64,000 bases of DNA. It comes from Labia minor (taxonomy: Eukaryota > Arthropoda > Insecta > Dermaptera > Spongiphoridae). The stretch covers positions 78,399,034 through 78,463,033 of the forward strand of contig OY720345.1 in NCBI GenBank assembly GCA_963082975.1, in the 5' to 3' direction. Below the pieces are notes generated by a model. It was not told the origin of the DNA. It worked only from the letters and a program-made list of their open reading frames with translations, and made no database searches. This document shows, one piece after another, positions 1 through 64,000 of the stretch (the stretch's first letter is position 1; each line of letters starts with the position of its first letter). The translations under genes and the position numbers were made by a program.

Positions 1-2429
1 ACTATGTTAAATCAAATAAATGATCCTATTATTATCGGAGGAGATTTCAATACGCACTTCGCTTCTTGGAGCTCGGTTTTCCAGGACCGTGCAGGCGAAA
101 TGTTAAATGATCATATAAATGATGAAGGTTTAGTTATTCTAAACAATGGGAAAAAGACCACAGTTCCAAGATTAGATCGTAACTCCTAACCAATTGATCT
201 TACTATAACCACCCCTGCTCCTTTCATCCAATGGGACGTTTCAGATGAATCCCTAGGTTCGGACCATTTTATCATTAATATGGAATTATGTATAAGGTCA
301 AACGGAAAAAGTAAATAAATGTTACTTGAACTTGAACAATGTCGATTGGAATTTGTATCATCATTTGTTGGAACAAAATACTAATATACATGTTCATACG
401 GATAGTGAATATCCCATTAAAGCATATGAAAATTTTGTAAATTCAATTAAATGGACAGCTAATTTGGCTTGTAACACAAAATCTAAGATTAATAAAAGAT
501 CCATTTTTAAGAGCCCCTCCCCCCTGGTGGGATAAAGAGGCTACCGGCTTAATTAAAGAAAGGAAAGCTAAATTTAAAAAATATACTAAAGAAATTAATT
601 TTGAAAACTTTATGTCGTACAAAATGTTTGATGCAAAAACCAAAAGAATTTTAAAAGAAAAAAAAGGACGCATTGGAAAAAATTTTGCTCTTCATTTAGT
701 AAAGACACTCCAATAGAAACTATTTCGAATAAAATAAAAATTTTAAAGAATGTGCCCTTTCCTAATCAGAATTCTAATTTGGATGGTGAAACTATAGAAA
801 ATTTCTCTCAACTGATAGCTCCACCATTTGTTTCGAATAAACTGTCTTTTTTTTCTGACCCTGTGTGGGAATGGATTCAAATTGGTTGACCAATCCATTT
901 TCGCTTAAGGAATTCCAAATTGCAATTGATTCTAAAAAGGATAATGCGCCTGGTATCGATCAAGTTAGTTACTCAATGATAAAACATCTACCGAAATCCG
1001 CTTAAATTTACCTATTGAATTTATATAATAAGTTTTTCCATTTTAATTTGTTTCCTGGAATTCTCAATTGATAATTCCAATCCACAAACAAAACAAAGAT
1101 CCCCAATTAGCAAGTTCTTATAGACCGATAGCTCTATCGTCAATAATGGTTAAAATATTTGAAATTTTAATTAAAAATCGTTCAGAATGTTGGTGTGAAT
1201 CAAATAATATTTTTGGTGAGGAACAGTATGGATTCAGGACTAAAAGAAGCACTATGGATAACTTAATAATATTATCCAATGAAATATATAATACTTTTGC
1301 CAGCCAAGAATATCTCACTAGTATCTTCCTAGATATAAAATCGGCTTAAGATAATGTCCTATTAGAAACTCTCAGTGTAAAATTAAAGTCTATTAATATC
1401 CCTAGTCAAATGATTAACATTAAGACCGACAAATGCTCTTTTAATATTAGTTGAATCATGCGAAATGCCTCTTTACCTGAGGGGATCAATGCTTATTGAC
1501 AGATACATAATAAATAAATGTGCTATTAAAGATAGATTAGTTATGAATTCTATTCAGTATTTAATAGAGAAAATTGATAATCACACATATAAATGGACTA
1601 AATATATCCAGGTGATAATCTCGTTCAAGAGAGTCAATAATTATATTAATAAAATATTTAAATCTGAAGGTCACTTAATCTATAATTACAAATTTGAGAC
1701 AATCTTGTTTGAACCGGAGATTATTATTCCTAAATGGATTACCAATACATTTAATAACAAATGCATAAATGTTCAATTCAATCATAGAAACCATACTATA
1801 TTTTATACAGATGGTACTAAAGATAGTGAAAGTGTTGGTTGTGCATTTTACAGTGATAAACTAAATATAAAAAAACTTTTTAAATTAAACAGTGATCTAT
1901 CCATTTTTACTGCAGAAGCTGTTGCTGTTTTACAGGTTTTAGAAAATCATCAAATCAGTGATAATATAGTTATTGTGTCTGACTCTCAGAGCCTGCTATT
2001 AGCCCTAAAAAAATGTTAAAAAATTAACTTATAATTATATTATATATTTAATTAAGGAAAAAATGTATCAATTAAAGTGCAGGTTTAAATTTCTTTGGTG
2101 TCCTAGACATGTCGGTATTACTGGAAATGTCATCGTTGATAGTTATGCTAATCAGGCGAGAGATTAACTGGTGATTATCTTTAGCTTTCCCTGTCTCGGA
2201 CATTATGCCCTTTATTAGAGAAGAAATATATAATAAATGGCAACTTGATTGGAATCAATCATCAAAGACGAAGGGTAGTCATTTTCATTCATTGATGCCA
2301 TTTATATATAGAAGACCATGGTTCTACAATACAAACATTTATAGGAAAATTATTACATTAATTTTAAGATTAAGATTCAATCATGATACTACCCCGCATA
2401 AACTTTATCTATTTAATTTAAGAGAATAA
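1..2429 (+). pseudogene. Decayed non-LTR retrotransposon (I/Jockey/R1-like LINE)
   Basis: Fragments of one LINE polyprotein read in order across several frames. An apurinic-type endonuclease segment has GGDFNTHF near 40-60 and SDHFII near 255-275. A reverse-transcriptase segment covers about 890-1350, including APGIDQVS, SSYRPIALSS and a QYGFRTKRST block. An RNase H segment covers about 1790-2160, with YTDGTKDS, VSDSQS and a HVGITGN block. The conserved C-terminal tail ends near 2427. At least six stops or frameshifts separate the pieces and the RT catalytic YxDD region is missing, so the copy is dead. An RNase H after the RT fits the I/R1 group; clade assignment needs a tree. The 5' end lies outside the window. 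Confidence 0.85.
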
Positions 2430-2820
2430 AGAGTGCGATAGAATGTAATTTTCGTTCCTGGTTCAAGGAAATTATTTTCTTTCAACCTGGAAGCCAGTAA
2501 TTCAGAAGCTTCTTTGGACAGGTTGAGATCTCTAATGTGGTCATTTAACTCATCTCGGTTGAAACATTGAGAAACTGATGATATCGTTTCAAAATCACTG
2601 TCACCTTCAGTAATATAAGAATTCTGATCAGAGAGACAATAGGCGTCCTCACAGAGTTTTGGTAGCTGGTGAAAAGTTGGAATTGGTACTTCTTCTGAGT
2701 GAGGGATATGGTGTCTTGCAGAGACTAAATCTTGTTACGTTTCTTTCGATTGATGCCAGTAATATTTACCAGGCAGAAATAACAGTCATCAAAGTGATTT
2801 TATGGTTCTCTCCAAACCAT
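2405..2820 (-). pseudogene. Fragment of an uncharacterised arthropod (transposon-associated) protein
   Basis: Read on the minus strand from about 2820, the sequence encodes a WREP..NH..DDCYFC motif with a CxxC pair, then PHSEEVPIP, then an acidic stretch, then LNDHIRDLNLSKEASELLASRL at roughly 2450-2520. From memory, this order matches a very common uncharacterised arthropod protein found beside mobile DNA; I have no verified name. A TAA follows WREP and a frame change lies near 2740, so it is a broken copy. From about 2738 to the stop at 2405 the frame is open. It has no Met start. Confidence 0.5.
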
Positions 2821-3358
2821 TGGTATATTATATACAATGAATATTCATTTTAATTTGATATGCTGTGTTTTGTTAATAATCGTTTGTGTGAATACATTAA
2901 TCACCTGAATGCAAAAATTAATATATACATAAACGAATATACAAAAATATTATATTAATATTAATAAAAACTTGGTCAAATTAAAATCATAAAACACATT
3001 TTCAATTATATACAATCAATTATATTGTTACCATCTGGGACCCCATAGAGTTATTTTATTACTTTATTAATTGGAAATAAATAATTAAATATTTTTTTTA
3101 TATTAAACATTTTCTAGGGAGATTTTTGTTATTATTAAAAGTGAGTTGGAATAATTCGATAGTTAAATTATGTTTATATTGGGAAATTAGGATTTTTAGT
3201 TTATTTAATTTATAATCGGATTGTTTGGCTTACATTAAATAGGATGAATGTAAAATTAGTTACAATTTTCTTAAATAAATATAACTAAATTGTTATGTTC
3301 ATTGTGTAAAAAAATTTTTTATTTATTTAATTATTATCTTAATTATTAAGATAATATT
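2821..3358. other. AT-rich intergenic DNA
   Basis: I see no gene or recognisable element. This is the 3' side of zinc-finger gene A. Confidence 0.5.
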
Positions 3359-4440
3359 TTAAACAGTATGTATTAATAGATGTTTATTTAAATCAGATTT
3401 CTTTGTAAATTTCTTTTTACAATAATTACATTCAAAGGGATTTTCACCTGAATGAATTAATAAATGTGTATTTAAATCAGATCTCCGATTAAATTTCTTT
3501 TTACAATAATTACATTCAAAAGGCCTTTCGCCGGTATGAATTAATATATGTCTATTTAAATCAGATTTCATATTAAATTTCTTTTTACAATAATTACACT
3601 CAAAAGGCTTTTCAGCTGTATGAATTAATAAATGTCTATTTAAATGTGATTTTAAATTAAATTTCTTTTCACAATAATTACATTCAAAAGGCTTTTCACT
3701 TGTATGAATTAATAAATGTGTATTTAAATGAGATTTCTTTTTAAATTTATTTTTACAATAATTACACTCAAAAGGCCTTTCGCCGGTATGAATTAAGAAA
3801 TGTCTATTTAAATCAGATTTCCCATTAAATTTCTTTTTACAATAATTACATTCAAAAGGCTTTTCAGCTGTATGAATTAATAAATGTCTATTTAAATGTG
3901 ATTTTAAATTAAATTTCTTTTCACAATAATTACATTCAAAAGGCTTTTCACTTGTATGAATTAATAAATGTCTATTTAAATCAAATTTCCGTTTAAATTT
4001 ATTTTTACAATAATTACACTCAAAAGGCTTTTCACCTGTATGAATAAATAGATGTCTAGTTAAATATGATTTTTGTTTAAATTTCTTTTTACAATGATTA
4101 CACTCAAAACACCTGTCTTCTGTTTTGTTTGAATCAGTATCTTCAAGTTTTTCGTCATGACTGTTTTCCTTGGAAAATTCGACAGTATCATTTCTGAGTT
4201 TTAATTTATTTTTTAAAATTGAAAATATTTGTTTGAAAATACATATTTTTAAATGTTTACATAAAAATTCCTCATTTATATAATTTGTGTAGCAATATTT
4301 ACAAGGATGTAAAGGACCTAAAACAATTATAAATATATTTAAAAATATAATACTAGTGAAAATAAACAATAATTTAGATGAACATAGAAATTACCTATAT
4401 ATATTGGATATTTTCTGTCTTCTTGTGAATAAAGATCCAT
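3359..4440 (-). CDS. C2H2 zinc-finger protein A (two exons, 9 fingers)
   Basis: Spliced CDS is exon 1 at 4395-4440 and exon 2 at 3359-4317, with a 77-bp GT-AG intron (4318-4394) in phase 1, giving 334 residues. Exon 1 encodes MDLYSQEDRKYPIYI, shared with four paralogs in this window. Exon 2 opens with a lone C-x2-C-x12-H-x3-C finger (CKYC...HLKIC), then a basic helix and an acidic linker. Nine tandem C2H2 fingers follow, joined mostly by HTGEKPF or HTSEKPF linkers and ending HTV. Such arrays normally bind DNA in the nucleus; target and partners are unknown. Fingers differ mainly at helix positions -1, +3 and +6. It is divergently oriented to gene B, with a foldback element between them. The exon 1 start is chosen because the same ATG and splice site recur in all paralogs. 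Confidence 0.85.
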
Positions 4441-4548
4441 TTTTAATTGATTAATATATTATCAATTACCAATTATATATAAGTTAATAAGAGTAATGTA
4501 TTAAATTTTTATTTTTATTGACATTATAAAATCACAGAGCATCAGTTA

Positions 4549-5055
4549 TCAGGCCCAGGGGCACAGGGGGTTGCAACACCGGGTGGACACGCAATGTTAA
4601 ATTCGTGAAACGGCGTTTGGCGCTGCTAAAAAGTGGCCCCTATATGAACTAATTGATGTAAAAAACCGGCCTGGCACCATTTTTAAAATCCATTTTGAAT
4701 CATTTGAATGAGAGGAGCGGGAGGAATGAAAAAATTATGAAATTTTTCAGTTAAGTGAAAAATTATTTATTTGGGGATAAGACCAACATTTCAGCAATTT
4801 TCTGAAAAAAAAATTATTTCTGAAATGTCAGTTTTAGCTCTAAATAAATAATTTTTCACTAAACTGAAAAATTTCATAATTTTTTCATTCCTCCCGCTCC
4901 TCTCATTCAAATGTTTCAAAATGAATTTTAAAAATGGCGCCAGGCCGGTTTTTTTACCTCAATTAGTTTATTTAAGGGACACTTTGAAGCAGCGCCAAAC
5001 GCCGTTTCAAGAATTTAACATTACGTGTCCACCTCCTGGCATACCCCTTCCTTAT
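4549..5055. mobile_element. Foldback element with long terminal inverted repeats
   Basis: The two halves are imperfect reverse complements of about 240 bp each. Matching landmarks are ACGGCGTTTGGCGCTGC (left) against GCAGCGCCAAACGCCGT (right), GAGCGGGAGGAATG against CATTCCTCCCGCTC, and GTGGACACG against CGTGTCCAC, around a centre near 4800. This is the structure of a foldback transposon or long-TIR MITE. It has no ORF. Exact ends and target duplication are unclear. It lies between the divergent zinc-finger genes A and B, within about 100 bp of both start codons. Confidence 0.75.
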
Positions 5056-5154
5056 AGATAGTCTGTGATCCCTTATGTCAATCAAAATCAAAATTTAAAA
5101 CGTTTATATTACTTATTACCTTATAATAATTGATAATAGATTATAGAATTAAAA

Positions 5155-6690
5155 ATGGATCTTTATTCCCAAGAAGACGGAAAATATCCAATATATATAG
5201 GTAATTTTTTTTTTCATCTAAATTATTGTTATTTTCACTAATATTATATTTTTAAATATATTTGTAATGATATTCATTATATTGATGTTTAAAATAGTTA
5301 GATAATAATTTAACTTAATCAAAATAAAATTGTTTTAGGTCCTTTATATCCTTGTTTACATTGCTACACAAATTTTATAAATGAGGAATTTTTATCTAAA
5401 CATTTAAAAAAATGTATTTTCAAACAAATACTTTCAATTTTAAAAAATAAGTTAAAACTCAAAAATGATACAGTCGAATATTCCAATGAAAACAATCATG
5501 ACGAAAAACATGAAGATACTGATTCAAACAATACAGAAGACAAGCATTTTGAATGTAATTATTGTAAAAAGAAATTTAAACAAAAATCACATTTAAATAA
5601 ACATTTATTAATTCATACAGGAGAAAAGCCTTTTGACTGTAATTATTGCAAAATTAAATTTAATCAGAAATCTGATTTAGATAAACATTTATTAATTCAT
5701 ACAGGTGAAAAGCCTTTTGAATGCAATCATTGTAAAAAGAAATTTAATCGGAAATCTGATTTAAATAGACATATATTAATTCATACAGGTGATAAGCCTT
5801 TTCAATGTAATTATTGTGAAAAGAAATTTAATTTGAAAAATAATTTATATAAACATATATTAATACATACAGGTGAAAAGCCTTTTGAATGTAATTATTG
5901 TGAAAAGAAATTTAATCAGAAACCCAATTTAGATAAACATATATTAATACATACAGGTGAAAAGCGTTTTGAATGTAATCATTGTAAAAAGAAATTTAAT
6001 CTGAAATCAAATTTAAACAAACATTTATTAATTCATACAGGAGAAAAGCCTTTTGACTGTAATTATTGTAAAAAGAAATTTATTGATAAATCACATTTAA
6101 ATCGACATATATTAATTCATACAGGTGAAAAGCCTTTTGAATGTAATTATTGTAAAAAGAAATTTAATCAGAAATCTGATTTAGATAAACATATATTAAC
6201 TCATACAGGCGAAAAGCCTTTTGATTGTAATTTTTGAAAAAAAGAAATTTAAACAAATATCTCATTTAAAAACACATTTATTAATTTATACAGGTGAAAA
6301 GCCTTTTGAATGTAATTATTGTAAAAAGAAATTTAATGATAAATCACATTTAAATAGACATATATTAATTCATACAGGCGAAAAACCTTTTGAATGTAAT
6401 TATTGTAAAAAGAAATTTAATCAGAAATCCAATTTAGATACACATATATTAATTCATACAGGTGAAAAGCAATTTAATCGGAAGTCTAATTTAAATACAC
6501 ACTTATTAACTTATACAGTTTAAAAGCTTTTTGAATGTAATTATTGTATAAATAAATTTAATTTTTAATCACATTTCAATTATTTATTTATTCATACAGG
6601 GAAAAAGCCTTTAGAGTGTAATTATTGTAAAACAAATTTAATCAGAAATCTGATTTCGAAATACATTTATTAATACAAAGTGTTTAAAAT
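5155..6690 (+). pseudogene. C2H2 zinc-finger gene B, truncated by a stop and frameshift
   Basis: Exon 1 is 5155-5200, the intron 5201-5338, and exon 2 is open from 5339 to a TGA at 6235-6237. The 314-residue product has the family N-terminus, the C2HC motif and eight complete fingers, and stops inside the ninth. Compared with gene C, the second zinc-binding Cys codon of that finger has become TGA and one extra A shifts the frame. The other frame then continues with further fingers (6238-6523), one half deleted, and decayed fingers run to about 6690. It could still make the eight-finger protein, but the tail shows it is decaying. The roughly 80-bp upstream region is closely similar to that of gene C. 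Confidence 0.75.
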
Positions 6691-7441
6691 ATTATCTTAA
6701 TAATGAAAACTATAGATTTTCTAAAATTATAGCATATATTATATATTTGATAGTCTTATATTTAAATTAATAAAAATCCGATTTAATTAACTTGGTATAT
6801 ATATATTTATATTAACTATTTTATTATTACTAATTTTTTATATATCCTGTATGTAACAATATAATTGTCAATTAATTTGTAAAATTTGAAAATAAATTTT
6901 TTAAATTAATATTTATATGTACGTGGCGGTGATTAGAATCGGAATCGCCGTGGAGGTTGGTTAATTAATTTGACTCTTTAGAGCGGGTTGTATGGGTATA
7001 TAATTTAATTATAATCAATTTATATAAATATAAACATTCTTTGTTGTAAATTCTTAATATTAATTTGTTTGTTTTCTTGTTAATAAATAAATTATGATTA
7101 ACTAACCCTTCTCATTAAATATATTTTTATCAAAGATCTTAATACTTTTCTTTAAATGTATATTATTTTTTGATTCATATAAAAATAAATTAAAAGAAAG
7201 CAAAAAATACATAATATAAAATGAAATTATTATATTTATTATATAAACAAATATAATTAGAATTTAAATAATAGAACATAATTTTTCTAAATTCGCAGTG
7301 GCACCTCTTGTGGGTACAAGGAGTACTAACACCACTAACTCACTCACCACAGACAATCCTTGATGTCAATAAAATCCAAATTTAAAACGTTTATATTACT
7401 TATTACCTTATAATAATTGATAATAGATTATAGAATTAAAA
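6691..7441. other. Intergenic DNA with the conserved 5' flank of gene C
   Basis: Mostly AT-rich, with no gene seen. A short GC-richer patch lies near 6920-6965. The last 80 bp (about 7360-7441) nearly repeats the region just upstream of gene B (5075-5154), so promoter sequence was duplicated with the gene. Confidence 0.5.
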
Positions 7442-8677
7442 ATGGATCTTTATTCACAAGAAGACAGAAAATATCCAATACATATAGGTAATATTAATTT
7501 TTAAAATAGTTAGATAATAATTTAACATAATCAAAATAAAATTGTTTTAGGTCCTTTATATCCTTGTTTACATTGTTACACAAATTTTATAAATGAGGAA
7601 TTTTTATCTAAACATTTAAAAATATGTATTACCAAACAAATATTTTCAATTTTAAAAAATAAATTAAAACTCAAAAATTATACAGTCGAATATTCCAATA
7701 AAAACAGTCATGACGAAAAACTTGAAGATACTAATTCAAACAATACAGAAGACAGGTGTTTTGACTGTAATTATTGTAAAATTAAATTTAATCAGAAATC
7801 TGATTTAGATAAACATTTATTAATTCATACAGGTGAAAAGCTTTTTGAATGTATACATTGTAAAAAGAAATTTAATCGGAAATCTGCTTTAAATAGACAT
7901 TTATCAATTCATACACGCGAAAAGCTTTTTGAATGTATACTTTGTAAAAAGAAATTTAATCGGAAATCTGCTTTAAATAGACATTTCTTAATTCATACAG
8001 GTGAAAAGCCTTTTGAATGTAATTATTGTAAAAAGAAATTTAATCGGAAGTCTGATTTAGATAAACATTTATTAATTCATACAGGTGAAAAGCCTTTTGA
8101 ATGTAATTATTGTAAAAAGAAATTTATAGATAAATCACATTTAAATAGACATAAATTAATTCATACGGGCGAAAAGCCTTTTGAATGTACATATTGTAAA
8201 AAGAAATTTAATCAGAAATTCAAATTAGTTGCACATGAATTAATTCATACAGGAGAAAAGCCTTTTGAATGTAATTATTGTAAAAAGAAATTTAGTTGGA
8301 AATCTGATTTAGATAAACATATATTAACTCATACAGGCGAAAAGCCTTTTGATTGTAATTTTTGTAAAAAGAAATTTAAACAAATATCACATTTAAAAAC
8401 ACATTTATTAATTCATACAGGTGAAAAGCCTTTTGAATGTAATTATTGTAAAAAGAAATTTAATGATAAATCACATTTAAATAGACATATATTAATTCAT
8501 ACAGGCGAAAAACCTTTTGAATGTAACTATTGTAAAAAGAAATTTAATACAAAATCATATTTAAAAACACATTTATTAATTCATACAGGTGAAATGCCTT
8601 TTGAATGTAATTATTGTAAAAAGAAATTTAACCAAAAATCACATTTAAATGGACATTTATTAACTCATATGGTTTGA
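7442..8677 (+). CDS. C2H2 zinc-finger protein C (two exons, 11 fingers)
   Basis: Spliced CDS is 7442-7487 plus 7551-8677, with a 63-bp GT-AG intron in phase 1, giving 390 residues and an uninterrupted frame. It is easily missed because exon 2 has no internal Met until its end. The N-terminus is MDLYSQEDRKYPIHI, followed by the family C2HC motif (CLHC...HLKIC), an acidic linker and eleven C2H2 fingers. Recognition positions -1/+3/+6 run Q-D-K, R-A-R, R-A-R, R-D-K, D-H-R, Q-K-A, W-D-K, Q-H-T, D-H-R, T-Y-T, Q-H-G. Linkers are mostly HTGEKPF; finger 2 ends in HTREKLF. Likely a nuclear DNA-binding protein; the target is unknown. Same strand and upstream sequence as gene B, so probably a tandem duplicate. 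Confidence 0.85.
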
Positions 8678-9143
8678 AATATAGTCTTATTAATGAAGAA
8701 TAAAGATTTTCTTTGATTCTTTCTTTGATTATAGCTTATATTATATACTTTATCGTTTTATATTTAAATCAATAAAAATCTGATTTATTTAACTTAGTAT
8801 ATTTATATTAACTATTTTATTTAGTCCATTAATAACTAAATTATTACTAATTTTCTAATTACTTTTAAGAATCTTATCCTTTTATTATTCTTGTGCGTTT
8901 ATTTGCTCTTTTTTTTATACAAGTCTAAAGTATGTCAAAATATTCTTTCTTTTTACCATTCTAAAATTATAATTATATTTATAAATAAAAAAAGAAATTT
9001 TATAAAAATTCCTTTTTAATTCATACATGTGAATTTTATTATCGTATAAAATTTATTGTATATAATATATTTGATATTGTTACCCCACCACTCTGCTCAG
9101 TTTTGCGTCAGCCCTACCGACGTGAACAGGGAATATCTTATAT
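8678..9143. other. 3' flank of gene C, duplicated beside genes D and E
   Basis: The stretch at about 8830-8990 (spaced motifs TTAAGAATCTTATCC, TTATTCTTGTGCG, CTTTTTACCATTCTAAAA) recurs in reverse orientation at about 22040-22200, 25060-25240 and 26985-27115. Duplication units therefore include this 3' flank. No gene seen. Confidence 0.6.
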
Positions 9144-9567
9144 CAGAGGTTCTTAAACTGTGGTCCGCGGACCCTTGGGGGTCCGCAAAGCCATCGTACT
9201 TGTGCACGAGAAAATGATGAGTCAGTTAAAACTTTATTTAATATAAAAGGAGCGATGGCATGGCTTTGTGAGGAAACAGATCAAATATCCAAATTTAACG
9301 AAATGTGCAAGACAACTATTGCTACCGTTTCCATCTTCATATTTAGCTGAATTTTCTTTCTTCAATATTATAATTTCTAATAAAATGTGTTCTACAATAT
9401 GCAAAAAAATCGTTATTCACCAATCACTGTTATCCTTGTTCTTATGAGATCGTAAGCCAGATATTAACTAATAAAATGACGTAAAGTACCTAAAGTTGGG
9501 ATGGGGTCCGTCAAAAAAAAATTTTACAAGTGGGGGTCCGCGGAGTACATAAGTTTAAGAACCTCTG
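9144..9567. mobile_element. hAT-type MITE
   Basis: Terminal inverted repeats begin CAGAGGTTCTTAAACTGTG and end GTTTAAGAACCTCTG. The 8-bp flanks are TCTTATAT (9136-9143) and TCTTACAT (9568-9575), matching 7 of 8. The 424-bp element has no transposase. TIR type and 8-bp duplication fit the hAT superfamily. Confidence 0.85.
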
Positions 9568-9903
9568 TCTTACATCATATGATATAATCCAAACCATTCG
9601 ATTAAGAATTCAATAAATAAATAAAATAAAAAAATAATTTAATTCTATGAACACTACAATTTAATTATTTTTATTTAAGAAAAGTATAATTAATTTGAAT
9701 GATTCCATTCAACTCACTCTATACTCAACAAGGTATTGCTTTCATAAATAATGCATTATGCCAACTACTGGAACAAACTTGTACCTGTAGATGAGTAGAT
9801 GACTTATTTTAAGCTTCTTTGTATCAATATGTTTATTAAAATTTATATATAATTCTTTAATATTTTCATTTTATATATAATATTTTTATTTTATGGTTTA
9901 GAC

Positions 9904-10846
9904 AAGTGTTTCTCAACCTTTTTGGACCAAACGCCACCTTTGTAAGACCCGCTTCTTAATTCGCCCCCTATAAATTTTTACAGATAAAAATTGCATGATA
10001 ATCCCTAATATAAGGTAGGTTCACTAGGTGATACTTAGAGCCATATTCAAAAGTCGAGTTTCAGAACCTGATTGCAAAATCATCTGAACTTTTTTTTTTT
10101 CTGAACCATATTGAAAAAAATTGAAAAAATAAGGAAATGTTTAAAAAGCCTTTTTACTATCTCTGGCGAGATAGTATTGCGATCACGAAAATTTTCGATG
10201 TTGAGATTTTGATGTTTTTATACGTTTTGAAGGTTCCTGAATCATTTTCACTAAGGTTGAGAAAAATGTCTGTGTGTGGGTGTGTATGTATGTAACCAAG
10301 ATTACGCAAAAACGGTCTGAGCTAGAATGATGAAATTTGGTACATGGGCATTATTCAAAATTCATAGTTTTCTATCAACTTTTGAGAAATGTAGCTCAAC
10401 CGGAAGAGGGTCATTACCTACAACGTTTTGATTTTTTTTCCCTCTAAAGTGACCTTAAAAATAAAAATATATGTTTGATAATTTTTCACATGATTAATAA
10501 TTGTATAAAACTGCTAAATATAGAATTTCAGCTTGATTGAATCGCTGAAAGTACCAGAATTAATTTTTTAACACTGCAAATCTCACGCACCAACACGTGC
10601 CATGGTGCCATCAATAAAAAGCCAAACATGCGCTGGTTTAATATTTATTATTTTAATTTATAATTAATTTAATTTAATTTAAATATAATATATTATGTTA
10701 TTTAATCCAATTCAAATTGCGAGATAGTCGAGAGGAGACACTCCAGCTTATTTTATTTCTTGTTGAAAATGATTTCGCCCCCCAATATAGTATAGTCAAA
10801 TAATCGCCGCCTGCAAGATGTCGATCGCCCAGGTTGAGAATCACTG
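9904..10846. mobile_element. hAT-type non-autonomous element (hAT1)
   Basis: The left end AAGTGTTTCTCAACC and right end GGTTGAGAATCACTG are inverted repeats with one terminal mismatch. Flanking octamers are GTTTAGAC (9896-9903) and GTTAAGAC (10847-10854). It has no transposase and carries a copy of repeat R2 inside. It abuts hAT2. Confidence 0.8.
10167..10735 (+). repeat. Interspersed repeat R2, copy 1
   Basis: Starts near the hairpin CTATCTCTGGCGAGATAG and contains GGTACATGGGCATTATTC, AGCTCAACCGGAAGAGG and CAAACATGCGCTGG blocks. A diverged copy lies in reverse orientation at about 41725-42172. No coding capacity; class unknown. Confidence 0.6.
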
Positions 10847-11106
10847 GTTAAGACCAAGGCTTCTTAAACTTTTTTATATAACGACCCCCTTGAAGCTTAG
10901 GAAATTTTAAACGACCCCTCCTCCATATAATAAAATATATATTAACCGTAGATGTAAATGTAATATCGCACTATTTTACAATGTAAATAAAATAAGGATT
11001 AAAAAATACATACCCATTCATTTCACATATATATAATTGGAAACGTTGACGGGATATCAGTCAAAATAAAACACAATAAATAGAATGACATAAAACTATA
11101 TATATA

Positions 11107-11177
11107 CTAGCTGCTCCGAGCGCCTTCGGCGCTCTCCACACCTAGACGGGGGCTCCGCCCCCTGTACCCCCCCCCCG
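11107..11177 (-). repeat. GC-rich hairpin repeat, probable LINE 3' terminus
   Basis: Contains GAGCGCCTTCGGCGCTC, a strong stem-loop, then a GGGGGCTCCGCCCCC palindrome, and borders a TATATA run. A near-identical inverted copy ends at 21492, where it is continuous with a LINE-like reading frame. In the minus-strand sense it ends CTAG next to TATATA. Confidence 0.6.
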
Positions 11178-11339
11178 AGTGGTACATAGTATTTGGTTAA
11201 GAGTAGTAAAAGATTTTCATCCATTTTGTTTCAATCAGTATATTACATAAAACATTCATTTCTTTTTGTGTTCTTATTTAAAATATATTTTAATTTAATC
11301 AGTAAATTAATTACATATATTATTATTATTGTATATGTG

Positions 11340-11790
11340 TTATATATATCTATCTCTGTGACTCTAAGGAACTCGAAAGTTCTTGGCCGCAGCAACCACA
11401 TTTCTCCAAGTGTCCCTATCCTGAGCACTTGTTCCATCTCTCTTACGTCCCTTCCTACGCGTCCTTGGTCTTCCAAGCGGACGTTTTCCAATCGGTCTCC
11501 GCACCGTTTTCCAATCCAATATCTTTTTCCTCTCCCATTCTAGCCACGTCCGCTGCTTATCGCAGCTTTTTCGCTTTTATAACCCTAACTATTTCTGAAG
11601 ATGCATAGAGGTCATGCAATTCCTCGTTATGCAGTCTCCGCCATTCCCCGGTGACCTCATCTTTCTTTGGCCAATAAATGCTGGAAAGAATACTCTGAAT
11701 CTACTCTCATCTCCCAGGGTCATAGACCATGCGTCCCACCCATATAATACAACAGGCAGGCAAAATAATTGGTTTATATATTTTAATTTT
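11340..11790 (-). pseudogene. 3' end of an RTE/CR1-type LINE
   Basis: On the minus strand the frame reads ...KKDEVTGEWRRLHNEELHDLY, then IVRVIKAKKLR and a VARMGEE block, which is the very common C-terminal RT tail of arthropod RTE/CR1-like LINEs. It continues through a GQELSSS tail to an AGATAGATATATATA 3' terminus near 11340. Stops and frameshifts interrupt it. A second copy of the tail is at 21675-21835. Confidence 0.75.
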
Positions 11791-12405
11791 GATTCCTTTT
11801 GATAATAATTTTGATGAGATAAGCCTCTTTACTGCATGATAACAGGCGTTTCCCGATTTCTACCTCGATTTAAATTCTTCTTAAATATTATTATCCTTCT
11901 ACATATTCAAATTCTACATTTTGTATATTAAGATTTTGTTACTAAATATTTTTTCTTATCACTATTAATTTCAATCTGAATTAGAAGAAAATTATATATT
12001 GCCTCCTCTTCCAGCCCATTTACCTATCCAGGCATCTTAATTTCTTAACACTCCGTTTTTTTTAAATTTAAAATAGAAGGAGATAAATAGTTTTAAATTA
12101 TATTCGAATGGTCTATTATATTCTATATATCAGTATTTTTTCTGAATTTAATACCAAGTTGATTTTCAAAATGTTCCATTCGTTATCCATATGATTGATT
12201 ACATGTGTTAAAATTTAAAAAAATTCAAATATTCTAATTTTTAAATTTTTATACAATTGAATATTATTTTTTATTAATATCATATCAAAAAAGAGAATTT
12301 ATTAAAAATTAAAAATAAAAAAAGAAGCCTATAAATAAAAAAATATATTAGAATACAATAATTTTGATTTAAAACAAATTTAAAAATAAATACTCAATAT
12401 AAATA

Positions 12406-13578
12406 AGTTGACCTGTGGCCAGGTCCCAACCGACCGACGGTTTGAAGTAAATTAATTTCCAGCTACAGAAACAATTTCAAATAATTTTAATATATCTATT
12501 AATGTAATAAAAACAGATATGGATAGAACATAAATATTTTTAATTTTATTTTATTTATAATATATAGCTGAAGTAGCCGGCGTTACCCGAGGCTGTGACG
12601 CAGGGCCGCGACGTGGGTGCAAAGCGCCCGTGTGCAAATTTGTAAAAAGCGCCCCCTTTATCAATAGAACAATAAAAGCTTACCACTTAGTTGCTATTGA
12701 CACTAATTTTCACTTTATGCACAATGCTCTAATTCACAGAGTTTGAATATTTCTAAATAAATTAATAAATTTAAAAATATAGTCAGAATACATAAAATAA
12801 AAAAGAATGGTCAGTTTGGCGCCCGTGGGCAGCGCCCACCTTGCACACATGCACGCCGCGGCCCTGCCGTGACGTCATGAAGGGCTGGGTGACGTCATAT
12901 AATTTTAAATTAAGAAAAACATAATGAAGATGATTTTTCCCGAGGATAAAACCAATACAGTCGTGGTGATATGTAAAAAAATCTCCTCATGTGAAATTTG
13001 GTGTGAAAATAACCCTTCCCTTCCTATTGTCGATCGCTAATACTACCACTTCCGGTTTCCGGATTTGTACCAAAAGTTGATCAATTGTTCCCACTGATGC
13101 ATTAAGTAAATATACCAAATTTCATCAAAATCGGTTGAGCCGTTCAGGCTGTACACATCTATACGGACAGACGGAAGGACGGACGGACGCACGGACGCAT
13201 CATGCTAAAAATACTTTTTTCTGTTAAGAAAATGCATGATTCGTGGTGATATATAAAAAAATCTCCTCATGTGAAATTTGGTGTGAAAATAACCCTTCCC
13301 TTCCTATCGTCGATCGCTAATACTACCACTTCCGGTTTCCGGATTTGCACCAAAAGTTGATCAATTCATCCCACTGATGCATTAAGTAAATATACCAAAT
13401 CTCATCAAAATCGGTTGAGCCGTTCAGGCTGTACACATCTATACGGACGGACAGACATCATGCTAAAAATACTTTTTTCTGTTGAGAAAATGCATGATTC
13501 GAGGAGATATGTAAAAATCTTCACATGTGAAATTTGGTATGAAAACAATACCTCCCTTACTATCGTCTCGGTCGGTAA
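12406..13578 (+). repeat. Interspersed repeat R1, copy 1 (with internal duplication)
   Basis: Begins ATAAGTTGACCTGTGGCCAGG (hairpin GACCTG-tggc-CAGGTC), then AACCGACCGACGGTT, and ends near ATCGTCGGTCGGTAA, so ACCGACCGACG recurs inverted at the far end. Two TGACGTCA sites lie near 12870-12900. The downstream module (TTCGTGGTGATAT to the CGGACGGACGG microsatellite) is present twice, about 12960-13230 and 13240-13500. A hAT MITE has inserted in it. No ORF; class unknown. Confidence 0.75.
12601..12866. mobile_element. hAT-type MITE inserted in repeat R1
   Basis: Ends CAGGGCCGCG and CGCGGCCCTG are inverted repeats; flanks are CTGTGACG (12593-12600) and CCGTGACG (12867-12874), 7 of 8 matching. Other R1 copies show the uninterrupted site, which fixes the boundaries. 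266 bp, no ORF. Confidence 0.85.
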
Positions 13579-13846
13579 AAAGACATAAATTTAAAACATC
13601 TTGAATCGGAGCAAGCGTACGGTTACTTGAAAACGACTGCAGAATAAGCAGTTGAAACGTTGTACAATTATCTTAATTTAATAAATAATTTTATACAAAT
13701 AATGTGGTCTTTTAATAAAAATTCTCTTAATAATTAAAACATCTTGTTTATATCATTTGTCTAAAAAATCATATTTTAATTTTATATAACCAAGAAATCA
13801 TTTTTGCACTTAAAATATATTTAATAATTGAAACAAAAACAAAAAT

Positions 13847-14494
13847 AAGTTGACCTGTGGCCAGGTCCGAACCGACCGACGGTTTGAAGTAAATTAATTT
13901 CCAGCTACAGAAACAATTTCAAATAATTTTAATATATCCATTAATGTAATAAAAAACAGATATGGATACATAAATAATAAATATAAACATTTTTAATTTT
14001 ATTTTATTTATAATATATATGCAAGACCAGGCTGTGACGTCATGCATGGCTGGATGACGTCATATAATTTTAAATCAAGAAAAAACTAATAAATATGATT
14101 TTTTTCGAGGATAAAACCAATACAAAATGCATGATTCGTGGTGATATATAAAAAAATCTCCTTTGGTGTGAAAATAACCCTTTCCTTCCTATCGTCGATC
14201 GCTAATACTACCACTTCCGGTTTCCGGAATTGCACCAAAAGTTGATCAATTCATCCCACTGATGCATTAAGTAAATATACCAAATTTCATCAAAATCGGT
14301 TGAGCCGTTCAGGCTGTACACATCTATACGGACGGACAGACGGACGGACAGACGGACGGACGGACAGACGGACAGACATCATGCTAAAAATACTTTTTTC
14401 TGTTTAGAAAATGCATGATTCGTGGAGATATGTAAAAATCTCCACATGTGAAATTTGGTGTGAAAACAATACCTCCCTTACTATCGTCGGTCGG
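13847..14494 (+). repeat. Interspersed repeat R1, copy 2
   Basis: Starts at the same ATAAGTTGACC hairpin and ends ATCGTCGGTCGGTAA. It keeps the paired TGACGTCA sites (about 14035-14063). The GACGGACAGACGGAC microsatellite is expanded near 14330-14380. Confidence 0.75.
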
Positions 14495-15249
14495 TAATAA
14501 TATAATTTAGTCATTTTAATTGACGTTTTGAAAATATTTTTGTATTCATAAAAGTTTAAAAATAATATATTCTGTTTCTTTAAGCTTTCACTTTCAAATA
14601 GAAAAGAGGAAATATTCCAATATATAGAAATAATAAATAAAAATTAAGTTAAATATGATCTATATATTTTATTAAATAAATTTAAATGACAACTTTTAGA
14701 ATAAATTATTTAATTTAATTGATATTTGAATATTAGAATTTAAAATAAAAAGTGAAATATAATAATTTTTAAATTCTCAGCAATATGCAGACAAAAACCT
14801 TTTTTATATATATAGATAGTCGACGCTGGGGACGGCAATATGGGTTTTTCCAAGAAGGAAGAGAAAGTTACCTCCCCTCCGAGGCCCTAGTAGGGATTAA
14901 TTTAATTATTTATTATATTTCAAAGGAATATTTTAATATCATTTTAAATGAATGAATGAATGAAAATTCAAATTTTATATATAGTTTTTTATATATGTTT
15001 ACTTATGCAGAAAAAATTAATTGACATAATTATTATTTTAATAAAATACAATTTAATAATAAAATTTAATTTAATAAAATACAATTTAATAATAAAATTT
15101 AATTTAATAAAATACAATTTAATAATAAAATTTAATTTAATAAAATAAAATAATTTAATAAAATTTAATATTTTTAAAAATATTTATAAAAAATATTTAT
15201 AAAAATTAATAAATTTGTAAAAAAAATATATAATACTTTAAAAAAAAAA
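14495..15249. repeat. AT-rich DNA with repeat R3 (copy 1) and a 33-bp minisatellite
   Basis: About 14575-14820 matches about 20255-20460 and 20780-20840 (landmarks TTCAAATAGAAAAGA, ATGCAGACAAAAACC and a TATATATAGAT end). A GC-richer patch of unknown origin is at about 14820-14900. At 15038-15150 a 33-bp unit (ATACAATTTAATAATAAAAT...) repeats about three times; the apparent short ORF there is an artefact of the repeat. Confidence 0.6.
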
Positions 15250-15340
15250 TGTGCCTTTGCGAGTTTCGAACTGAGAGTGCAAAGTCATAAGATAACGCCT
15301 TAGACCGTTCACCCACGAACCACTCTTGTTTGTAAGTCCC
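15250..15340 (-). tRNA. tRNA-like relic or SINE head
   Basis: On the minus strand the sequence GAACGGTCTAAGGCG resembles the D-arm/A-box of Leu/Ser tRNAs, and AGTTCGAAACT resembles a B-box/T-loop. An oligo-T run that could end Pol III transcription follows. The T-stem does not pair properly, so this is a decayed tRNA or tRNA-derived SINE, not a working gene. Confidence 0.35.
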
Positions 15341-15502
15341 CTATTAGAATTTATATAGAAGTCAAATTGATTCATTGTAATAAAATTTAAACAAATAAAA
15401 ATTTTCACTTTCTTAATTTATATAAATTTCAATTTACACTGATTGTGAGTGATACGCTTTGCCAATACTCTGAATAATTTGTGTATAGAAATATTGAATG
15501 TT

Positions 15503-15920
15503 TGTGGGACATTTTCGAGGACGAGTAGAGTTACTTGAGGTTTGCACTTTTCACAATATCACTGTAGAGTCTTGGCGTAACGAATGAATCTCTCGTGTCC
15601 TCCGTCGGCTTTATATAGCTGGTCGTAGTCCACGTGGACTGTCCCGGACCGGCCGTCGTCGATGGAATTAGCTCTGATTGGTCCGGGTCGAGTTTGCTTG
15701 CTCCGGGTTGGCTCGTGATGGACTCCACGTGGAGTATGCTCGCTCCAGGTTGGTTGTTGGACTCCACGTGGACTCTGCTTGCTCCGGATTGGTTCGCGCC
15801 TGACTCCACGTGGACTCTGCTCGTTCCGGATAGGCTATCGGTGGTAATGCCGGTCCCTGATTGGCTCGTGCTCGCCTCCGCTTGAGGTTTTGTGTGGTGG
15901 CTACTGCTTCGCTTGCCACA
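15503..15920 (-). repeat. Gypsy 3' LTR
   Basis: 418 bp, bounded by TGTGG...CCACA in the element sense. Four CCACGTGG palindromes lie in it, three of them within tandem units of about 42 bp. A polypurine tract (minus-strand AAAAGGGGGGGAGTGG, 15921-15936) adjoins it. Confidence 0.92.
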
Positions 15921-15988
15921 CCACTCCCCCCCTTTTGAGAACTTTGCTTCCTTTTGCTCGTATACGTATTCCCTATTTTTTGGAGACT

Positions 15989-18900
15989 TCACCTTCCGCC
16001 CGGATCGCGTTGTTCTCTCGGGGCTTGTTGTGGTGCCTTTTGATTCTGCTGAATCTTGATCTCAGATTTCGGGAGTGTCTGTTGAGGTGAGTGTTGAAGG
16101 ATTGGTACACTTGGGGTCTCAAAGTCCTCCAGTGTGAATGCCGGCTTGACTCGGTCGATGGAGACTCTCACTTCCCTGAGATTAACCTGTATCGTAATGG
16201 TTTTTTCGTCCTGAGACAAGACTTTATGTGGGCCCGTGTATGGTGCTGCCAATGTCCCACGTAGCGCGTCCTGCCTGAGGAAAACGTGTGTCGAATCTCG
16301 CAGAGCTCTGTGTATGAAACTGCCCCTTTTTGTATGTTGCGAAGTTTGCGTTGGTCTCAGTTTGCTAATGCACCTTCTTAGGTTCTCAATTAGCGCCGAG
16401 TGAGACTCTGGATTCCCGTTACTACAGAAAAACTCTCCAGGGAGTCGAAGGGGTTCACCGTAGACCAATTCTGCCGAGGAAGCGTTTATGTCTTCCTTGA
16501 ATGAGGCTCTTATTCCCAGAAGGACGAGAGGTAAGGCACTACACCACCCTTGGTCTGCGTGGCACATGATAGCTGCTTTTAAGCTTCTGTGGAAGCGTTC
16601 AACAAGACCATTAGAGGCTGGGTGATAAGGTGTTGTTCTCGATCTCCTAAACCCGCATAGACGTCCCAAAGCAGCGAACAATTTTGATTCGAATTGTCTT
16701 CCTTGATCTGTGGTAATTTGCTCAGGGCATCCAAATCTACTTATCCACCCAGAGAGTAGAGCCTCGGCTACTGTCTCAGCCGAAAGGTCGGAGATGGGAA
16801 CGACCTCTGGCCAGCGACTGAAACGATCGACCGCTGTCAGAGAGTAACTGTATCCCCGCGAGATAGGGAGTGGTCCGATAAGGTCAATGTGTACGTGTAG
16901 GAATCGTGCTGCTGGAATTGGGAACTGTCCTATTGGTGATACAGTGTGTCTCCCCACCTTGCTACGTTGGCATTCCAGGCACTTCTTTGCCCATTCGCGG
17001 CAATCCCTCTTAATGCCAGGCCAGACAAAACGTTCGGCTGTTAATCGTGCTGATGCAGCCGCTCCAGGGTGCCCCAGACAGTGTAGAGACCATAAAGTCT
17101 GAGGTCGAAACTCTGTGGTCACAAATGGGCGCGGTTTTCCAGTAGAAGTGTCGCAGTATAAGGTGGTGTCCGATCCTGGGATCTGTACTTTCTCCAAAAT
17201 TAGACTTGTCTTGGATCTCTCGTTGAGCAGCATTTTCAGTTCAGCGTCACTCGTTTGGGAATCCGCGAGCATCCTTATGTCTATTGGAGATGTAATTGCG
17301 TTTACCCTCGAAAAAGCGTCAGCCACGACGTTGTCTTCACCCGATACGTGTCTTATATCCGTCGTAAATTCGCTGATGTAGTTCAGGTGATTACTCTGTC
17401 TCGGTGAACGATGCTCCTTATTGTTGGTGAAAGCGTTTATCAAGGGCTTATGGTCAGTAAAAATAATGAAGTGCCTGCCTTCAATCATATGTCTGAAATG
17501 CCTAACAGCCTCATATACTGCCAATAATTCTCTATCGTATGCGCTGTATTTGGCTTGTGTCGGGCTCATTTTCTTTGAAAAGAAAGCCAGGGGTCTCCAC
17601 TCACCTTCTACAAACTGCTGAAGGACTGCTCCCATGGCTGTCAGCGAGGCATCAGTTGTTATGGAGGTGGGCGCTGAAGCGTCCGGGTGAACCAGTAATG
17701 TAGCTTTGCCGAGATTTTCTTTTGCCGCCTCGAAAGCTTTGATCCGTTTTTCGGTCCAAATGACTGTCGCTTTTCCTTTGATGTTGGGTCCCGATAGCGC
17801 CTCGTTTAATGGAGCCTGGGCCTCCGCTGCATGCGGGAGGAATCTTCTGTAAAAATTCAACATACCCAAAAACCGGCGTAACTCCTTGGCAGTTGTGGGT
17901 CTGGGGAATTTCTTCAGGTCTGCGACTCTATCCGGGAGTGGAAGAGAACCCTTTCTCGAGATGTGATATCCGAGGAAAGTGATCGTCTCAGCCTCGAAGA
18001 CACATTTATCCAAATTTATAACCAGACCGTATTTTACAAGACGCTCGAAAAGGCTCCGCAGGTGACTTCTATGTTTCTTAATGTCGGAAGAAAATACCAA
18101 AATATCATCAATGTAGGCAAAACAGAAAGGTAATCCGTGAAGTGCTTCATCAATGAACCTCTGGAAAGTTTGAGCGGCGTTCCGCAGACCAAAGGCCATA
18201 AACGGGAATTCGAATAGGCCGAATGGTGTTGTAATCGCCGTTTTTGGTATGTCCTCCGGTGCTACTGGGATTTGATGGTACGCCCGAACGAGGTCGATCT
18301 TTGAGAATACGGTAGCGCCCCGGAGTTCGTGTGCGTAGTCCAAGTTATGTCGGACTGGATATCGATCCGGTATTGTTCTGGAATTCAGAGTGCGGTAGTC
18401 TCCACAGGGTCTCCAACCGTCTTTCTTAGGGACAATATGGAGTGGAGAAGACCAAGGACTTGTAGATGGGCGTGCCGTTCCGTCTCGGATCATGTTGTCA
18501 AACTCCTCTTTGGCAACCTTCAACCGGTCCGGGGGTAAACGGCGGGGTCGACAGAATGTTGGAGGACCGGCCGTTGTGAGGATGTGATGTTGAGTGTTAT
18601 GTTTAATTTTTCGTGGAGTGCCTGATGGCCGTGTCAACTCTGGAAATTCCTCAAGGAGTACAGGAGTCTTGATTGAGCTGATAACTGGGTCTGGAACCAT
18701 TTCCGCGTCGTCATCATTGTTCCTGCTGCTGGCCAGTAACCTTTTGTTCCGGCAATCGACAAGGAGATTGAAAAAACCAAGAAAATCACTACCTATGATC
18801 GGTGTATCGACGCTGGCGATTGTGAATTTCCAAGGGAACCGTTGCCGTAAGCCGAGATCGAGGGTTTTTGTCTCGTAACCAAACGTCCGTATCATAGTTC

Positions 18901-19114
18901 CATTGGCTGCCGTTAATGTGCGTGAGGTTGGTTTCAGATCAGCCTTCAAGTACTTCCTGGGGTAAATTGACACATCGGACCCTGTATCAATTAGGAAACT
19001 TTTCCCTGATGACTTGTCGTTAATAAAGAAGCGGGAGTGTATTGACGAACAACCGGTACCTCCCACTACCGGCTGTTGTTTGCGTTTTCCGCCCATGTGC
19101 AAGGAGTGGTACAC
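15989..19114 (-). CDS. pol: Gypsy pol polyprotein (protease, RT, RNase H, integrase)
   Basis: 1041 residues and open throughout. In order: aspartic protease LIDTGSDVS (about residue 43), reverse transcriptase with [12 protein letters not shown] and the catalytic YIDD (about 333), RNase H beginning [10 protein letters not shown] (about 485), and an integrase zinc finger with paired His and CLEC cysteines (about 675-715). The integrase core Asp-Asp-Glu lie near 741 (HIDLIG), 803 (TTDQGRQF) and 838 (NGLVERFH). All catalytic residues I can identify are present. It overlaps gag by 49 bp in another frame, so expression probably needs ribosomal frameshifting; the Met at 19114 is only the first Met of the frame. 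The integrase would insert cDNA with the observed 4-bp duplication. Confidence 0.93.
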
Positions 19115-19833
19115 TTGCGGGCGTCTTTGCCAAACCTTTTATGGTAAAAACAAACAGTCAAGGGCTGGTCTTTTGTTGACCTTAACTGTCGGATCTCTTT
19201 CTTTAATTGCTCAATCTCTTCCCGGAAAGAGGTACGCTCGTTCGCGTATGATGACTGTTTTTCCTCCACTAGCGGAGGATTCTTTCTCGTTGCCCATACT
19301 GCCATACCGTTGTCGTCCACGATTTGATCCGCCACTTCCGCGATTTCGTCGAGGCGCTTTCCAGTCAGAGTAAATACGATGGTTCGTGCTTCTGGGGGAA
19401 GTTGACGAGTCCATGCCTCGCGGAGGGCTCCCTCAGATGCTTTGGGATCGAGGTTCCGAAGGTGGCGAAGGAACTGTGACGGCCTGCGGTCCCCTCGTTC
19501 TTCTGTAAAAAATCGCTTCACCATCGAGGCCTCGCTCGCTCCAAGGCGTTGGATGAGTTGCTTCTTCAGAGCTGAATAAGGATTCCTTGGGGGGGCCTTT
19601 ATGATGTCATCAACCTGCTCCATGACGTCTTCTTCGAGAGCTCCTACCACATGGTCAAATCTCGTTTGCTCGGACGTGATGGCATTGGCAGAGAATTGAG
19701 CTTCAATTCTTGCGAACCATAAGTCAGGTCGTCTTGTCCAAAATGCTGGTATTTTAATTGATACCCGTCCGACGGCTGCCTCACCTGCCGTTGTGCTCGT
19801 ATTGCTGCCATCGGGGTCACCATTGTGGGACAT
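19066..19833 (-). CDS. gag: Gypsy gag protein with CHCC box
   Basis: 255 residues. The ATG at 19833 lies in the last ten bases of the 5' LTR, so translation would start inside the LTR and run through the primer site. The capsid-like region (about residues 20-170) contains [17 protein letters not shown] and [20 protein letters not shown] glutamate/lysine-rich helix (about 195-220) precedes C-x2-H-x9-C-x3-C near the C-terminus, replacing the usual CCHC knuckle. It packages element RNA. The frame is open. Confidence 0.88.
19805..19822 (-). promoter_or_regulatory. Gypsy primer-binding site, tRNA-Trp type
   Basis: One base after the 5' LTR the minus strand reads TGGTGACCCCGATG. This matches the complement of the 3' end of animal tRNA-Trp at nearly every position. 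Confidence 0.75.
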
Positions 19834-20241
19834 TTTCGAGGACGAGTAGAGTTACTTGAGGTTTGCACTTTTCACAATATCACTGTAGAGTCTTGGCGTA
19901 ACGAATGAATCTCTCGTGTCCTCCGTCGGCTTTATATAGCTGGTCGTAGTCCACGTGGACTGTCCCGGACCGGCCGTCGTCGATGGAATTAGCGCTGATT
20001 GGTCCGGGTCGAGTTTGCTTGCTCCGGGTTGGCTCGTGATGGACTCCACGTGGAGTATGCTCGCTCCAGGTTGGTTGTTGGACTCCACGTGGACTCTGCT
20101 TGCTCCGGATTGGTTCGCGCCTGACTCCACGTGGACTCTGCTCGTTCCGGATAGGCTATCGGTGGTAATGCCGGTCCCTGATTGGCTCGAGCTCGCCTCC
20201 GCTTGAGGTTTTGTGTGGTGGCTACTGCTTCGCTTGCCACA
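19824..20241 (-). repeat. Gypsy 5' LTR
   Basis: 418 bp, with two visible differences from the 3' LTR. It holds the same CACGTG-bearing tandem units and a GCTTTATATAGC segment near 19930 that could act as a TATA box. Confidence 0.92.
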
Positions 20242-20249
20242 TGTTCTTA

Positions 20250-20845
20250 GCGAGATTTTTTAACCTTTCATTTTCAAATAGAAAAGAAGAAATATTCAAA
20301 TATATAGAAAGAATAAATAAAAATTAAGTTAATATAAATATGATCTAAATATTTTATTAAATTAATTAAAATGGGAATTTTTAGAATAAATGATTTAATT
20401 GAATTGATATTTAAATATTAGAATTTAAAATAAAAAGTGAAATATTATAATAATTCTTTTATTGGGTATCGCTATGATAATTCATTGTTTAAAATGATTC
20501 CGCTAGAGCCAGTGGGCCACGCTGGCCACGCCAGGCTCTTGAATGAACAACACGGAGACTTTAAAAAATTAATTTCTGCGGTTATTGTTTAGATATAAAT
20601 GAAATTTATAGCCTATGTTACTCTATAGGTATATAAGAATATTGTGATGTAATTTCATAGAAATCGGTTCAGCCAATTCTGAGTCTATAAAATAGTAATT
20701 TTCCGGACAGACAGACAGACAGACATGAAAAATTCTAAAGTCACTTTTGGATTCTAGAGGTCATGAAACGCGAAGATATGCAAAAATTTTTAAATTCTGA
20801 GCAATGTGCAGACAAAAACCTTTTTTTATATATATAGATTTTAAA
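20250..20845 (+). repeat. Repeat R3, copy 2
   Basis: Right of the gypsy, this matches 14575-14820 but has extra middle sequence. The middle includes a GC-rich hairpin-like patch near 20495-20535 and a GACAGACAGACAGAC run after an ATCGGTTCAGCC block. It ends CAGACAAAAACC and TATATATAGAT. No ORF. Confidence 0.6.
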
Positions 20846-21129
20846 TTCTACTTCCATATTTTCATTTATAGGCCCTACATAACAGATTTGCATTGCCATT
20901 TTTTTCAAAAAATAGTTATAATAAAACTACAATAGTATTTTGTATGATTTTTATTTGTATTTATATTTGTAGTGTGTATACTAATTTTAAAATTTTATTT
21001 ATAATGATTCAAAAGTATCAGATCTTTGCGACCCCCTTTCAGTAGTCTCGCGACCCCCAGGGGGGTCGCGACCCACAGTTTAAGAAGCCCTGGTTTAGAC
21101 GAATGGGATTTGTGAAAAAATTATTTTTT

Positions 21130-21366
21130 TAAAACTTTTATTGAAAAAGGATGGAAGGCTGTGAGAAATGTTTATAGTATTAAATATTTGGGGGAATCTC
21201 TTATTGATTAGGCACTGATAAAAGAAAAATTAATTTTAGAAATTGCAAATAACAACCCAGTATTTACCATAATAAATTTGAATATGATGGGATTGCCTTT
21301 GAAAATACAAAATGAATTAGATCGAGAGGAAATTATGACTATTGAAAATTTTTTTGATCAACTGTC
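21130..21366 (+). pseudogene. Coding-like fragment of unknown origin
   Basis: A plus-strand frame reads FIEKGWKAVRNVYSIKYLGE, then SLID, a stop, then ALIKEKLILEIANNNPVF, NLNMMGLPLKIQ and EIMTIENFFDQ, with a single internal stop in about 78 codons. Composition and spacing look like a real protein segment rather than chance, but I do not recognise it. It lies between the right end of hAT2 and a LINE tail, so it could be an exon, a retrocopy or LINE-carried sequence. Confidence 0.35.
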
Positions 21367-21369
21367 GAC

Positions 21370-21492
21370 GTGAGAGAGATGGGACAGGGTAATAGTTAGA
21401 TGGTTATAGCTCAGAATAGGGACACTCGGGGGTACAGGGGGCGGAGCCCCCGTCTAGGTGTGGAGAGCGCTGAAGGCGCTCGGAGCAGCTAG
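21370..21492 (+). pseudogene. LINE 3' terminus ending in a GC hairpin
   Basis: The frame AQNRDTRGYRGRSPRLGVES, then AEGARSS, ends at the TAG of a terminal CTAG and is followed by TATATATA. The hairpin GAGCGC-tgaag-GCGCTC lies inside it. Same repeat as 11107-11177. Confidence 0.55.
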
Positions 21493-21635
21493 AATATATA
21501 TAAATGTTACCAAATATCAAATTTGACACCAATAAACTAACACGAAGTGGCTCTTTATCAATACCAAGTTTACACATTCTAAATATTCATTAACAACTCT
21601 TTATACCTATTTATATGCGGGAAAGTCTAGGGGAG

Positions 21636-21672
21636 GACACTCCCGCTTTTTAGTTTATATATAAAACAATTA
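21636..21672. repeat. Hairpin GCGGGA...TCCCGC
   Basis: A GCGGGA/TCCCGC stem encloses AAAGTCTAGGGGAGGACAC. A diverged version (GCGAGATAGTCGAGAGGAGACACTCC...) occurs at 10718-10752. Possible element terminus. Confidence 0.4.
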
Positions 21673-21674
21673 TT

Positions 21675-21835
21675 ACCAAGGACGCGGTGGGTGGATAATG
21701 TGGGAAGGGACGCAAGAGAGATGAGAGAGGGTAGGGATTGGAGGGTTGTGGCACAGAATAGCCACACTTGGAGGTGTGGTTGCTACGGCCAAGAACTTTC
21801 GAGTTCCGCAGAGCCACAGATATAGATAGATATGA
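21675..21835 (+). pseudogene. 3' end of an RTE/CR1-type LINE, second copy
   Basis: The plus strand reads RWVDNVGRDAREMREGRDWR, then VVAQNSHTW, a Cys-rich turn and GQELSSSAEPQI, then a stop and a GATAGATATG tail. This is the standard C-terminus of RTE/CR1-like LINEs, better preserved than the inverted copy at 11340-11790. Confidence 0.75.
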
Positions 21836-22333
21836 TTTTTAGTTTATTAAATTTATAATCTGAATGTTTGGCTTACATCATATAAAAGATATTGCCCGTT
21901 CCCCTCTGAAGTGCCATCGTGACCACAGAATTAAGCAGAGTGGAGAGGGTTACAATATAAAATAATTTATTTACAATAAATTTAATACAATAATAAAATT
22001 CTCGTGTAAGAATTAAAAATGAATTTTTATAAAAAATTTTTTTTATTAGAATATATTGGTAAAAAGAAAGAATCTATTGACATATTTTACGATTTAAATA
22101 AAGAACAGAAAGAATGAAAATAAATAAAAAATGGATAATATTCTTAAAAGTAATTAGAAAATGTAATAAGAAAATTAGTAATAATTTAGTTATTTATTGG
22201 ACAAATAAAGTAGTTAATGTAAATACTAAGTTAAATAAAACAGAGTATTAATGATTTAAATATAAAACTATAAAGTATATAATATAAGCTAAAATCAAAG
22301 AAAATCTTTAGTCTTCATTAATAAGAGTATATT
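21836..22333. other. Duplicated 3' flank of zinc-finger gene D
   Basis: AT-rich, with no gene. About 22040-22320 matches the 3' flanks of genes C and E. Confidence 0.55.
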
Positions 22334-23715
22334 TCAAACCGTATGTATTAATAAATGTCTATTTAAATCAGATTTCCGATTAAATTTCTTTTTACAATAA
22401 TTACATTCAAAAGGCTTTTCACCTGTATGAGTTAATAAATGTCCATTTAAATGTGATTTTTGGTTAAATTTCTTTTTACAATAATTACATTCAAAAGGCT
22501 TTTCGCCTGTATGAATTAATAAATGTTTATCTAAATCAGATTTCCCATTAAATTTCTTTTCACAATAATCACATTCAAAAGGCTTTTCGCCTGTATGAAT
22601 TAATATATGTGTTTTTAAATGTGATTTATCAATAAATTTCTTTTTACAATAATTACATTCAAAAGGCCTTTCACCTGTATGAATTAATAAATGTACATTT
22701 AAATGTGATTTTTGGTTAAATTTCTTTTTACAATAATTACATTCAAAAGGCTTTTCGCCTGTATGAATTAATATATGTTTATCTAAATCAGATTTCCGAT
22801 TAAATTTCCTTTTACAATAATCACACTCAAAGGTCCCTTCACCTGTATGAATTAATATATGTCTATTTAAATCAGATTTCCCATTAAATTTCTTTTCACA
22901 AAAATTACACATAAAAGGCTTTTCACCTGTATGAATTAATAAATGTGTATTTAAAGCAGATTTCTGATTAAATTTCTTTTTACAATAATTACATTCAAAG
23001 GGCTTTTCGCCTGTATGAATTAATATATGTCTATTTAAATGTGGTTTCCGATTAAATTTCTTTTTACAAAAATTGCATTCAAAAGGCTTTTCGCCAGTAT
23101 GAATTAATATATGTCTATTTAAATGTGATTTATCATTAAATTTCTTTTTACAATGATTACATTCAAAAGGCCTTTCACCTGTATGAATTAATATATGTGT
23201 ATCTAAATTAGATTTCTGGTTAAATTTCTTTTTACAATAATTACATTCAAAAGGCTTTTCACCTGTATGAATTAATAAATGTCCATTTAAATGTGATTTT
23301 TGTTTAAATTTCTTTTTACAATAATTACATTCAAAACGCCTGTCTTCTGTTTTGTTAGAATCATTATCTTCAAGTTTTTCGTCATGATGGTTTTTCTTGG
23401 AATAATCAAGTGTATTATTTTTGAGTTTTAATTTATTTTTTAAAATTGAAAATATTTGTTTGTAAATACATATTTTTAAATGTTTAGATAAAAATTCCTC
23501 ATTTATAAAATTAGTGTAGCAATGTAAACAAGAAAATAAAGGACCTAAAACAATTTTATTTTCATTATTTTAAATCATTATTTTAAAAATCAATATAAAT
23601 AAATATCATTACAAATATATTTAAAAATATAATATTAGTGAAAATAACTATAATGAACATAAAAATCACCTATATATATTGGATATTTTCTTTCTTCTTG
23701 TGAATAAAGATCCAT
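22334..23715 (-). CDS. C2H2 zinc-finger protein D (two exons, 12 fingers)
   Basis: Spliced CDS is 23670-23715 plus 22334-23544, with a 125-bp GT-AG intron in phase 1, giving 418 residues and a fully open frame. The product has MDLYSQEERKYPIYI, the family C2HC motif (CLHC...HLKIC), a basic helix, an acidic linker (KKNHHDEKLEDNDSNKTEDR) and twelve C2H2 fingers ending HTV. Positions -1/+3/+6 vary between fingers (Q-H-G, Q-N-T, D-H-R, R-H-R, Q-A-T, G-D-R, R-D-K, Q-H-V, D-H-T, G-D-K, Q-H-G, R-D-R) while the scaffold is almost constant. Probably a nuclear DNA-binding protein of unknown target. Its flanks are duplicated around gene E on the same strand. Confidence 0.87.
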
Positions 23716-24144
23716 TTTTAATTGTTTAATCTATTATCAATTATAAATTATATATAAGGTAATAAGTAATATAAAAGTATTAAAAGTTTGATTTTTATTG
23801 ACATTCAAAATAATAACCAATAATCTTTAAGTCAAGAACCAAGCCTTGGACAGCCTTAGAATTGTTTTGAAACCGTGTTTTTTGCTTGGAGTAGCCACTT
23901 GATGGCGCTACAAGCGACAACGGAGACTCTTCAGGCGCTCTGATATCAACATAATATAAATATAAAAATATAAACATAAATATAAAAACCATTTTGTTAA
24001 ATTCATCTTGTTTCAACTTTTACAGCCATCATTTAATTATTATTAATGTTATATTTCAATATTTCACGATTAATATAATCAATTGTAATGCAATATGAAA
24101 AATATATATTCTATAAAATTTTATTGCTTTCTTTTTACCTGTCA
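23716..24144. other. Duplicated 5' flank of gene D
   Basis: About 23760-23990 closely matches 26760-26960 upstream of gene E (landmarks GACAGCCTTAGAATTG, TGCTTGGAGTAGCCACTTGA). Probably promoter-containing. No ORF that I believe. Confidence 0.6.
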
Positions 24145-24836
24145 TTAACAACTACATAGTGGGTTCGTCAAATTTATTCGTACCTTTCTTTGGTTCGCGA
24201 GGAAAAAAAGGTTGGGAAACACTGCATTAGAGAAAAGATAAAGATCTGTCTTTGCCTCTAAAGATATGCCACCCCATATCATCACTGATCCTCCTCCAAA
24301 CTGAACACTATGGGCCATGTTACATTGTGCGTAACGCTCGCCGGGTCTTCTGTAAACAAAAAGACGGCCATCAGGTCCAAATAAAATGAATTTGGACTCA
24401 TCTGAAAACAACATGTTTTTCCAGTAAGACTATCCAGTGGCTGTATTTTTTGGCAAAGGCAAGGCGGGCTTTTCGGTTTTCCACAGAGAGTAATGGTCCT
24501 GTCGATCGTTTTCTGGGATGTAAATTTGCCTGAGCTAATCTTCTTCTAACTGTATGAGCACTTATAGAAACATGTCTCACTGTACGGAGGATCTGAGCGA
24601 TCTCTGGAGCAGTTGCGTTGCGATTCCGCAACGAATTTATGACAATAAATCGGTCATCAATCGGTGTTGTTGATCCTTGACTTCTGGAACAACTACCAGT
24701 CTCTCGATATCTTGTGATAGCTCTACGGACGGTGGCTTCATGCAAACCTAAATTGCGAGCCGCAAAGCGTATACTTTTTCCATCATCCACTAATGCTAAC
24801 GCTCGAGCCACTTATTCTGGTGTAATCATTTTTTTT
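24145..24836 (-). pseudogene. Tc1/mariner transposase relic
   Basis: On the minus strand MITPE, a stop, then the paired helix-turn-helix DNA-binding region (IRFAARNLGLHEATVRRAIT, later HTVRRRLAQANLHPRK) of a Tc1-like transposase. A frameshift near 24410 breaks the YSHW/KNMLFSDESKF junction. The second piece has the first catalytic Asp (SDESKF) and the MIWGGIS motif, then degenerates. The remaining catalytic Asp and Glu are absent. Dead copy, inserted between zinc-finger genes D and E. Confidence 0.85.
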
Positions 24837-25388
24837 TAATTATTCCAAGCCAGACGATGTATTCCAGAAAGAATTTATATCGTAAATGAGATAAATTTTA
24901 TTCAAAAGCAATAAAATTTAATAAAAATGTTAATTGAAACTTTTGAAATTTGATCATCGATTTACTTAATTTTGAATAGATTTAATTTCATAGCATAAAA
25001 TTCTTTATAAAGCTATTACAAATTATCATTATTTAGATAAATTTTAATATAAATAAGATTTAAAGAATAAAAAAAAAGAAAGGGGTAAAAATAAAAATGG
25101 AATTTTAGAATGGTAAAATGAAGGAATATTTAGACATACTTTAGACTTATAAATAAAGAGGAAATAAACGAACAAGAATAATAAAAGGATAAGATTCTTA
25201 AAAGTAATTAGAAAATGAAATAAGAAAATTAGTAATAATTTAGTTATTAATGGAACAAATAAAATATTTAAATAAATATACTATGTTATATAAATCAGAT
25301 TTTTATTGATTTAAATATAAATATATAAAGATAATAATATAAGCTATAATCATAGAAAATGTTTATTCTTCATTAATAAGAGTATATT
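24837..25388. other. 3' flank of gene E
   Basis: AT-rich. About 25060-25380 is homologous to the flanks of genes C and D. No gene seen. Confidence 0.55.
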
Positions 25389-26699
25389 TCAAACCGTATG
25401 TATTAATAAATGTGTATCTAAATTAGATTTCTGATTGAATTTCTTTTTACTATAATTACATTTAAAAGGCCTTTCGCCAGTATGAATTAAAAACTGTCCA
25501 TTTAAATGTGATTTTTGGTTAAATTTCTTTTTTCAATAATTACAATGAAAAGGCTTTTCACCTGTATGAATTAATAAATGTGTTTTTAAATTTGATTTAG
25601 TATTAAATTTCTTTTTACAATAATTGCATTCAAAAGGCCTTTCACCAGTATGAATTAATATATGTGTATCTAAATTAGATTTCTGGTTAAATTTCTTTTT
25701 ACAATAATTACATTCAAAAGGCTTTTCACCTGTATGAATTAATAAATGTTTATTTAAATCAGATTTCCGATTAAATTTCTTTTCACAAAAATTACACACA
25801 AAAGGCTTTTCACCTGTATGAATTAATAAATGTGTTTTTAAATTTGATTTAGTATTACATTTCTTTTTGCAATAATTGCATTCAAAAGGCTTTTCACCTG
25901 TATGAATTAATATATGTCTATTTAAATGTGATTTATCTATAAATTTCTTTTTACAATAATTACATACAAAAGGCTTTTCACCTGTATGATTTAATAAATG
26001 TGTATTTAAAGCAGATTTCTGATTAAATTTCTTTTTACAATAATTACATTCAAAAGGCTTTTCACCTGTATGAATTAATAAATGTTTATCTAAATCAGAT
26101 TTCCGATTAAATTTCTTTTTACAATAATTGCATTCAAAAGGCTTTTCACCTGTATGAATTAATATATGTGTTTTTAAAGCAGATTTCCAATTAAATTTCT
26201 GTTTACAATGTATACATTCAAAATGCTTTTCACCTGTATGAATCAATAAATGTTTCTCTATATCAGATTTCAAATTAAATTTCTTTTTACAATGATTACA
26301 TTGAAAACATCTGTCTTCTGTATTGTTTGAATTAGTATCTTCAATTTTTTCCTCATGGCTGTTTTCATTTGAATATTCGACTGTATCATTTTTGAGTTTT
26401 AATTTATTTTTTAAAATTGAAAATATTTGTTTGTAAATACATATTTTTAAATGTTTAGATAAAAATTCCTCGTTTATAAAATTTGTGTAGCAATATACAC
26501 AAGGATATAAAGGACCTAAAACAATTTTATTTTCATTATGTTAAATTATTATCTAACTATTTTAAAAATTAATATAATGAATATCATTACAAATATATTT
26601 AAAAATATAATATTAGTGAAAATAACTATAATTTAGATGAACATAAAAATCACCCATATATATTGGATATTTTCTCTCTTCTTGTGAATAAAGATCCAT
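25389..26699 (-). pseudogene. C2H2 zinc-finger gene E with a premature stop
   Basis: Exon 1 is 26654-26699 (MDLYSQEERKYPIYM), the intron 26516-26653 (138 bp), and exon 2 is open from 26515 to TGA at 25533-25535. The 342-residue product has the C2HC motif and nine fingers. The stop replaces the second zinc-binding Cys codon of finger 10. Beyond it the frame continues in phase to the ancestral HTV-stop at 25389, but finger 10 has His changed to Gln and finger 11 has Cys changed to Ser, as expected once the tail is untranslated. Finger 6 has a Cys in place of its core Phe. The nine-finger protein could still be made. Confidence 0.78.
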
Positions 26700-27116
26700 T
26701 TTTAATTGTTTAATCTATTATAAATTATAAATTATATATAAGGTAATAAGTAATATAAAAGTATTAAAAGTTTGATTTTTATTGACATTAAAAATAATAA
26801 CCAATAATCTTTAAGATAAGAACCAAGCCGTGGACAGCCTTAGAATTGTTTTGAAACCGTATTTTTTGCTTGGAGTAGCCACTTGATGGCGCTACAAGTG
26901 ACAACGGAGACTCTTCAGGCTACCTGATATCTAGATAATATAAATATAAAAAATTTTTGTAAAATAACGTTTATAAATATAATTATAATTTTAGAATGGT
27001 AAAAAGAAGGAATATTTAGACATACTTTAGACTTATAAATAAAGAGCAAATAAACGAACAAGAATAATAAAACGATAAGAGTCTTAAAAGTAATTAGAAA
27101 ATGTAATAAGAAAATT
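26700..27116. other. 5' flank of gene E, then an orphan zinc-finger 3' flank
   Basis: About 26760-26960 matches the 5' flank of D. About 26985-27115 matches the 3' flanks of C, D and E, but no zinc-finger gene follows to its right; a gypsy fragment starts instead. This looks like the edge of a lost array unit. Confidence 0.55.
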
Positions 27117-28540
27117 TTCTCAAAGTTTTTCAAGAACTCTAATTAAACGACGTTGACATTCATCAATTGTACGCCCTTGAATCAAAATATCATCAACGTA
27201 AGTAGTTCCTTCTAAATCCTGTACTAATTGATCAATAAATTTATGAAATTCGTTTGGAACAGTTTTCAATACAAAAAATAATCTTTATACTAAGTAAGTA
27301 CCCTTATGAGCAGGACCGGCCCGAGCTCTTATGGCGCCCTAGGCCAAGGGTCTAAAGTTCGCCCCATATGTTTTAACAAGCAATAAAAAAAGAATCAACT
27401 AAAAAATTTTTGTTTGTTATTAAAAAAATATTTTTATATTTGAAAATATATTTTATTTTAGTTGGATCCACATATTGATTGATCTTCCTAAAAAGGAGAT
27501 ATCAACATTTCCATAAAAGGAGATGTTTCCTAAAGTAGAAGTTACCAAAAGGGGGAACATAAACAGTGAATTGGTTTATTATATTTATTGATTGATCGAC
27601 AGCGGTCGATACTTTGTATGGGGTTTGAGCCAATCATTGGTTCCTCTTATCACTCTAAAAAGTATTTAAGCATCTTTAGACATTAAGGGGATGCCACGCA
27701 CCCCAAAAGAAAATATTATAAATAAAGTTTCTTATGATAATAATTCTTCCGATATAAAAGCGCGTAAATCCAACCATTTTTATATTAAATTTAATACAAA
27801 ATTTTCTTAACTCCAATATGTATATAAAACTTTTGTTTCTGGATAATCTTTCAGGACTGTTTTTATCTACGAAAAAAGAGAGAAATTATATATATTCGCG
27901 AAGGATTAATTTTTTTTTCATAATGGCGCCCCTGCCAGCCAAGCGCCCCGAGCCATGGCCTTACTGGCTCGGCTCTAGGGCCGGCCCTGCTTATGAGTTG
28001 ATATAGATTGCATTTTAGCGCTCTCTTCATCAACTGGCAAATGAAGGTAAGCCTTACAGATATCTAACGTACAAAAATATTTACCTTCTAGCATCTTGTT
28101 AAAATTATCTTCAAATCTGTTGTGTTCGCGAAAGAAATTTATGTTGTTCAGTCAATACATTCGGTCGTGGATATAAATGAAATTGTAATAACTCCATTAA
28201 CTCCTTAAACGTTTTTGTGGAGGGAAGATCCGGAGCTGTGAGACTTGAAAGAAGTTGACAATGTTTAGTTCCTTTATTAATAGCAAGCCTTTTGCTTACT
28301 GTATATCCTTATCTTCTCCAATTAATCCTTTAATCTTGAAGAAATTTTCTAATCTTTGGGAATAGCTCTCAAAATTTTCAACATTCTCATCCAACATCCC
28401 ATAAGTAATAGATTGATTTTGTAAAATATCTTTAATAATTTTAGGTTTGCTTACCTCTTCATGTCTTGTTTGGTTCTTTTCTAATTTTTGTAGAAATTCA
28501 TTAAATGTCTTGATTAATTCGTTAATTTCACTAATTTTTC
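27117..28540 (-). pseudogene. Internally deleted gypsy-type fragment
   Basis: Reading right to left: a gag piece (SITYGMLDENVENFESYSQR, LENFFKIKGLIGEDK; about 28430-28290), a short broken stretch, then RT pieces RFEDNFNKMLEGKYFCTLDI, CKAYLHLPVDEESAK (about 28110-27998) and, beyond a hAT MITE, TVPNEFHKFIDQLVQDLEGT with TYVDDILIQGR (about 27265-27120). The protease and much of gag are missing. The RT YVDD motif remains, but frames are broken. Confidence 0.75.
27311..27989. mobile_element. hAT-type MITE inside the gypsy RT
   Basis: Ends CAGGACCGGCCC and GGGCCGGCCCTG are inverted repeats. The flanks are a perfect 8-bp duplication CTTATGAG (27303-27310 and 27990-27997). It splits the RT reading frame, so it postdates the gypsy insertion. 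No transposase. Confidence 0.92.
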
Positions 28541-29160
28541 TTTATTTTCTTTTGCCTAGTCGCCACACACACAAATTGTAGTGTATTTTAATTATAAGTA
28601 TAGAAATCAATTGCAATTCAATGGGAAACAAAACGATGTTTATTGTTTATTTATTTTTCACATAATCTATATATATAAAAGGCAATGTCTGTGTGTCTGT
28701 CTGTCTGTCTGTCAAATACTCAAAAACTACCCGTCCGATTACGTTGAAACTTTCAGGGATTGTTGTGGGCATCCCAGGGAAGGTTTTAGTGTAGTTAAAT
28801 CCAAAATTAATTTATCCAAAATTAATTTAATTTAATTAGTAATATTTTGGTAAAAGTCTGTAGTGTCACAAAACTATCGACAGATGGCGCTACATATAAA
28901 CTTAAACATTCAAATATTTTTAATTTTTTTTAAACTTAATATTTCTAACTTTGTATTACAATACAATAATGAGACGGAATTGTTGTGTGTTAAATTAGAT
29001 TTTAATTGAAAATCATTAGTTATACTCTTAAGTTATTTAGTTTTATTGATCACATATCTGGAAAAAATCATCTTCATTAGTTTTTTTTAATTTAAATGTA
29101 TATATGTGACGTCACAGTTACCGCCTTTTAGATATATATCTATTCTTAAAATAAAATTAA
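28541..29160. repeat. Repeat remnants with a GTCT microsatellite
   Basis: A tail-like block at about 28670-28840 (TATATATAAAAGGCAATG, then TGTCTGTCTGTCTGTC and CCGTCCGATTACG) resembles common invertebrate element termini. About 28935-29045 recurs at 29970-30080 (ATGAGACGGAATTG, ATACTCTTAAGTTATTTAG), so the R1 copy lies between direct repeats about 1 kb apart. A TGACGTCA site occurs near 29107. No gene. Confidence 0.5.
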
Positions 29161-29819
29161 AATAAGTTGACCTGTGGCCAGGTCCGAACCGACCGACGGT
29201 TTGAAATAAATTAATTTCCAGCTACAGAAACAATTTCAAATAATTTTAATATATCTATTAATGTAATAAAAAACAGATATGGATAGAACATAAATATTTT
29301 TAATTTTATTTTATTTATAATATATAGCTGAAGTAGCCGGAGTTGTCCGTGATCATAATACGGAGGCTGTGACGTCATGAAGGGCTGGGTGACGTCATAT
29401 AATTTTAAATTAAGAAAAACATAATGAAGATGATTTTTCCCGAGAATAAAACCAATACATTCGTGGTGATATGTAAAAAAATCTCCTCATGTGAAATTTG
29501 GTGTGAAAATAACCCTTCCCTTCCTATCGTCGATCGCTAATACTACCACTTCCGGTTTCCGGATTTGTACCAAAAGTTGATCAATTCATCCCACTGATGC
29601 ATTAAGTAAATATACCAAATTTCATCAAAATCGGTTGAGCCGTTCAGGCTGTACACATCTATACGGACAGACGGAAGGACGGACGGACGCACGGACAGTA
29701 TCATGCTAAAAATACTTTTTTCTGTTAAGAAAATGCATGATTCGTGGTGATATATAAAAAAATCTCCTCATGTGAAATTTGGTGTGAAAATAACCCTTCC
29801 CTTCCTATCGTCGGTCGGT
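29161..29819 (+). repeat. Interspersed repeat R1, copy 3
   Basis: Same start hairpin, ACCGACCGACG, paired TGACGTCA sites (about 29370-29397), CGGACGGACG microsatellite and ATCGTCGGTCGGTAA end as copies 1 and 2. Confidence 0.75.
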
Positions 29820-30240
29820 AAATATTTATATTATATTCATAAATATGTAAAATAATAATTATATTATTTTAATATTCCTATAAGTTGGTATCACAATTTA
29901 TTATTATTATGAATTATTTATAAGTAATTAATATTATTTTTTGGTATTAATAAATAAATAATATTAATTATATTAACTTAATATTTCTAACTTTGTATTA
30001 CAATAATGAGACGGAATTGTGTGTTAAATTAGATTTTATAAATTGAAAACCACATTAGTTATACTCTTAAGTTATTTAGTTATTAACAAGATAAGAATTG
30101 ACTATAAAAATAATGATTATTATATTTACATGAGCACAAATTAATGAATAATTAATTTGATTTTCTTTTCATTAATTATTATATTTTTGATTCTTGAATG
30201 TTTGAGATACATATATATAATGTATATTATTGGATTACCT
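29820..30240. other. AT-rich DNA
   Basis: Holds the second copy of the 28935-29045 direct repeat. No gene seen. Confidence 0.5.
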
Positions 30241-30674
30241 AATTGGTGGAGAACAAAAAAAAACCAAAAAACAGCGTGTTCGTCCGCCATATTGAAAAAA
30301 AAACAACATCCAGGGAGTGAAAGAGTTCCTGCAGAGAGAAACCAAGACAACATTGCCGACCATCAGCTGGGATTCGTTGGAACCACGCATCTTCAGTACA
30401 AGAATCCACCTGTTCGAGTTGCGGGGTCTTCCTTGGTTTCTCTAACCTCCTCAATATCTAAAGAACTTCACCCTGAAGCTGGATTTACTATTCCAAAGTG
30501 CTACCATTATACCCTTGTTGAGACCATTTTTACACCCTTCTTTAATCCTTCAAACCCTTTTTTTTATATATTCAAATAACACACTTAAAAAATTTCAATA
30601 AAAAATGTTCAACTTTTTTTACATAAAATTTTCTTTTATATTTTTTTCCCTTACTGACCCAAAATAACACTTCA
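30241..30674 (+). repeat. Gypsy-2 5' LTR, truncated
   Basis: 434 bp nearly identical to 37070-37503, ending TTCA just before the primer site. Apparent ORFs within it are not coding. Confidence 0.85.
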
Positions 30675-31009
30675 TGGAGGCGTCCAACCGAGATATTGTC
30701 AAAAGGGCAGTAAGTGTAATTAATTAAAAAAAAAAAGAAAAAAATTATTTTTTTGAAAATTTTTCCATTTTTTCCCCCACTTGCCATCCCCACCCTACCT
30801 TCTTTTTCATACCACGTATCGGAGTTGGGTGATTTCTTTTTTTATTGTGGAGGAGAGGTAACATGTGTGTTGTATAAAAAAAATTTATATTTAGTGCTAT
30901 TTTTAAAGTTTTTATTGATAACTGGAATTAGTGGAATTGTTTACTGTGTTACGAGATTATTTTTTTTATATATAAAAAAAAATATATATTTTTAAAGTTT
31001 ATAACGGGG

Positions 31010-31446
31010 ATTTTAGGTTATAAATGAAAGATCGGGGTTCTCGAGTGAAAAATCTTTATTTCTATCCAAGTAATACAAAGGATGGACTAGTTTAGGGGGA
31101 AGGTGGCACAGGTTAGTTCCAATCGATGGATGCAGTAACCTGCGAGGGATAATCCAGGTTAGTTCCAATGGGATGGATGCAGTAACCTGGGTGGGCAGGA
31201 GAGGCTGGTGATACCTTCTAGGTCTCCTGTCGCTCTCTCTTTTTGTGTTTCGGGCGAGCCCTTATATAGAGGTAGTTTGTGGAGGGGCGCCGGCCAGGTG
31301 GTGAGGCGAGGTGCGCGCGCAGCTTGGCGGAGCGGACCTGGCGCGCGCAGCTGGGCGGAGCGGACCGGGCGCGCGAGACAGTGGAGGGGCGAGCGAGACA
31401 GCCAGCGCACCGAATAGCCTATTCGCGGGGCGCTTTGGAACTATTT
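31010..31446 (-). repeat. GC-rich solo-LTR-like insert in the Gypsy-2 leader
   Basis: A GC-rich island in very AT-rich sequence. In the minus sense it starts TGTAGCGAAAATAG, has a CTATATAAGGG TATA box (about 31260-31272), an AATAAA signal (about 31055) and a short tail. Two tandem duplications lie inside: a unit of about 28 bp (GCGCGCAGCT.GGCGGAGCGG) and one of about 45 bp (CAGGTTAGTTCCAATCGATG...). AGTTT occurs on both sides. Promoter plus polyadenylation order fits an LTR; its partner LTR is not here. Confidence 0.55.
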
Positions 31447-31934
31447 TCGCTACAAGTTTTATTATTAACTAGAATAATTTAATCTTGTTTACTGTTTTAT
31501 ATATAGAAAGAAAATATTAATAATATTTACAATTTTTTATTATTAATTTTTTTGATAACTTTATAAAAAAAAAATATATATTATTATTAAATTTTGTCAA
31601 AGTTTTTTTTTTTTTGTTAATTTAAGTTGGTGAAAGTGTTAAAAGATAATTTTTATTGATTTAAATAATCTCATTGATTTAAAAAAAAAAAATATTTAAT
31701 ATCTTTTCAAGTTTTTTTATTGATTTGTATCATAATACTTGTTGAAAAAATATTTATTAATTTTTTATATTCTAATTTGGCTAGTGTACTAAAGAAAATA
31801 GTTTTTTATTTTTTATTCATCTCAAGAAAATAATTTTTTTAATTTTTTTTATTCATGTGTTTAGTGTGATCAAGAAAGATAATTTTTTTTGAAATTTTTT
31901 TCTAATTTTTGTCATCTCATTTGTTTAGTGTACA

Positions 31935-33914
31935 ATGTCAACTAATGAAATGAACCATTCCTTAAGCAGTGATGATGCAGAACGAAAGGAGACTTGTCAT
32001 AATGAACTTCTTATTGACGATACGGGATTTTTTTCAAATCAACCACAGGGAACTGAAAGGGATGTGCATGTGGACAGTGTTGGTACTGCAGCTCATAGAT
32101 CCATGGATGATGAGGAGCACGAGAAGGACATTGTAACAGATAACTATAAAAAATTCTTTATAACTCATACTAATGATCTCTTGGAAAGGTTCGTTGCTAA
32201 AATAAATAATCGATTAACGGAAAATCAAGTTCAAATAAATGAACATGAGGTTGGATTACAAAGCTTAAACATTAAAGTTCAAAATTGTAGTGAGGATAAT
32301 AATTTAAAATTTAATGAGATAAAGAAAAATTTGAACGATCAAGCTGTTCGGTTGGAAAAATGTCAGGTCTGAAGTTAAGAATGAAATAAAGGATAAGGTG
32401 GATGATATTAATCATAAATTACAACTTTTAGAAATCAAACAGTCCCATACTTCCCCCTTTATGCCTGTCTCGTCTGTCCTCTCTCCTAACGTAAATTTAA
32501 ATAATAAAACCTTTAATCCAGTCACAGAAATTGATAATAATCAGAGTCCTAGTCCGTCTAATGTCTTCATGTCTGTGTATGAAATGCAATCAGTAGCTGA
32601 AACGTTACCAAAAATTTACCGACGCTATGATCTTTCAAATAAACATCCAAATGAATTAATCAGAAGGTTTCTTAAAGCCAGAGAATTCTATAAGTGGAGT
32701 GAAACGGCCTCTGTTCAAATTTTTTACTTTTGCCTTAAAGATCAAGCTAAGGACTGGTTAATCGATCGAGGGAATTTTTCTTTGGAATTAAATAGTTTAT
32801 ATTGAGGGAATTTCAGGAATATTTCTGGTCACAGGCAATTCAATCGAAATTTTATTTGGAACATTTTCGTACACCTTTTGATGAGAGAAAACCACTTCAT
32901 GTTCAGTTTATGGTGAGATTTACATGGGCAAAAGAATTGGATGAAGGTTTTACGGACGATAGAATTTTGTCTATTTTAATTGAACTGCTTCCCATTTCCA
33001 TTCAACATAATTTATTAAATCATTAATTGAATAAAGATGTAATAGTTAATTTAATTAAGAAATATGAAGAGACTTTTGAATCACCTGGTGCTTGCAATCC
33101 ATCTTTTACCTATAATCCTACAGTTCACCCATCCTTTTCTTCATTCCATTACAACCCTACATCACCCCATCAGCAATATAATAATTTAATAAATGATAAA
33201 AATAATATTCGCGACAGAGAATATCATGAACATTACCCCTCCTTCCCTCGAGTATCAAACCAGTCACATTCATATAACTTTCGTAATAACAATTTTCAAA
33301 ATTCCACCCCTTTTCGATCCAATAATAATTTTCAAAATTATAATCGCTCTTCACAGAAGCAGCAAGGATATCGAAGTCGACCCCCAAATCAATCCTTTCG
33401 CCCACGTAGTAATCCTTTTCATTCCTTTGACAATAGTAAATTTAACAATAATAACACTCAGATATCTTCAATCCCTATTAACAATACTAACCCTTATTAT
33501 CGCCATCCGAATAATTATACTAATTCTCCCCTCCCGCAGTCTTCCTTTTATCCAAATGGTAATCCAGGTAAAACATCCCTTCCTCCTAACCCCTCCCAAG
33601 TAAATTCCTCTCTCAATACCCAGAAGCATTCCCCTCCCACGACTTCGAATCAATATGCCAATGTTCCATCGAATATTATCACTGGATCTACTTTTTCATC
33701 CCATCCTCATTTAATACAACCCCAACAGAATCTTTCTTGTTCTAATCCCGCTTGTAGTTCACATCTTATAGCATCCACTGTCCCTCTTACTGTAAGCACT
33801 GACACCAGGATAGAAAAGTCTATTCCACCCCCAAAGATCACAGATGTCGATGAAATTGTCCCAGATCCTCCTTTAAACTTCCAATCTCTATGCCCTTGGG
33901 AGACCCGGACATAG
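31935..33914 (+). pseudogene. gag: Gypsy-2 gag, broken
   Basis: Starts MSTNEMNHSLSSDDAE. A helical segment (NEHEVGLQSLNIKVQ) is followed by a frameshift near 32370, then the capsid-like domain (RRYDLSNKHPNELIRRFLK, FYFCLKDQAKDWL). A second frameshift near 32800 follows, then WAKELDEGF, an in-frame TAA at 33024-33026, and an Asn/Pro/Ser-rich tail. No CCHC knuckle is seen. Three disruptions make it non-functional. Confidence 0.75.
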
Positions 33915-35514
33915 AGAAAGGGAAAGAGGTCTCCAACAGTAATAAAATTGATCAAAATAAATTCTCACCCCCTTCGAAATTTAATTTTTCTAATAACACT
34001 TTTGAGTGGTTGCTTTCGGATTTTTTTGACTTTCATGAGCATGCCTTTTTAGATACTGGATCGGAAATGTCACTAATTAATGAACAGTTTTTTATATCTC
34101 ATAACTTTAGATTCAATAATCCTCGAATTCTGCGTATCAATTCAACTTATCTTAATGGAGTGGATGGAAAGAAAAGTAAAAAAATTAATGTCTGTCCTCT
34201 TGAACTTTAAAATAAATGAATTAAATTTTTTGTCAACCCCGTCTCTTAAACTCAGTCTTTTATTCGGTATAAATTTTTTTCGATTAAATGAAATTCAATT
34301 TAAATTTTCAAATCAATGTACTAAAATTTCTTGTCAAAATCAAACAGTCTCATTTCCGTCTCAAGTCTTATCTAATGTCCAGTATGTCTCCTTTGCCATC
34401 CCTAAATTTTCTTATAGTAAGCCATTTGATAAGTTGAATCAGTCCATTCTAACTTGTGAATATAATGATGAATTGAATTTATTATTATCTGAATTTAATG
34501 ACAAAAGGTTATGTTCATGAGATTAAATTAAGGGATTATACTCCGCACCAACTTTATCAGCATCCCATTGACCTTGGTCATAGGGAAGCATTAAATTCTC
34601 TCACTAATCAATATCTTGAATGGGGAGTAATTGAGAGATCTCAGTCTCAGTATGTGAATCCGATTCGTGTAGTGGCAAAGCAGAACGGTCCAATTAGGAT
34701 GTGTTTGGATGCAAGAAAAATAAATAAAAAATCCCTATCAGATTATGAAATTCCACCTCCACCCGATGAATTATTATTCCTAAAAGAACAACCATATGTT
34801 TTGTCCACTTTAGACCTAACCAAATCCTATTGGCAAATTAGTTTATCATCCTCTTCAAAGTTTAGTCTTGCTCTTAATACTTTTATGTGGTTATTTTTAA
34901 ATTTTTTATTGTTTAATAATGTACTGTGCATGAGAGATAGAATCACTGAATTACCCCGTTTTGTCATTCCTCCACCTGTTCAAAATTTTATTGTTAATTG
35001 CTTTCACATTAATTATGATCACTACGGCATAGTTAAAACAAAATGGTTAATCGGTAAAGAATTCTTTTGGAAAAATTTAATTAAAACTGTTAAATCTGTA
35101 TCAAGTCTGTCTACTGTTAGTTTTAAAAAAATTCCTATGTCACAATGTTTAAAGGCAACAGTCAAAGAAAAAAATATAGATAAGTATGTCCCGTCTCTTA
35201 TAGGAAATTGTGAATTAAATAAAAGTCTGTCTTATAAAAAATTTTTCTTGTTTAATAATGTCCTGTTTATGAGAAATAAAATAACTAAATCATCCCGTCT
35301 TGTCGTTTCAGCCCCATATCAAAATTTAATAGACAATTTCTTTCCTTTTAGTTATGTTCACTATGTAAAAAGTAAAAAAGTAAAACAAAATGATGAGAAT
35401 TATATTATAAAAAATTTAATAAAAGCTGTTAAGTCTGTCTTAAGTAACTGTTTTGTCTGTCCACGAAATAAGTATCCGCAGAAGTATAAATATCAGGGTC
35501 TTTTCCATGTATAA
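33890..35514 (+). pseudogene. pol: Gypsy-2 pol remnant with two integrase zinc-finger copies
   Basis: Protease AFLDTGSEMSLI (about 34050) and a following frame change lead to a 338-residue open frame at 34498-35514. This begins as RT (NPIRVVAKQNGPIRMCLDAR, STLDLTKSYWQIS) and after LALNT jumps in frame to an integrase N-terminal zinc finger (LLFNNVLCMRDRI... GKEFFWKNLIK). A second diverged copy follows (FLFNNVLFMRNKI... SNCFVCPRNK). The RT palm with YxDD, RNase H and the integrase core are absent. The first finger lacks the CxxC pair that the second keeps. Confidence 0.78.
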
Positions 35515-36744
35515 AAGAATTTTTAAACCAAAATTCCCACCACTAACAGAATATTAGGGAAATTTAACCGTAGACTTTTAAAATTGATTCACGAATAGAT
35601 TTAATGTTTTTTTCTCTCTAAATAAAAAATGAAACATTGAAGTATGAAGATAGAAGGGTGTGCGAAAATGTTTAGTGAAGAGTAATTAATGATTATTGAT
35701 TCTTTATTTGTTAGGGACATTGTTAGGGAAAATAGGAAATAATTGCAAGTAGAATACATATGAAAAAATGGTAAAGAAATGGAATTATAAGTAAATTGTT
35801 ATGAGAGATTAGTAAATTTAGATGTATTTTATTTTTATTTTTTTTTTTATATAAAGAAAAAAATGTTAAAAATTATAATTGAACTGAATAAAAATCAAAT
35901 GTCCTTTAATCGTAATATTCCTCAGTGGATCATGAGTTGTAGGTGTTGGTGTTGTTGGCATGAATATCTATAGAGAGAAAAGATTTGAGTTTGTTTTAAG
36001 AATTGATTTTTTGAATTTTAAATGAAATTGAAGTCTCTAGCTGTTTTGGTCATTGTCTGTGGGAGAATGGTGAAGTTCATTGGAGAAGGGCCTGTCCGTT
36101 TAAGAAAAAGCATAAATGAAAGAAATAATTGTAGAGTTTAAAAAAAAAATGATGTAAGAGTAATGTCATTGAGATGAATTTTTTTAAATTTGAATTTTAT
36201 TTTTTGTTTTCAATTCGAATTATAATGTGAAGGAATATTTTGTTAACTTTTAAAATAAAAGTCTTACTAAGTAGTGTTAATTAATGAATCAAATAATTTA
36301 TTATAAAATTTAATATGGGAATGTCAATTTTTTAAAATCACTAATAGAAATTTATATTATTATAATAAGATTAAATAAATTGTTTTATTGTTAATTTCTG
36401 GATAATTCAAAAAACGAATTATAAAATTGTACAAATTTCTGTTTTTCTAAATAACATTCAAATAAGTGTTATCTATAAAAATATTGCAAATAAAAAAATT
36501 GTAAATATTTAGTTTTAAGTATAAATCCAAAAAAAAAAAATAGAATTAGAATAGTGATTAAGGGTTATGTTGAACATTTTAAAACTTTAGACTAATAAAC
36601 TGTTAAAAAAAAAACCCTAGTGAAAAGTGAACAAGTGTAAGTGTAAGGTGTGTTTTGTTTTTTTTTGAAAAAAAAATATTTTTTTTGTAGACTACAACAA
36701 TTTTTTAAAAAAAAAATATTTTTTTTTAAAGCCAACAAGGGGGA
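35515..36744 (+). other. Gypsy-2 3' untranslated region
   Basis: AT-rich, with no ORF. Segments around 35985-36150 recur in diverged form at about 48220-48350 after the related copy. The polypurine tract is at the right end. Confidence 0.55.
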
Positions 36745-37503
36745 TGTAATGAAATTTTAATGATAGCAATTAGGAGAATTTTATTTTTTGAAGAATTTCC
36801 TGTGAAATTAAATAAAGAATGGGATATTCTCCAGAATTGCTTAAATTAATATGAAACCCAAAAAAAAAATCAAAATTCCAACGAAGTCCTGTTAAGCCAG
36901 GGTCAAGAATCAAATCCTCCCCGACTCGGAGCCGAATTAGAGCACCCGATTGGCTGAGAGCCTGGAGAACCATAAAAGTTATGTGGAGGGAGAAGAGCAG
37001 CCGGTCGGAGCGAAAGGTTGAGCAGGAGGACTTAGAGAAGTGAATGATAAGTGAGAGGATCATAAAAAAAATTGGTGGAGAACAAAAAAAAACCAAAAAA
37101 CAGCGTGTTCGTCCGCCATATTGAAAAAAAAACAACATCCAGGGAGTGAAAGAGTTCCTGCAGAGAGAAACCAAGACAACATTGCCGACCATCAGCTGGG
37201 ATTCGTTGGAACCACGCATCTTCAGTACAAGAATCCACCTGTTCGAGTTGCGGGGTCTTCCTTGGTTTCTCTAACCTCCTCAATATCTAAAGAACTTCAC
37301 CCTGAAGCTGGATTTACTATTCCAAAGTGCTACCATTATACCCTTGTTGAGACCATTTTTACACCCTTCTTTAATCCTTCAAACCCTTCTTTTTATATAT
37401 TCAAATAACACACTTAAAAAATTTCAATAAAAATTGTTCAACTTTTTTTACATAAAATTTTCTTTTATATTTTTTTCCCTTACTGACCCAAAATAACACT
37501 TCA
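36745..37503 (+). repeat. Gypsy-2 3' LTR, complete
   Basis: 759 bp from TGTAATGAAATT to AACACTTCA. The right 434 bp match the 5' remnant. ORFs in both strands here are shadows. Confidence 0.85.
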
Positions 37504-37616
37504 ATATATATATTAATAATACAATTATGATAGATAATATTTAAGATAATCACCAAATATTCTAAATAAAATTTATCTACTATGTATATATATATATATA
37601 TAATTTTGACAGTTGT

Positions 37617-38126
37617 TCAATAATAATGAAATTTTCGAATAATAGAAAGTGACGGCTCTTTGTGAACTAAGCTGTCAAATAAAGCAATAAATTCAGGCCA
37701 ATCGTCCAGTTTGCCTGAAAATGTAGGTAATTCTAATTTAGGTAGATTATTAATTGATGAAGGATTACTATTAGTTGCCCCAGACGCTACGGAATGATTC
37801 GAAGTTGTCTCTGGAGGAATAGCTTTTCGAAATTTGAAATAATTTTCTTTTGTGGCGTCAATTAGGTTAAAGGTAGCGCAATTAGTTTGTGTGGTCTCTA
37901 AACAAAGAGATTTATCAGATGTGGTAGCATTATGCAGACGAATTTTATTCTGAACATTTATAAATTCGACTTCTAATTCATTGAGTCTCTCATAGTAAAT
38001 GCGGAATGATTCTACTGTCTCTATAGTCAGAGTTTTGGACTTTTTATATATATCGTTAATGAGGGTAAATATATCTTCTCTTTCGGCTTGGAGGATAATA
38101 TTATTTTCTTCATGCTTAATCTCCAT
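37617..38126 (-). pseudogene. gag: BEL/Pao gag N-terminal fragment
   Basis: 169 residues from MEIKHEENNIILQAE. A long helical region carries YERLNELEVEFINVQNKIRL, followed by LPKLELPTFSGKLDDWPEF, the hallmark N-terminal gag motif of BEL/Pao elements (DUF1759 type). It breaks off after IRKFHYY, and the rest of gag-pol is missing. A primer site and the edge of an LTR lie upstream at 38714-38734. Confidence 0.8.
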
Positions 38127-38713
38127 TGTGAATAAGTTTATGAGAAGGATATGTGAGCTTTCTGGAAATATAATAAATATCTATCTATTATTTATTAGAT
38201 AGAGCAAAGAAAATTTTAAAAAATTCAAAAATAAAAAGTTTAAGTTAAATTTCAATGTCACGGTAAGTTTACAAAAGAATATATATAATATTTTTTTTTT
38301 GGTATTTATATAATGTTTTATTATTATTATTATTATTAATAAATTATGTAAATTTTATACATAGATAAATTAATTTAGATTTTAGAAATAATTTAATTTA
38401 AATGAAATTAGATCAAAATAGTTATTTAATATTTGAAATGATATTTATACTTTGAAATATTAAAGGATTATTTTCTTCTTTTAATATACAAAGTAATTAA
38501 TAATATTAATAATATAAGAAATATTAATAATTTTAAGAAATATTAATAATATAAGAAATATTAATAATATAAGAAATTGTTTTAAATAATAATAAAATAT
38601 GAAATTGGAAGGAAGAAATATCTTTTCAACAAAAAAGTTGTTAAGTGTTCATTTAAGAGACGGTACCTTCTAATCTTCTTCGATTCAAAAGTCTTGTTGA
38701 TTAGGCTGCCAGT
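38127..38713. other. BEL leader and AT-rich DNA
   Basis: Region between the primer site and gag of the BEL fragment. It holds a short tandem repeat (AATATTAATAATATAAGAAAT, about 38500-38580). No gene. Confidence 0.5.
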
Positions 38714-38731
38714 TCCACCTTTCGGGCGCCA
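38714..38731 (-). promoter_or_regulatory. Primer-binding site of the BEL fragment
   Basis: The minus strand reads TGGCGCCCGAAAGGTGGA. Its first ten bases match the primer site used by tRNA-Lys-primed retroelements. LTR-like sequence (plus strand TGTAAATAACAAGG) begins 3 bases to the right at 38734; the far end of that LTR is not resolved. Confidence 0.6.
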
Positions 38732-39087
38732 TTTGTAAATAACAAGGAAAAATAAAAATAAAAAAAAATTGATGAATTAAATAATTTATTTATTGACCAG
38801 GATTCGGCTGGGATGGCAACATAATACAAAGACTTATACTTATTATAAAAAACTAAAATAAAGAATGAACAAATTAGTAGTAAATTAGTAGTAAATTATG
38901 AATAATATATATATGTTTACAAGTAGTTATTTTTTTATTTCTTTTACTCACCGTGACAAAAGATAATTTTTGAATTTGAGCAGTGATTCATATATATACT
39001 TTAGAGATGATAAGATATTTTAAATTTCTAAATTCAAAAGAGAGAAAACGATAAGCTTAACAGAGACATCGGCAACGCAGAAAAAAA

Positions 39088-39325
39088 TAAGTTGACCTGT
39101 GACCAGGTCCGAACCGACCGACGGTTTGAAGTAAATTAATTTCCAGCTACAGAAACAATTTCAAATAATTTTAATATATCTATTAATGTAATAAAAAACA
39201 GATAGACATATAACATAAATATTTTTAATTTTAATTTATTTATAATATATGTATATATTTATATGTAAGACCAGGCTGTGACGTCATGAATGGCTGGATG
39301 ACGTCATATAATTTTAAATCAAGAA
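39088..39325 (+). repeat. Interspersed repeat R1, copy 4 (truncated)
   Basis: Start hairpin, ACCGACCGACGG and paired TGACGTCA sites (about 39279-39306) are present. It stops after ATCAAGAAAAA, exactly where the tandem satellite begins. Confidence 0.75.
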
Positions 39326-40680
39326 AAATCATCCTACGATGACTTTTCATAATTTTTACTGTAAAATTAAAAAATTAAATTTTTTTTAAATAAATAATAA
39401 ATTCGTTCATTTTACATCATAAAAATATTAAAAAAATATATTATTGATATTTCTGATGAATATTTATTTTTTTATGCCGAAAACGGAGGGTTATCCTACG
39501 ATGACCTTTCATAATTTTTACTGTAAAATTAAAAAATGAAATTATTTTTAAATAATTAATAAATTCGTTCATTTTACATAATAAAATAATTATTTTTTTA
39601 TGCCGAAAACGGAGGGTCATCATCCTACGATGACCTTTCATAATTTTTAAGATAAAATTAAAAAATGAAATTTTTAATAAAAAAATAATAAATTCGTTTA
39701 TTTTACATAATAAAAATATTAAAAAAATATATTATTGATATTTCTGATAAATAATTATTTTTTTATGCCGAAAACGGAGGGTCATCCTACGATGACCTTT
39801 CATAATTTTTAAGATAAAATTAAAAAATGAAATTTTTAATAAAAAAATAATAAATTCGTTCAATTTAACACCATAAAAATATTAAAAAAGAATATTATTG
39901 ATATTTCTGATGAATAATTATTTTTTTATGCCGAAAACGGAGGGTCATCCTACGATGACTTTTCATAATTTTTACTGTAAAATTAAAAAATGAAATTTTT
40001 AATAAAAAAATAATAAATTCGTTCAATTTAACACCATAAAAATATTAAAAAAGAATATTATTGATATTTCTGATGAATAATTATTTTTTTATGCCGAAAA
40101 CGGAGGGTCATCCTACGATGACCTTTCATAATTTTTACTGTAAAATTAAAAAATGAAATTTTTTTTAAATAATTAATAAATTCGTTCATTTAACATCATA
40201 AAAATATTAAAAAAAAATATTATTGATATTTCTGATGAATAATTATTTTTTTATGCCGAAAACGGAGGGTCATCCTACGATGACATTTCATAATTTTTAC
40301 TGTAAAATTAAAAAATGAAATTTTTTTTAAATAAATAATAAATTCGTTCATTTTACATCATAAAAATATTAAAAAAATTTATTATTGATATTTCTGATGA
40401 ATAATTATTTTTTTTTGCCAAAAACGAGGGTTATCGTCGGCCATCCTTTCATAACTTTGACGGAAAAATTAAAAAATAAAATTTTTAATAAAAAAATAAT
40501 AAATTCGTTCATTTTACATCATAAAAACATTAAAAAAATATATTATTGATATTTTTGATGAATAATTATTTTTTTATGTCCAATACGGAGGGTCATCCTA
40601 CGATGACCTTTCATAATTTTTACTGTAAAATTAAAAAATGAAATTTTTTTTAAATAAATATTAAATTCGTTCATTTTGAC
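39326..40680. repeat. Tandem satellite-like array, about 162-165 bp unit
   Basis: The landmark TGCCGAAAACGGAGG recurs at 39475, 39601, 39766, 39929, 40092, 40254, 40416 (variant) and 40577 (variant), so units are about 161-165 bp plus one of 126 bp. Most units carry GGTCATCCTACGATGACC, an inverted repeat with 7-bp arms and a 4-bp centre. Neighbouring units are very alike. Confidence 0.9.
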
Positions 40681-41724
40681 AAGTACGAAAAAATAAATTC
40701 ATAAATTATATTTTCAAATATATATTTAAAGATTTAATATTGATATAATAATATATTTCAAATAAGATTGTGAGAAAATGGGTTGTAATGTAAAAATTAT
40801 TTCTTTCCTATACATCAGTGGTCTTCAAACTTTCTGGAGTCGCGGAACCCTATCAGTAATGTAATTTTAATAATAAATTTATCATTTTCTTCCATTTCGG
40901 ATTCTAAACACGAATCAAGTCATATTTCATCGTTATATTAATTATTTTCATTGAATTCATAGATAAGGCGTAATTTTTTACTAATATTTTACGGAAAAAT
41001 CTACATTTTTTTATACAAGGGATAAATTTATGTATTATATATGATTTTCTACATTTTCTCATTCTAAACACAAATTAATACATAGATCCCCGATAACTTA
41101 ATTATTTTCACTGTATTCATAGAAAAAGGGTAATTATTTACAAATATTTTATGGAAAAATCTACTTTTTTAATTACGAGGGATAAATGTATGTATTATAT
41201 ATAATGTTTTTTCATTTTCTGATCCTAAATACCAATAAATTCATATTTCAGGACTATTTTTTATCGTATATTATTATATTATATTAAATAATAATATTTA
41301 TATATTAATTTTTAAAATCATTTTTCAAGAATAAAAATATTCAGGTATCTGAAATATCGATGAAACTATTTTTTTGCTAACTTGGTTCCTTGTTCTTTAA
41401 CAATTGAATTTTGTTTACTTGTAGAAGAATGAAAAAAAGGTCAAACCAATACAAAAGGACTTTTTCAAACCTTTGAAAATAGATAATATCCATGTATATA
41501 TTTCACTTTAAGAAAACAAATGTTATTATTTGATGATTTTTTATAATAGTATTAAGGAAATATTTGTTTTTATAAAATATTTTAGAAAATGTTTTTAGAA
41601 AATATTTTCTCTAAGTCACTTTTTTCTACCTGTTAAATTTTTTTAAGTTTTTTAGAAATATCTTTCTAGAATTTTCTGCATCTTTGTTTATAAAAAGTAG
41701 CATATTCATGCGAATATGTAACAA
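40681..41724. repeat. hAT-like end and a second tandem array
   Basis: CAGTGGTCTTCAAACTTTC (40816) followed by GAGTCGCGGAACCC is a typical hAT left end; I do not see its partner. About 40860-41270 contains three diverged units of about 160-170 bp (landmarks CATTTTCTTCCATTTC, CATTTTCTCATTCTAAAC, CATTTTCTGATCCTAAA and a GGATAAAT.TATGTATTATATA block). The rest is AT-rich with no gene. Confidence 0.55.
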
Positions 41725-42172
41725 TATATTATATTTAAATTAAATTTAATTAATTATAAATTAAAATCAATAAATAATTTTTATTAAACCAGCGCATGTT
41801 TGGCTTTTTGTTAATGGCACATGATTTGCAGTGTTTGAAAATTAATTCCGGTCCTTTCAGCGATTCAATCAAGCTGAAATTCTATATATAGCAGTTTTAT
41901 ACAATTTTTAATCACGTGGAAAATGTTTCTCACATATTTCTTTATTTTTACGGTCACTTTAAAGGAAAAAAAACATCAAAACGTTGTAGGTATTGACCCT
42001 CTTCCGGTTGAGCTACATTTCTCAAAAGTTGATCAAAAACTACGAATTTTGAATAATGCCCGTATACCAAATTTCATTATTCTAGCTAAAACCGTTTTTG
42101 CCTACACTTGTCTACATACACATATACACATAGACATTTTTCTCAGCCTTATCTGGCGAGATAGTAAAAATA
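41725..42172 (-). repeat. Interspersed repeat R2, copy 2
   Basis: Reverse-oriented diverged copy of 10167-10735, ending at CTTATCTGGCGAGATAG. The apparent 88-residue ORF across it is not a gene. Confidence 0.6.
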
Positions 42173-42404
42173 TTATGTACATTTTTTAAACATAGATTAA
42201 AAGGCTATTTTATGAACAATTTTCACTTTTTTAATAATTATAATTATGACTTTTTAATAATTAAATATAAAATCATTAGAAATTTATAATTTTATCTTTA
42301 CAAAGAGAGATTAAAAAAAAATAAGAAAATCAAAATATTGGAAAAAATATATAATAGTGAGGTAGAAAAAAGGTTCGAACCCCACTCTTGTTATTTTTAC
42401 TTAA

Positions 42405-42586
42405 GGGGTCTTCTGATTGGTTGCCTATTTTGACACACCCCTTTGTTCGACTTAAACGGCACCCACAATTTCATTCAGTTACCATTTGCTCTCTGCATCT
42501 CATCAAGTGAACATATTAGCGCGCTTGCTACCTGAGTGTAATTTTCAAATTTTTTTGTTTTTGATTTGATTTTTTGTTTTTTAATC
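42405..42586 (+). promoter_or_regulatory. Putative promoter and 5' UTR of the F-box gene
   Basis: GATTGG (reverse CCAAT box) near 42413 and TTCATTCAGTTACC near 42472, which contains the arthropod initiator-like TCAGT, precede the ATG at 42587. No TATA box is evident. Prediction from motifs only. Confidence 0.35.
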
Positions 42587-44068
42587 ATGCCATCCCAAAA
42601 GATGAAAAAAACCAACCATTGTGTTCAGAAGATGACTCCTCAATATCAACAGTAAGTATTGTACATTTTTAAAAGCTATTTATGTAGAATAATAATAAAA
42701 AAAAAACATTTTTTAATTTTGTAAATCCGTTTATCTGTTAATTCTAGTGATGATGTAGAATTCGATCAACATATGAGGAGATTACCGCAAGAATTAGTAG
42801 GTAATATTCTGCAATATACAACAATCCAAGAATTGGTTCTCTTTAGTGAAGATCCATATTATTATGATGTGATTATCAATACTGGAATTGTCTATTCTTT
42901 ATCAGCTATTTCATTCGACGGTCCAAATTCCTACTACGCTGAACAGTTTTTTGAACGATTCCATTTTTTAATAGAAACTGTTGATGTAAGTGAATCGAAT
43001 TTGGAATTTTTAATCAAGTTGCTAAAACATTCATCCATGCCAAGATTAAAAAAAATTGTTTTTCAAGATTTCTCCAAAAGTCAATTAGTTATAATAGGAA
43101 ATCTTCTAATCAAATTATCAAGTGAACTCCAAGAAGGTAAATTGCCAAATTGTCCTATTTTCAATAAGGTAGAAGAAATTATTATAAATGGGTCCAGATT
43201 AAATTATGATATTTTTCTAAGGGATATTAATTTGTTTTTTCCAAATTTAAAAAAGTTAAGTCTTCCAAATGAATTTTTTTGTAGTAAAAGTATAAATAAA
43301 TTAATAATGAAAATGAACAAACTTGTAACATTAAATTTGCCGATAATATTGATAAAAACAATGGAACCCTTGAAATCCATAGTTAACTTTTCTAATTTAA
43401 GAAAATTGGAAATCGCTTTTCATTCTGATAGTAAAACCTGGCCATCTTATTTGTCAAAATTACAAAATTTAGAACATCTACAAATTAGATATAATGGCCC
43501 TGAAGAAATTCTCAGGAGTTATTTTGAAATTGCACCATTAGGTAAATTGAAAAAAGTAATGTTAATAGAAATAAAATCCTTTACAAAACAACTAGTTAAA
43601 GTGTTTCTTGAAAAAAGGTTACCATTAACAAATTTGAAAATAGAATCATGCGACGATATTCATAGAAATGCCTTGAAAATGCTTAATCAGTTTGAAAATT
43701 TAACAGATCTCCGATTAGAATACTGTGATTTATTAAGAAGTAGTTATCTAAAAGATATCCATCAAATAAAAAAATTAAATATTTTATCATTGTTTGCATG
43801 TGAAAAAATATCGAATAAAGTACTTCCATACATTTTGAAATGTAAAAAATTATATCAATTAATTCTTCCATTGACAAAAAAGACACAAGTTAATTCATTA
43901 ATTAAAATGAACAAATACTTGCGTCTTCATACATTGAACGTTTATACAACTGATACAAATGATGATGATGATGATACAATAACAGAGGAGGTTGGCATTT
44001 GTAAAAAATTGTTACCTTCTGCAAGTAATATCGAAATTATTTCAATGTATATGATGGATATTTTATAA
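42587..44068 (+). CDS. F-box / leucine-rich-repeat-like protein (two exons)
   Basis: Spliced CDS is 42587-42651 plus 42748-44068, with a 96-bp intron (GTAAGT...CTAG), giving 461 residues. Exon 1 encodes MPSQKMKKTNHCVQKMTPQY. The first Met in exon 2 (42773) would give a shorter 431-residue protein. Just after the junction, MRRLPQELVGNILQYTTIQE is a typical F-box, which binds Skp1 in SCF ubiquitin ligases. The rest is an irregular series of leucine-rich segments (NLKKLSLPNEFF, NLRKLEIAFHSD, NLEHLQIRYNGP, NLTDLRLEYCDL, LNILSLFACEKI) that would form the substrate-recognition surface, then an acidic DDDDD stretch near the C-terminus. Substrate unknown. The intact frame, splice sites and F-box placement suggest a working host gene. 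Confidence 0.8.
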
Positions 44069-44146
44069 TATACCTAAGTATATAATAATAAGATTTATAG
44101 AAACTTTTTATTGATTAAAAATACATCTTTAAGAAAAAAAACCTCA

Positions 44147-44152
44147 AATAAA
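44147..44152 (+). terminator. Polyadenylation signal of the F-box gene
   Basis: AATAAA 79 bp after the stop codon, followed by T-rich sequence. Confidence 0.5.
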
Positions 44153-45229
44153 TAGCGTATAGGTGTATTTATATGTAATTATATTAAAATGAATAAAAAT
44201 AGATTTATATATACTTTTTAAGAATTATGTATATATAAAACTTTAATATGAAAAATGTAAAAAATTATCAATGTATATTGAAATGGAAAAGAAATTGTTA
44301 AAGTTAAATCATATTGTCATCAATGTTTTTTTTTTTTTTTTGTAAGTTAATAAAAGCAACTTTAATATAAAAATTTAACAAAATACTCATTGAATTTTGA
44401 ATATTATTACGATGTGAAAATATTACTTTAATATAAAAATTAAATAAATTACTCTTGTGTATTTGTATTTAAATGTAAAATTGATGTTTTATTTAAAAAA
44501 GACGATTGTATTTAATATTTTTAACGTATATATTAATTAATATTAATTATTAAATATAATAATAATTCATTAATGTTAATAAATATTATAAAATGAAATT
44601 TGTGAATTTATTTTGTTTTACTTATTCAATCCCATATCCTTTACCATATTCTTTATATATATTATAAATAAATAAATAAATAAATAAATCGTTATATAAT
44701 ATATGTACATATTATTTATTATATGATTTCTCAAACTTTAGTCTCATAAATTAATACAAGTTTGTAAAAATTTAAATAATTAAGAATATTTTTAATAGAT
44801 AGAATCCATGAATATTTTTTACTTGATATTTAAATTAATATCATATATTATAATAATTAATAATTAATATCAAATATTAATTTAAATAAAAAAAGACAAA
44901 AAATATTCTCGATTGGGTGTTGAAACAAAGGATAAGAAAAAACAAAAAAATTAATAAAACACGTTTTCCTTAATTTATATTTTGTTAATTTTTTTAAAAT
45001 ATTCTATAAAATAGAAAGCATTTATTAAAGCTTTGGAATGATATAAAAATATTTCATATGAAACAAAACAATTTATATATATATATTTTACTAAAGTCTA
45101 CAAATAATTAGTGAACAGAAATTTTGAATTTGTGGTTGTCATAATGAAAATATATTAATTAATATTGAACGATTTGGCCTTAAGCCGCAATTATATCTCA
45201 TAATACTTCATCCGTCTATAGTCCATAAG
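44153..45229. other. AT-rich intergenic DNA
   Basis: Contains a short AATA microsatellite near 44665-44690. No gene seen. Confidence 0.5.
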
Positions 45230-45640
45230 TATTTTTTAAGTTGGCCAAACTTTCATAATTTTAGCGGTAAAATTAAAAAAAGAAATTTTTAAAAATAAAT
45301 AATATATTCTTTCATTTTACATAATAAAAATATTAAAAAAATATATTATAAATATTATAATTAATTTTTACCTCTCATAATTTTTACGGTAAAATTAAAA
45401 ATTGAAATTTTTAAAAATAAATAATAAATTAGTTCATTTTACATCATAAAATAATTATTTTTTTATGCCGAAAACGTAGGGTCATCGTCGGCCAACCTCT
45501 CATAATTTTTACGGTAAAATTATAAAATTAAATTTTTAAAAATAAATAATAAATTCGTTCATTTTACATCATAAAATAATTATTTTTTTATGCCGAAAAC
45601 GAAGGGTCATCGTCGGCCAACATTTCATAATTAAAATAAT
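45230..45640. repeat. Diverged outlier of the satellite array
   Basis: Three to four units related to the 39.3-40.7 kb array (TGCCGAAAACG at 45466 and 45591, spacing 125 bp, like the short unit there). The dyad is replaced by GTCATCGTCGGCCAAC. Confidence 0.75.
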
Positions 45641-45681
45641 AATAATCAAAATAAATAATACATAAATAAAGTAATTGAAAA

Positions 45682-46955
45682 ATGAAATTAATGATGAAAA
45701 TGAATACAGATCATTTGTTACAATGTATTCCTATCTTTAAGGGCGAGTCAAACGTACTCCAAAGATTTATTAATACGGTAGATAAAATTTATAGCGCATT
45801 TCCTTATGACCAGCACGAATTTCTCCTCAGGTACGTTAGAGATAAAATTCAAGGCCGTGCCAATGAAATGCTGACCCACGTAAATCTAACCATCTGGGAA
45901 GATTTAAGAAAGGATCCTAGGCACATATTTCGCGAAACAAAAAGCGAGAGTATAATCCCTACGATTCAAATTACAATAGACAATTCGCTCCCAGAAATCA
46001 CTCTCATTCTAATAATTATCAAAATTACCACCCCCCTCCCCGCTACCACAATTCGCAAGGCCCTTTTAATCATTTCACCTCACGAAATGTTAACCAACTC
46101 CCCCAATTTAGAAACAATGGCATGCCCCAACAAATTCTGGACCTAATGAAACCAGACGTAGAAGCGGGTAGACAGTCAGATTTTAATAGGCAAAAATTAA
46201 AAATAGAGCAAATCAAAAAAATAGAGGGTCAAAATGAAAATGTATCGTTTATAGACAATATAACTAAGTCAGACAAAATTGAAAAAATAAATATTGGGTT
46301 GGAAAATAGAGAAATTGTAATAAAAGAGCAGGTACCAGAAATAGTAAATTTAAAAGAAAGAATTGACCAGGCCCCGGAGGCAATGTCTATTAGCAAAATT
46401 CAAATTTCAAAAAGTCCAAATAGGGATAATAAAGAAAATATAGAAACAATAGGGAAGGGACCAGAGTGGAGAAAATTAAAAGAAAAAATTGACACATGCA
46501 TGAAAATAATTCCCAGTGTCCCGATAAAAGAATTTACAAAAAGGAAAAATATACCGATGGACGCAGTCAAAATAAATTCTAAGGAGCCCACAGAGGTAAG
46601 GTCATGGAGAAAGATGCCCATTGTTCTGATAGGTGTAGTGTCAGGTAGCGAAGAGCAAGAGAAATTAGAAATGGAAAGTACCTGCAATATAATTGATAAA
46701 TTTAAAACACACACCCCCCTTGGGCCCATTCAAATTAGAATAAATAAAAACAATAATTTTTTTTCAATCTCCTATAGAAAATACACGGGAGTTATATCGA
46801 ATAAAATTTTAATAATAAATAATAAAAACAAGGCATCGCATATTTCGAGACATTCAAAGCAAGGCACCCGTCCCAAGCTTTTTTATAGAAATCAATTAGT
46901 AGTTGTTTGCAAAATTAAATATCATATTGTGTTAGTAAATTATATTAGATCATGA
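45682..46955 (+). pseudogene. gag: Gypsy-type gag, frameshifted (Gypsy-3)
   Basis: The first frame (45682-46146) has IPIFKGESNVLQRFINTVDK and RYVRDKIQGRANEML, the matrix/capsid start of a gypsy-type gag. A frameshift near 45930 moves the reading to a frame with YHPPPRYHNSQGPFNHF and FRNNGMPQQILD, which joins a 277-residue frame (46122-46955) rich in Lys, Glu and Ile. No zinc knuckle is seen. It adjoins the outlying satellite units. Confidence 0.6.
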
Positions 46956-48090
46956 AGTTAATGATAGTCATAATATTAATAATAGTAATAATAATTCGTC
47001 TTGTCCCTATTCTGTAAATTTAAATAATAAAACTTTTGATACCGTAAATGAAATTGATAATAAGAACAATGATAGTGTTAAAATTAATAGAAATAATAGT
47101 TCTTCTTGTCTGTCTTCTGTAAATTTAAATATTAAAACGTTTAATACAGTAATTGAATTTGATAATAAAAATTGTGATAGTGTTAAAATTAATAGTAATA
47201 AGAAGCCTTTTAGTCCGTCTTCTGTAGATTTAAATAATGAAACTTTTATTACAGTAAGTGAAATTGATAATAAGAATAATGATAGTGTTAATATTAATAG
47301 TGATAATAATTCTTCTTGTCCGTCTTATGTAAAATTAAATGAAAAAACTTTTGAGTTAAGTAAAATATTAATTGAAATTAATAGTGTTAATGATATTAAT
47401 AATATTAGTCCTGCTAGTCCGTCCAGTGTAAATTTAAATAATAAACCTTTTGATACGGAAATTGAAATTAATAATAACACTAATCATAATGTTAAAAATA
47501 ATTGTAATAATAATCCCCCTCGTCTGTCTTATGTAAATTTAAAAGAAAAAATTTGTGAATCAATAATTGAAATTAATAATGTTAATAGTAATAATTGTCC
47601 TGATAGTCTGTCTTATGTCGTTCTGTCTGTGAATGAAAAGCCATCATTAACAGAAACCGAGCCTGAAATTAGCCAACGAAATGATCTCTCAAATAAACAT
47701 CCTAATGAATTTTTCCAGCACTTAAAAAATAAAATCGAGTCTATAAAAGTAACTAAAAACATACCTGCGGATATTGTCAATCGTACGTCCCATCATAGTC
47801 TAAATAAATCATTAATAAATGAAATTCTGTCTGAGTCAAGTCTGTTAACGGTTAGAAATAAAAAAATTGCTAAGTCTTCAAGTTTAAATGGAATAAGTCA
47901 TGAACCAAATATAGAAAAATATGTCCCGTCTCTCATAAAAAATTGGGAATTAGATAAAAGTCTGTCGTATAAAAAATATTTCTTGTTCAATAATGTCTCG
48001 TTCATGAGAGACAAAATAATTAAATTATCCCGTCTAGTCGTACCATTGTTTTTTTTAAAATTTAATAGGCAATTCATTTCAAGTTTATAA
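46931..48090 (+). pseudogene. Gypsy-3 segment with in-frame 35-residue repeats and an integrase finger
   Basis: One frame is open from about 46931 to 48090 but has no good Met start. Residues from 46960 to 47620 are tandem copies of a 35-residue unit (SVNLNNKTFDTVNEIDNKNN-like, then DSVKIN), present once in Gypsy-2 near 32490. The frame then matches the gag segment RNDLSNKHPNEF and jumps to an integrase-finger segment (KYFLFNNVSFMRDKI, LSRLVVP), ending at 48090. It is the same family as Gypsy-2 with different internal deletions. Confidence 0.65.
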
Positions 48091-48507
48091 TAGTCACTTT
48101 GGTATAGCTAAAAAGAAAAACCAAATGATTAGCCGTTCAGATTTATATTAGAAAATATTTAATTAAAATTGTAATGTCTGATTTCAATGCATTTAATTGT
48201 CTGTCACAAAGTCTGTTTTAAGAATTAGTTTTGAAGTATAAATGGAATAGAGGTTTCCAACTGTTTTGTCATTATCTTATAGGGAATGGTAAATTTCATT
48301 GGAAAATGATGTGTCTATAAAAAAATATAAATAAGAAATAATTGTCATTAAAATGAATAAAATTGGAAAATTATATACTTATAATTATGATAGAGGTGTA
48401 TTTTGTATTGAAACTAACAAAAAGAAAAAGTTAAATTTTTTAATTTATATTTTTAAAAAAAATAAAATTGTAATATGAAATACTATTTATATAAATGTCT
48501 TAATAAA
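48091..48507. other. Gypsy-3 3' region meeting the eIF4G 3' end
   Basis: About 48220-48350 is a diverged copy of the Gypsy-2 3' untranslated region. The element remnant therefore lies within about 150 bp of the eIF4G stop codon, in convergent orientation, and may overlap its 3' UTR. Confidence 0.5.
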
Positions 48508-51500
48508 TTATAATATTAAAATTTCACTCTCTTGTGAAAGTTCACCAGAAATAAAATCTTTAATTTCAACGTTTTGAGATTCCATTTCTTGACGTATAGT
48601 TGCAGGATTCTAAAACAAAAAAAATAATTGTTGAATTCGCAAAAATAAACCATTTTCTCTTTTTTCTTTATAATTACTAAATTTTATAAATTTATTTATA
48701 CATAAAAAATAGTTTTTTTTCCCTCAGAATCAATTTTCATCAAGTTATCTCAGAAACTCTAGTCTGACTTAAAAAGTTATGTTTCATCATTTTATTTAAA
48801 ATACAAAATTAAAATATGCATGTAAAATTAATTATAAATAATATAAACTGATTTATTATTCATTACCTGAGTCTTCACAATTATTTGAAATAAATGAGGA
48901 AGAAGTTTAGAACAATCAATATCTTTAATTTTAATAGCATCTCGGAATTGAGCCCAAGAAATGGATTTCGAAGTAATAAGTGGGGCTAAAAAAAATGAAA
49001 TAATAACTTATTATAGAAATATATCAAATCAAAATAATAATTTAGTTTTTTCAGCCCTGTTGAGCTTCAATCCATCATAGAGATCCGTAAATAAATTATC
49101 ATCATGTTTAAATTATTTATTATATATATAAAATGCTTAAGATGGAAAAAAATATTAAAAAAGTTTAATTACCAAGGAAATCCGCAGCAAAGTTCCAAAA
49201 CTTGGGAACATCAATGATAATATCTTTAGCTAAATCAAATATATCCATAAAACTAAAAATATAAATAATATTAAAATAATATAAATAATTATTAATTAAA
49301 TATAAAAATTAAGTTTAAACATACCCATTCAAGATATCATCAACTTTCAAAATATCATTTGATACAAGATGTATTAACATTTTAGAAATGCTTTCGCGAA
49401 CATTAACCGATCTTTCAATTCCAAGGTTAAGTAAAATATTAACAAATTCAGATCGTTGTTCTTCAATTAATTCCTCAAGAACATTATCTGAAAGTTCCTA
49501 TAATTCAAATAATTATAATTAATTGAAAGAAAATAATAAGATATATATAATTTAAAATCTATAAAATTCAGTAACGAGGAATTCCAAAATAAATCTTTAA
49601 TGAAATTATTAAGAAAAAGAATATTCATCATATATATATTACATATATATATATATATATATATAAGTGTGTATGAATCAAGAAAATATAATTACTTTTA
49701 AATTGTCGTTTGATAAATATTCATCAAGAATATTTGATGTATGTAGTTTCAGTTGATTTTCATCTAATTTTACTGGAGCTTTCAATAGTCCAGATGTTGA
49801 ATTGAGATTATGTGATGTATTTGGAGGAATAATTGGTCTTGTAGTTGGAGTAATATTTGAAGTTTGTCCAACTCCACTTGAAGATGTTACTGATGGGGAT
49901 ATCCCAACATTTGAAAAAGGGAGAGAATTATGGGCATCTCTATGTGATGATGATGAATTATCCCTTGAATTAGAACGAGAAACCGGAGGAGTTGCTCTAG
50001 CTAAATTGAAAAATATTCAAATAAAATAAGGTATTGCTAAAAATTTAAATAAATAGTTTATTATCATTATTATGCATTTATGGTTTTACCTTCATTTTTA
50101 TGTGAGCTAAGCATTCTTTTACGTTCACTTTCTACGTCCAATCCTAAAGTATTTGAAGATCTCATGAGATCTGAAGAACGTTTATCATCACTTGTATCTA
50201 ATGCAGCAAATTTGTTACTATTAAATGAAGCTGATTTTTTCTCATCCGTTTTCGTGGAAACTCCTCTGCGCCATTGTGAAAATTTGCCTTTATAGCCAAG
50301 TTGTAAATGGGTATCAAGTGACCCTTGCTATATAAGAGAAAAACATTATAAGAAAAATGAACTTTAAAACAAAATAATAATAAATTTATTTCAATACTGT
50401 TGATTATATTATATATTATTAGGCTGTTAAAGTAAATTATTTATAATTTTCGAAATAATATATATTAAAAAATTATTTTGATGAAAATTTGAGATTATAT
50501 TAAAAATAAAGTGTTAACTAACTAACCTTTAATTGTTTAATTTTTGTTAAATCAAAAGGAGCAGGCCTTCTCCAAGATACCGATTGCCATTCCTCATTTT
50601 CTGAAAAAATTTAATTTTTGATAAATTAATGAATTCACAAGAAACGAATATCAATCAATGGTTTTAATATATAATTAATGATTATTTATTTTTAAGGCAA
50701 ATCTAACTTGAGTGGACATGCTTTTACATTATTTTTCATTTTAAAGTCAATAGGAGCGAACTTACTAAGTTTTCTACGATCTTGAAGTCTATCATCCTTT
50801 CGAGGAGTATTCATAGTATTTAAATTAAGAGTTTCTATTGTCTCTCTTTCACGATCAGCTTCTTTTTGAATTTGATCGATAGTTTTTGGATTAGATTCAT
50901 CTCTTCTGGGAACCCATTTATTTAATCGCAATTCTTCCACATCTTGTACCATAAAACGGACCCGAGATGAAATTTCTCCTCTTCGATTTGCAAGCTGTTT
51001 CATTTGATCTATATAGGGACCGAGATCCTAAAAAAAATATTAAGATTAAAATTAAAAAATAATTATATATAATAGAAAGATTAAAATTATTAAATAATTA
51101 CCTGATAATTATTATTACTTTTACTTTCAAGATCTTTTCCAATTGTCGTAAGTAATTTACATAGACATTCTAAACTTTCTTCATCACCTCCGCTTAGTAA
51201 ATGTTTGATACATCGGATCATTATATTTACAGTCAACATCGATAATTTGTATAATTCTCCAATGAATCTAAAAATATATTTGTAGTTAAATGATAAATAG
51301 ATGAACATATAAGAGAAGAAATAGAAACTTTAATTTATAATGTTCAGATTTTAAAATCGTCAAAGATACTCAGAAACTCTAGTCTGACATAAAAAATAGT
51401 TTCATCATTTAAAAATAAATTAAGAAATAATTTATCATATAAATTTATCATATAAAATTATCATTATTTTATAGGCTTATCATTTTAAATAAATATAAAA

Positions 51501-54500
51501 ATCATTAAATAAAAAAAAAATTAACAATAATTCATTATTAATTTTTTATACAACTTCTGATACACCCGACTTTAATAGAAGAAAAAGACAAGTGTTCTAA
51601 ATAAATATTCAATCTTTCTTTTCTATTAAACAAATTATTAGTACCTTATATTTCCCAAGGATTTCATTCGAATTTTTCTCCAATCTTCATCAAATTGCAA
51701 TTGTAATTCTTTCTTTTTTTCCTAAAAATACAATTTTTTTCACACAATTATTAAAGAACGATTTATTAATATTTTCATTTTTTATTAATTATATTTAATC
51801 ATAAAGAAATTATCCTTAAAATATTTTTAGCTTCACTACTTTCATTAAATAATGTAATAATCATTTTATTGTTTTATTTAATCTGTATATATAATATAAT
51901 AACTTACGGGATCTACACAATTTTTAATTTCCTCAAGCTTTTTATCTTTATCAATTTCTGCTTCTTTATTTTTTTCAAATTCTTCTTGACATCTATTGAT
52001 TAAAATTTTTCGAAAATTACCCGTTTCAACTTTTTCACCAGGTTTTGTATTGGAAGAATTAGGGACCGCCATGTTTTGAAGAACTTTACACATTGTAGCG
52101 TAAGCAACTGAAAATGATGGCTCATCGACGGCCTAGAAGTAAACAATTAAATTTGAAATAAAAAGAAAAAGAAAATAATAATTTATTAAAAAAATTGGAT
52201 TAATTTAATACACACCTTATCGAAAACTAAATCGATTACACCTTTCAATCTTTGTGAATTATCAATCGGTAATTCTTTAACTTGATTTACCAAAGTATCG
52301 AACTTTTGAGGTGTTAATTTATTCAAAACACCTCTAACTCTTTTATATAAATCGTCTGTTTTTTGAATTTCATTATCTACATTAGGTATGGAAGTTCCTT
52401 TAAATCTTCCAGGTTTCCAAGCATTATCTGATTCATGAAGCTTAACATCTTCTTTGAGTGATATTGAAAATTGAATTAAATTTTGTTTTCCTCCTTTGTT
52501 AGGCTTGCCTTGTTGACTATTTCGTTTTGATAAGGTTTGCTATAGAATATAAAAAAAAATATTTGTAAATTCATTTATATTTATTTTTATTAGTTGAGAA
52601 ATTTTAAATTTTAAAATTTGATATTTACAGGCCGTAATTTAATTTAATAATTATTCTTTTAAAATAACAAGTAATAAATAGAAAATAATTTACCCTGGTA
52701 CTATTCATAACAACATCTAAATCTGGAAGATTATCAGGTTTCTTCTTTGATTCAGGATCATTCATTAACTCCAAAAGGAATTCTCGGCCATATTTCTTTT
52801 TACCAAGAGGATTAACCGGGCTCCATTGATCTAAATGTCAAAAATCAATTATTTAGAAATACAAAATATAAAAATCTAATTATATATATATATTGCAAAT
52901 TTTGGCCAGGAATAAAAATTTACCTTGTGAATATTTAAGATTACTTCGAGGAGTTGGCTCAGTTTTGTTTACAACAGGAACTGAAGGTTCAGTTTTTGTT
53001 TCGGTTAAGTGATTAGTAGTTTCTGTAGTTTCTGTATTTATATCATTTTTATTATCTAATTTCTCTTTTTCATCATTTTCAGATGATTCATTAGCTTTAA
53101 GAAACATGTTTGGAACAACGGCTAGTTTCTGCTCAAAATTATTATTTTGAATTGTAGGTGATTCAGGTCTTGAAGAAGAATTCGAAATACTATTGGATAT
53201 ATTGGAATTTTTATCTTCAATTTGTGAAGGTATATTGTTAGAAGTTTTAACTTCTAAATATTTTTCATCTTCTATAGATGAAAGATCTTTCATTATAGTT
53301 GGGGCCTGGTTGGCAGATACAGGAGGAGATGGCTCTCCAGAAACAAGTTGATCAATTGTTGGAGTAGCACTATCCGACAATTCAGGCTCAACACTTTTGG
53401 AGGTTGTAGTGAAAACGGAAGTGTTTGTACTTCCAACTTGACTTCCTCTTTTGGATTTTTTCTCGTTTGAACCTGAAAATCAAATAAAAAAAAACAAATT
53501 TAGAAAATGTTTATTTATATTAAAAATTAATTCAAAAATTCTGCAATAATATTCAATATATATAAGTGCAAAAAACTAAAATAGTTTTCAAAAATGCAAT
53601 TTCTGCCAAGACAATTGCAAATTTTCTGAATAATATCAAAATGTAAAATAGAAAAATTTTTCTATTTTTCAAAAAACTTTGATTAAATTTGATAATAAAA
53701 GAAAGTCTTCTAGAATTGAAACTTTAAAAAGTTGGTTAATACATTATTTCAACAACTCTAGTTTCGTCATTTTAATAATTAAAAATATAAAACTATCTAT
53801 TTCACTTATACATAAATAAATGGTACTTACTTTCATCATCGCTAGAATTAGAATTTACATCAGCCTGAGAATGAGTAGTTTCAGCAGGTTGAACATTTGA
53901 TAAATCAGGTAACGGTGAAAATTCTACAGGTAAAGCATTATTTTCAGCTTTAGTGGTGGTGAAACCACTAGTAGGAATCGAATCTTTAGATGGAGAAGGT
54001 TTCACCAATCTGAAACCATCAATATTATATTAAAACAAAATATATTTTTCTAATTTACTTAATTTATTTTCAATATAAAAGTGTTTTTTAAAAAAGTCCC
54101 ATTTTTAATGAAGACAATCTAAATTATATTTATTAAATATCCATAGTAAACGCATTTAACCAGTATCATTTTTGTAATATTTTATTTTTTTCTATGTCCT
54201 CTATAATAAAACTAATTTATGTGAATTTTAAATTCCTACTCTTATCAAATTTGTTTTTTTCACTTAAAATTTATAATATATAATAACTTTTATGGAATGG
54301 AATCATGATTACTATAATTAAATGTATGAATTAAATGGAATCAAATATATATCAAATGGGAAAATATTAGAAGAAAAATAATTGAATTAAAATATATTAG
54401 CATAAAAGACAAATTACTTGTTAAAAGAATGAAATATTTATAATTATAATAAAAGCGGATCATGAAATTAATATAATGAAATGAAAAAATGGAAAATTAC

Positions 54501-56689
54501 AAGACTAGTTTCGAGAATTAAAATATTAAGATAGCAATTAAAGAAATTCTTGTTTATATATATATATATGTATATGAGATCAGTTTTAGATGTAAACTTT
54601 AAATGTTTTTGTGATAAAAAGTGATTTTATTTCTAACTATTTCCATTAATTTTATGTATAAATTAATTATTTCTATTTTTATTAACTAGATCGAATATTT
54701 TATTTACGTTAAATATGAAACAACCTAAAAAAACTTATTATTGAAAATGATTTACCCGTCAAGATATCCCGCAGGAACAAAACGGCAAGATTCGTTAGAT
54801 GCAATATTTGATAAGGGGATTTCCCTCGGAATTGGACCAGTATTACAAGACAAAGTCTCGTTTGACGGAGCATTGCTCCCCGGAGCCGCACTAGGACGCT
54901 CCCGATCTTTCGACTTGGAAGTTTTCTCAGAGCGTTTCTAGAAAAAAAAAATCAGTTTTAATAATAATCATAAAATTTGCTTAAGAATTTATTTTAAGAA
55001 TCTCAATTTCGAGAATTTAAGGCTCGTGAATGAATGAACTATATAATGAATCTTTATAATATATTAAATCTTTGAACCTAATACCTGAAATATACCTAAT
55101 AAATGAAAATTATTCATCGTTTTTCGATAATTGTGTTTAAAAATTGATGAATAAGAGAAAAATGTGTCTCTCTATGTTAATGTTAAAATAATAAAAATTT
55201 GAAGTGAAAATTATATACCCCCATATTTCTAATTTATTATGTTTATGTCAGGCGTGAAAATTAGTAAAAAATTTCAATTAATTTACCTTACAGAAGCAAA
55301 AACATTTGAGACAACCCATATTTAATAAATATCCCCTGATAAGATTACCAGGGTACTGCCTATTATTTCAAATTTATTATTGAAGAAAAAAAAATGGATT
55401 GTTAACTGGTAAACATAAACAAACTCGCTATATCTAAATTCTTCAAACTCCTTAACATGAATAAATACGCAATCACTAAAATTAATGCGTAACAAGAAAG
55501 CAGAAAAACTCAAAATGCGTCCCAATTACAAAGGACTAAATTTCCATAAACCTTTCTTTAATCAAAATAGTCTAGTGGTTCATTTAAAATCAATTCTAAT
55601 TAGAGTATATAAATTATTTATCTTGGAGGAAAAATATATAACTTATCTATTAGTATGATTGTTAGGAAAAATTACAATTTAGAATATTCATAAATTTTTT
55701 TCTTTTTAAGAATCAATTTTTATCTATCACTTGGATTATTAATTAATAACTATTTATTTAGAGAATAAAAATACCTTAGCTGTATGTTTATTTTGATTAG
55801 CAGAAGGCTGTATATTTTTAGTTAAAAGTCAACAGGAGGAGATTTCTCCTTTTCATCTTTTATTTTTCCTTTGTCTTGAGAAAGATTGTTTGAGCTTTGA
55901 TTAATCGTTGGCCTAACATTTTTAATATTACTTGCTTTAATTTGTGAGCTATCTGACGTATTCATTTTTTTAACACACATGAACTGCTGGTGCATTGGTA
56001 TTTGCAGATACAACAGGGGGCTGTAAGTTCTACAGTCTGAAAAAATCAAGAAAATATTGTGATTTATTATAAAAAAAATCAAGAATGTAAAATTTTATAA
56101 TTTCATTTCTAAAAAATAAATTTTGTAAATTAATAATATTTAAATGAATAATTATTATGATAAATAAGTAAATTAGGTGAAAATATACTTTTCTGAGTTT
56201 GAGTTTGAGGTTGTTGACCTGTAGAAACAGGTTGCATTGGCATTGTTACCATAGAAAGTTGCATTGGATGCTGTTGTATAAGAGGTAATGACTGAGTTTG
56301 CGCACCCTGTTGAACTTGTTGTCCAGTCACTGCAGGGGCTGCAGGTCTTTGTGCTACATTATAATATACTGAAACAAAAAAGATCTTATGTTTAATATAA
56401 TTTAAAAAAATAATTTGTATCATTCATAATAAAATTAATCAAGATTAAAAAAATGATTTATAATTGAATTATACATACATTGATTGTTTTGATAAGGATA
56501 TATATTTTGAGAATTTAACATTAGATTTGGAGGTGTAGCCGAAGCAGTTGCTTGATAATAATTATGATGATTCTGTTGTCTTTGCTGGTTGGAAAATGAA
56601 AAGTTTGGCAGAAATTGTGGATATTGCAAAGCTATAGTAGGAAAGAAAAAATCGCTGATGGAACTCTTATTACATTCTTTTTTTAACAC
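48508..56689 (-). CDS. eIF4G: Eukaryotic translation initiation factor 4G (eIF4G), about 19 exons
   Basis: eIF4G scaffolds cap-bound eIF4E, eIF4A and the ribosome. Minus-strand exons: 56479-56631 (an in-frame ATG at 56689 may be the start, or an upstream exon is missing), 56189-56368, 55775-56036, 54756-54937, 53831-54009, 52924-53472, 52694-52830, 52216-52539, 51908-52132, 51645-51721, 51102-51267, 50766-51027, 50527-50600, 50090-50327, 49696-50000, 49325-49497, 49173-49252, 48867-48985, 48508-48609. All introns are GT-AG and phases agree from 54937 onward. About 1260 residues. The N-terminus is Gln/Ser/Thr-rich. [20 protein letters not shown] carries the eIF4E-binding YxxxxLL (exon 52694-52830). 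MIF4G runs from [20 protein letters not shown] to [15 protein letters not shown]3 runs from [20 protein letters not shown] to near the end. The protein stops soon after MA3, with no W2 domain. The frame fails near 55825. Confidence 0.93.
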
Positions 56690-56839
56690 ATTTTTTCTGT
56701 TAAGATAAAATTTGTATTATAAATAAATTTTAATTAATTACAAATCATTTATCAAGAAGTTATTGTTTAAACCACTAAAAAAATAATTAATTAGTGGAAT
56801 TGGAGTAAAAGTATATTTTTTAAATAAATATATATATAT

Positions 56840-57120
56840 ATATCTCCAGGAACTGACAAGCCCTGGTTCTATACAGCCCTGCACCAGCAGGACTACTTCA
56901 AAAACAAACAACTATAAGCAACAATAGATCGTGATGAGAATAACTCCAGGTGGTACCCAATTTACCCGTCACCTGGAGGATCCGGATCTTCACGAGCACA
57001 CAAAATGAAGAATAATGTTAACACCTAAAGAACATTCATATATGGGCCCACTTAACATCAATACCCTTAAATGTATGGGAGCTTTGCGTGATCCTAGATG
57101 GTCCAAACGCAAATAATAAT
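56840..57120. repeat. GC-richer block inserted in a TA microsatellite
   Basis: About 270 bp of mixed-composition DNA lies between (TA)n runs at 56830-56842 and 57120-57145. It contains CTCCAGGTG...CACCTGGAG, a perfect 9-bp inverted repeat near 56945-56979. No open frame on either strand. The class is unknown; it may be a short element that targets TA repeats. Confidence 0.5.
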
Positions 57121-57145
57121 AATATATATATATATATATATATAT

Positions 57146-57374
57146 TAAATTTTATAAAATGTTCTCAGAAAATATTATTATCATAATACAGGGTTATGCA
57201 TTATAATAAATAAAATTATTCAATGATTTATATAAATGAAATCAAAATAAATACAAATAATTTTTATCTGTTGCAAAAAATCGTTGAAATTTGAACACTA
57301 ATAAATTAAATTAATCTAAATTTATTTATTAATTATTGTATTTATTTTGTTTTCATCTTTTTTTTTTGACCTAA
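57146..57374. other. AT-rich DNA
   Basis: Nothing recognised. The start codon of the interrupted helix-turn-helix ORF follows at 57375. Confidence 0.5.
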
Positions 57375-57395
57375 ATGACTTTAAATTATAACGAC
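57375..57395 (+). pseudogene. First seven codons of the helix-turn-helix ORF split by BEL
   Basis: ATG at 57375 opens MTLNYND, which ends exactly at the 5-bp target site ACGAC. Reading resumes in the same frame at 63587, after the second ACGAC copy. See the downstream part. Confidence 0.6.
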
Positions 57396-58264
57396 TGTAT
57401 AGGAATTTTCCTGTTTTAAGAGAATTTCCGGGTTTCTGAAATATGGGCTAGACGGGGATATTTATTTCAAAAATGGTCCATGTGGAAACTTCTCTTCATC
57501 CCTTGTAGATTTAAAATATCTATATTAAATAATTACAAAGATTTGCAGGAGTTCGCCAATTCTCCCCTGAATTGCTATCGGGTAAAAGACAACGAAAATT
57601 ATATATATTAATATCTATAATAAATCAAAGACAACAAATTAGGTTTTATATACAATTATATTTAACGAAAATAATATTATTATATACAAGAATATTTAAC
57701 GAAAATGAGATTATTATATACAAGAATATTTGAAAAATTAATATTTTATTTGAAACATTAACAATTCGAAATATTATAAGAAAATATATATATTTATAAA
57801 TACCTTTAATCTGAGGTAGTTTCGATGATTGAACACAGCTCGTGTTATAAATATATTACGAGAGAGTAACGACAAAATGATAAGTTATGATCTAATCGTT
57901 CTATTTGATACGAATTAGAAATTACAAGTTAATTATCCAAAGGTACTATTTGTTACGAATTGGATAATTACGAAGGATTTTAATCAATGAAATTTAAATA
58001 CAAAAAACGAAGAAATATGAAGCCAATACGAGATGAATTAAATACGAAAGAGAGAAAACGAAATGAAAAGATGGCTTCCGACGAATTATACGAAATAACG
58101 AGAGTGTGACGAAGACGTCCGAAACGAAAAGATATCGAAAAGCAAGTGAATGAAGCCTCAAGGAGCTCATTCTAGATGAAGAAGACGGAAATCAGTTACG
58201 CCTTCTATTATACGATAATTGAACTAATTTTTAAACTACTAAATGATATTTAAGTTTTTATACA
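57396..58264 (-). repeat. BEL 3' LTR
   Basis: 869 bp, nearly identical to 62713-63581. Confidence 0.93.
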
Positions 58265-58590
58265 TCCTCCCTCTCCTTGAATTTACCCGACAATGGTATT
58301 ATGGAGGGAGGGTCAATTCAAGCTATCTCAATGTTTGCTCTTCTCTTCCATAGGGAGTTTCACCAATTTATGTACTGGTCGAGTGAATATCCCAGTTGGT
58401 GTTTGAACTTTGACTACTCGAGTTATATGGTCTAGTCCTGGACTTGTATCGAAATTAGTGACGGCCGACGAAAGTGCCGATAAAGGGCGTGAATTTAATA
58501 TCCCTTCGACAGAAGTAATTAGAGTGTAGAATTCAAGAAAAGTAAGTATTTGTTTTCCTATGGTTCTTTTTAAATGGTATTTACAGCTTT

Positions 58591-59709
58591 TTACTCCAGC
58601 TTTTCATAAAGACCTCCGAACCATGAACCGTAGGCTGGGGCAAAAGACCAGATGATGCTGTTTTTTCTTAAATAGATTTGTAGCGAGTCCGAATTCAAAT
58701 TTTTTTGTAAATTATTATATTCTACCTGCAAAGCTTTATTTCCAGCAATGAGGTTTGTTCCATTATCCGAAAATATTTTCTGTGGTATGGCACGACGATT
58801 AATAAATCTTGTCAAGGCATTCAAAAAAGCGATGGTTGACAAATCTTCACAAAGCTCTAAATGGATAGCCTTTGTGGAGAAGCAAACGAATAAACAAATA
58901 TAAATCTTAATTGATTTCATCCCTCTACCACGTTTTAAATAAACTTGGTAGGGACCAAAAAAATCGATACCAGTTACAAAGAAGGCTCTTTCTACAATCA
59001 ACCGTTCAGGGGGTAGATTTCCCATCATAGGTGTAATTGTTTTCCTTCTAAACTTTGCACAAGTGATGCAATTTCTAAAAACCCGTTTACATAAATCTCT
59101 TCCTCCAATCTTCCAGTATTCCATTCGAGAGAAGGCTTCCAATTGACGAGGTCCACAATGAAGATTAAACTTGTGTAGTCGTTCTAATATCAACGTGTTT
59201 AAGCGATGTTTTTTCGGAAGTATGATTGGATGTTTCTGATGATAAGACAATGTCGAATATTCTAATCTTCCTCCAACTCTGAGAATATCATCTAAATCTA
59301 AAAAGGGTGAAAGAGATTTTATTTTACTGGTTACAGGTAATTCTTGATTCATTTTTAAGTAATTAATTTCTAATGCAAAGTATTTTTGTTGAATATTTCT
59401 TATTAGAAACATTCTGGTTCGAGTAAATTCTTCTAAATTTATAACATTTCCAAATTTAAAAGATTTATCCTTTCGCGATATTCGAAAATGAAGAATACGT
59501 ATATACTTTAGCCAAATGGCCAAATGAGTAATTAATTTATCATAACTATTATGATTTTTTATAATCTGCTCGAGAAAATCAATACGAATCTCAACTGATT
59601 GAGATAAAGTGAAGAAATTTTTCAAAACTAAATGTCTTTCCTCTTCTATAGGCAAGGCAATGTTTTGGTTTTCTTCGATGTTAAAATCTTGAGGTAAATG
59701 CAGAAACAA
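58591..59709 (-). pseudogene. pol: BEL integrase region, 3' part of broken pol
   Basis: 372-residue frame overlapping the upstream frame by 64 bp. It starts with the segment that normally follows RNase H. The integrase has a zinc-binding HKFNLHCGPRQ / CITCAKFRR unit, then core Asp in TGIDFFGPY and in FSDNGTN, and GGLYEK near the catalytic Glu. A frameshift then cuts it off near 58610. Remaining integrase sequence continues in another frame to about 58340 (LEFYTLITSVEGILNSRPLS), with a further deletion before the final LTR-proximal RPVHKLVKLP segment. Confidence 0.85.
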
Positions 59710-62312
59710 ACTTTTTCACCATTCAGCCAGTTATTATTAACGAAAAACTCACTGATCTCCATTCCATCATAACCGATTAAATAAATTACACAATCGTATG
59801 CCTTTTCCGAGGCATCGCAAAAAGCGAAAATTTGATATGTAATACTATCAATATGTGATATACACCGAGGTATCTTTATATTTTCTAATAAATGTATTTG
59901 TTCAGAAAATCGAGTCCAAATACTTTCACAATCTATAGGGATCGCTTCAACCCAATCAATTTTCAAAAAAAATAAATATTGCAATAAAATTTTCAATTTA
60001 ATAAAGATTGGAATTAACCATCCGAGTGGATCGTAATAACTAGTAAGGTAAGACGATAATTTCCTTTTAGTTAATTCCACGACTAAATAAGTTTTATACT
60101 TAAATATGAAATAACCATTAATATTATCCCATGCAATTCCTAATACTTTGTTACATGAGTTAAAAGTTAAAATTTCCTTATCTTTCGATATAACTTGTCT
60201 ACTTTCTAAATTATCTAACATAATTTTAGTTCGATTAAATGATTTACTTAAAAATATATAATCATTTTTAAATGGTAGTGCGATTTGTAATCTACCATTC
60301 GAATTATGTTTTATCGATTCCAACAATGTAGATTCTGCATTTGAAATTATATTCGAAGGTTCGACATCTACAAAATTATCAATCTCCCATAATTTTTTAA
60401 TATTATAATTTATCTCTTGTGAATCGATTCTCTTGGATTCTTTTTCCCTTAATGCAAAACATGATTTTGTCAAAACATTTCCCGAAACAATAAATCCCAA
60501 ATGTGAATCCATTGCCATTAAACTTTTATTCGAATTATATATAATATTATTTTTAATGAGCTTTGGAAAAAGATCATTTCCAATGAGAACATGTATCTTA
60601 TTTGGAATGTGGAAAGTTTTATCTGACAAATTTAATTCCTTTGCAAATTCAAATTGATTCCTTTCAAGTTTTCTTGAAGGAATTGTAAAAGATAGATTAT
60701 CAATAACAAGAAATGATGATGTTATTTTAAACGATTGTTCGATAGTCGAATCAAATGTTAAATTAACCCTGTTCCGAGAATCTACAAGGTGTGTGTTATT
60801 TAAACCTTCAATTATAACATTTGATGGAAAGAGTTCTAAGTCAAAATATGAAACCAATTCACTCGATATGAAACTGGATTCGGAACCTTGATCGAGAAAA
60901 ACCTTAATATCATATTTAATACCTGATTTATCTTCTAAGACTATTTTAGCTCTAGGCAATAAAGAAGTGAAGTTCGAACCCATAGAATGTGCATTCAATG
61001 ACCGAGTAAGCGACGAAGAGGTTTCTTGATTTTTCGAAAAGTAAGACTGTTGTATTCGAGTTTCCTTTTCCTGAGATTCTAAGCATGATTGTTCAGCTAT
61101 GTGTTCAATCTTCGATACCGCCTCAGATCTGGAAAAGTGTAATAATACATTATGAGAACCTTTACAAATATTACATGTTATTGTTGATCGACAGAGTTTA
61201 AGTGTATGTCCTATGTTTAAACATTTTATGCAAAGACGTTTACTTTTTACAAAATCAAATCTTTTTCTCGGTTCCAATTCTAAAAATAATTTACAAATTT
61301 CCAATTTATGATTTTTATTACAAAAATGACAATTATTTCTATTAACCATAGTAATATTAAATGATTTTTCAACTGGTTTAGATACGAATTTATTATTGTT
61401 AGAATTGGAGCCAAAACTATTTTCATTGTTGAATCTTTTTTGTGATTTTAAACAAGTATTACTTAAATGTTCTATATATTCTAATAATTCATTTAAACGA
61501 GACATTTCATCACTTTGGTGATGAAGATCCCATTGAGTTTGGGCTGTATAATCTAATTTATTATAAGTCAAATATACAAGTAAATTATTACATGCTTCAA
61601 TATTAGTATCATAATTTTGTAATTGTTCAGTTAAACTTTTTGTATTATCAACTAGATTAGAATAATGATTATAATTTGATACCGTTATTTTTGGCAAGTT
61701 AAATAATTTATCCAATAAATTAAAAATTGTCCGTTTCTTTTTATTATATTTGTCTTTTAATAACTTCAATGCACGACTATAATTTTGATCGATTATTTCC
61801 AAATGATGTATTATTTTCAATGGTTTCTCGTGTAGAAAGCTTCTTAAATACATGAGCTTCTGTGTAGGCGTTAGATCCATTCTCAAATCGACTGTGTTGA
61901 GAAATTGTGTTTCGAAAGATTTCCATTTATCCAAATCCCCATTAAATTTTTCTAAATGCAACTGTGGAAGTGACAGGTTGACATTTGTTTTAATATCTGG
62001 TGAATCTGAAACATTTTTTAAAAGTGTATTATTTTGTTCAATAATTTTAAGATGAACACTATCAAATTGTAAATTCAAATCTTTGACTAAATCAGAAGAA
62101 TTAGTCAATATAACTTTACCAGCTTTATTTTTATACAAATTATTACCGACAATGTCAGCTTGTAATTTTTTACATCTGTCAATTAATTTATTAATCAAAG
62201 TGAGAGTCGGCTCATAATTGATAGAATTTTCTATTCGATGATTAACTTCGTCTAAATCTACTTGTATTAAATAATATTCCTTTTCAAAGGATTCGATTAA
62301 TTCATTAGCCAT
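59646..62312 (-). CDS. BEL gag-protease polyprotein lacking the RT core
   Basis: 888 residues, open throughout. The gag starts MANELIESFEKEYYL and has LPQLHLEKFNGDLDKWKSF (DUF1759-type). Three Cys/His knuckles lie at about residues 329-390 (CHFCNKNHKLEIC, CIKCLNIGHTLKLC, CNICKGSH). The retropepsin is at about 472 (FLDQGSESSFIS). The frame then passes from RTKIMLDNL directly to ESRQVISKDKE and LGIAWDNINGYF (about 700-727), skipping the RT palm with its YxDD. After CDASEKAYDCVIYLIGYDG it skips RNase H to NNNWLNGEKV, then shifts frame. It could still make Gag and protease. Confidence 0.88.
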   Translation of the reverse strand: MANELIESFEKEYYLIQVDLDEVNHRIENSINYEPTLTLINKLIDRCKKLQADIVGNNLYKNKAGKVILTNSSDLVKDLNLQFDSVHLKIIEQNNTLLKNVSDSPDIKTNVNLSLPQLHLEKFNGDLDKWKSFETQFLNTVDLRMDLTPTQKLMYLRSFLHEKPLKIIHHLEIIDQNYSRALKLLKDKYNKKKRTIFNLLDKLFNLPKITVSNYNHYSNLVDNTKSLTEQLQNYDTNIEACNNLLVYLTYNKLDYTAQTQWDLHHQSDEMSRLNELLEYIEHLSNTCLKSQKRFNNENSFGSNSNNNKFVSKPVEKSFNITMVNRNNCHFCNKNHKLEICKLFLELEPRKRFDFVKSKRLCIKCLNIGHTLKLCRSTITCNICKGSHNVLLHFSRSEAVSKIEHIAEQSCLESQEKETRIQQSYFSKNQETSSSLTRSLNAHSMGSNFTSLLPRAKIVLEDKSGIKYDIKVFLDQGSESSFISSELVSYFDLELFPSNVIIEGLNNTHLVDSRNRVNLTFDSTIEQSFKITSSFLVIDNLSFTIPSRKLERNQFEFAKELNLSDKTFHIPNKIHVLIGNDLFPKLIKNNIIYNSNKSLMAMDSHLGFIVSGNVLTKSCFALREKESKRIDSQEINYNIKKLWEIDNFVDVEPSNIISNAESTLLESIKHNSNGRLQIALPFKNDYIFLSKSFNRTKIMLDNLESRQVISKDKEILTFNSCNKVLGIAWDNINGYFIFKYKTYLVVELTKRKLSSYLTSYYDPLGWLIPIFIKLKILLQYLFFLKIDWVEAIPIDCESIWTRFSEQIHLLENIKIPRCISHIDSITYQIFAFCDASEKAYDCVIYLIGYDGMEISEFFVNNNWLNGEKVCFCIYLKILTSKKTKTLPCL

Positions 62313-62712
62313 TTTAATATAAATTGACTATGAAACAAATTATTAATTAAAGAAGAAAATTGAAAACGATTTGTAAATTAATTTCAAAAGTAAACAAATA
62401 TACGAATGGAAGCGAAACTTCCCGAAAATAAACGAAGTGTGTGTTCAATCCGAAGCGAATGAAATACACGAAATAAATCGAACGATGGTGGGGAATATAT
62501 ACGAAAATATCCGAACGAAGTACCAGTCGAATTAGAATGGTTCGTGTATACCGACCTGATATGGTTGGTGGGGGTACAACACGAAGCCTTTCGAAAACTT
62601 CCGATGAAATACGAAAGACGATTGACTGCGTAGTTTGTTACGAAAATAGCAAAGATTAATATATATAATTTTATTAATTACCCTGGTCCTCGATAACGGT
62701 CGCCATTTTGGA

Positions 62713-63581
62713 TGTATAGGAATTTTCCTGTTTTAAGAGAATTTCCGGGTTTCTGAAATATGGGTTAGACGGGGATATTTATTTCAAAAATGGTCCATGT
62801 GGAAACTTCTCTTCATCCCTTGTAGATTTAAAATATCTATATTAAATAATTACAAAGATTTGCAGGAGTTCGCCAATTCTCCCCTGAATTGCTATCGGGT
62901 AAAAGACAACGAAAATTATATATATTAATATCTATAATAAATCAAAGACAACAAATTAGGTTTTATATACAATTATATTTAACGAAAATAATATTATTAT
63001 ATACAAGAATATTTAACGAAAATGAGATTATTATATACAAGAATATTTGAAAAATTAATATTTTATTTGAAACATTAACAATTCGAAATATTATAAGAAA
63101 ATATATATATTTATAAATACCTTTAATCTGAGGTAGTTTCGATGATTGAACACAGCTCGTGTTATAAATATATTACGAGAGAGTAACGACAAAATGATAA
63201 GTTATGATCTAATCGTTCTATTTGATATGAATTAGAAATTACAAGTTAATTATCCAAAGGTACTATTTGTTACGAATTGGATAATTACGAAGGATTTTAA
63301 TCAATGAAATTTAAATACAAAAAACGAAGAAATATGAAGCCAATACGAGATGAATTAAATACGAAAGAGAGAAAACGAAATGAAAAGATGGCTTCCGACG
63401 AATTATACGAAATAACGAGAGTGTGACGAAGACGTCCGAAACGAAAAGATATCGAAAAGCAAGTGAATGAAGCCTCAAGGAGCTCATTCTAGATGAAGAA
63501 GACGGAAATCAGTTACGCCTTCTATTATACGATAATTGAACTAATTTTTAAACTACTAAATGATATTTAAGTTTTTATACA
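62713..63581 (-). repeat. BEL 5' LTR
   Basis: 869 bp. Followed on the minus strand by the leader and primer site (about 62689-62706). Confidence 0.93.
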
Positions 63582-63586
63582 ACGAC

Positions 63587-63964
63587 TCTGAAGTCGAAAT
63601 ATTTCTACCTGAAGAAGAATCTTCTGTAGACTCCGAACCCATAAATAACTCAAGAAAAAAACGAAACATGGTTATCTCGGAAATAATTAAAGGTGTAAGA
63701 CGAGTATTTGAAAGAAATGCTCCAGTCAAAGAAATACCTGAAAATCTTGACCTCTCAATTTCGGCCGTTTATAAATTAATAAAACAAAATAGGGAGGAAA
63801 TAGTTTTTACTAAAAAAGGAAGAAAAGAGACACCAAATGGAGGAAAAAAAATAAAATTTCTCAATATCTCTTTAGAGATTCTTCATGAAGAATTGGTTTC
63901 TGAAGGAATTTTGAAGAGCCGAAATACCATCTCAAGGACCCTTAAAACCATATATAACCAATAA
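63587..63964 (+). pseudogene. Helix-turn-helix ORF interrupted by the BEL element, 3' part
   Basis: 125 residues continuing the seven codons at 57375-57395; together 132 residues. An acidic start (EIFLPEEESSVDSEPINN) leads to a basic RKKRN. The predicted helix-turn-helix is VKEIPENLDLSISAVYKLIK, and a second helical region is LEILHEELVSEGILKSRNTI. This resembles the N-terminal DNA-binding half of Tc1-like or related transposases, without the catalytic domain. It could also be a domesticated regulator. In the present allele its first codons are separated by 6.2 kb; an apparent ATG at 63560 lies inside the BEL LTR. Confidence 0.55.
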
Positions 63965-64000
63965 ACTAGGAAGAAGCTCGTTAGAATTCAAATGAAACGA

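Follow-up and report, generated by a model that had tools for sequence, protein, structure and literature searches.

The zinc-finger cluster described here raises the question of why the fingers of five closely related genes share a nearly uniform framework and vary chiefly at the residues expected to contact DNA. The window, the whole stretch of 64,000 nucleotides that was analysed, was scanned on both strands with a C2H2 pattern, and all 51 matches fell within positions 3359-26699, an interval that had been proposed at the outset and that runs from gene A's stop codon (3359) to the ATG of gene E (26699). Genes A to E carry 9, 10, 11, 12 and 9 fingers, respectively, slightly more than the approximately 49 in five paralogs first counted. 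The fingers are tandem C-X2-C-X12-H-X3-H units with TGEKP-type linkers, which identifies the genes as poly-C2H2 (Kruppel-type). The surrounding genome sequence is AT-rich and probably animal.

Alignment of the paralogs predicted the same two-exon plan with GT-AG sites in all five: a 46-nt exon 1, a single short intron, and a large exon 2. Exon 2 encodes a conserved N-terminal region of 71 residues, which carries a CCHC-like motif and an acidic linker, and then 8-12 fingers in frame, joined mostly by TGEKP. On the minus strand, gene A's predicted exon 1 (4395..4440, 46 nt, ATG at 4440) encodes MDLYSQEDRKYPIYI plus a split Gly codon, and its exon 2 (3359..4317) encodes the N-terminal region with the CCHC-like motif and nine fingers, intact up to a stop codon after TV. 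Gene B lies on the plus strand (predicted exon 1, 5155..5200), where exon 2 (5339..6237) encodes the N-terminal region and eight fingers before its first stop (TGA); two further canonical fingers follow in another frame (6238..6460), so that the array is disrupted. The first of these, finger 9 at 6311, is identical to finger 9 of gene C across 84 nt. Gene C, also on the plus strand, has 11 fingers (predicted exon 1, 7442..7487; exon 2, 7551..8677) and is intact up to a stop after MV, and gene D, on the minus strand, has 12 (predicted exon 1, 23670..23715; exon 2, 22334..23544) and is intact up to a stop after TV. Gene E, on the minus strand (predicted exon 1, 26654..26699; exon 2, 25533..26515), has nine fingers and is terminated by a TGA within a tenth, with two degenerate fingers beyond. 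Given the frameshift in B and the premature stop in E, two of the five genes may be decaying. Intron divergence among the genes is only 3-11% (in comparisons with 55 or more aligned bases), exon 2 of C and of E is 78-79% identical to that of A (99 columns), and A and B share a head-to-head palindromic 5' region (4326..5268, 83% self-complementary). Upstream of E, a minus-strand copy of the distal 3' flank (26972..27116, 93% match to 25086-25230) is likely the remnant of a lost tandem copy.

Across the 51 fingers, amino-acid entropy was highest at helix positions -1 (2.69 bits), +3 (2.10) and +6 (2.02), the most variable of 28 sites, and the triplet -1, +3, +6 gave the top pN contrast among all 3276 site triplets. 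The claim that differences are concentrated at contacts therefore stood for these three positions, although +5 (1.76 bits) and helix position 8 (1.41) vary too; the remaining non-ligand positions were below 1.2 bits, save the last linker residue at 1.47, three of whose 51 values fall beyond a stop codon. Position +2, a classical contact that had been included in the contact set, is almost invariant, being Ser in 46 of 51 fingers, so variation affects three of the four contacts. The framework proved alike at the DNA level, as had been described, with the first 63 nt averaging 85.9-86.5% identity in three classes of finger pairs. A genome-contig search also returned four loci with generic fingers in bacterial MAG records (42-52% identity), which served only as controls. 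One of them, an unrelated seven-finger array (L001), has identical entropy peaks at -1, +3 and +6, while a stricter pattern left no fingers in L002 and L004 and two in L003. Since L001 shares these peaks, contact variation between fingers is generic; the cluster is set apart by its homogenised scaffold and by an excess of contact change over silent change.

The uniform framework bears the marks of exchange between fingers. Eight between-gene finger pairs differ by at most 2 nt (three compared over 63 nt, the others over 84), and six of the eight occupy different positions in their arrays, in agreement with the observation that the same finger types recur in different orders. Fingers also show mosaic relationships to one another. 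Within fingers, mean r2 fell from 0.073 at 3-8 bp to 0.037 at 9-20 bp, 0.025 at 21-40 bp and 0.017 beyond, against a background of 0.021, and across finger boundaries it was elevated (0.104 vs 0.024 expected; 19 site pairs, 1-20 bp apart). The decay persisted when near-duplicates were removed, whether 37 fingers were left (p 0.001) or 28 (p 0.003), and when the comparison was confined to non-contact sites (p 0.019). Because linkage reaches background by roughly 20-40 bp, exchange acts below the scale of the finger. Unequal exchange, as first suggested, is thus upheld by the off-position near-identical fingers and the mosaics, but not in its whole-finger version: shuffling of whole fingers as the sole process is ruled out by the decay of linkage within fingers together with the raised linkage across their boundaries.

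At the contacts, replacement exceeds silent change. A tree-free estimate placed pN at contacts at 2.06 times the overall pS (bootstrap 1.79-2.37), and the corresponding ratio for 24 non-contact codons was 0.39. On two IQ-TREE trees of the fingers, any such tree being approximate under recombination, omega at -1, +3 and +6 was 2.13 and 1.94, as against 0.41 and 0.44 at the 24 sites outside -1, +2, +3 and +6; the codon-based comparison proposed for this family thus found the contacts well above the other sites. Adding +2 to the contacts lowered omega to 1.76 and 0.87. The contact replacement rate exceeded the domain-wide silent rate on both trees (p 4e-4 and 9e-12), and omega above 1 relative to the contacts' own silent rate was borderline (p 0.082 and 0.054), as is strict positive selection at the contacts. 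A minimum spanning tree of the 51 fingers assigned 51 replacements to the four contact codons and 95 elsewhere, with 5 and 49 silent changes, respectively (Fisher p 1.8e-4); its shortest edges (at most 3 nt) carried no contact excess (p 0.33). Codon models were set aside as sole proof of selection because conversion breaks the tree, a caution that PMC3890296, in the part cited, also voices for codon models where conversion acts.

Taken together, these data point to a young, locally duplicated poly-C2H2 family in which the contacts have probably been diversified by selection and the framework kept alike by short-tract exchange. Frequent short-tract exchange, comprising gene conversion and unequal exchange, would homogenise the framework within and between genes, and selection would keep or create differences at -1, +3 and +6, leaving sister genes with different predicted binding sites. 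The genes are presumably expressed and their proteins would bind DNA. We infer that the diversification is adaptive rather than a maintained difference, and the targets may be repeats. By analogy with metazoan poly-ZNF families, the most likely role would be heterochromatin or transposon control, a proposal we hold tentatively, at just short of even weight. Under a further idea, short-tract exchange with a linkage length of about 20 bp would, in this presumed invertebrate family, carry the helix core (residues -1 to +3) from finger to finger and from gene to gene as one cassette, the silent bases of the -1 codon (CAA/CAG) and of the +2 Ser codon (TCA/TCT) travelling with the +3 residue, and selection would favour new combinations against invading elements. 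We consider this speculative and rather doubtful; if true, cassette exchange would generate specificity combinatorially, and not by point mutation or whole-finger shuffling.

The contact differences could instead be old and merely maintained, each finger reading its own triplet while purifying selection preserves the contacts and conversion homogenises the rest. The identical contact entropy of the unrelated L001 array would be expected under such a process, fingers sharing a contact triple have fewer scaffold changes (2.6 vs 5.3 nt), and some positional memory persists, the nearest finger lying at the same index for 11.2 of 51 fingers against 4.5 expected (p 0.0045). However, identity at -1, +3 and +6 between fingers of equal index was only 11-41% in ten gene pairs despite the low intron divergence, and contact pN in register (0.40) was nearly that out of register (0.43). 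Gene A also contains a 252-bp tandem duplication (3515..4018, minus strand; fingers 2-4 and 5-7) whose copies differ at 11 nt; five of its six replacement codons are at -1, +2, +3 or +6 (hypergeometric p 1.4e-4, for a case chosen post hoc), so that this recent duplication is already altered at five contact codons. We therefore judge maintained difference to be a credible but less than likely account.

Relaxed constraint would explain the pattern differently, as a decaying cluster in which the contacts are neutral and the likeness of the framework reflects recent duplication and conversion only. The disruption of B and E fits such decay, as do the weak constraint on the N-terminal region (pN/pS = 0.73) and the borderline result for strict omega above 1, but A, C and D remain open across 334, 390 and 418 residues, and the 24 non-contact codons are constrained at the low ratio given above. 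Simulations of 48 full fingers with neutral contact codons and homogenising conversion, compared through samples matched on pS, bear on the same point; they cover neutral-contact settings only, and consecutive samples from one run are not independent. In the set nearer stationarity, only 2 of 529 matched samples reached the observed ratio of 2.12 (0/190, 2/203 and 0/136). A second set yielded 3 of 41, all from one setting (3/30), which speaks for neutrality, and a third yielded none of 18 at 2.0 or above, with a mean pS exceeding that observed. Over all simulations pooled, 5 of 588 matched neutral samples attained a ratio of the observed type. Relaxed constraint thus appears improbable.

An arms race with the surrounding transposons had also been put forward as a hypothesis for the diversification, and a direct version would have the arrays selected to bind and silence the LTR elements of the window. 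Three such elements (at 15.5-20.2 kb, at 30.2-37.5 kb, and a Pao element) have only two mismatches between their LTRs each, indicating recent activity. Motifs were predicted from a simple recognition code drawn from general knowledge, which makes for a crude test, and their mean matches were not above finger-order permutations in any of six tests on the three LTR elements or either of two on the remaining window. Predicted motifs were thus not enriched in the three young LTR elements nearby, and the arms-race proposal gains no support here. In a shuffle test of 63 sub-arrays (60 shuffles, floor p 0.016), 11% reached p <=0.05 in the 30.2-37.5 kb element; the corresponding shares were 0% for the element at 15.5-20.2 kb, 2% for Pao and 3-5% for three control regions. 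All of the three best matches listed for the 30.2-37.5 kb element belonged to array A, which as a whole gave p 0.04 there against its finger-order permutations. However, these matches occupy a locally GC-rich block and gave only p 0.025-0.105 under local-composition shuffles; the array A values carry no correction for the 63 sub-arrays and 6 regions involved, and would not survive one for the 63 sub-arrays. Targeting, moreover, needs no genomic proximity, and selection against these particular elements seems an unlikely source of the contact changes.

That the finger genes are cargo or derivatives of mobile elements, as their inverted and tandem copies amid transposons might suggest, is very improbable, since all five keep introns and so are not retrocopies, 5' homology past -120 is common only to A/B and to D/E, leaving five units without a common 5' boundary, and the Tc1-like inverted repeats (24109-24130 and 24905-24926) sit between D and E and enclose neither.

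Searches for accompanying domains returned fingers. The best Pfam matches of gene A were C2H2 fingers (zf-H2C2_2, zf-C2H2); its fingers also cross-matched other zinc-binding and unrelated models, and no non-finger domain was accepted in the scanned parts of A, B and D. Against the PDB, gene D gave matches at E 1e-25 or better, headed by the DNA-binding arrays ZNF568, CTCF, Aart and PRDM9. Neither KRAB, ZAD nor PR/SET was matched by Pfam in the gene A exon-2 ORF or at the N-termini of three genes (A, B and D), to the first of which C and E have the exon-2 identity given above, although a KRAB domain may reside on a remote upstream exon. These three N-termini matched no Pfam family above the cut-off; residues 19-40 of the gene B N-terminus gave weak C2H2-type matches (best E 0.069), and the structure predicted for the exon-2 N-terminal region together with finger 1 had low confidence (mean pLDDT 56.7). 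No relatives were found in the viral contigs searched, Rfam (gathering threshold) and ARAGORN gave no match, and the framework string CNYCKKKF was not found printed in the literature searched.

Contact diversification on a uniform frame is already published for KRAB-ZNF, PRDM9 and FiNZ-ZNF genes, and insect ZF271-like clusters are similar. The sections of PMC6444547 cited here describe ZF271-like/APEZ poly-C2H2 expansions in pea aphid and Oncopeltus as tandem clusters of 4-8 genes with long varied arrays, penta-peptide linkers, fingers only and disrupted members; the present cluster likewise has five tandem genes, fingers only in the scanned parts of A, B and D, and disruptions in B and E. Within Hemiptera, the same source found repeat content uncorrelated with expansion. 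In Drosophila, part of PMC7655104 describes ZAD-ZNF genes as dynamic poly-C2H2 genes, some of them positively selected, mainly in the linker and in the fingers for three genes, unlike the present cluster, where selection probably bears on contacts and ZAD was not matched. PMC2604467, in its cited portion, reports fly and mosquito expansions in which positive selection was not found.

The likeness to vertebrate systems drawn in the preliminary description finds support in published work. According to the portion of PMC2604467 used here, positively selected sites of mammalian KRAB-ZNF genes cluster at -1, 3 and 6, and those genes are also poly-ZF paralogs; they differ in that KRAB is absent from the scanned parts of the present genes and in a far stronger mammalian codeml signal. 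The PRDM9 array is presented in part of PMC3890296 as a coding minisatellite whose units duplication and conversion homogenise, apart from the contact codons, which escape, as they do here by the tree-free ratios and by comparison with the near-stationary simulations, but it belongs to one polymorphic locus and not to five paralogous genes, and PR/SET was not matched here. The zebrafish FiNZ-ZNF genes, as excerpted from PMC10547256, are likewise young paralogs, have an over-representation of dN/dS>1 at base contacts (in two of seven clades) and act against LTR elements. A vertebrate-like signature without KRAB would bear on the generality of transposon-driven ZNF evolution in animals, for which that source argues, and the decay of linkage below the scale of the finger offers a concrete and testable picture of how such arrays gain new specificities.

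Every one of the 51 C2H2 fingers found by a pattern scan of both strands lies within the five arrays of the paralogs A to E (3359-26699; A, D and E on the minus strand, B and C on the plus strand). Alignment of the 5' sides gave a single gene plan in all five predicted genes: a predicted exon 1 of 46 nt opening with MDLYSQE, a GT-AG intron of 63-138 nt, and a predicted exon 2 that starts with a 71-residue region bearing C-X2-C-X12-H-X3-C and has the same length in every gene up to the first finger. These exon-intron models are predictions from sequence. Genes A, C and D have uninterrupted reading frames of 334, 390 and 418 residues that finish in a shared terminal motif. In B the frame shifts past finger 8, and in E a stop cuts it short within finger 10. 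Both B (6235-6237) and E (25533-25535) have TGA where the second cysteine codon of a finger should read TGT; the finger affected is not the same in the two genes, and each time the site adjoins a run of A. The change may have arisen more than once, been copied by conversion, or come from an error in the assembly. Genes A and B are arranged head to head, and their shared 5' region is palindromic (83% over 4326-5268). D and E form a tandem pair. Upstream of E there is a segment of distal 3' flank, perhaps left behind by another tandem copy that has since disappeared. A broken Tc1-like element (24109-24926; 22-bp inverted repeats, 91%) with a Pfam Tc3-type transposase domain (24398-24811) lies between D and E.

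Intron divergence between paralogs was 3-11% for pairs with at least 55 aligned bases (the A-C pair, with only 3 bases aligned, was set aside), and the N-terminal region gave a pS of 0.107 and a pN of 0.079. Fingers compared in register diverge more than the introns, with a mean identity of 86.5%, and out-of-register identity is hardly lower at 85.9%. Gene groupings differ between parts of the five genes: in the 5' flank beyond -120, A joins B (0.08) and D joins E (0.14); in fingers 7-9, C is nearest D (0.07); and in the 3' flank, C is nearest E (0.07). Eight between-gene finger pairs differ by at most 2 nt, six of them at differing array positions. Some positional memory is left, as the nearest finger had the same index in 11.2 of 51 cases vs 4.5 expected (p 0.0045). 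We read A to E as young duplicates whose arrays have since been reshuffled and converted.

Correlation between variable bases dropped with distance and reached the permutation background at about 20-40 bp. This trend was seen in all 48 full fingers (codon-permutation p 0.001), after removal of near-duplicate fingers (p 0.001 and 0.003), and at non-contact sites alone (p 0.019). Bases in adjoining fingers were correlated when 1-20 bp separated them across the finger boundary (0.104 vs 0.024) and uncorrelated at greater distances; linkage is set by DNA distance, not by a shared finger. The third position of the -1 codon took part in the strongest associations, with the third position of the +2 serine codon (r2 0.65) and with the first of the +3 codon (r2 0.47). 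The top -1/+2/+3 codon combinations among the 51 fingers were CGG-TCT-GAT (7), GAT-TCA-CAT (7) and CAA-TCA-CAT (6). Epistatic selection could contribute additionally to the helix part of this linkage, but it leaves the trend at non-contact sites unexplained. We read the pattern as short-tract conversion in which the recognition-helix core is often transferred in one piece.

The finger family picked out in the preliminary description is real and was well described, and across all 1275 finger pairs pN was highest at -1, +6 and +3; no other of 3276 triplets matched the contrast of these three contacts. Their pN over the overall pS was 2.06 (bootstrap 1.79-2.37), or 1.73 with +2 added, compared to 0.39 for the other 24 codons. 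The proposed comparison of contact and scaffold dN/dS came out as anticipated, with omega at -1, +3 and +6 of 2.13 and 1.94 on two trees and 0.41 and 0.44 at the other 24 sites. The contact omega gave p 0.082 and 0.054 against the contacts' own silent rate and p 4e-4 and 9e-12 against the domain-wide silent rate. With +2 included, omega was 1.76 and 0.87, neither differing from 1. Along a minimum spanning tree, the split between contacts and other sites was 51:95 for replacement and 5:49 for silent changes (p 1.8e-4), an enrichment of replacements at contacts; among the shortest edges alone (at most 3 nt) contacts did not differ significantly (4/15 vs 1/13, p 0.33). The clearest single case of contact change is a 252-bp tandem duplication in gene A, whose 11 nt differences comprise two silent and six replacement codons, five of the six at -1, +2, +3 or +6 (p 1.4e-4, a post hoc choice). 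The contact differences may represent ongoing diversification or old differences that were preserved.

In simulations with neutral contacts, a constrained framework and conversion, the observed contrast was rarely reached (2/529, 3/41 and 0/18 samples, the last at a ratio of 2.0). Taken with the contrasts above, selection seems to favour difference among the contact residues. One unrelated 7-finger array showed the same entropy peaks, since every finger in an array has a triplet of its own to read, and contact variability is only partly specific to a locus of this kind. What is informative is that replacement at the contacts exceeds silent change, that array position is only weakly conserved among young sister genes, and that gene A carries the duplication. 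The evolutionary reading offered earlier, of diversifying contacts on a frame homogenised by unequal exchange, was largely right, with two amendments: exchange works on a scale smaller than one finger, and there is almost no variation at +2.

The window is AT-rich (28.7% G+C from base counts; 22.9-31.7% in 15 of 16 4-kb bins), with 49.3% in the bin of a gypsy-like element, and its retroelements are animal-type. Taken together, the kinds of element and the shortness of the introns suggest an animal, probably an arthropod. The gypsy-like element (15502-20241; 50% G+C, 419-bp LTRs) carries reverse transcriptase, RNase H and integrase domains (Pfam) in an ORF at 15989-19114; a 4-bp target duplication fits its flanks if the LTR starts at 15503. 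A Pao-like element (57396-63581; 869-bp LTRs, ACGAC at each flank) has Pao peptidase and DUF1759 (Pfam, 59646-62312), its coding region split over two overlapping ORFs. A third element (30241-37503; 434-bp LTRs) is AT-rich outside a block at 31100-31399 (52-78% G+C per 100 bp). Each element has 2 mismatches between its LTRs, so retroelements were recently active, which is context and no evidence for targeting by the fingers. DUF1759 fragments, with RNase H similarity below the cut-off, mark further retroelement remains at 37617-38126 and 1465-2019. A satellite-like array (39585-40677; 162-bp period, 6.7 copies) has related 125-bp-period repeats about 5 kb away (45243-45632), and a dispersed repeat family recurs at 12362-14499, 29153-29821 and 39083-39348 (about 85-98% identity). 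An open ORF of 431 residues lies at 42773-44068. It drew no Pfam hit at E 0.01 or better, and it may begin with an F-box/LRR-like stretch.

An arms race with the surrounding transposons, put forward earlier as a hypothesis, is unsupported here: motifs derived from a simplified finger-to-base code did not match the three LTR elements above finger-order permutations in any of six tests. Predicted specified bases are 66-86% G+C for A to D and 44% for E, compared to 28.7% in the window. Array A had above-shuffle matches within the GC-rich block of the third element, which weakened to p 0.025-0.105 with local composition kept and gave p 0.04 against finger-order permutations (all uncorrected). Such a target test is weak, since predicted and experimental motifs agreed in 11 of 236 human KZNFs according to PMC10547256.

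No KRAB, ZAD or PR/SET domain was found in exon 2 of A or the N-termini of A, B and D, so the genes are not filed in those families; they evolve like them without being placed there. They are a good example of an already known kind of family. ZF271-like insect families, as described in PMC6444547, similarly form tandem clusters of 4-8 genes that encode fingers alone, include disrupted members and vary in their arrays. The contact signature is shared with KRAB-ZNF (PMC2604467), zebrafish FiNZ-ZNF (PMC10547256) and PRDM9 (PMC3890296). The most useful contrast is with fly and mosquito expansions, where positive selection was not found (PMC2604467), and with ZAD-ZNF genes, where selection lies mainly in the linkers (PMC7655104), whereas in A to E the signature is at the contacts.
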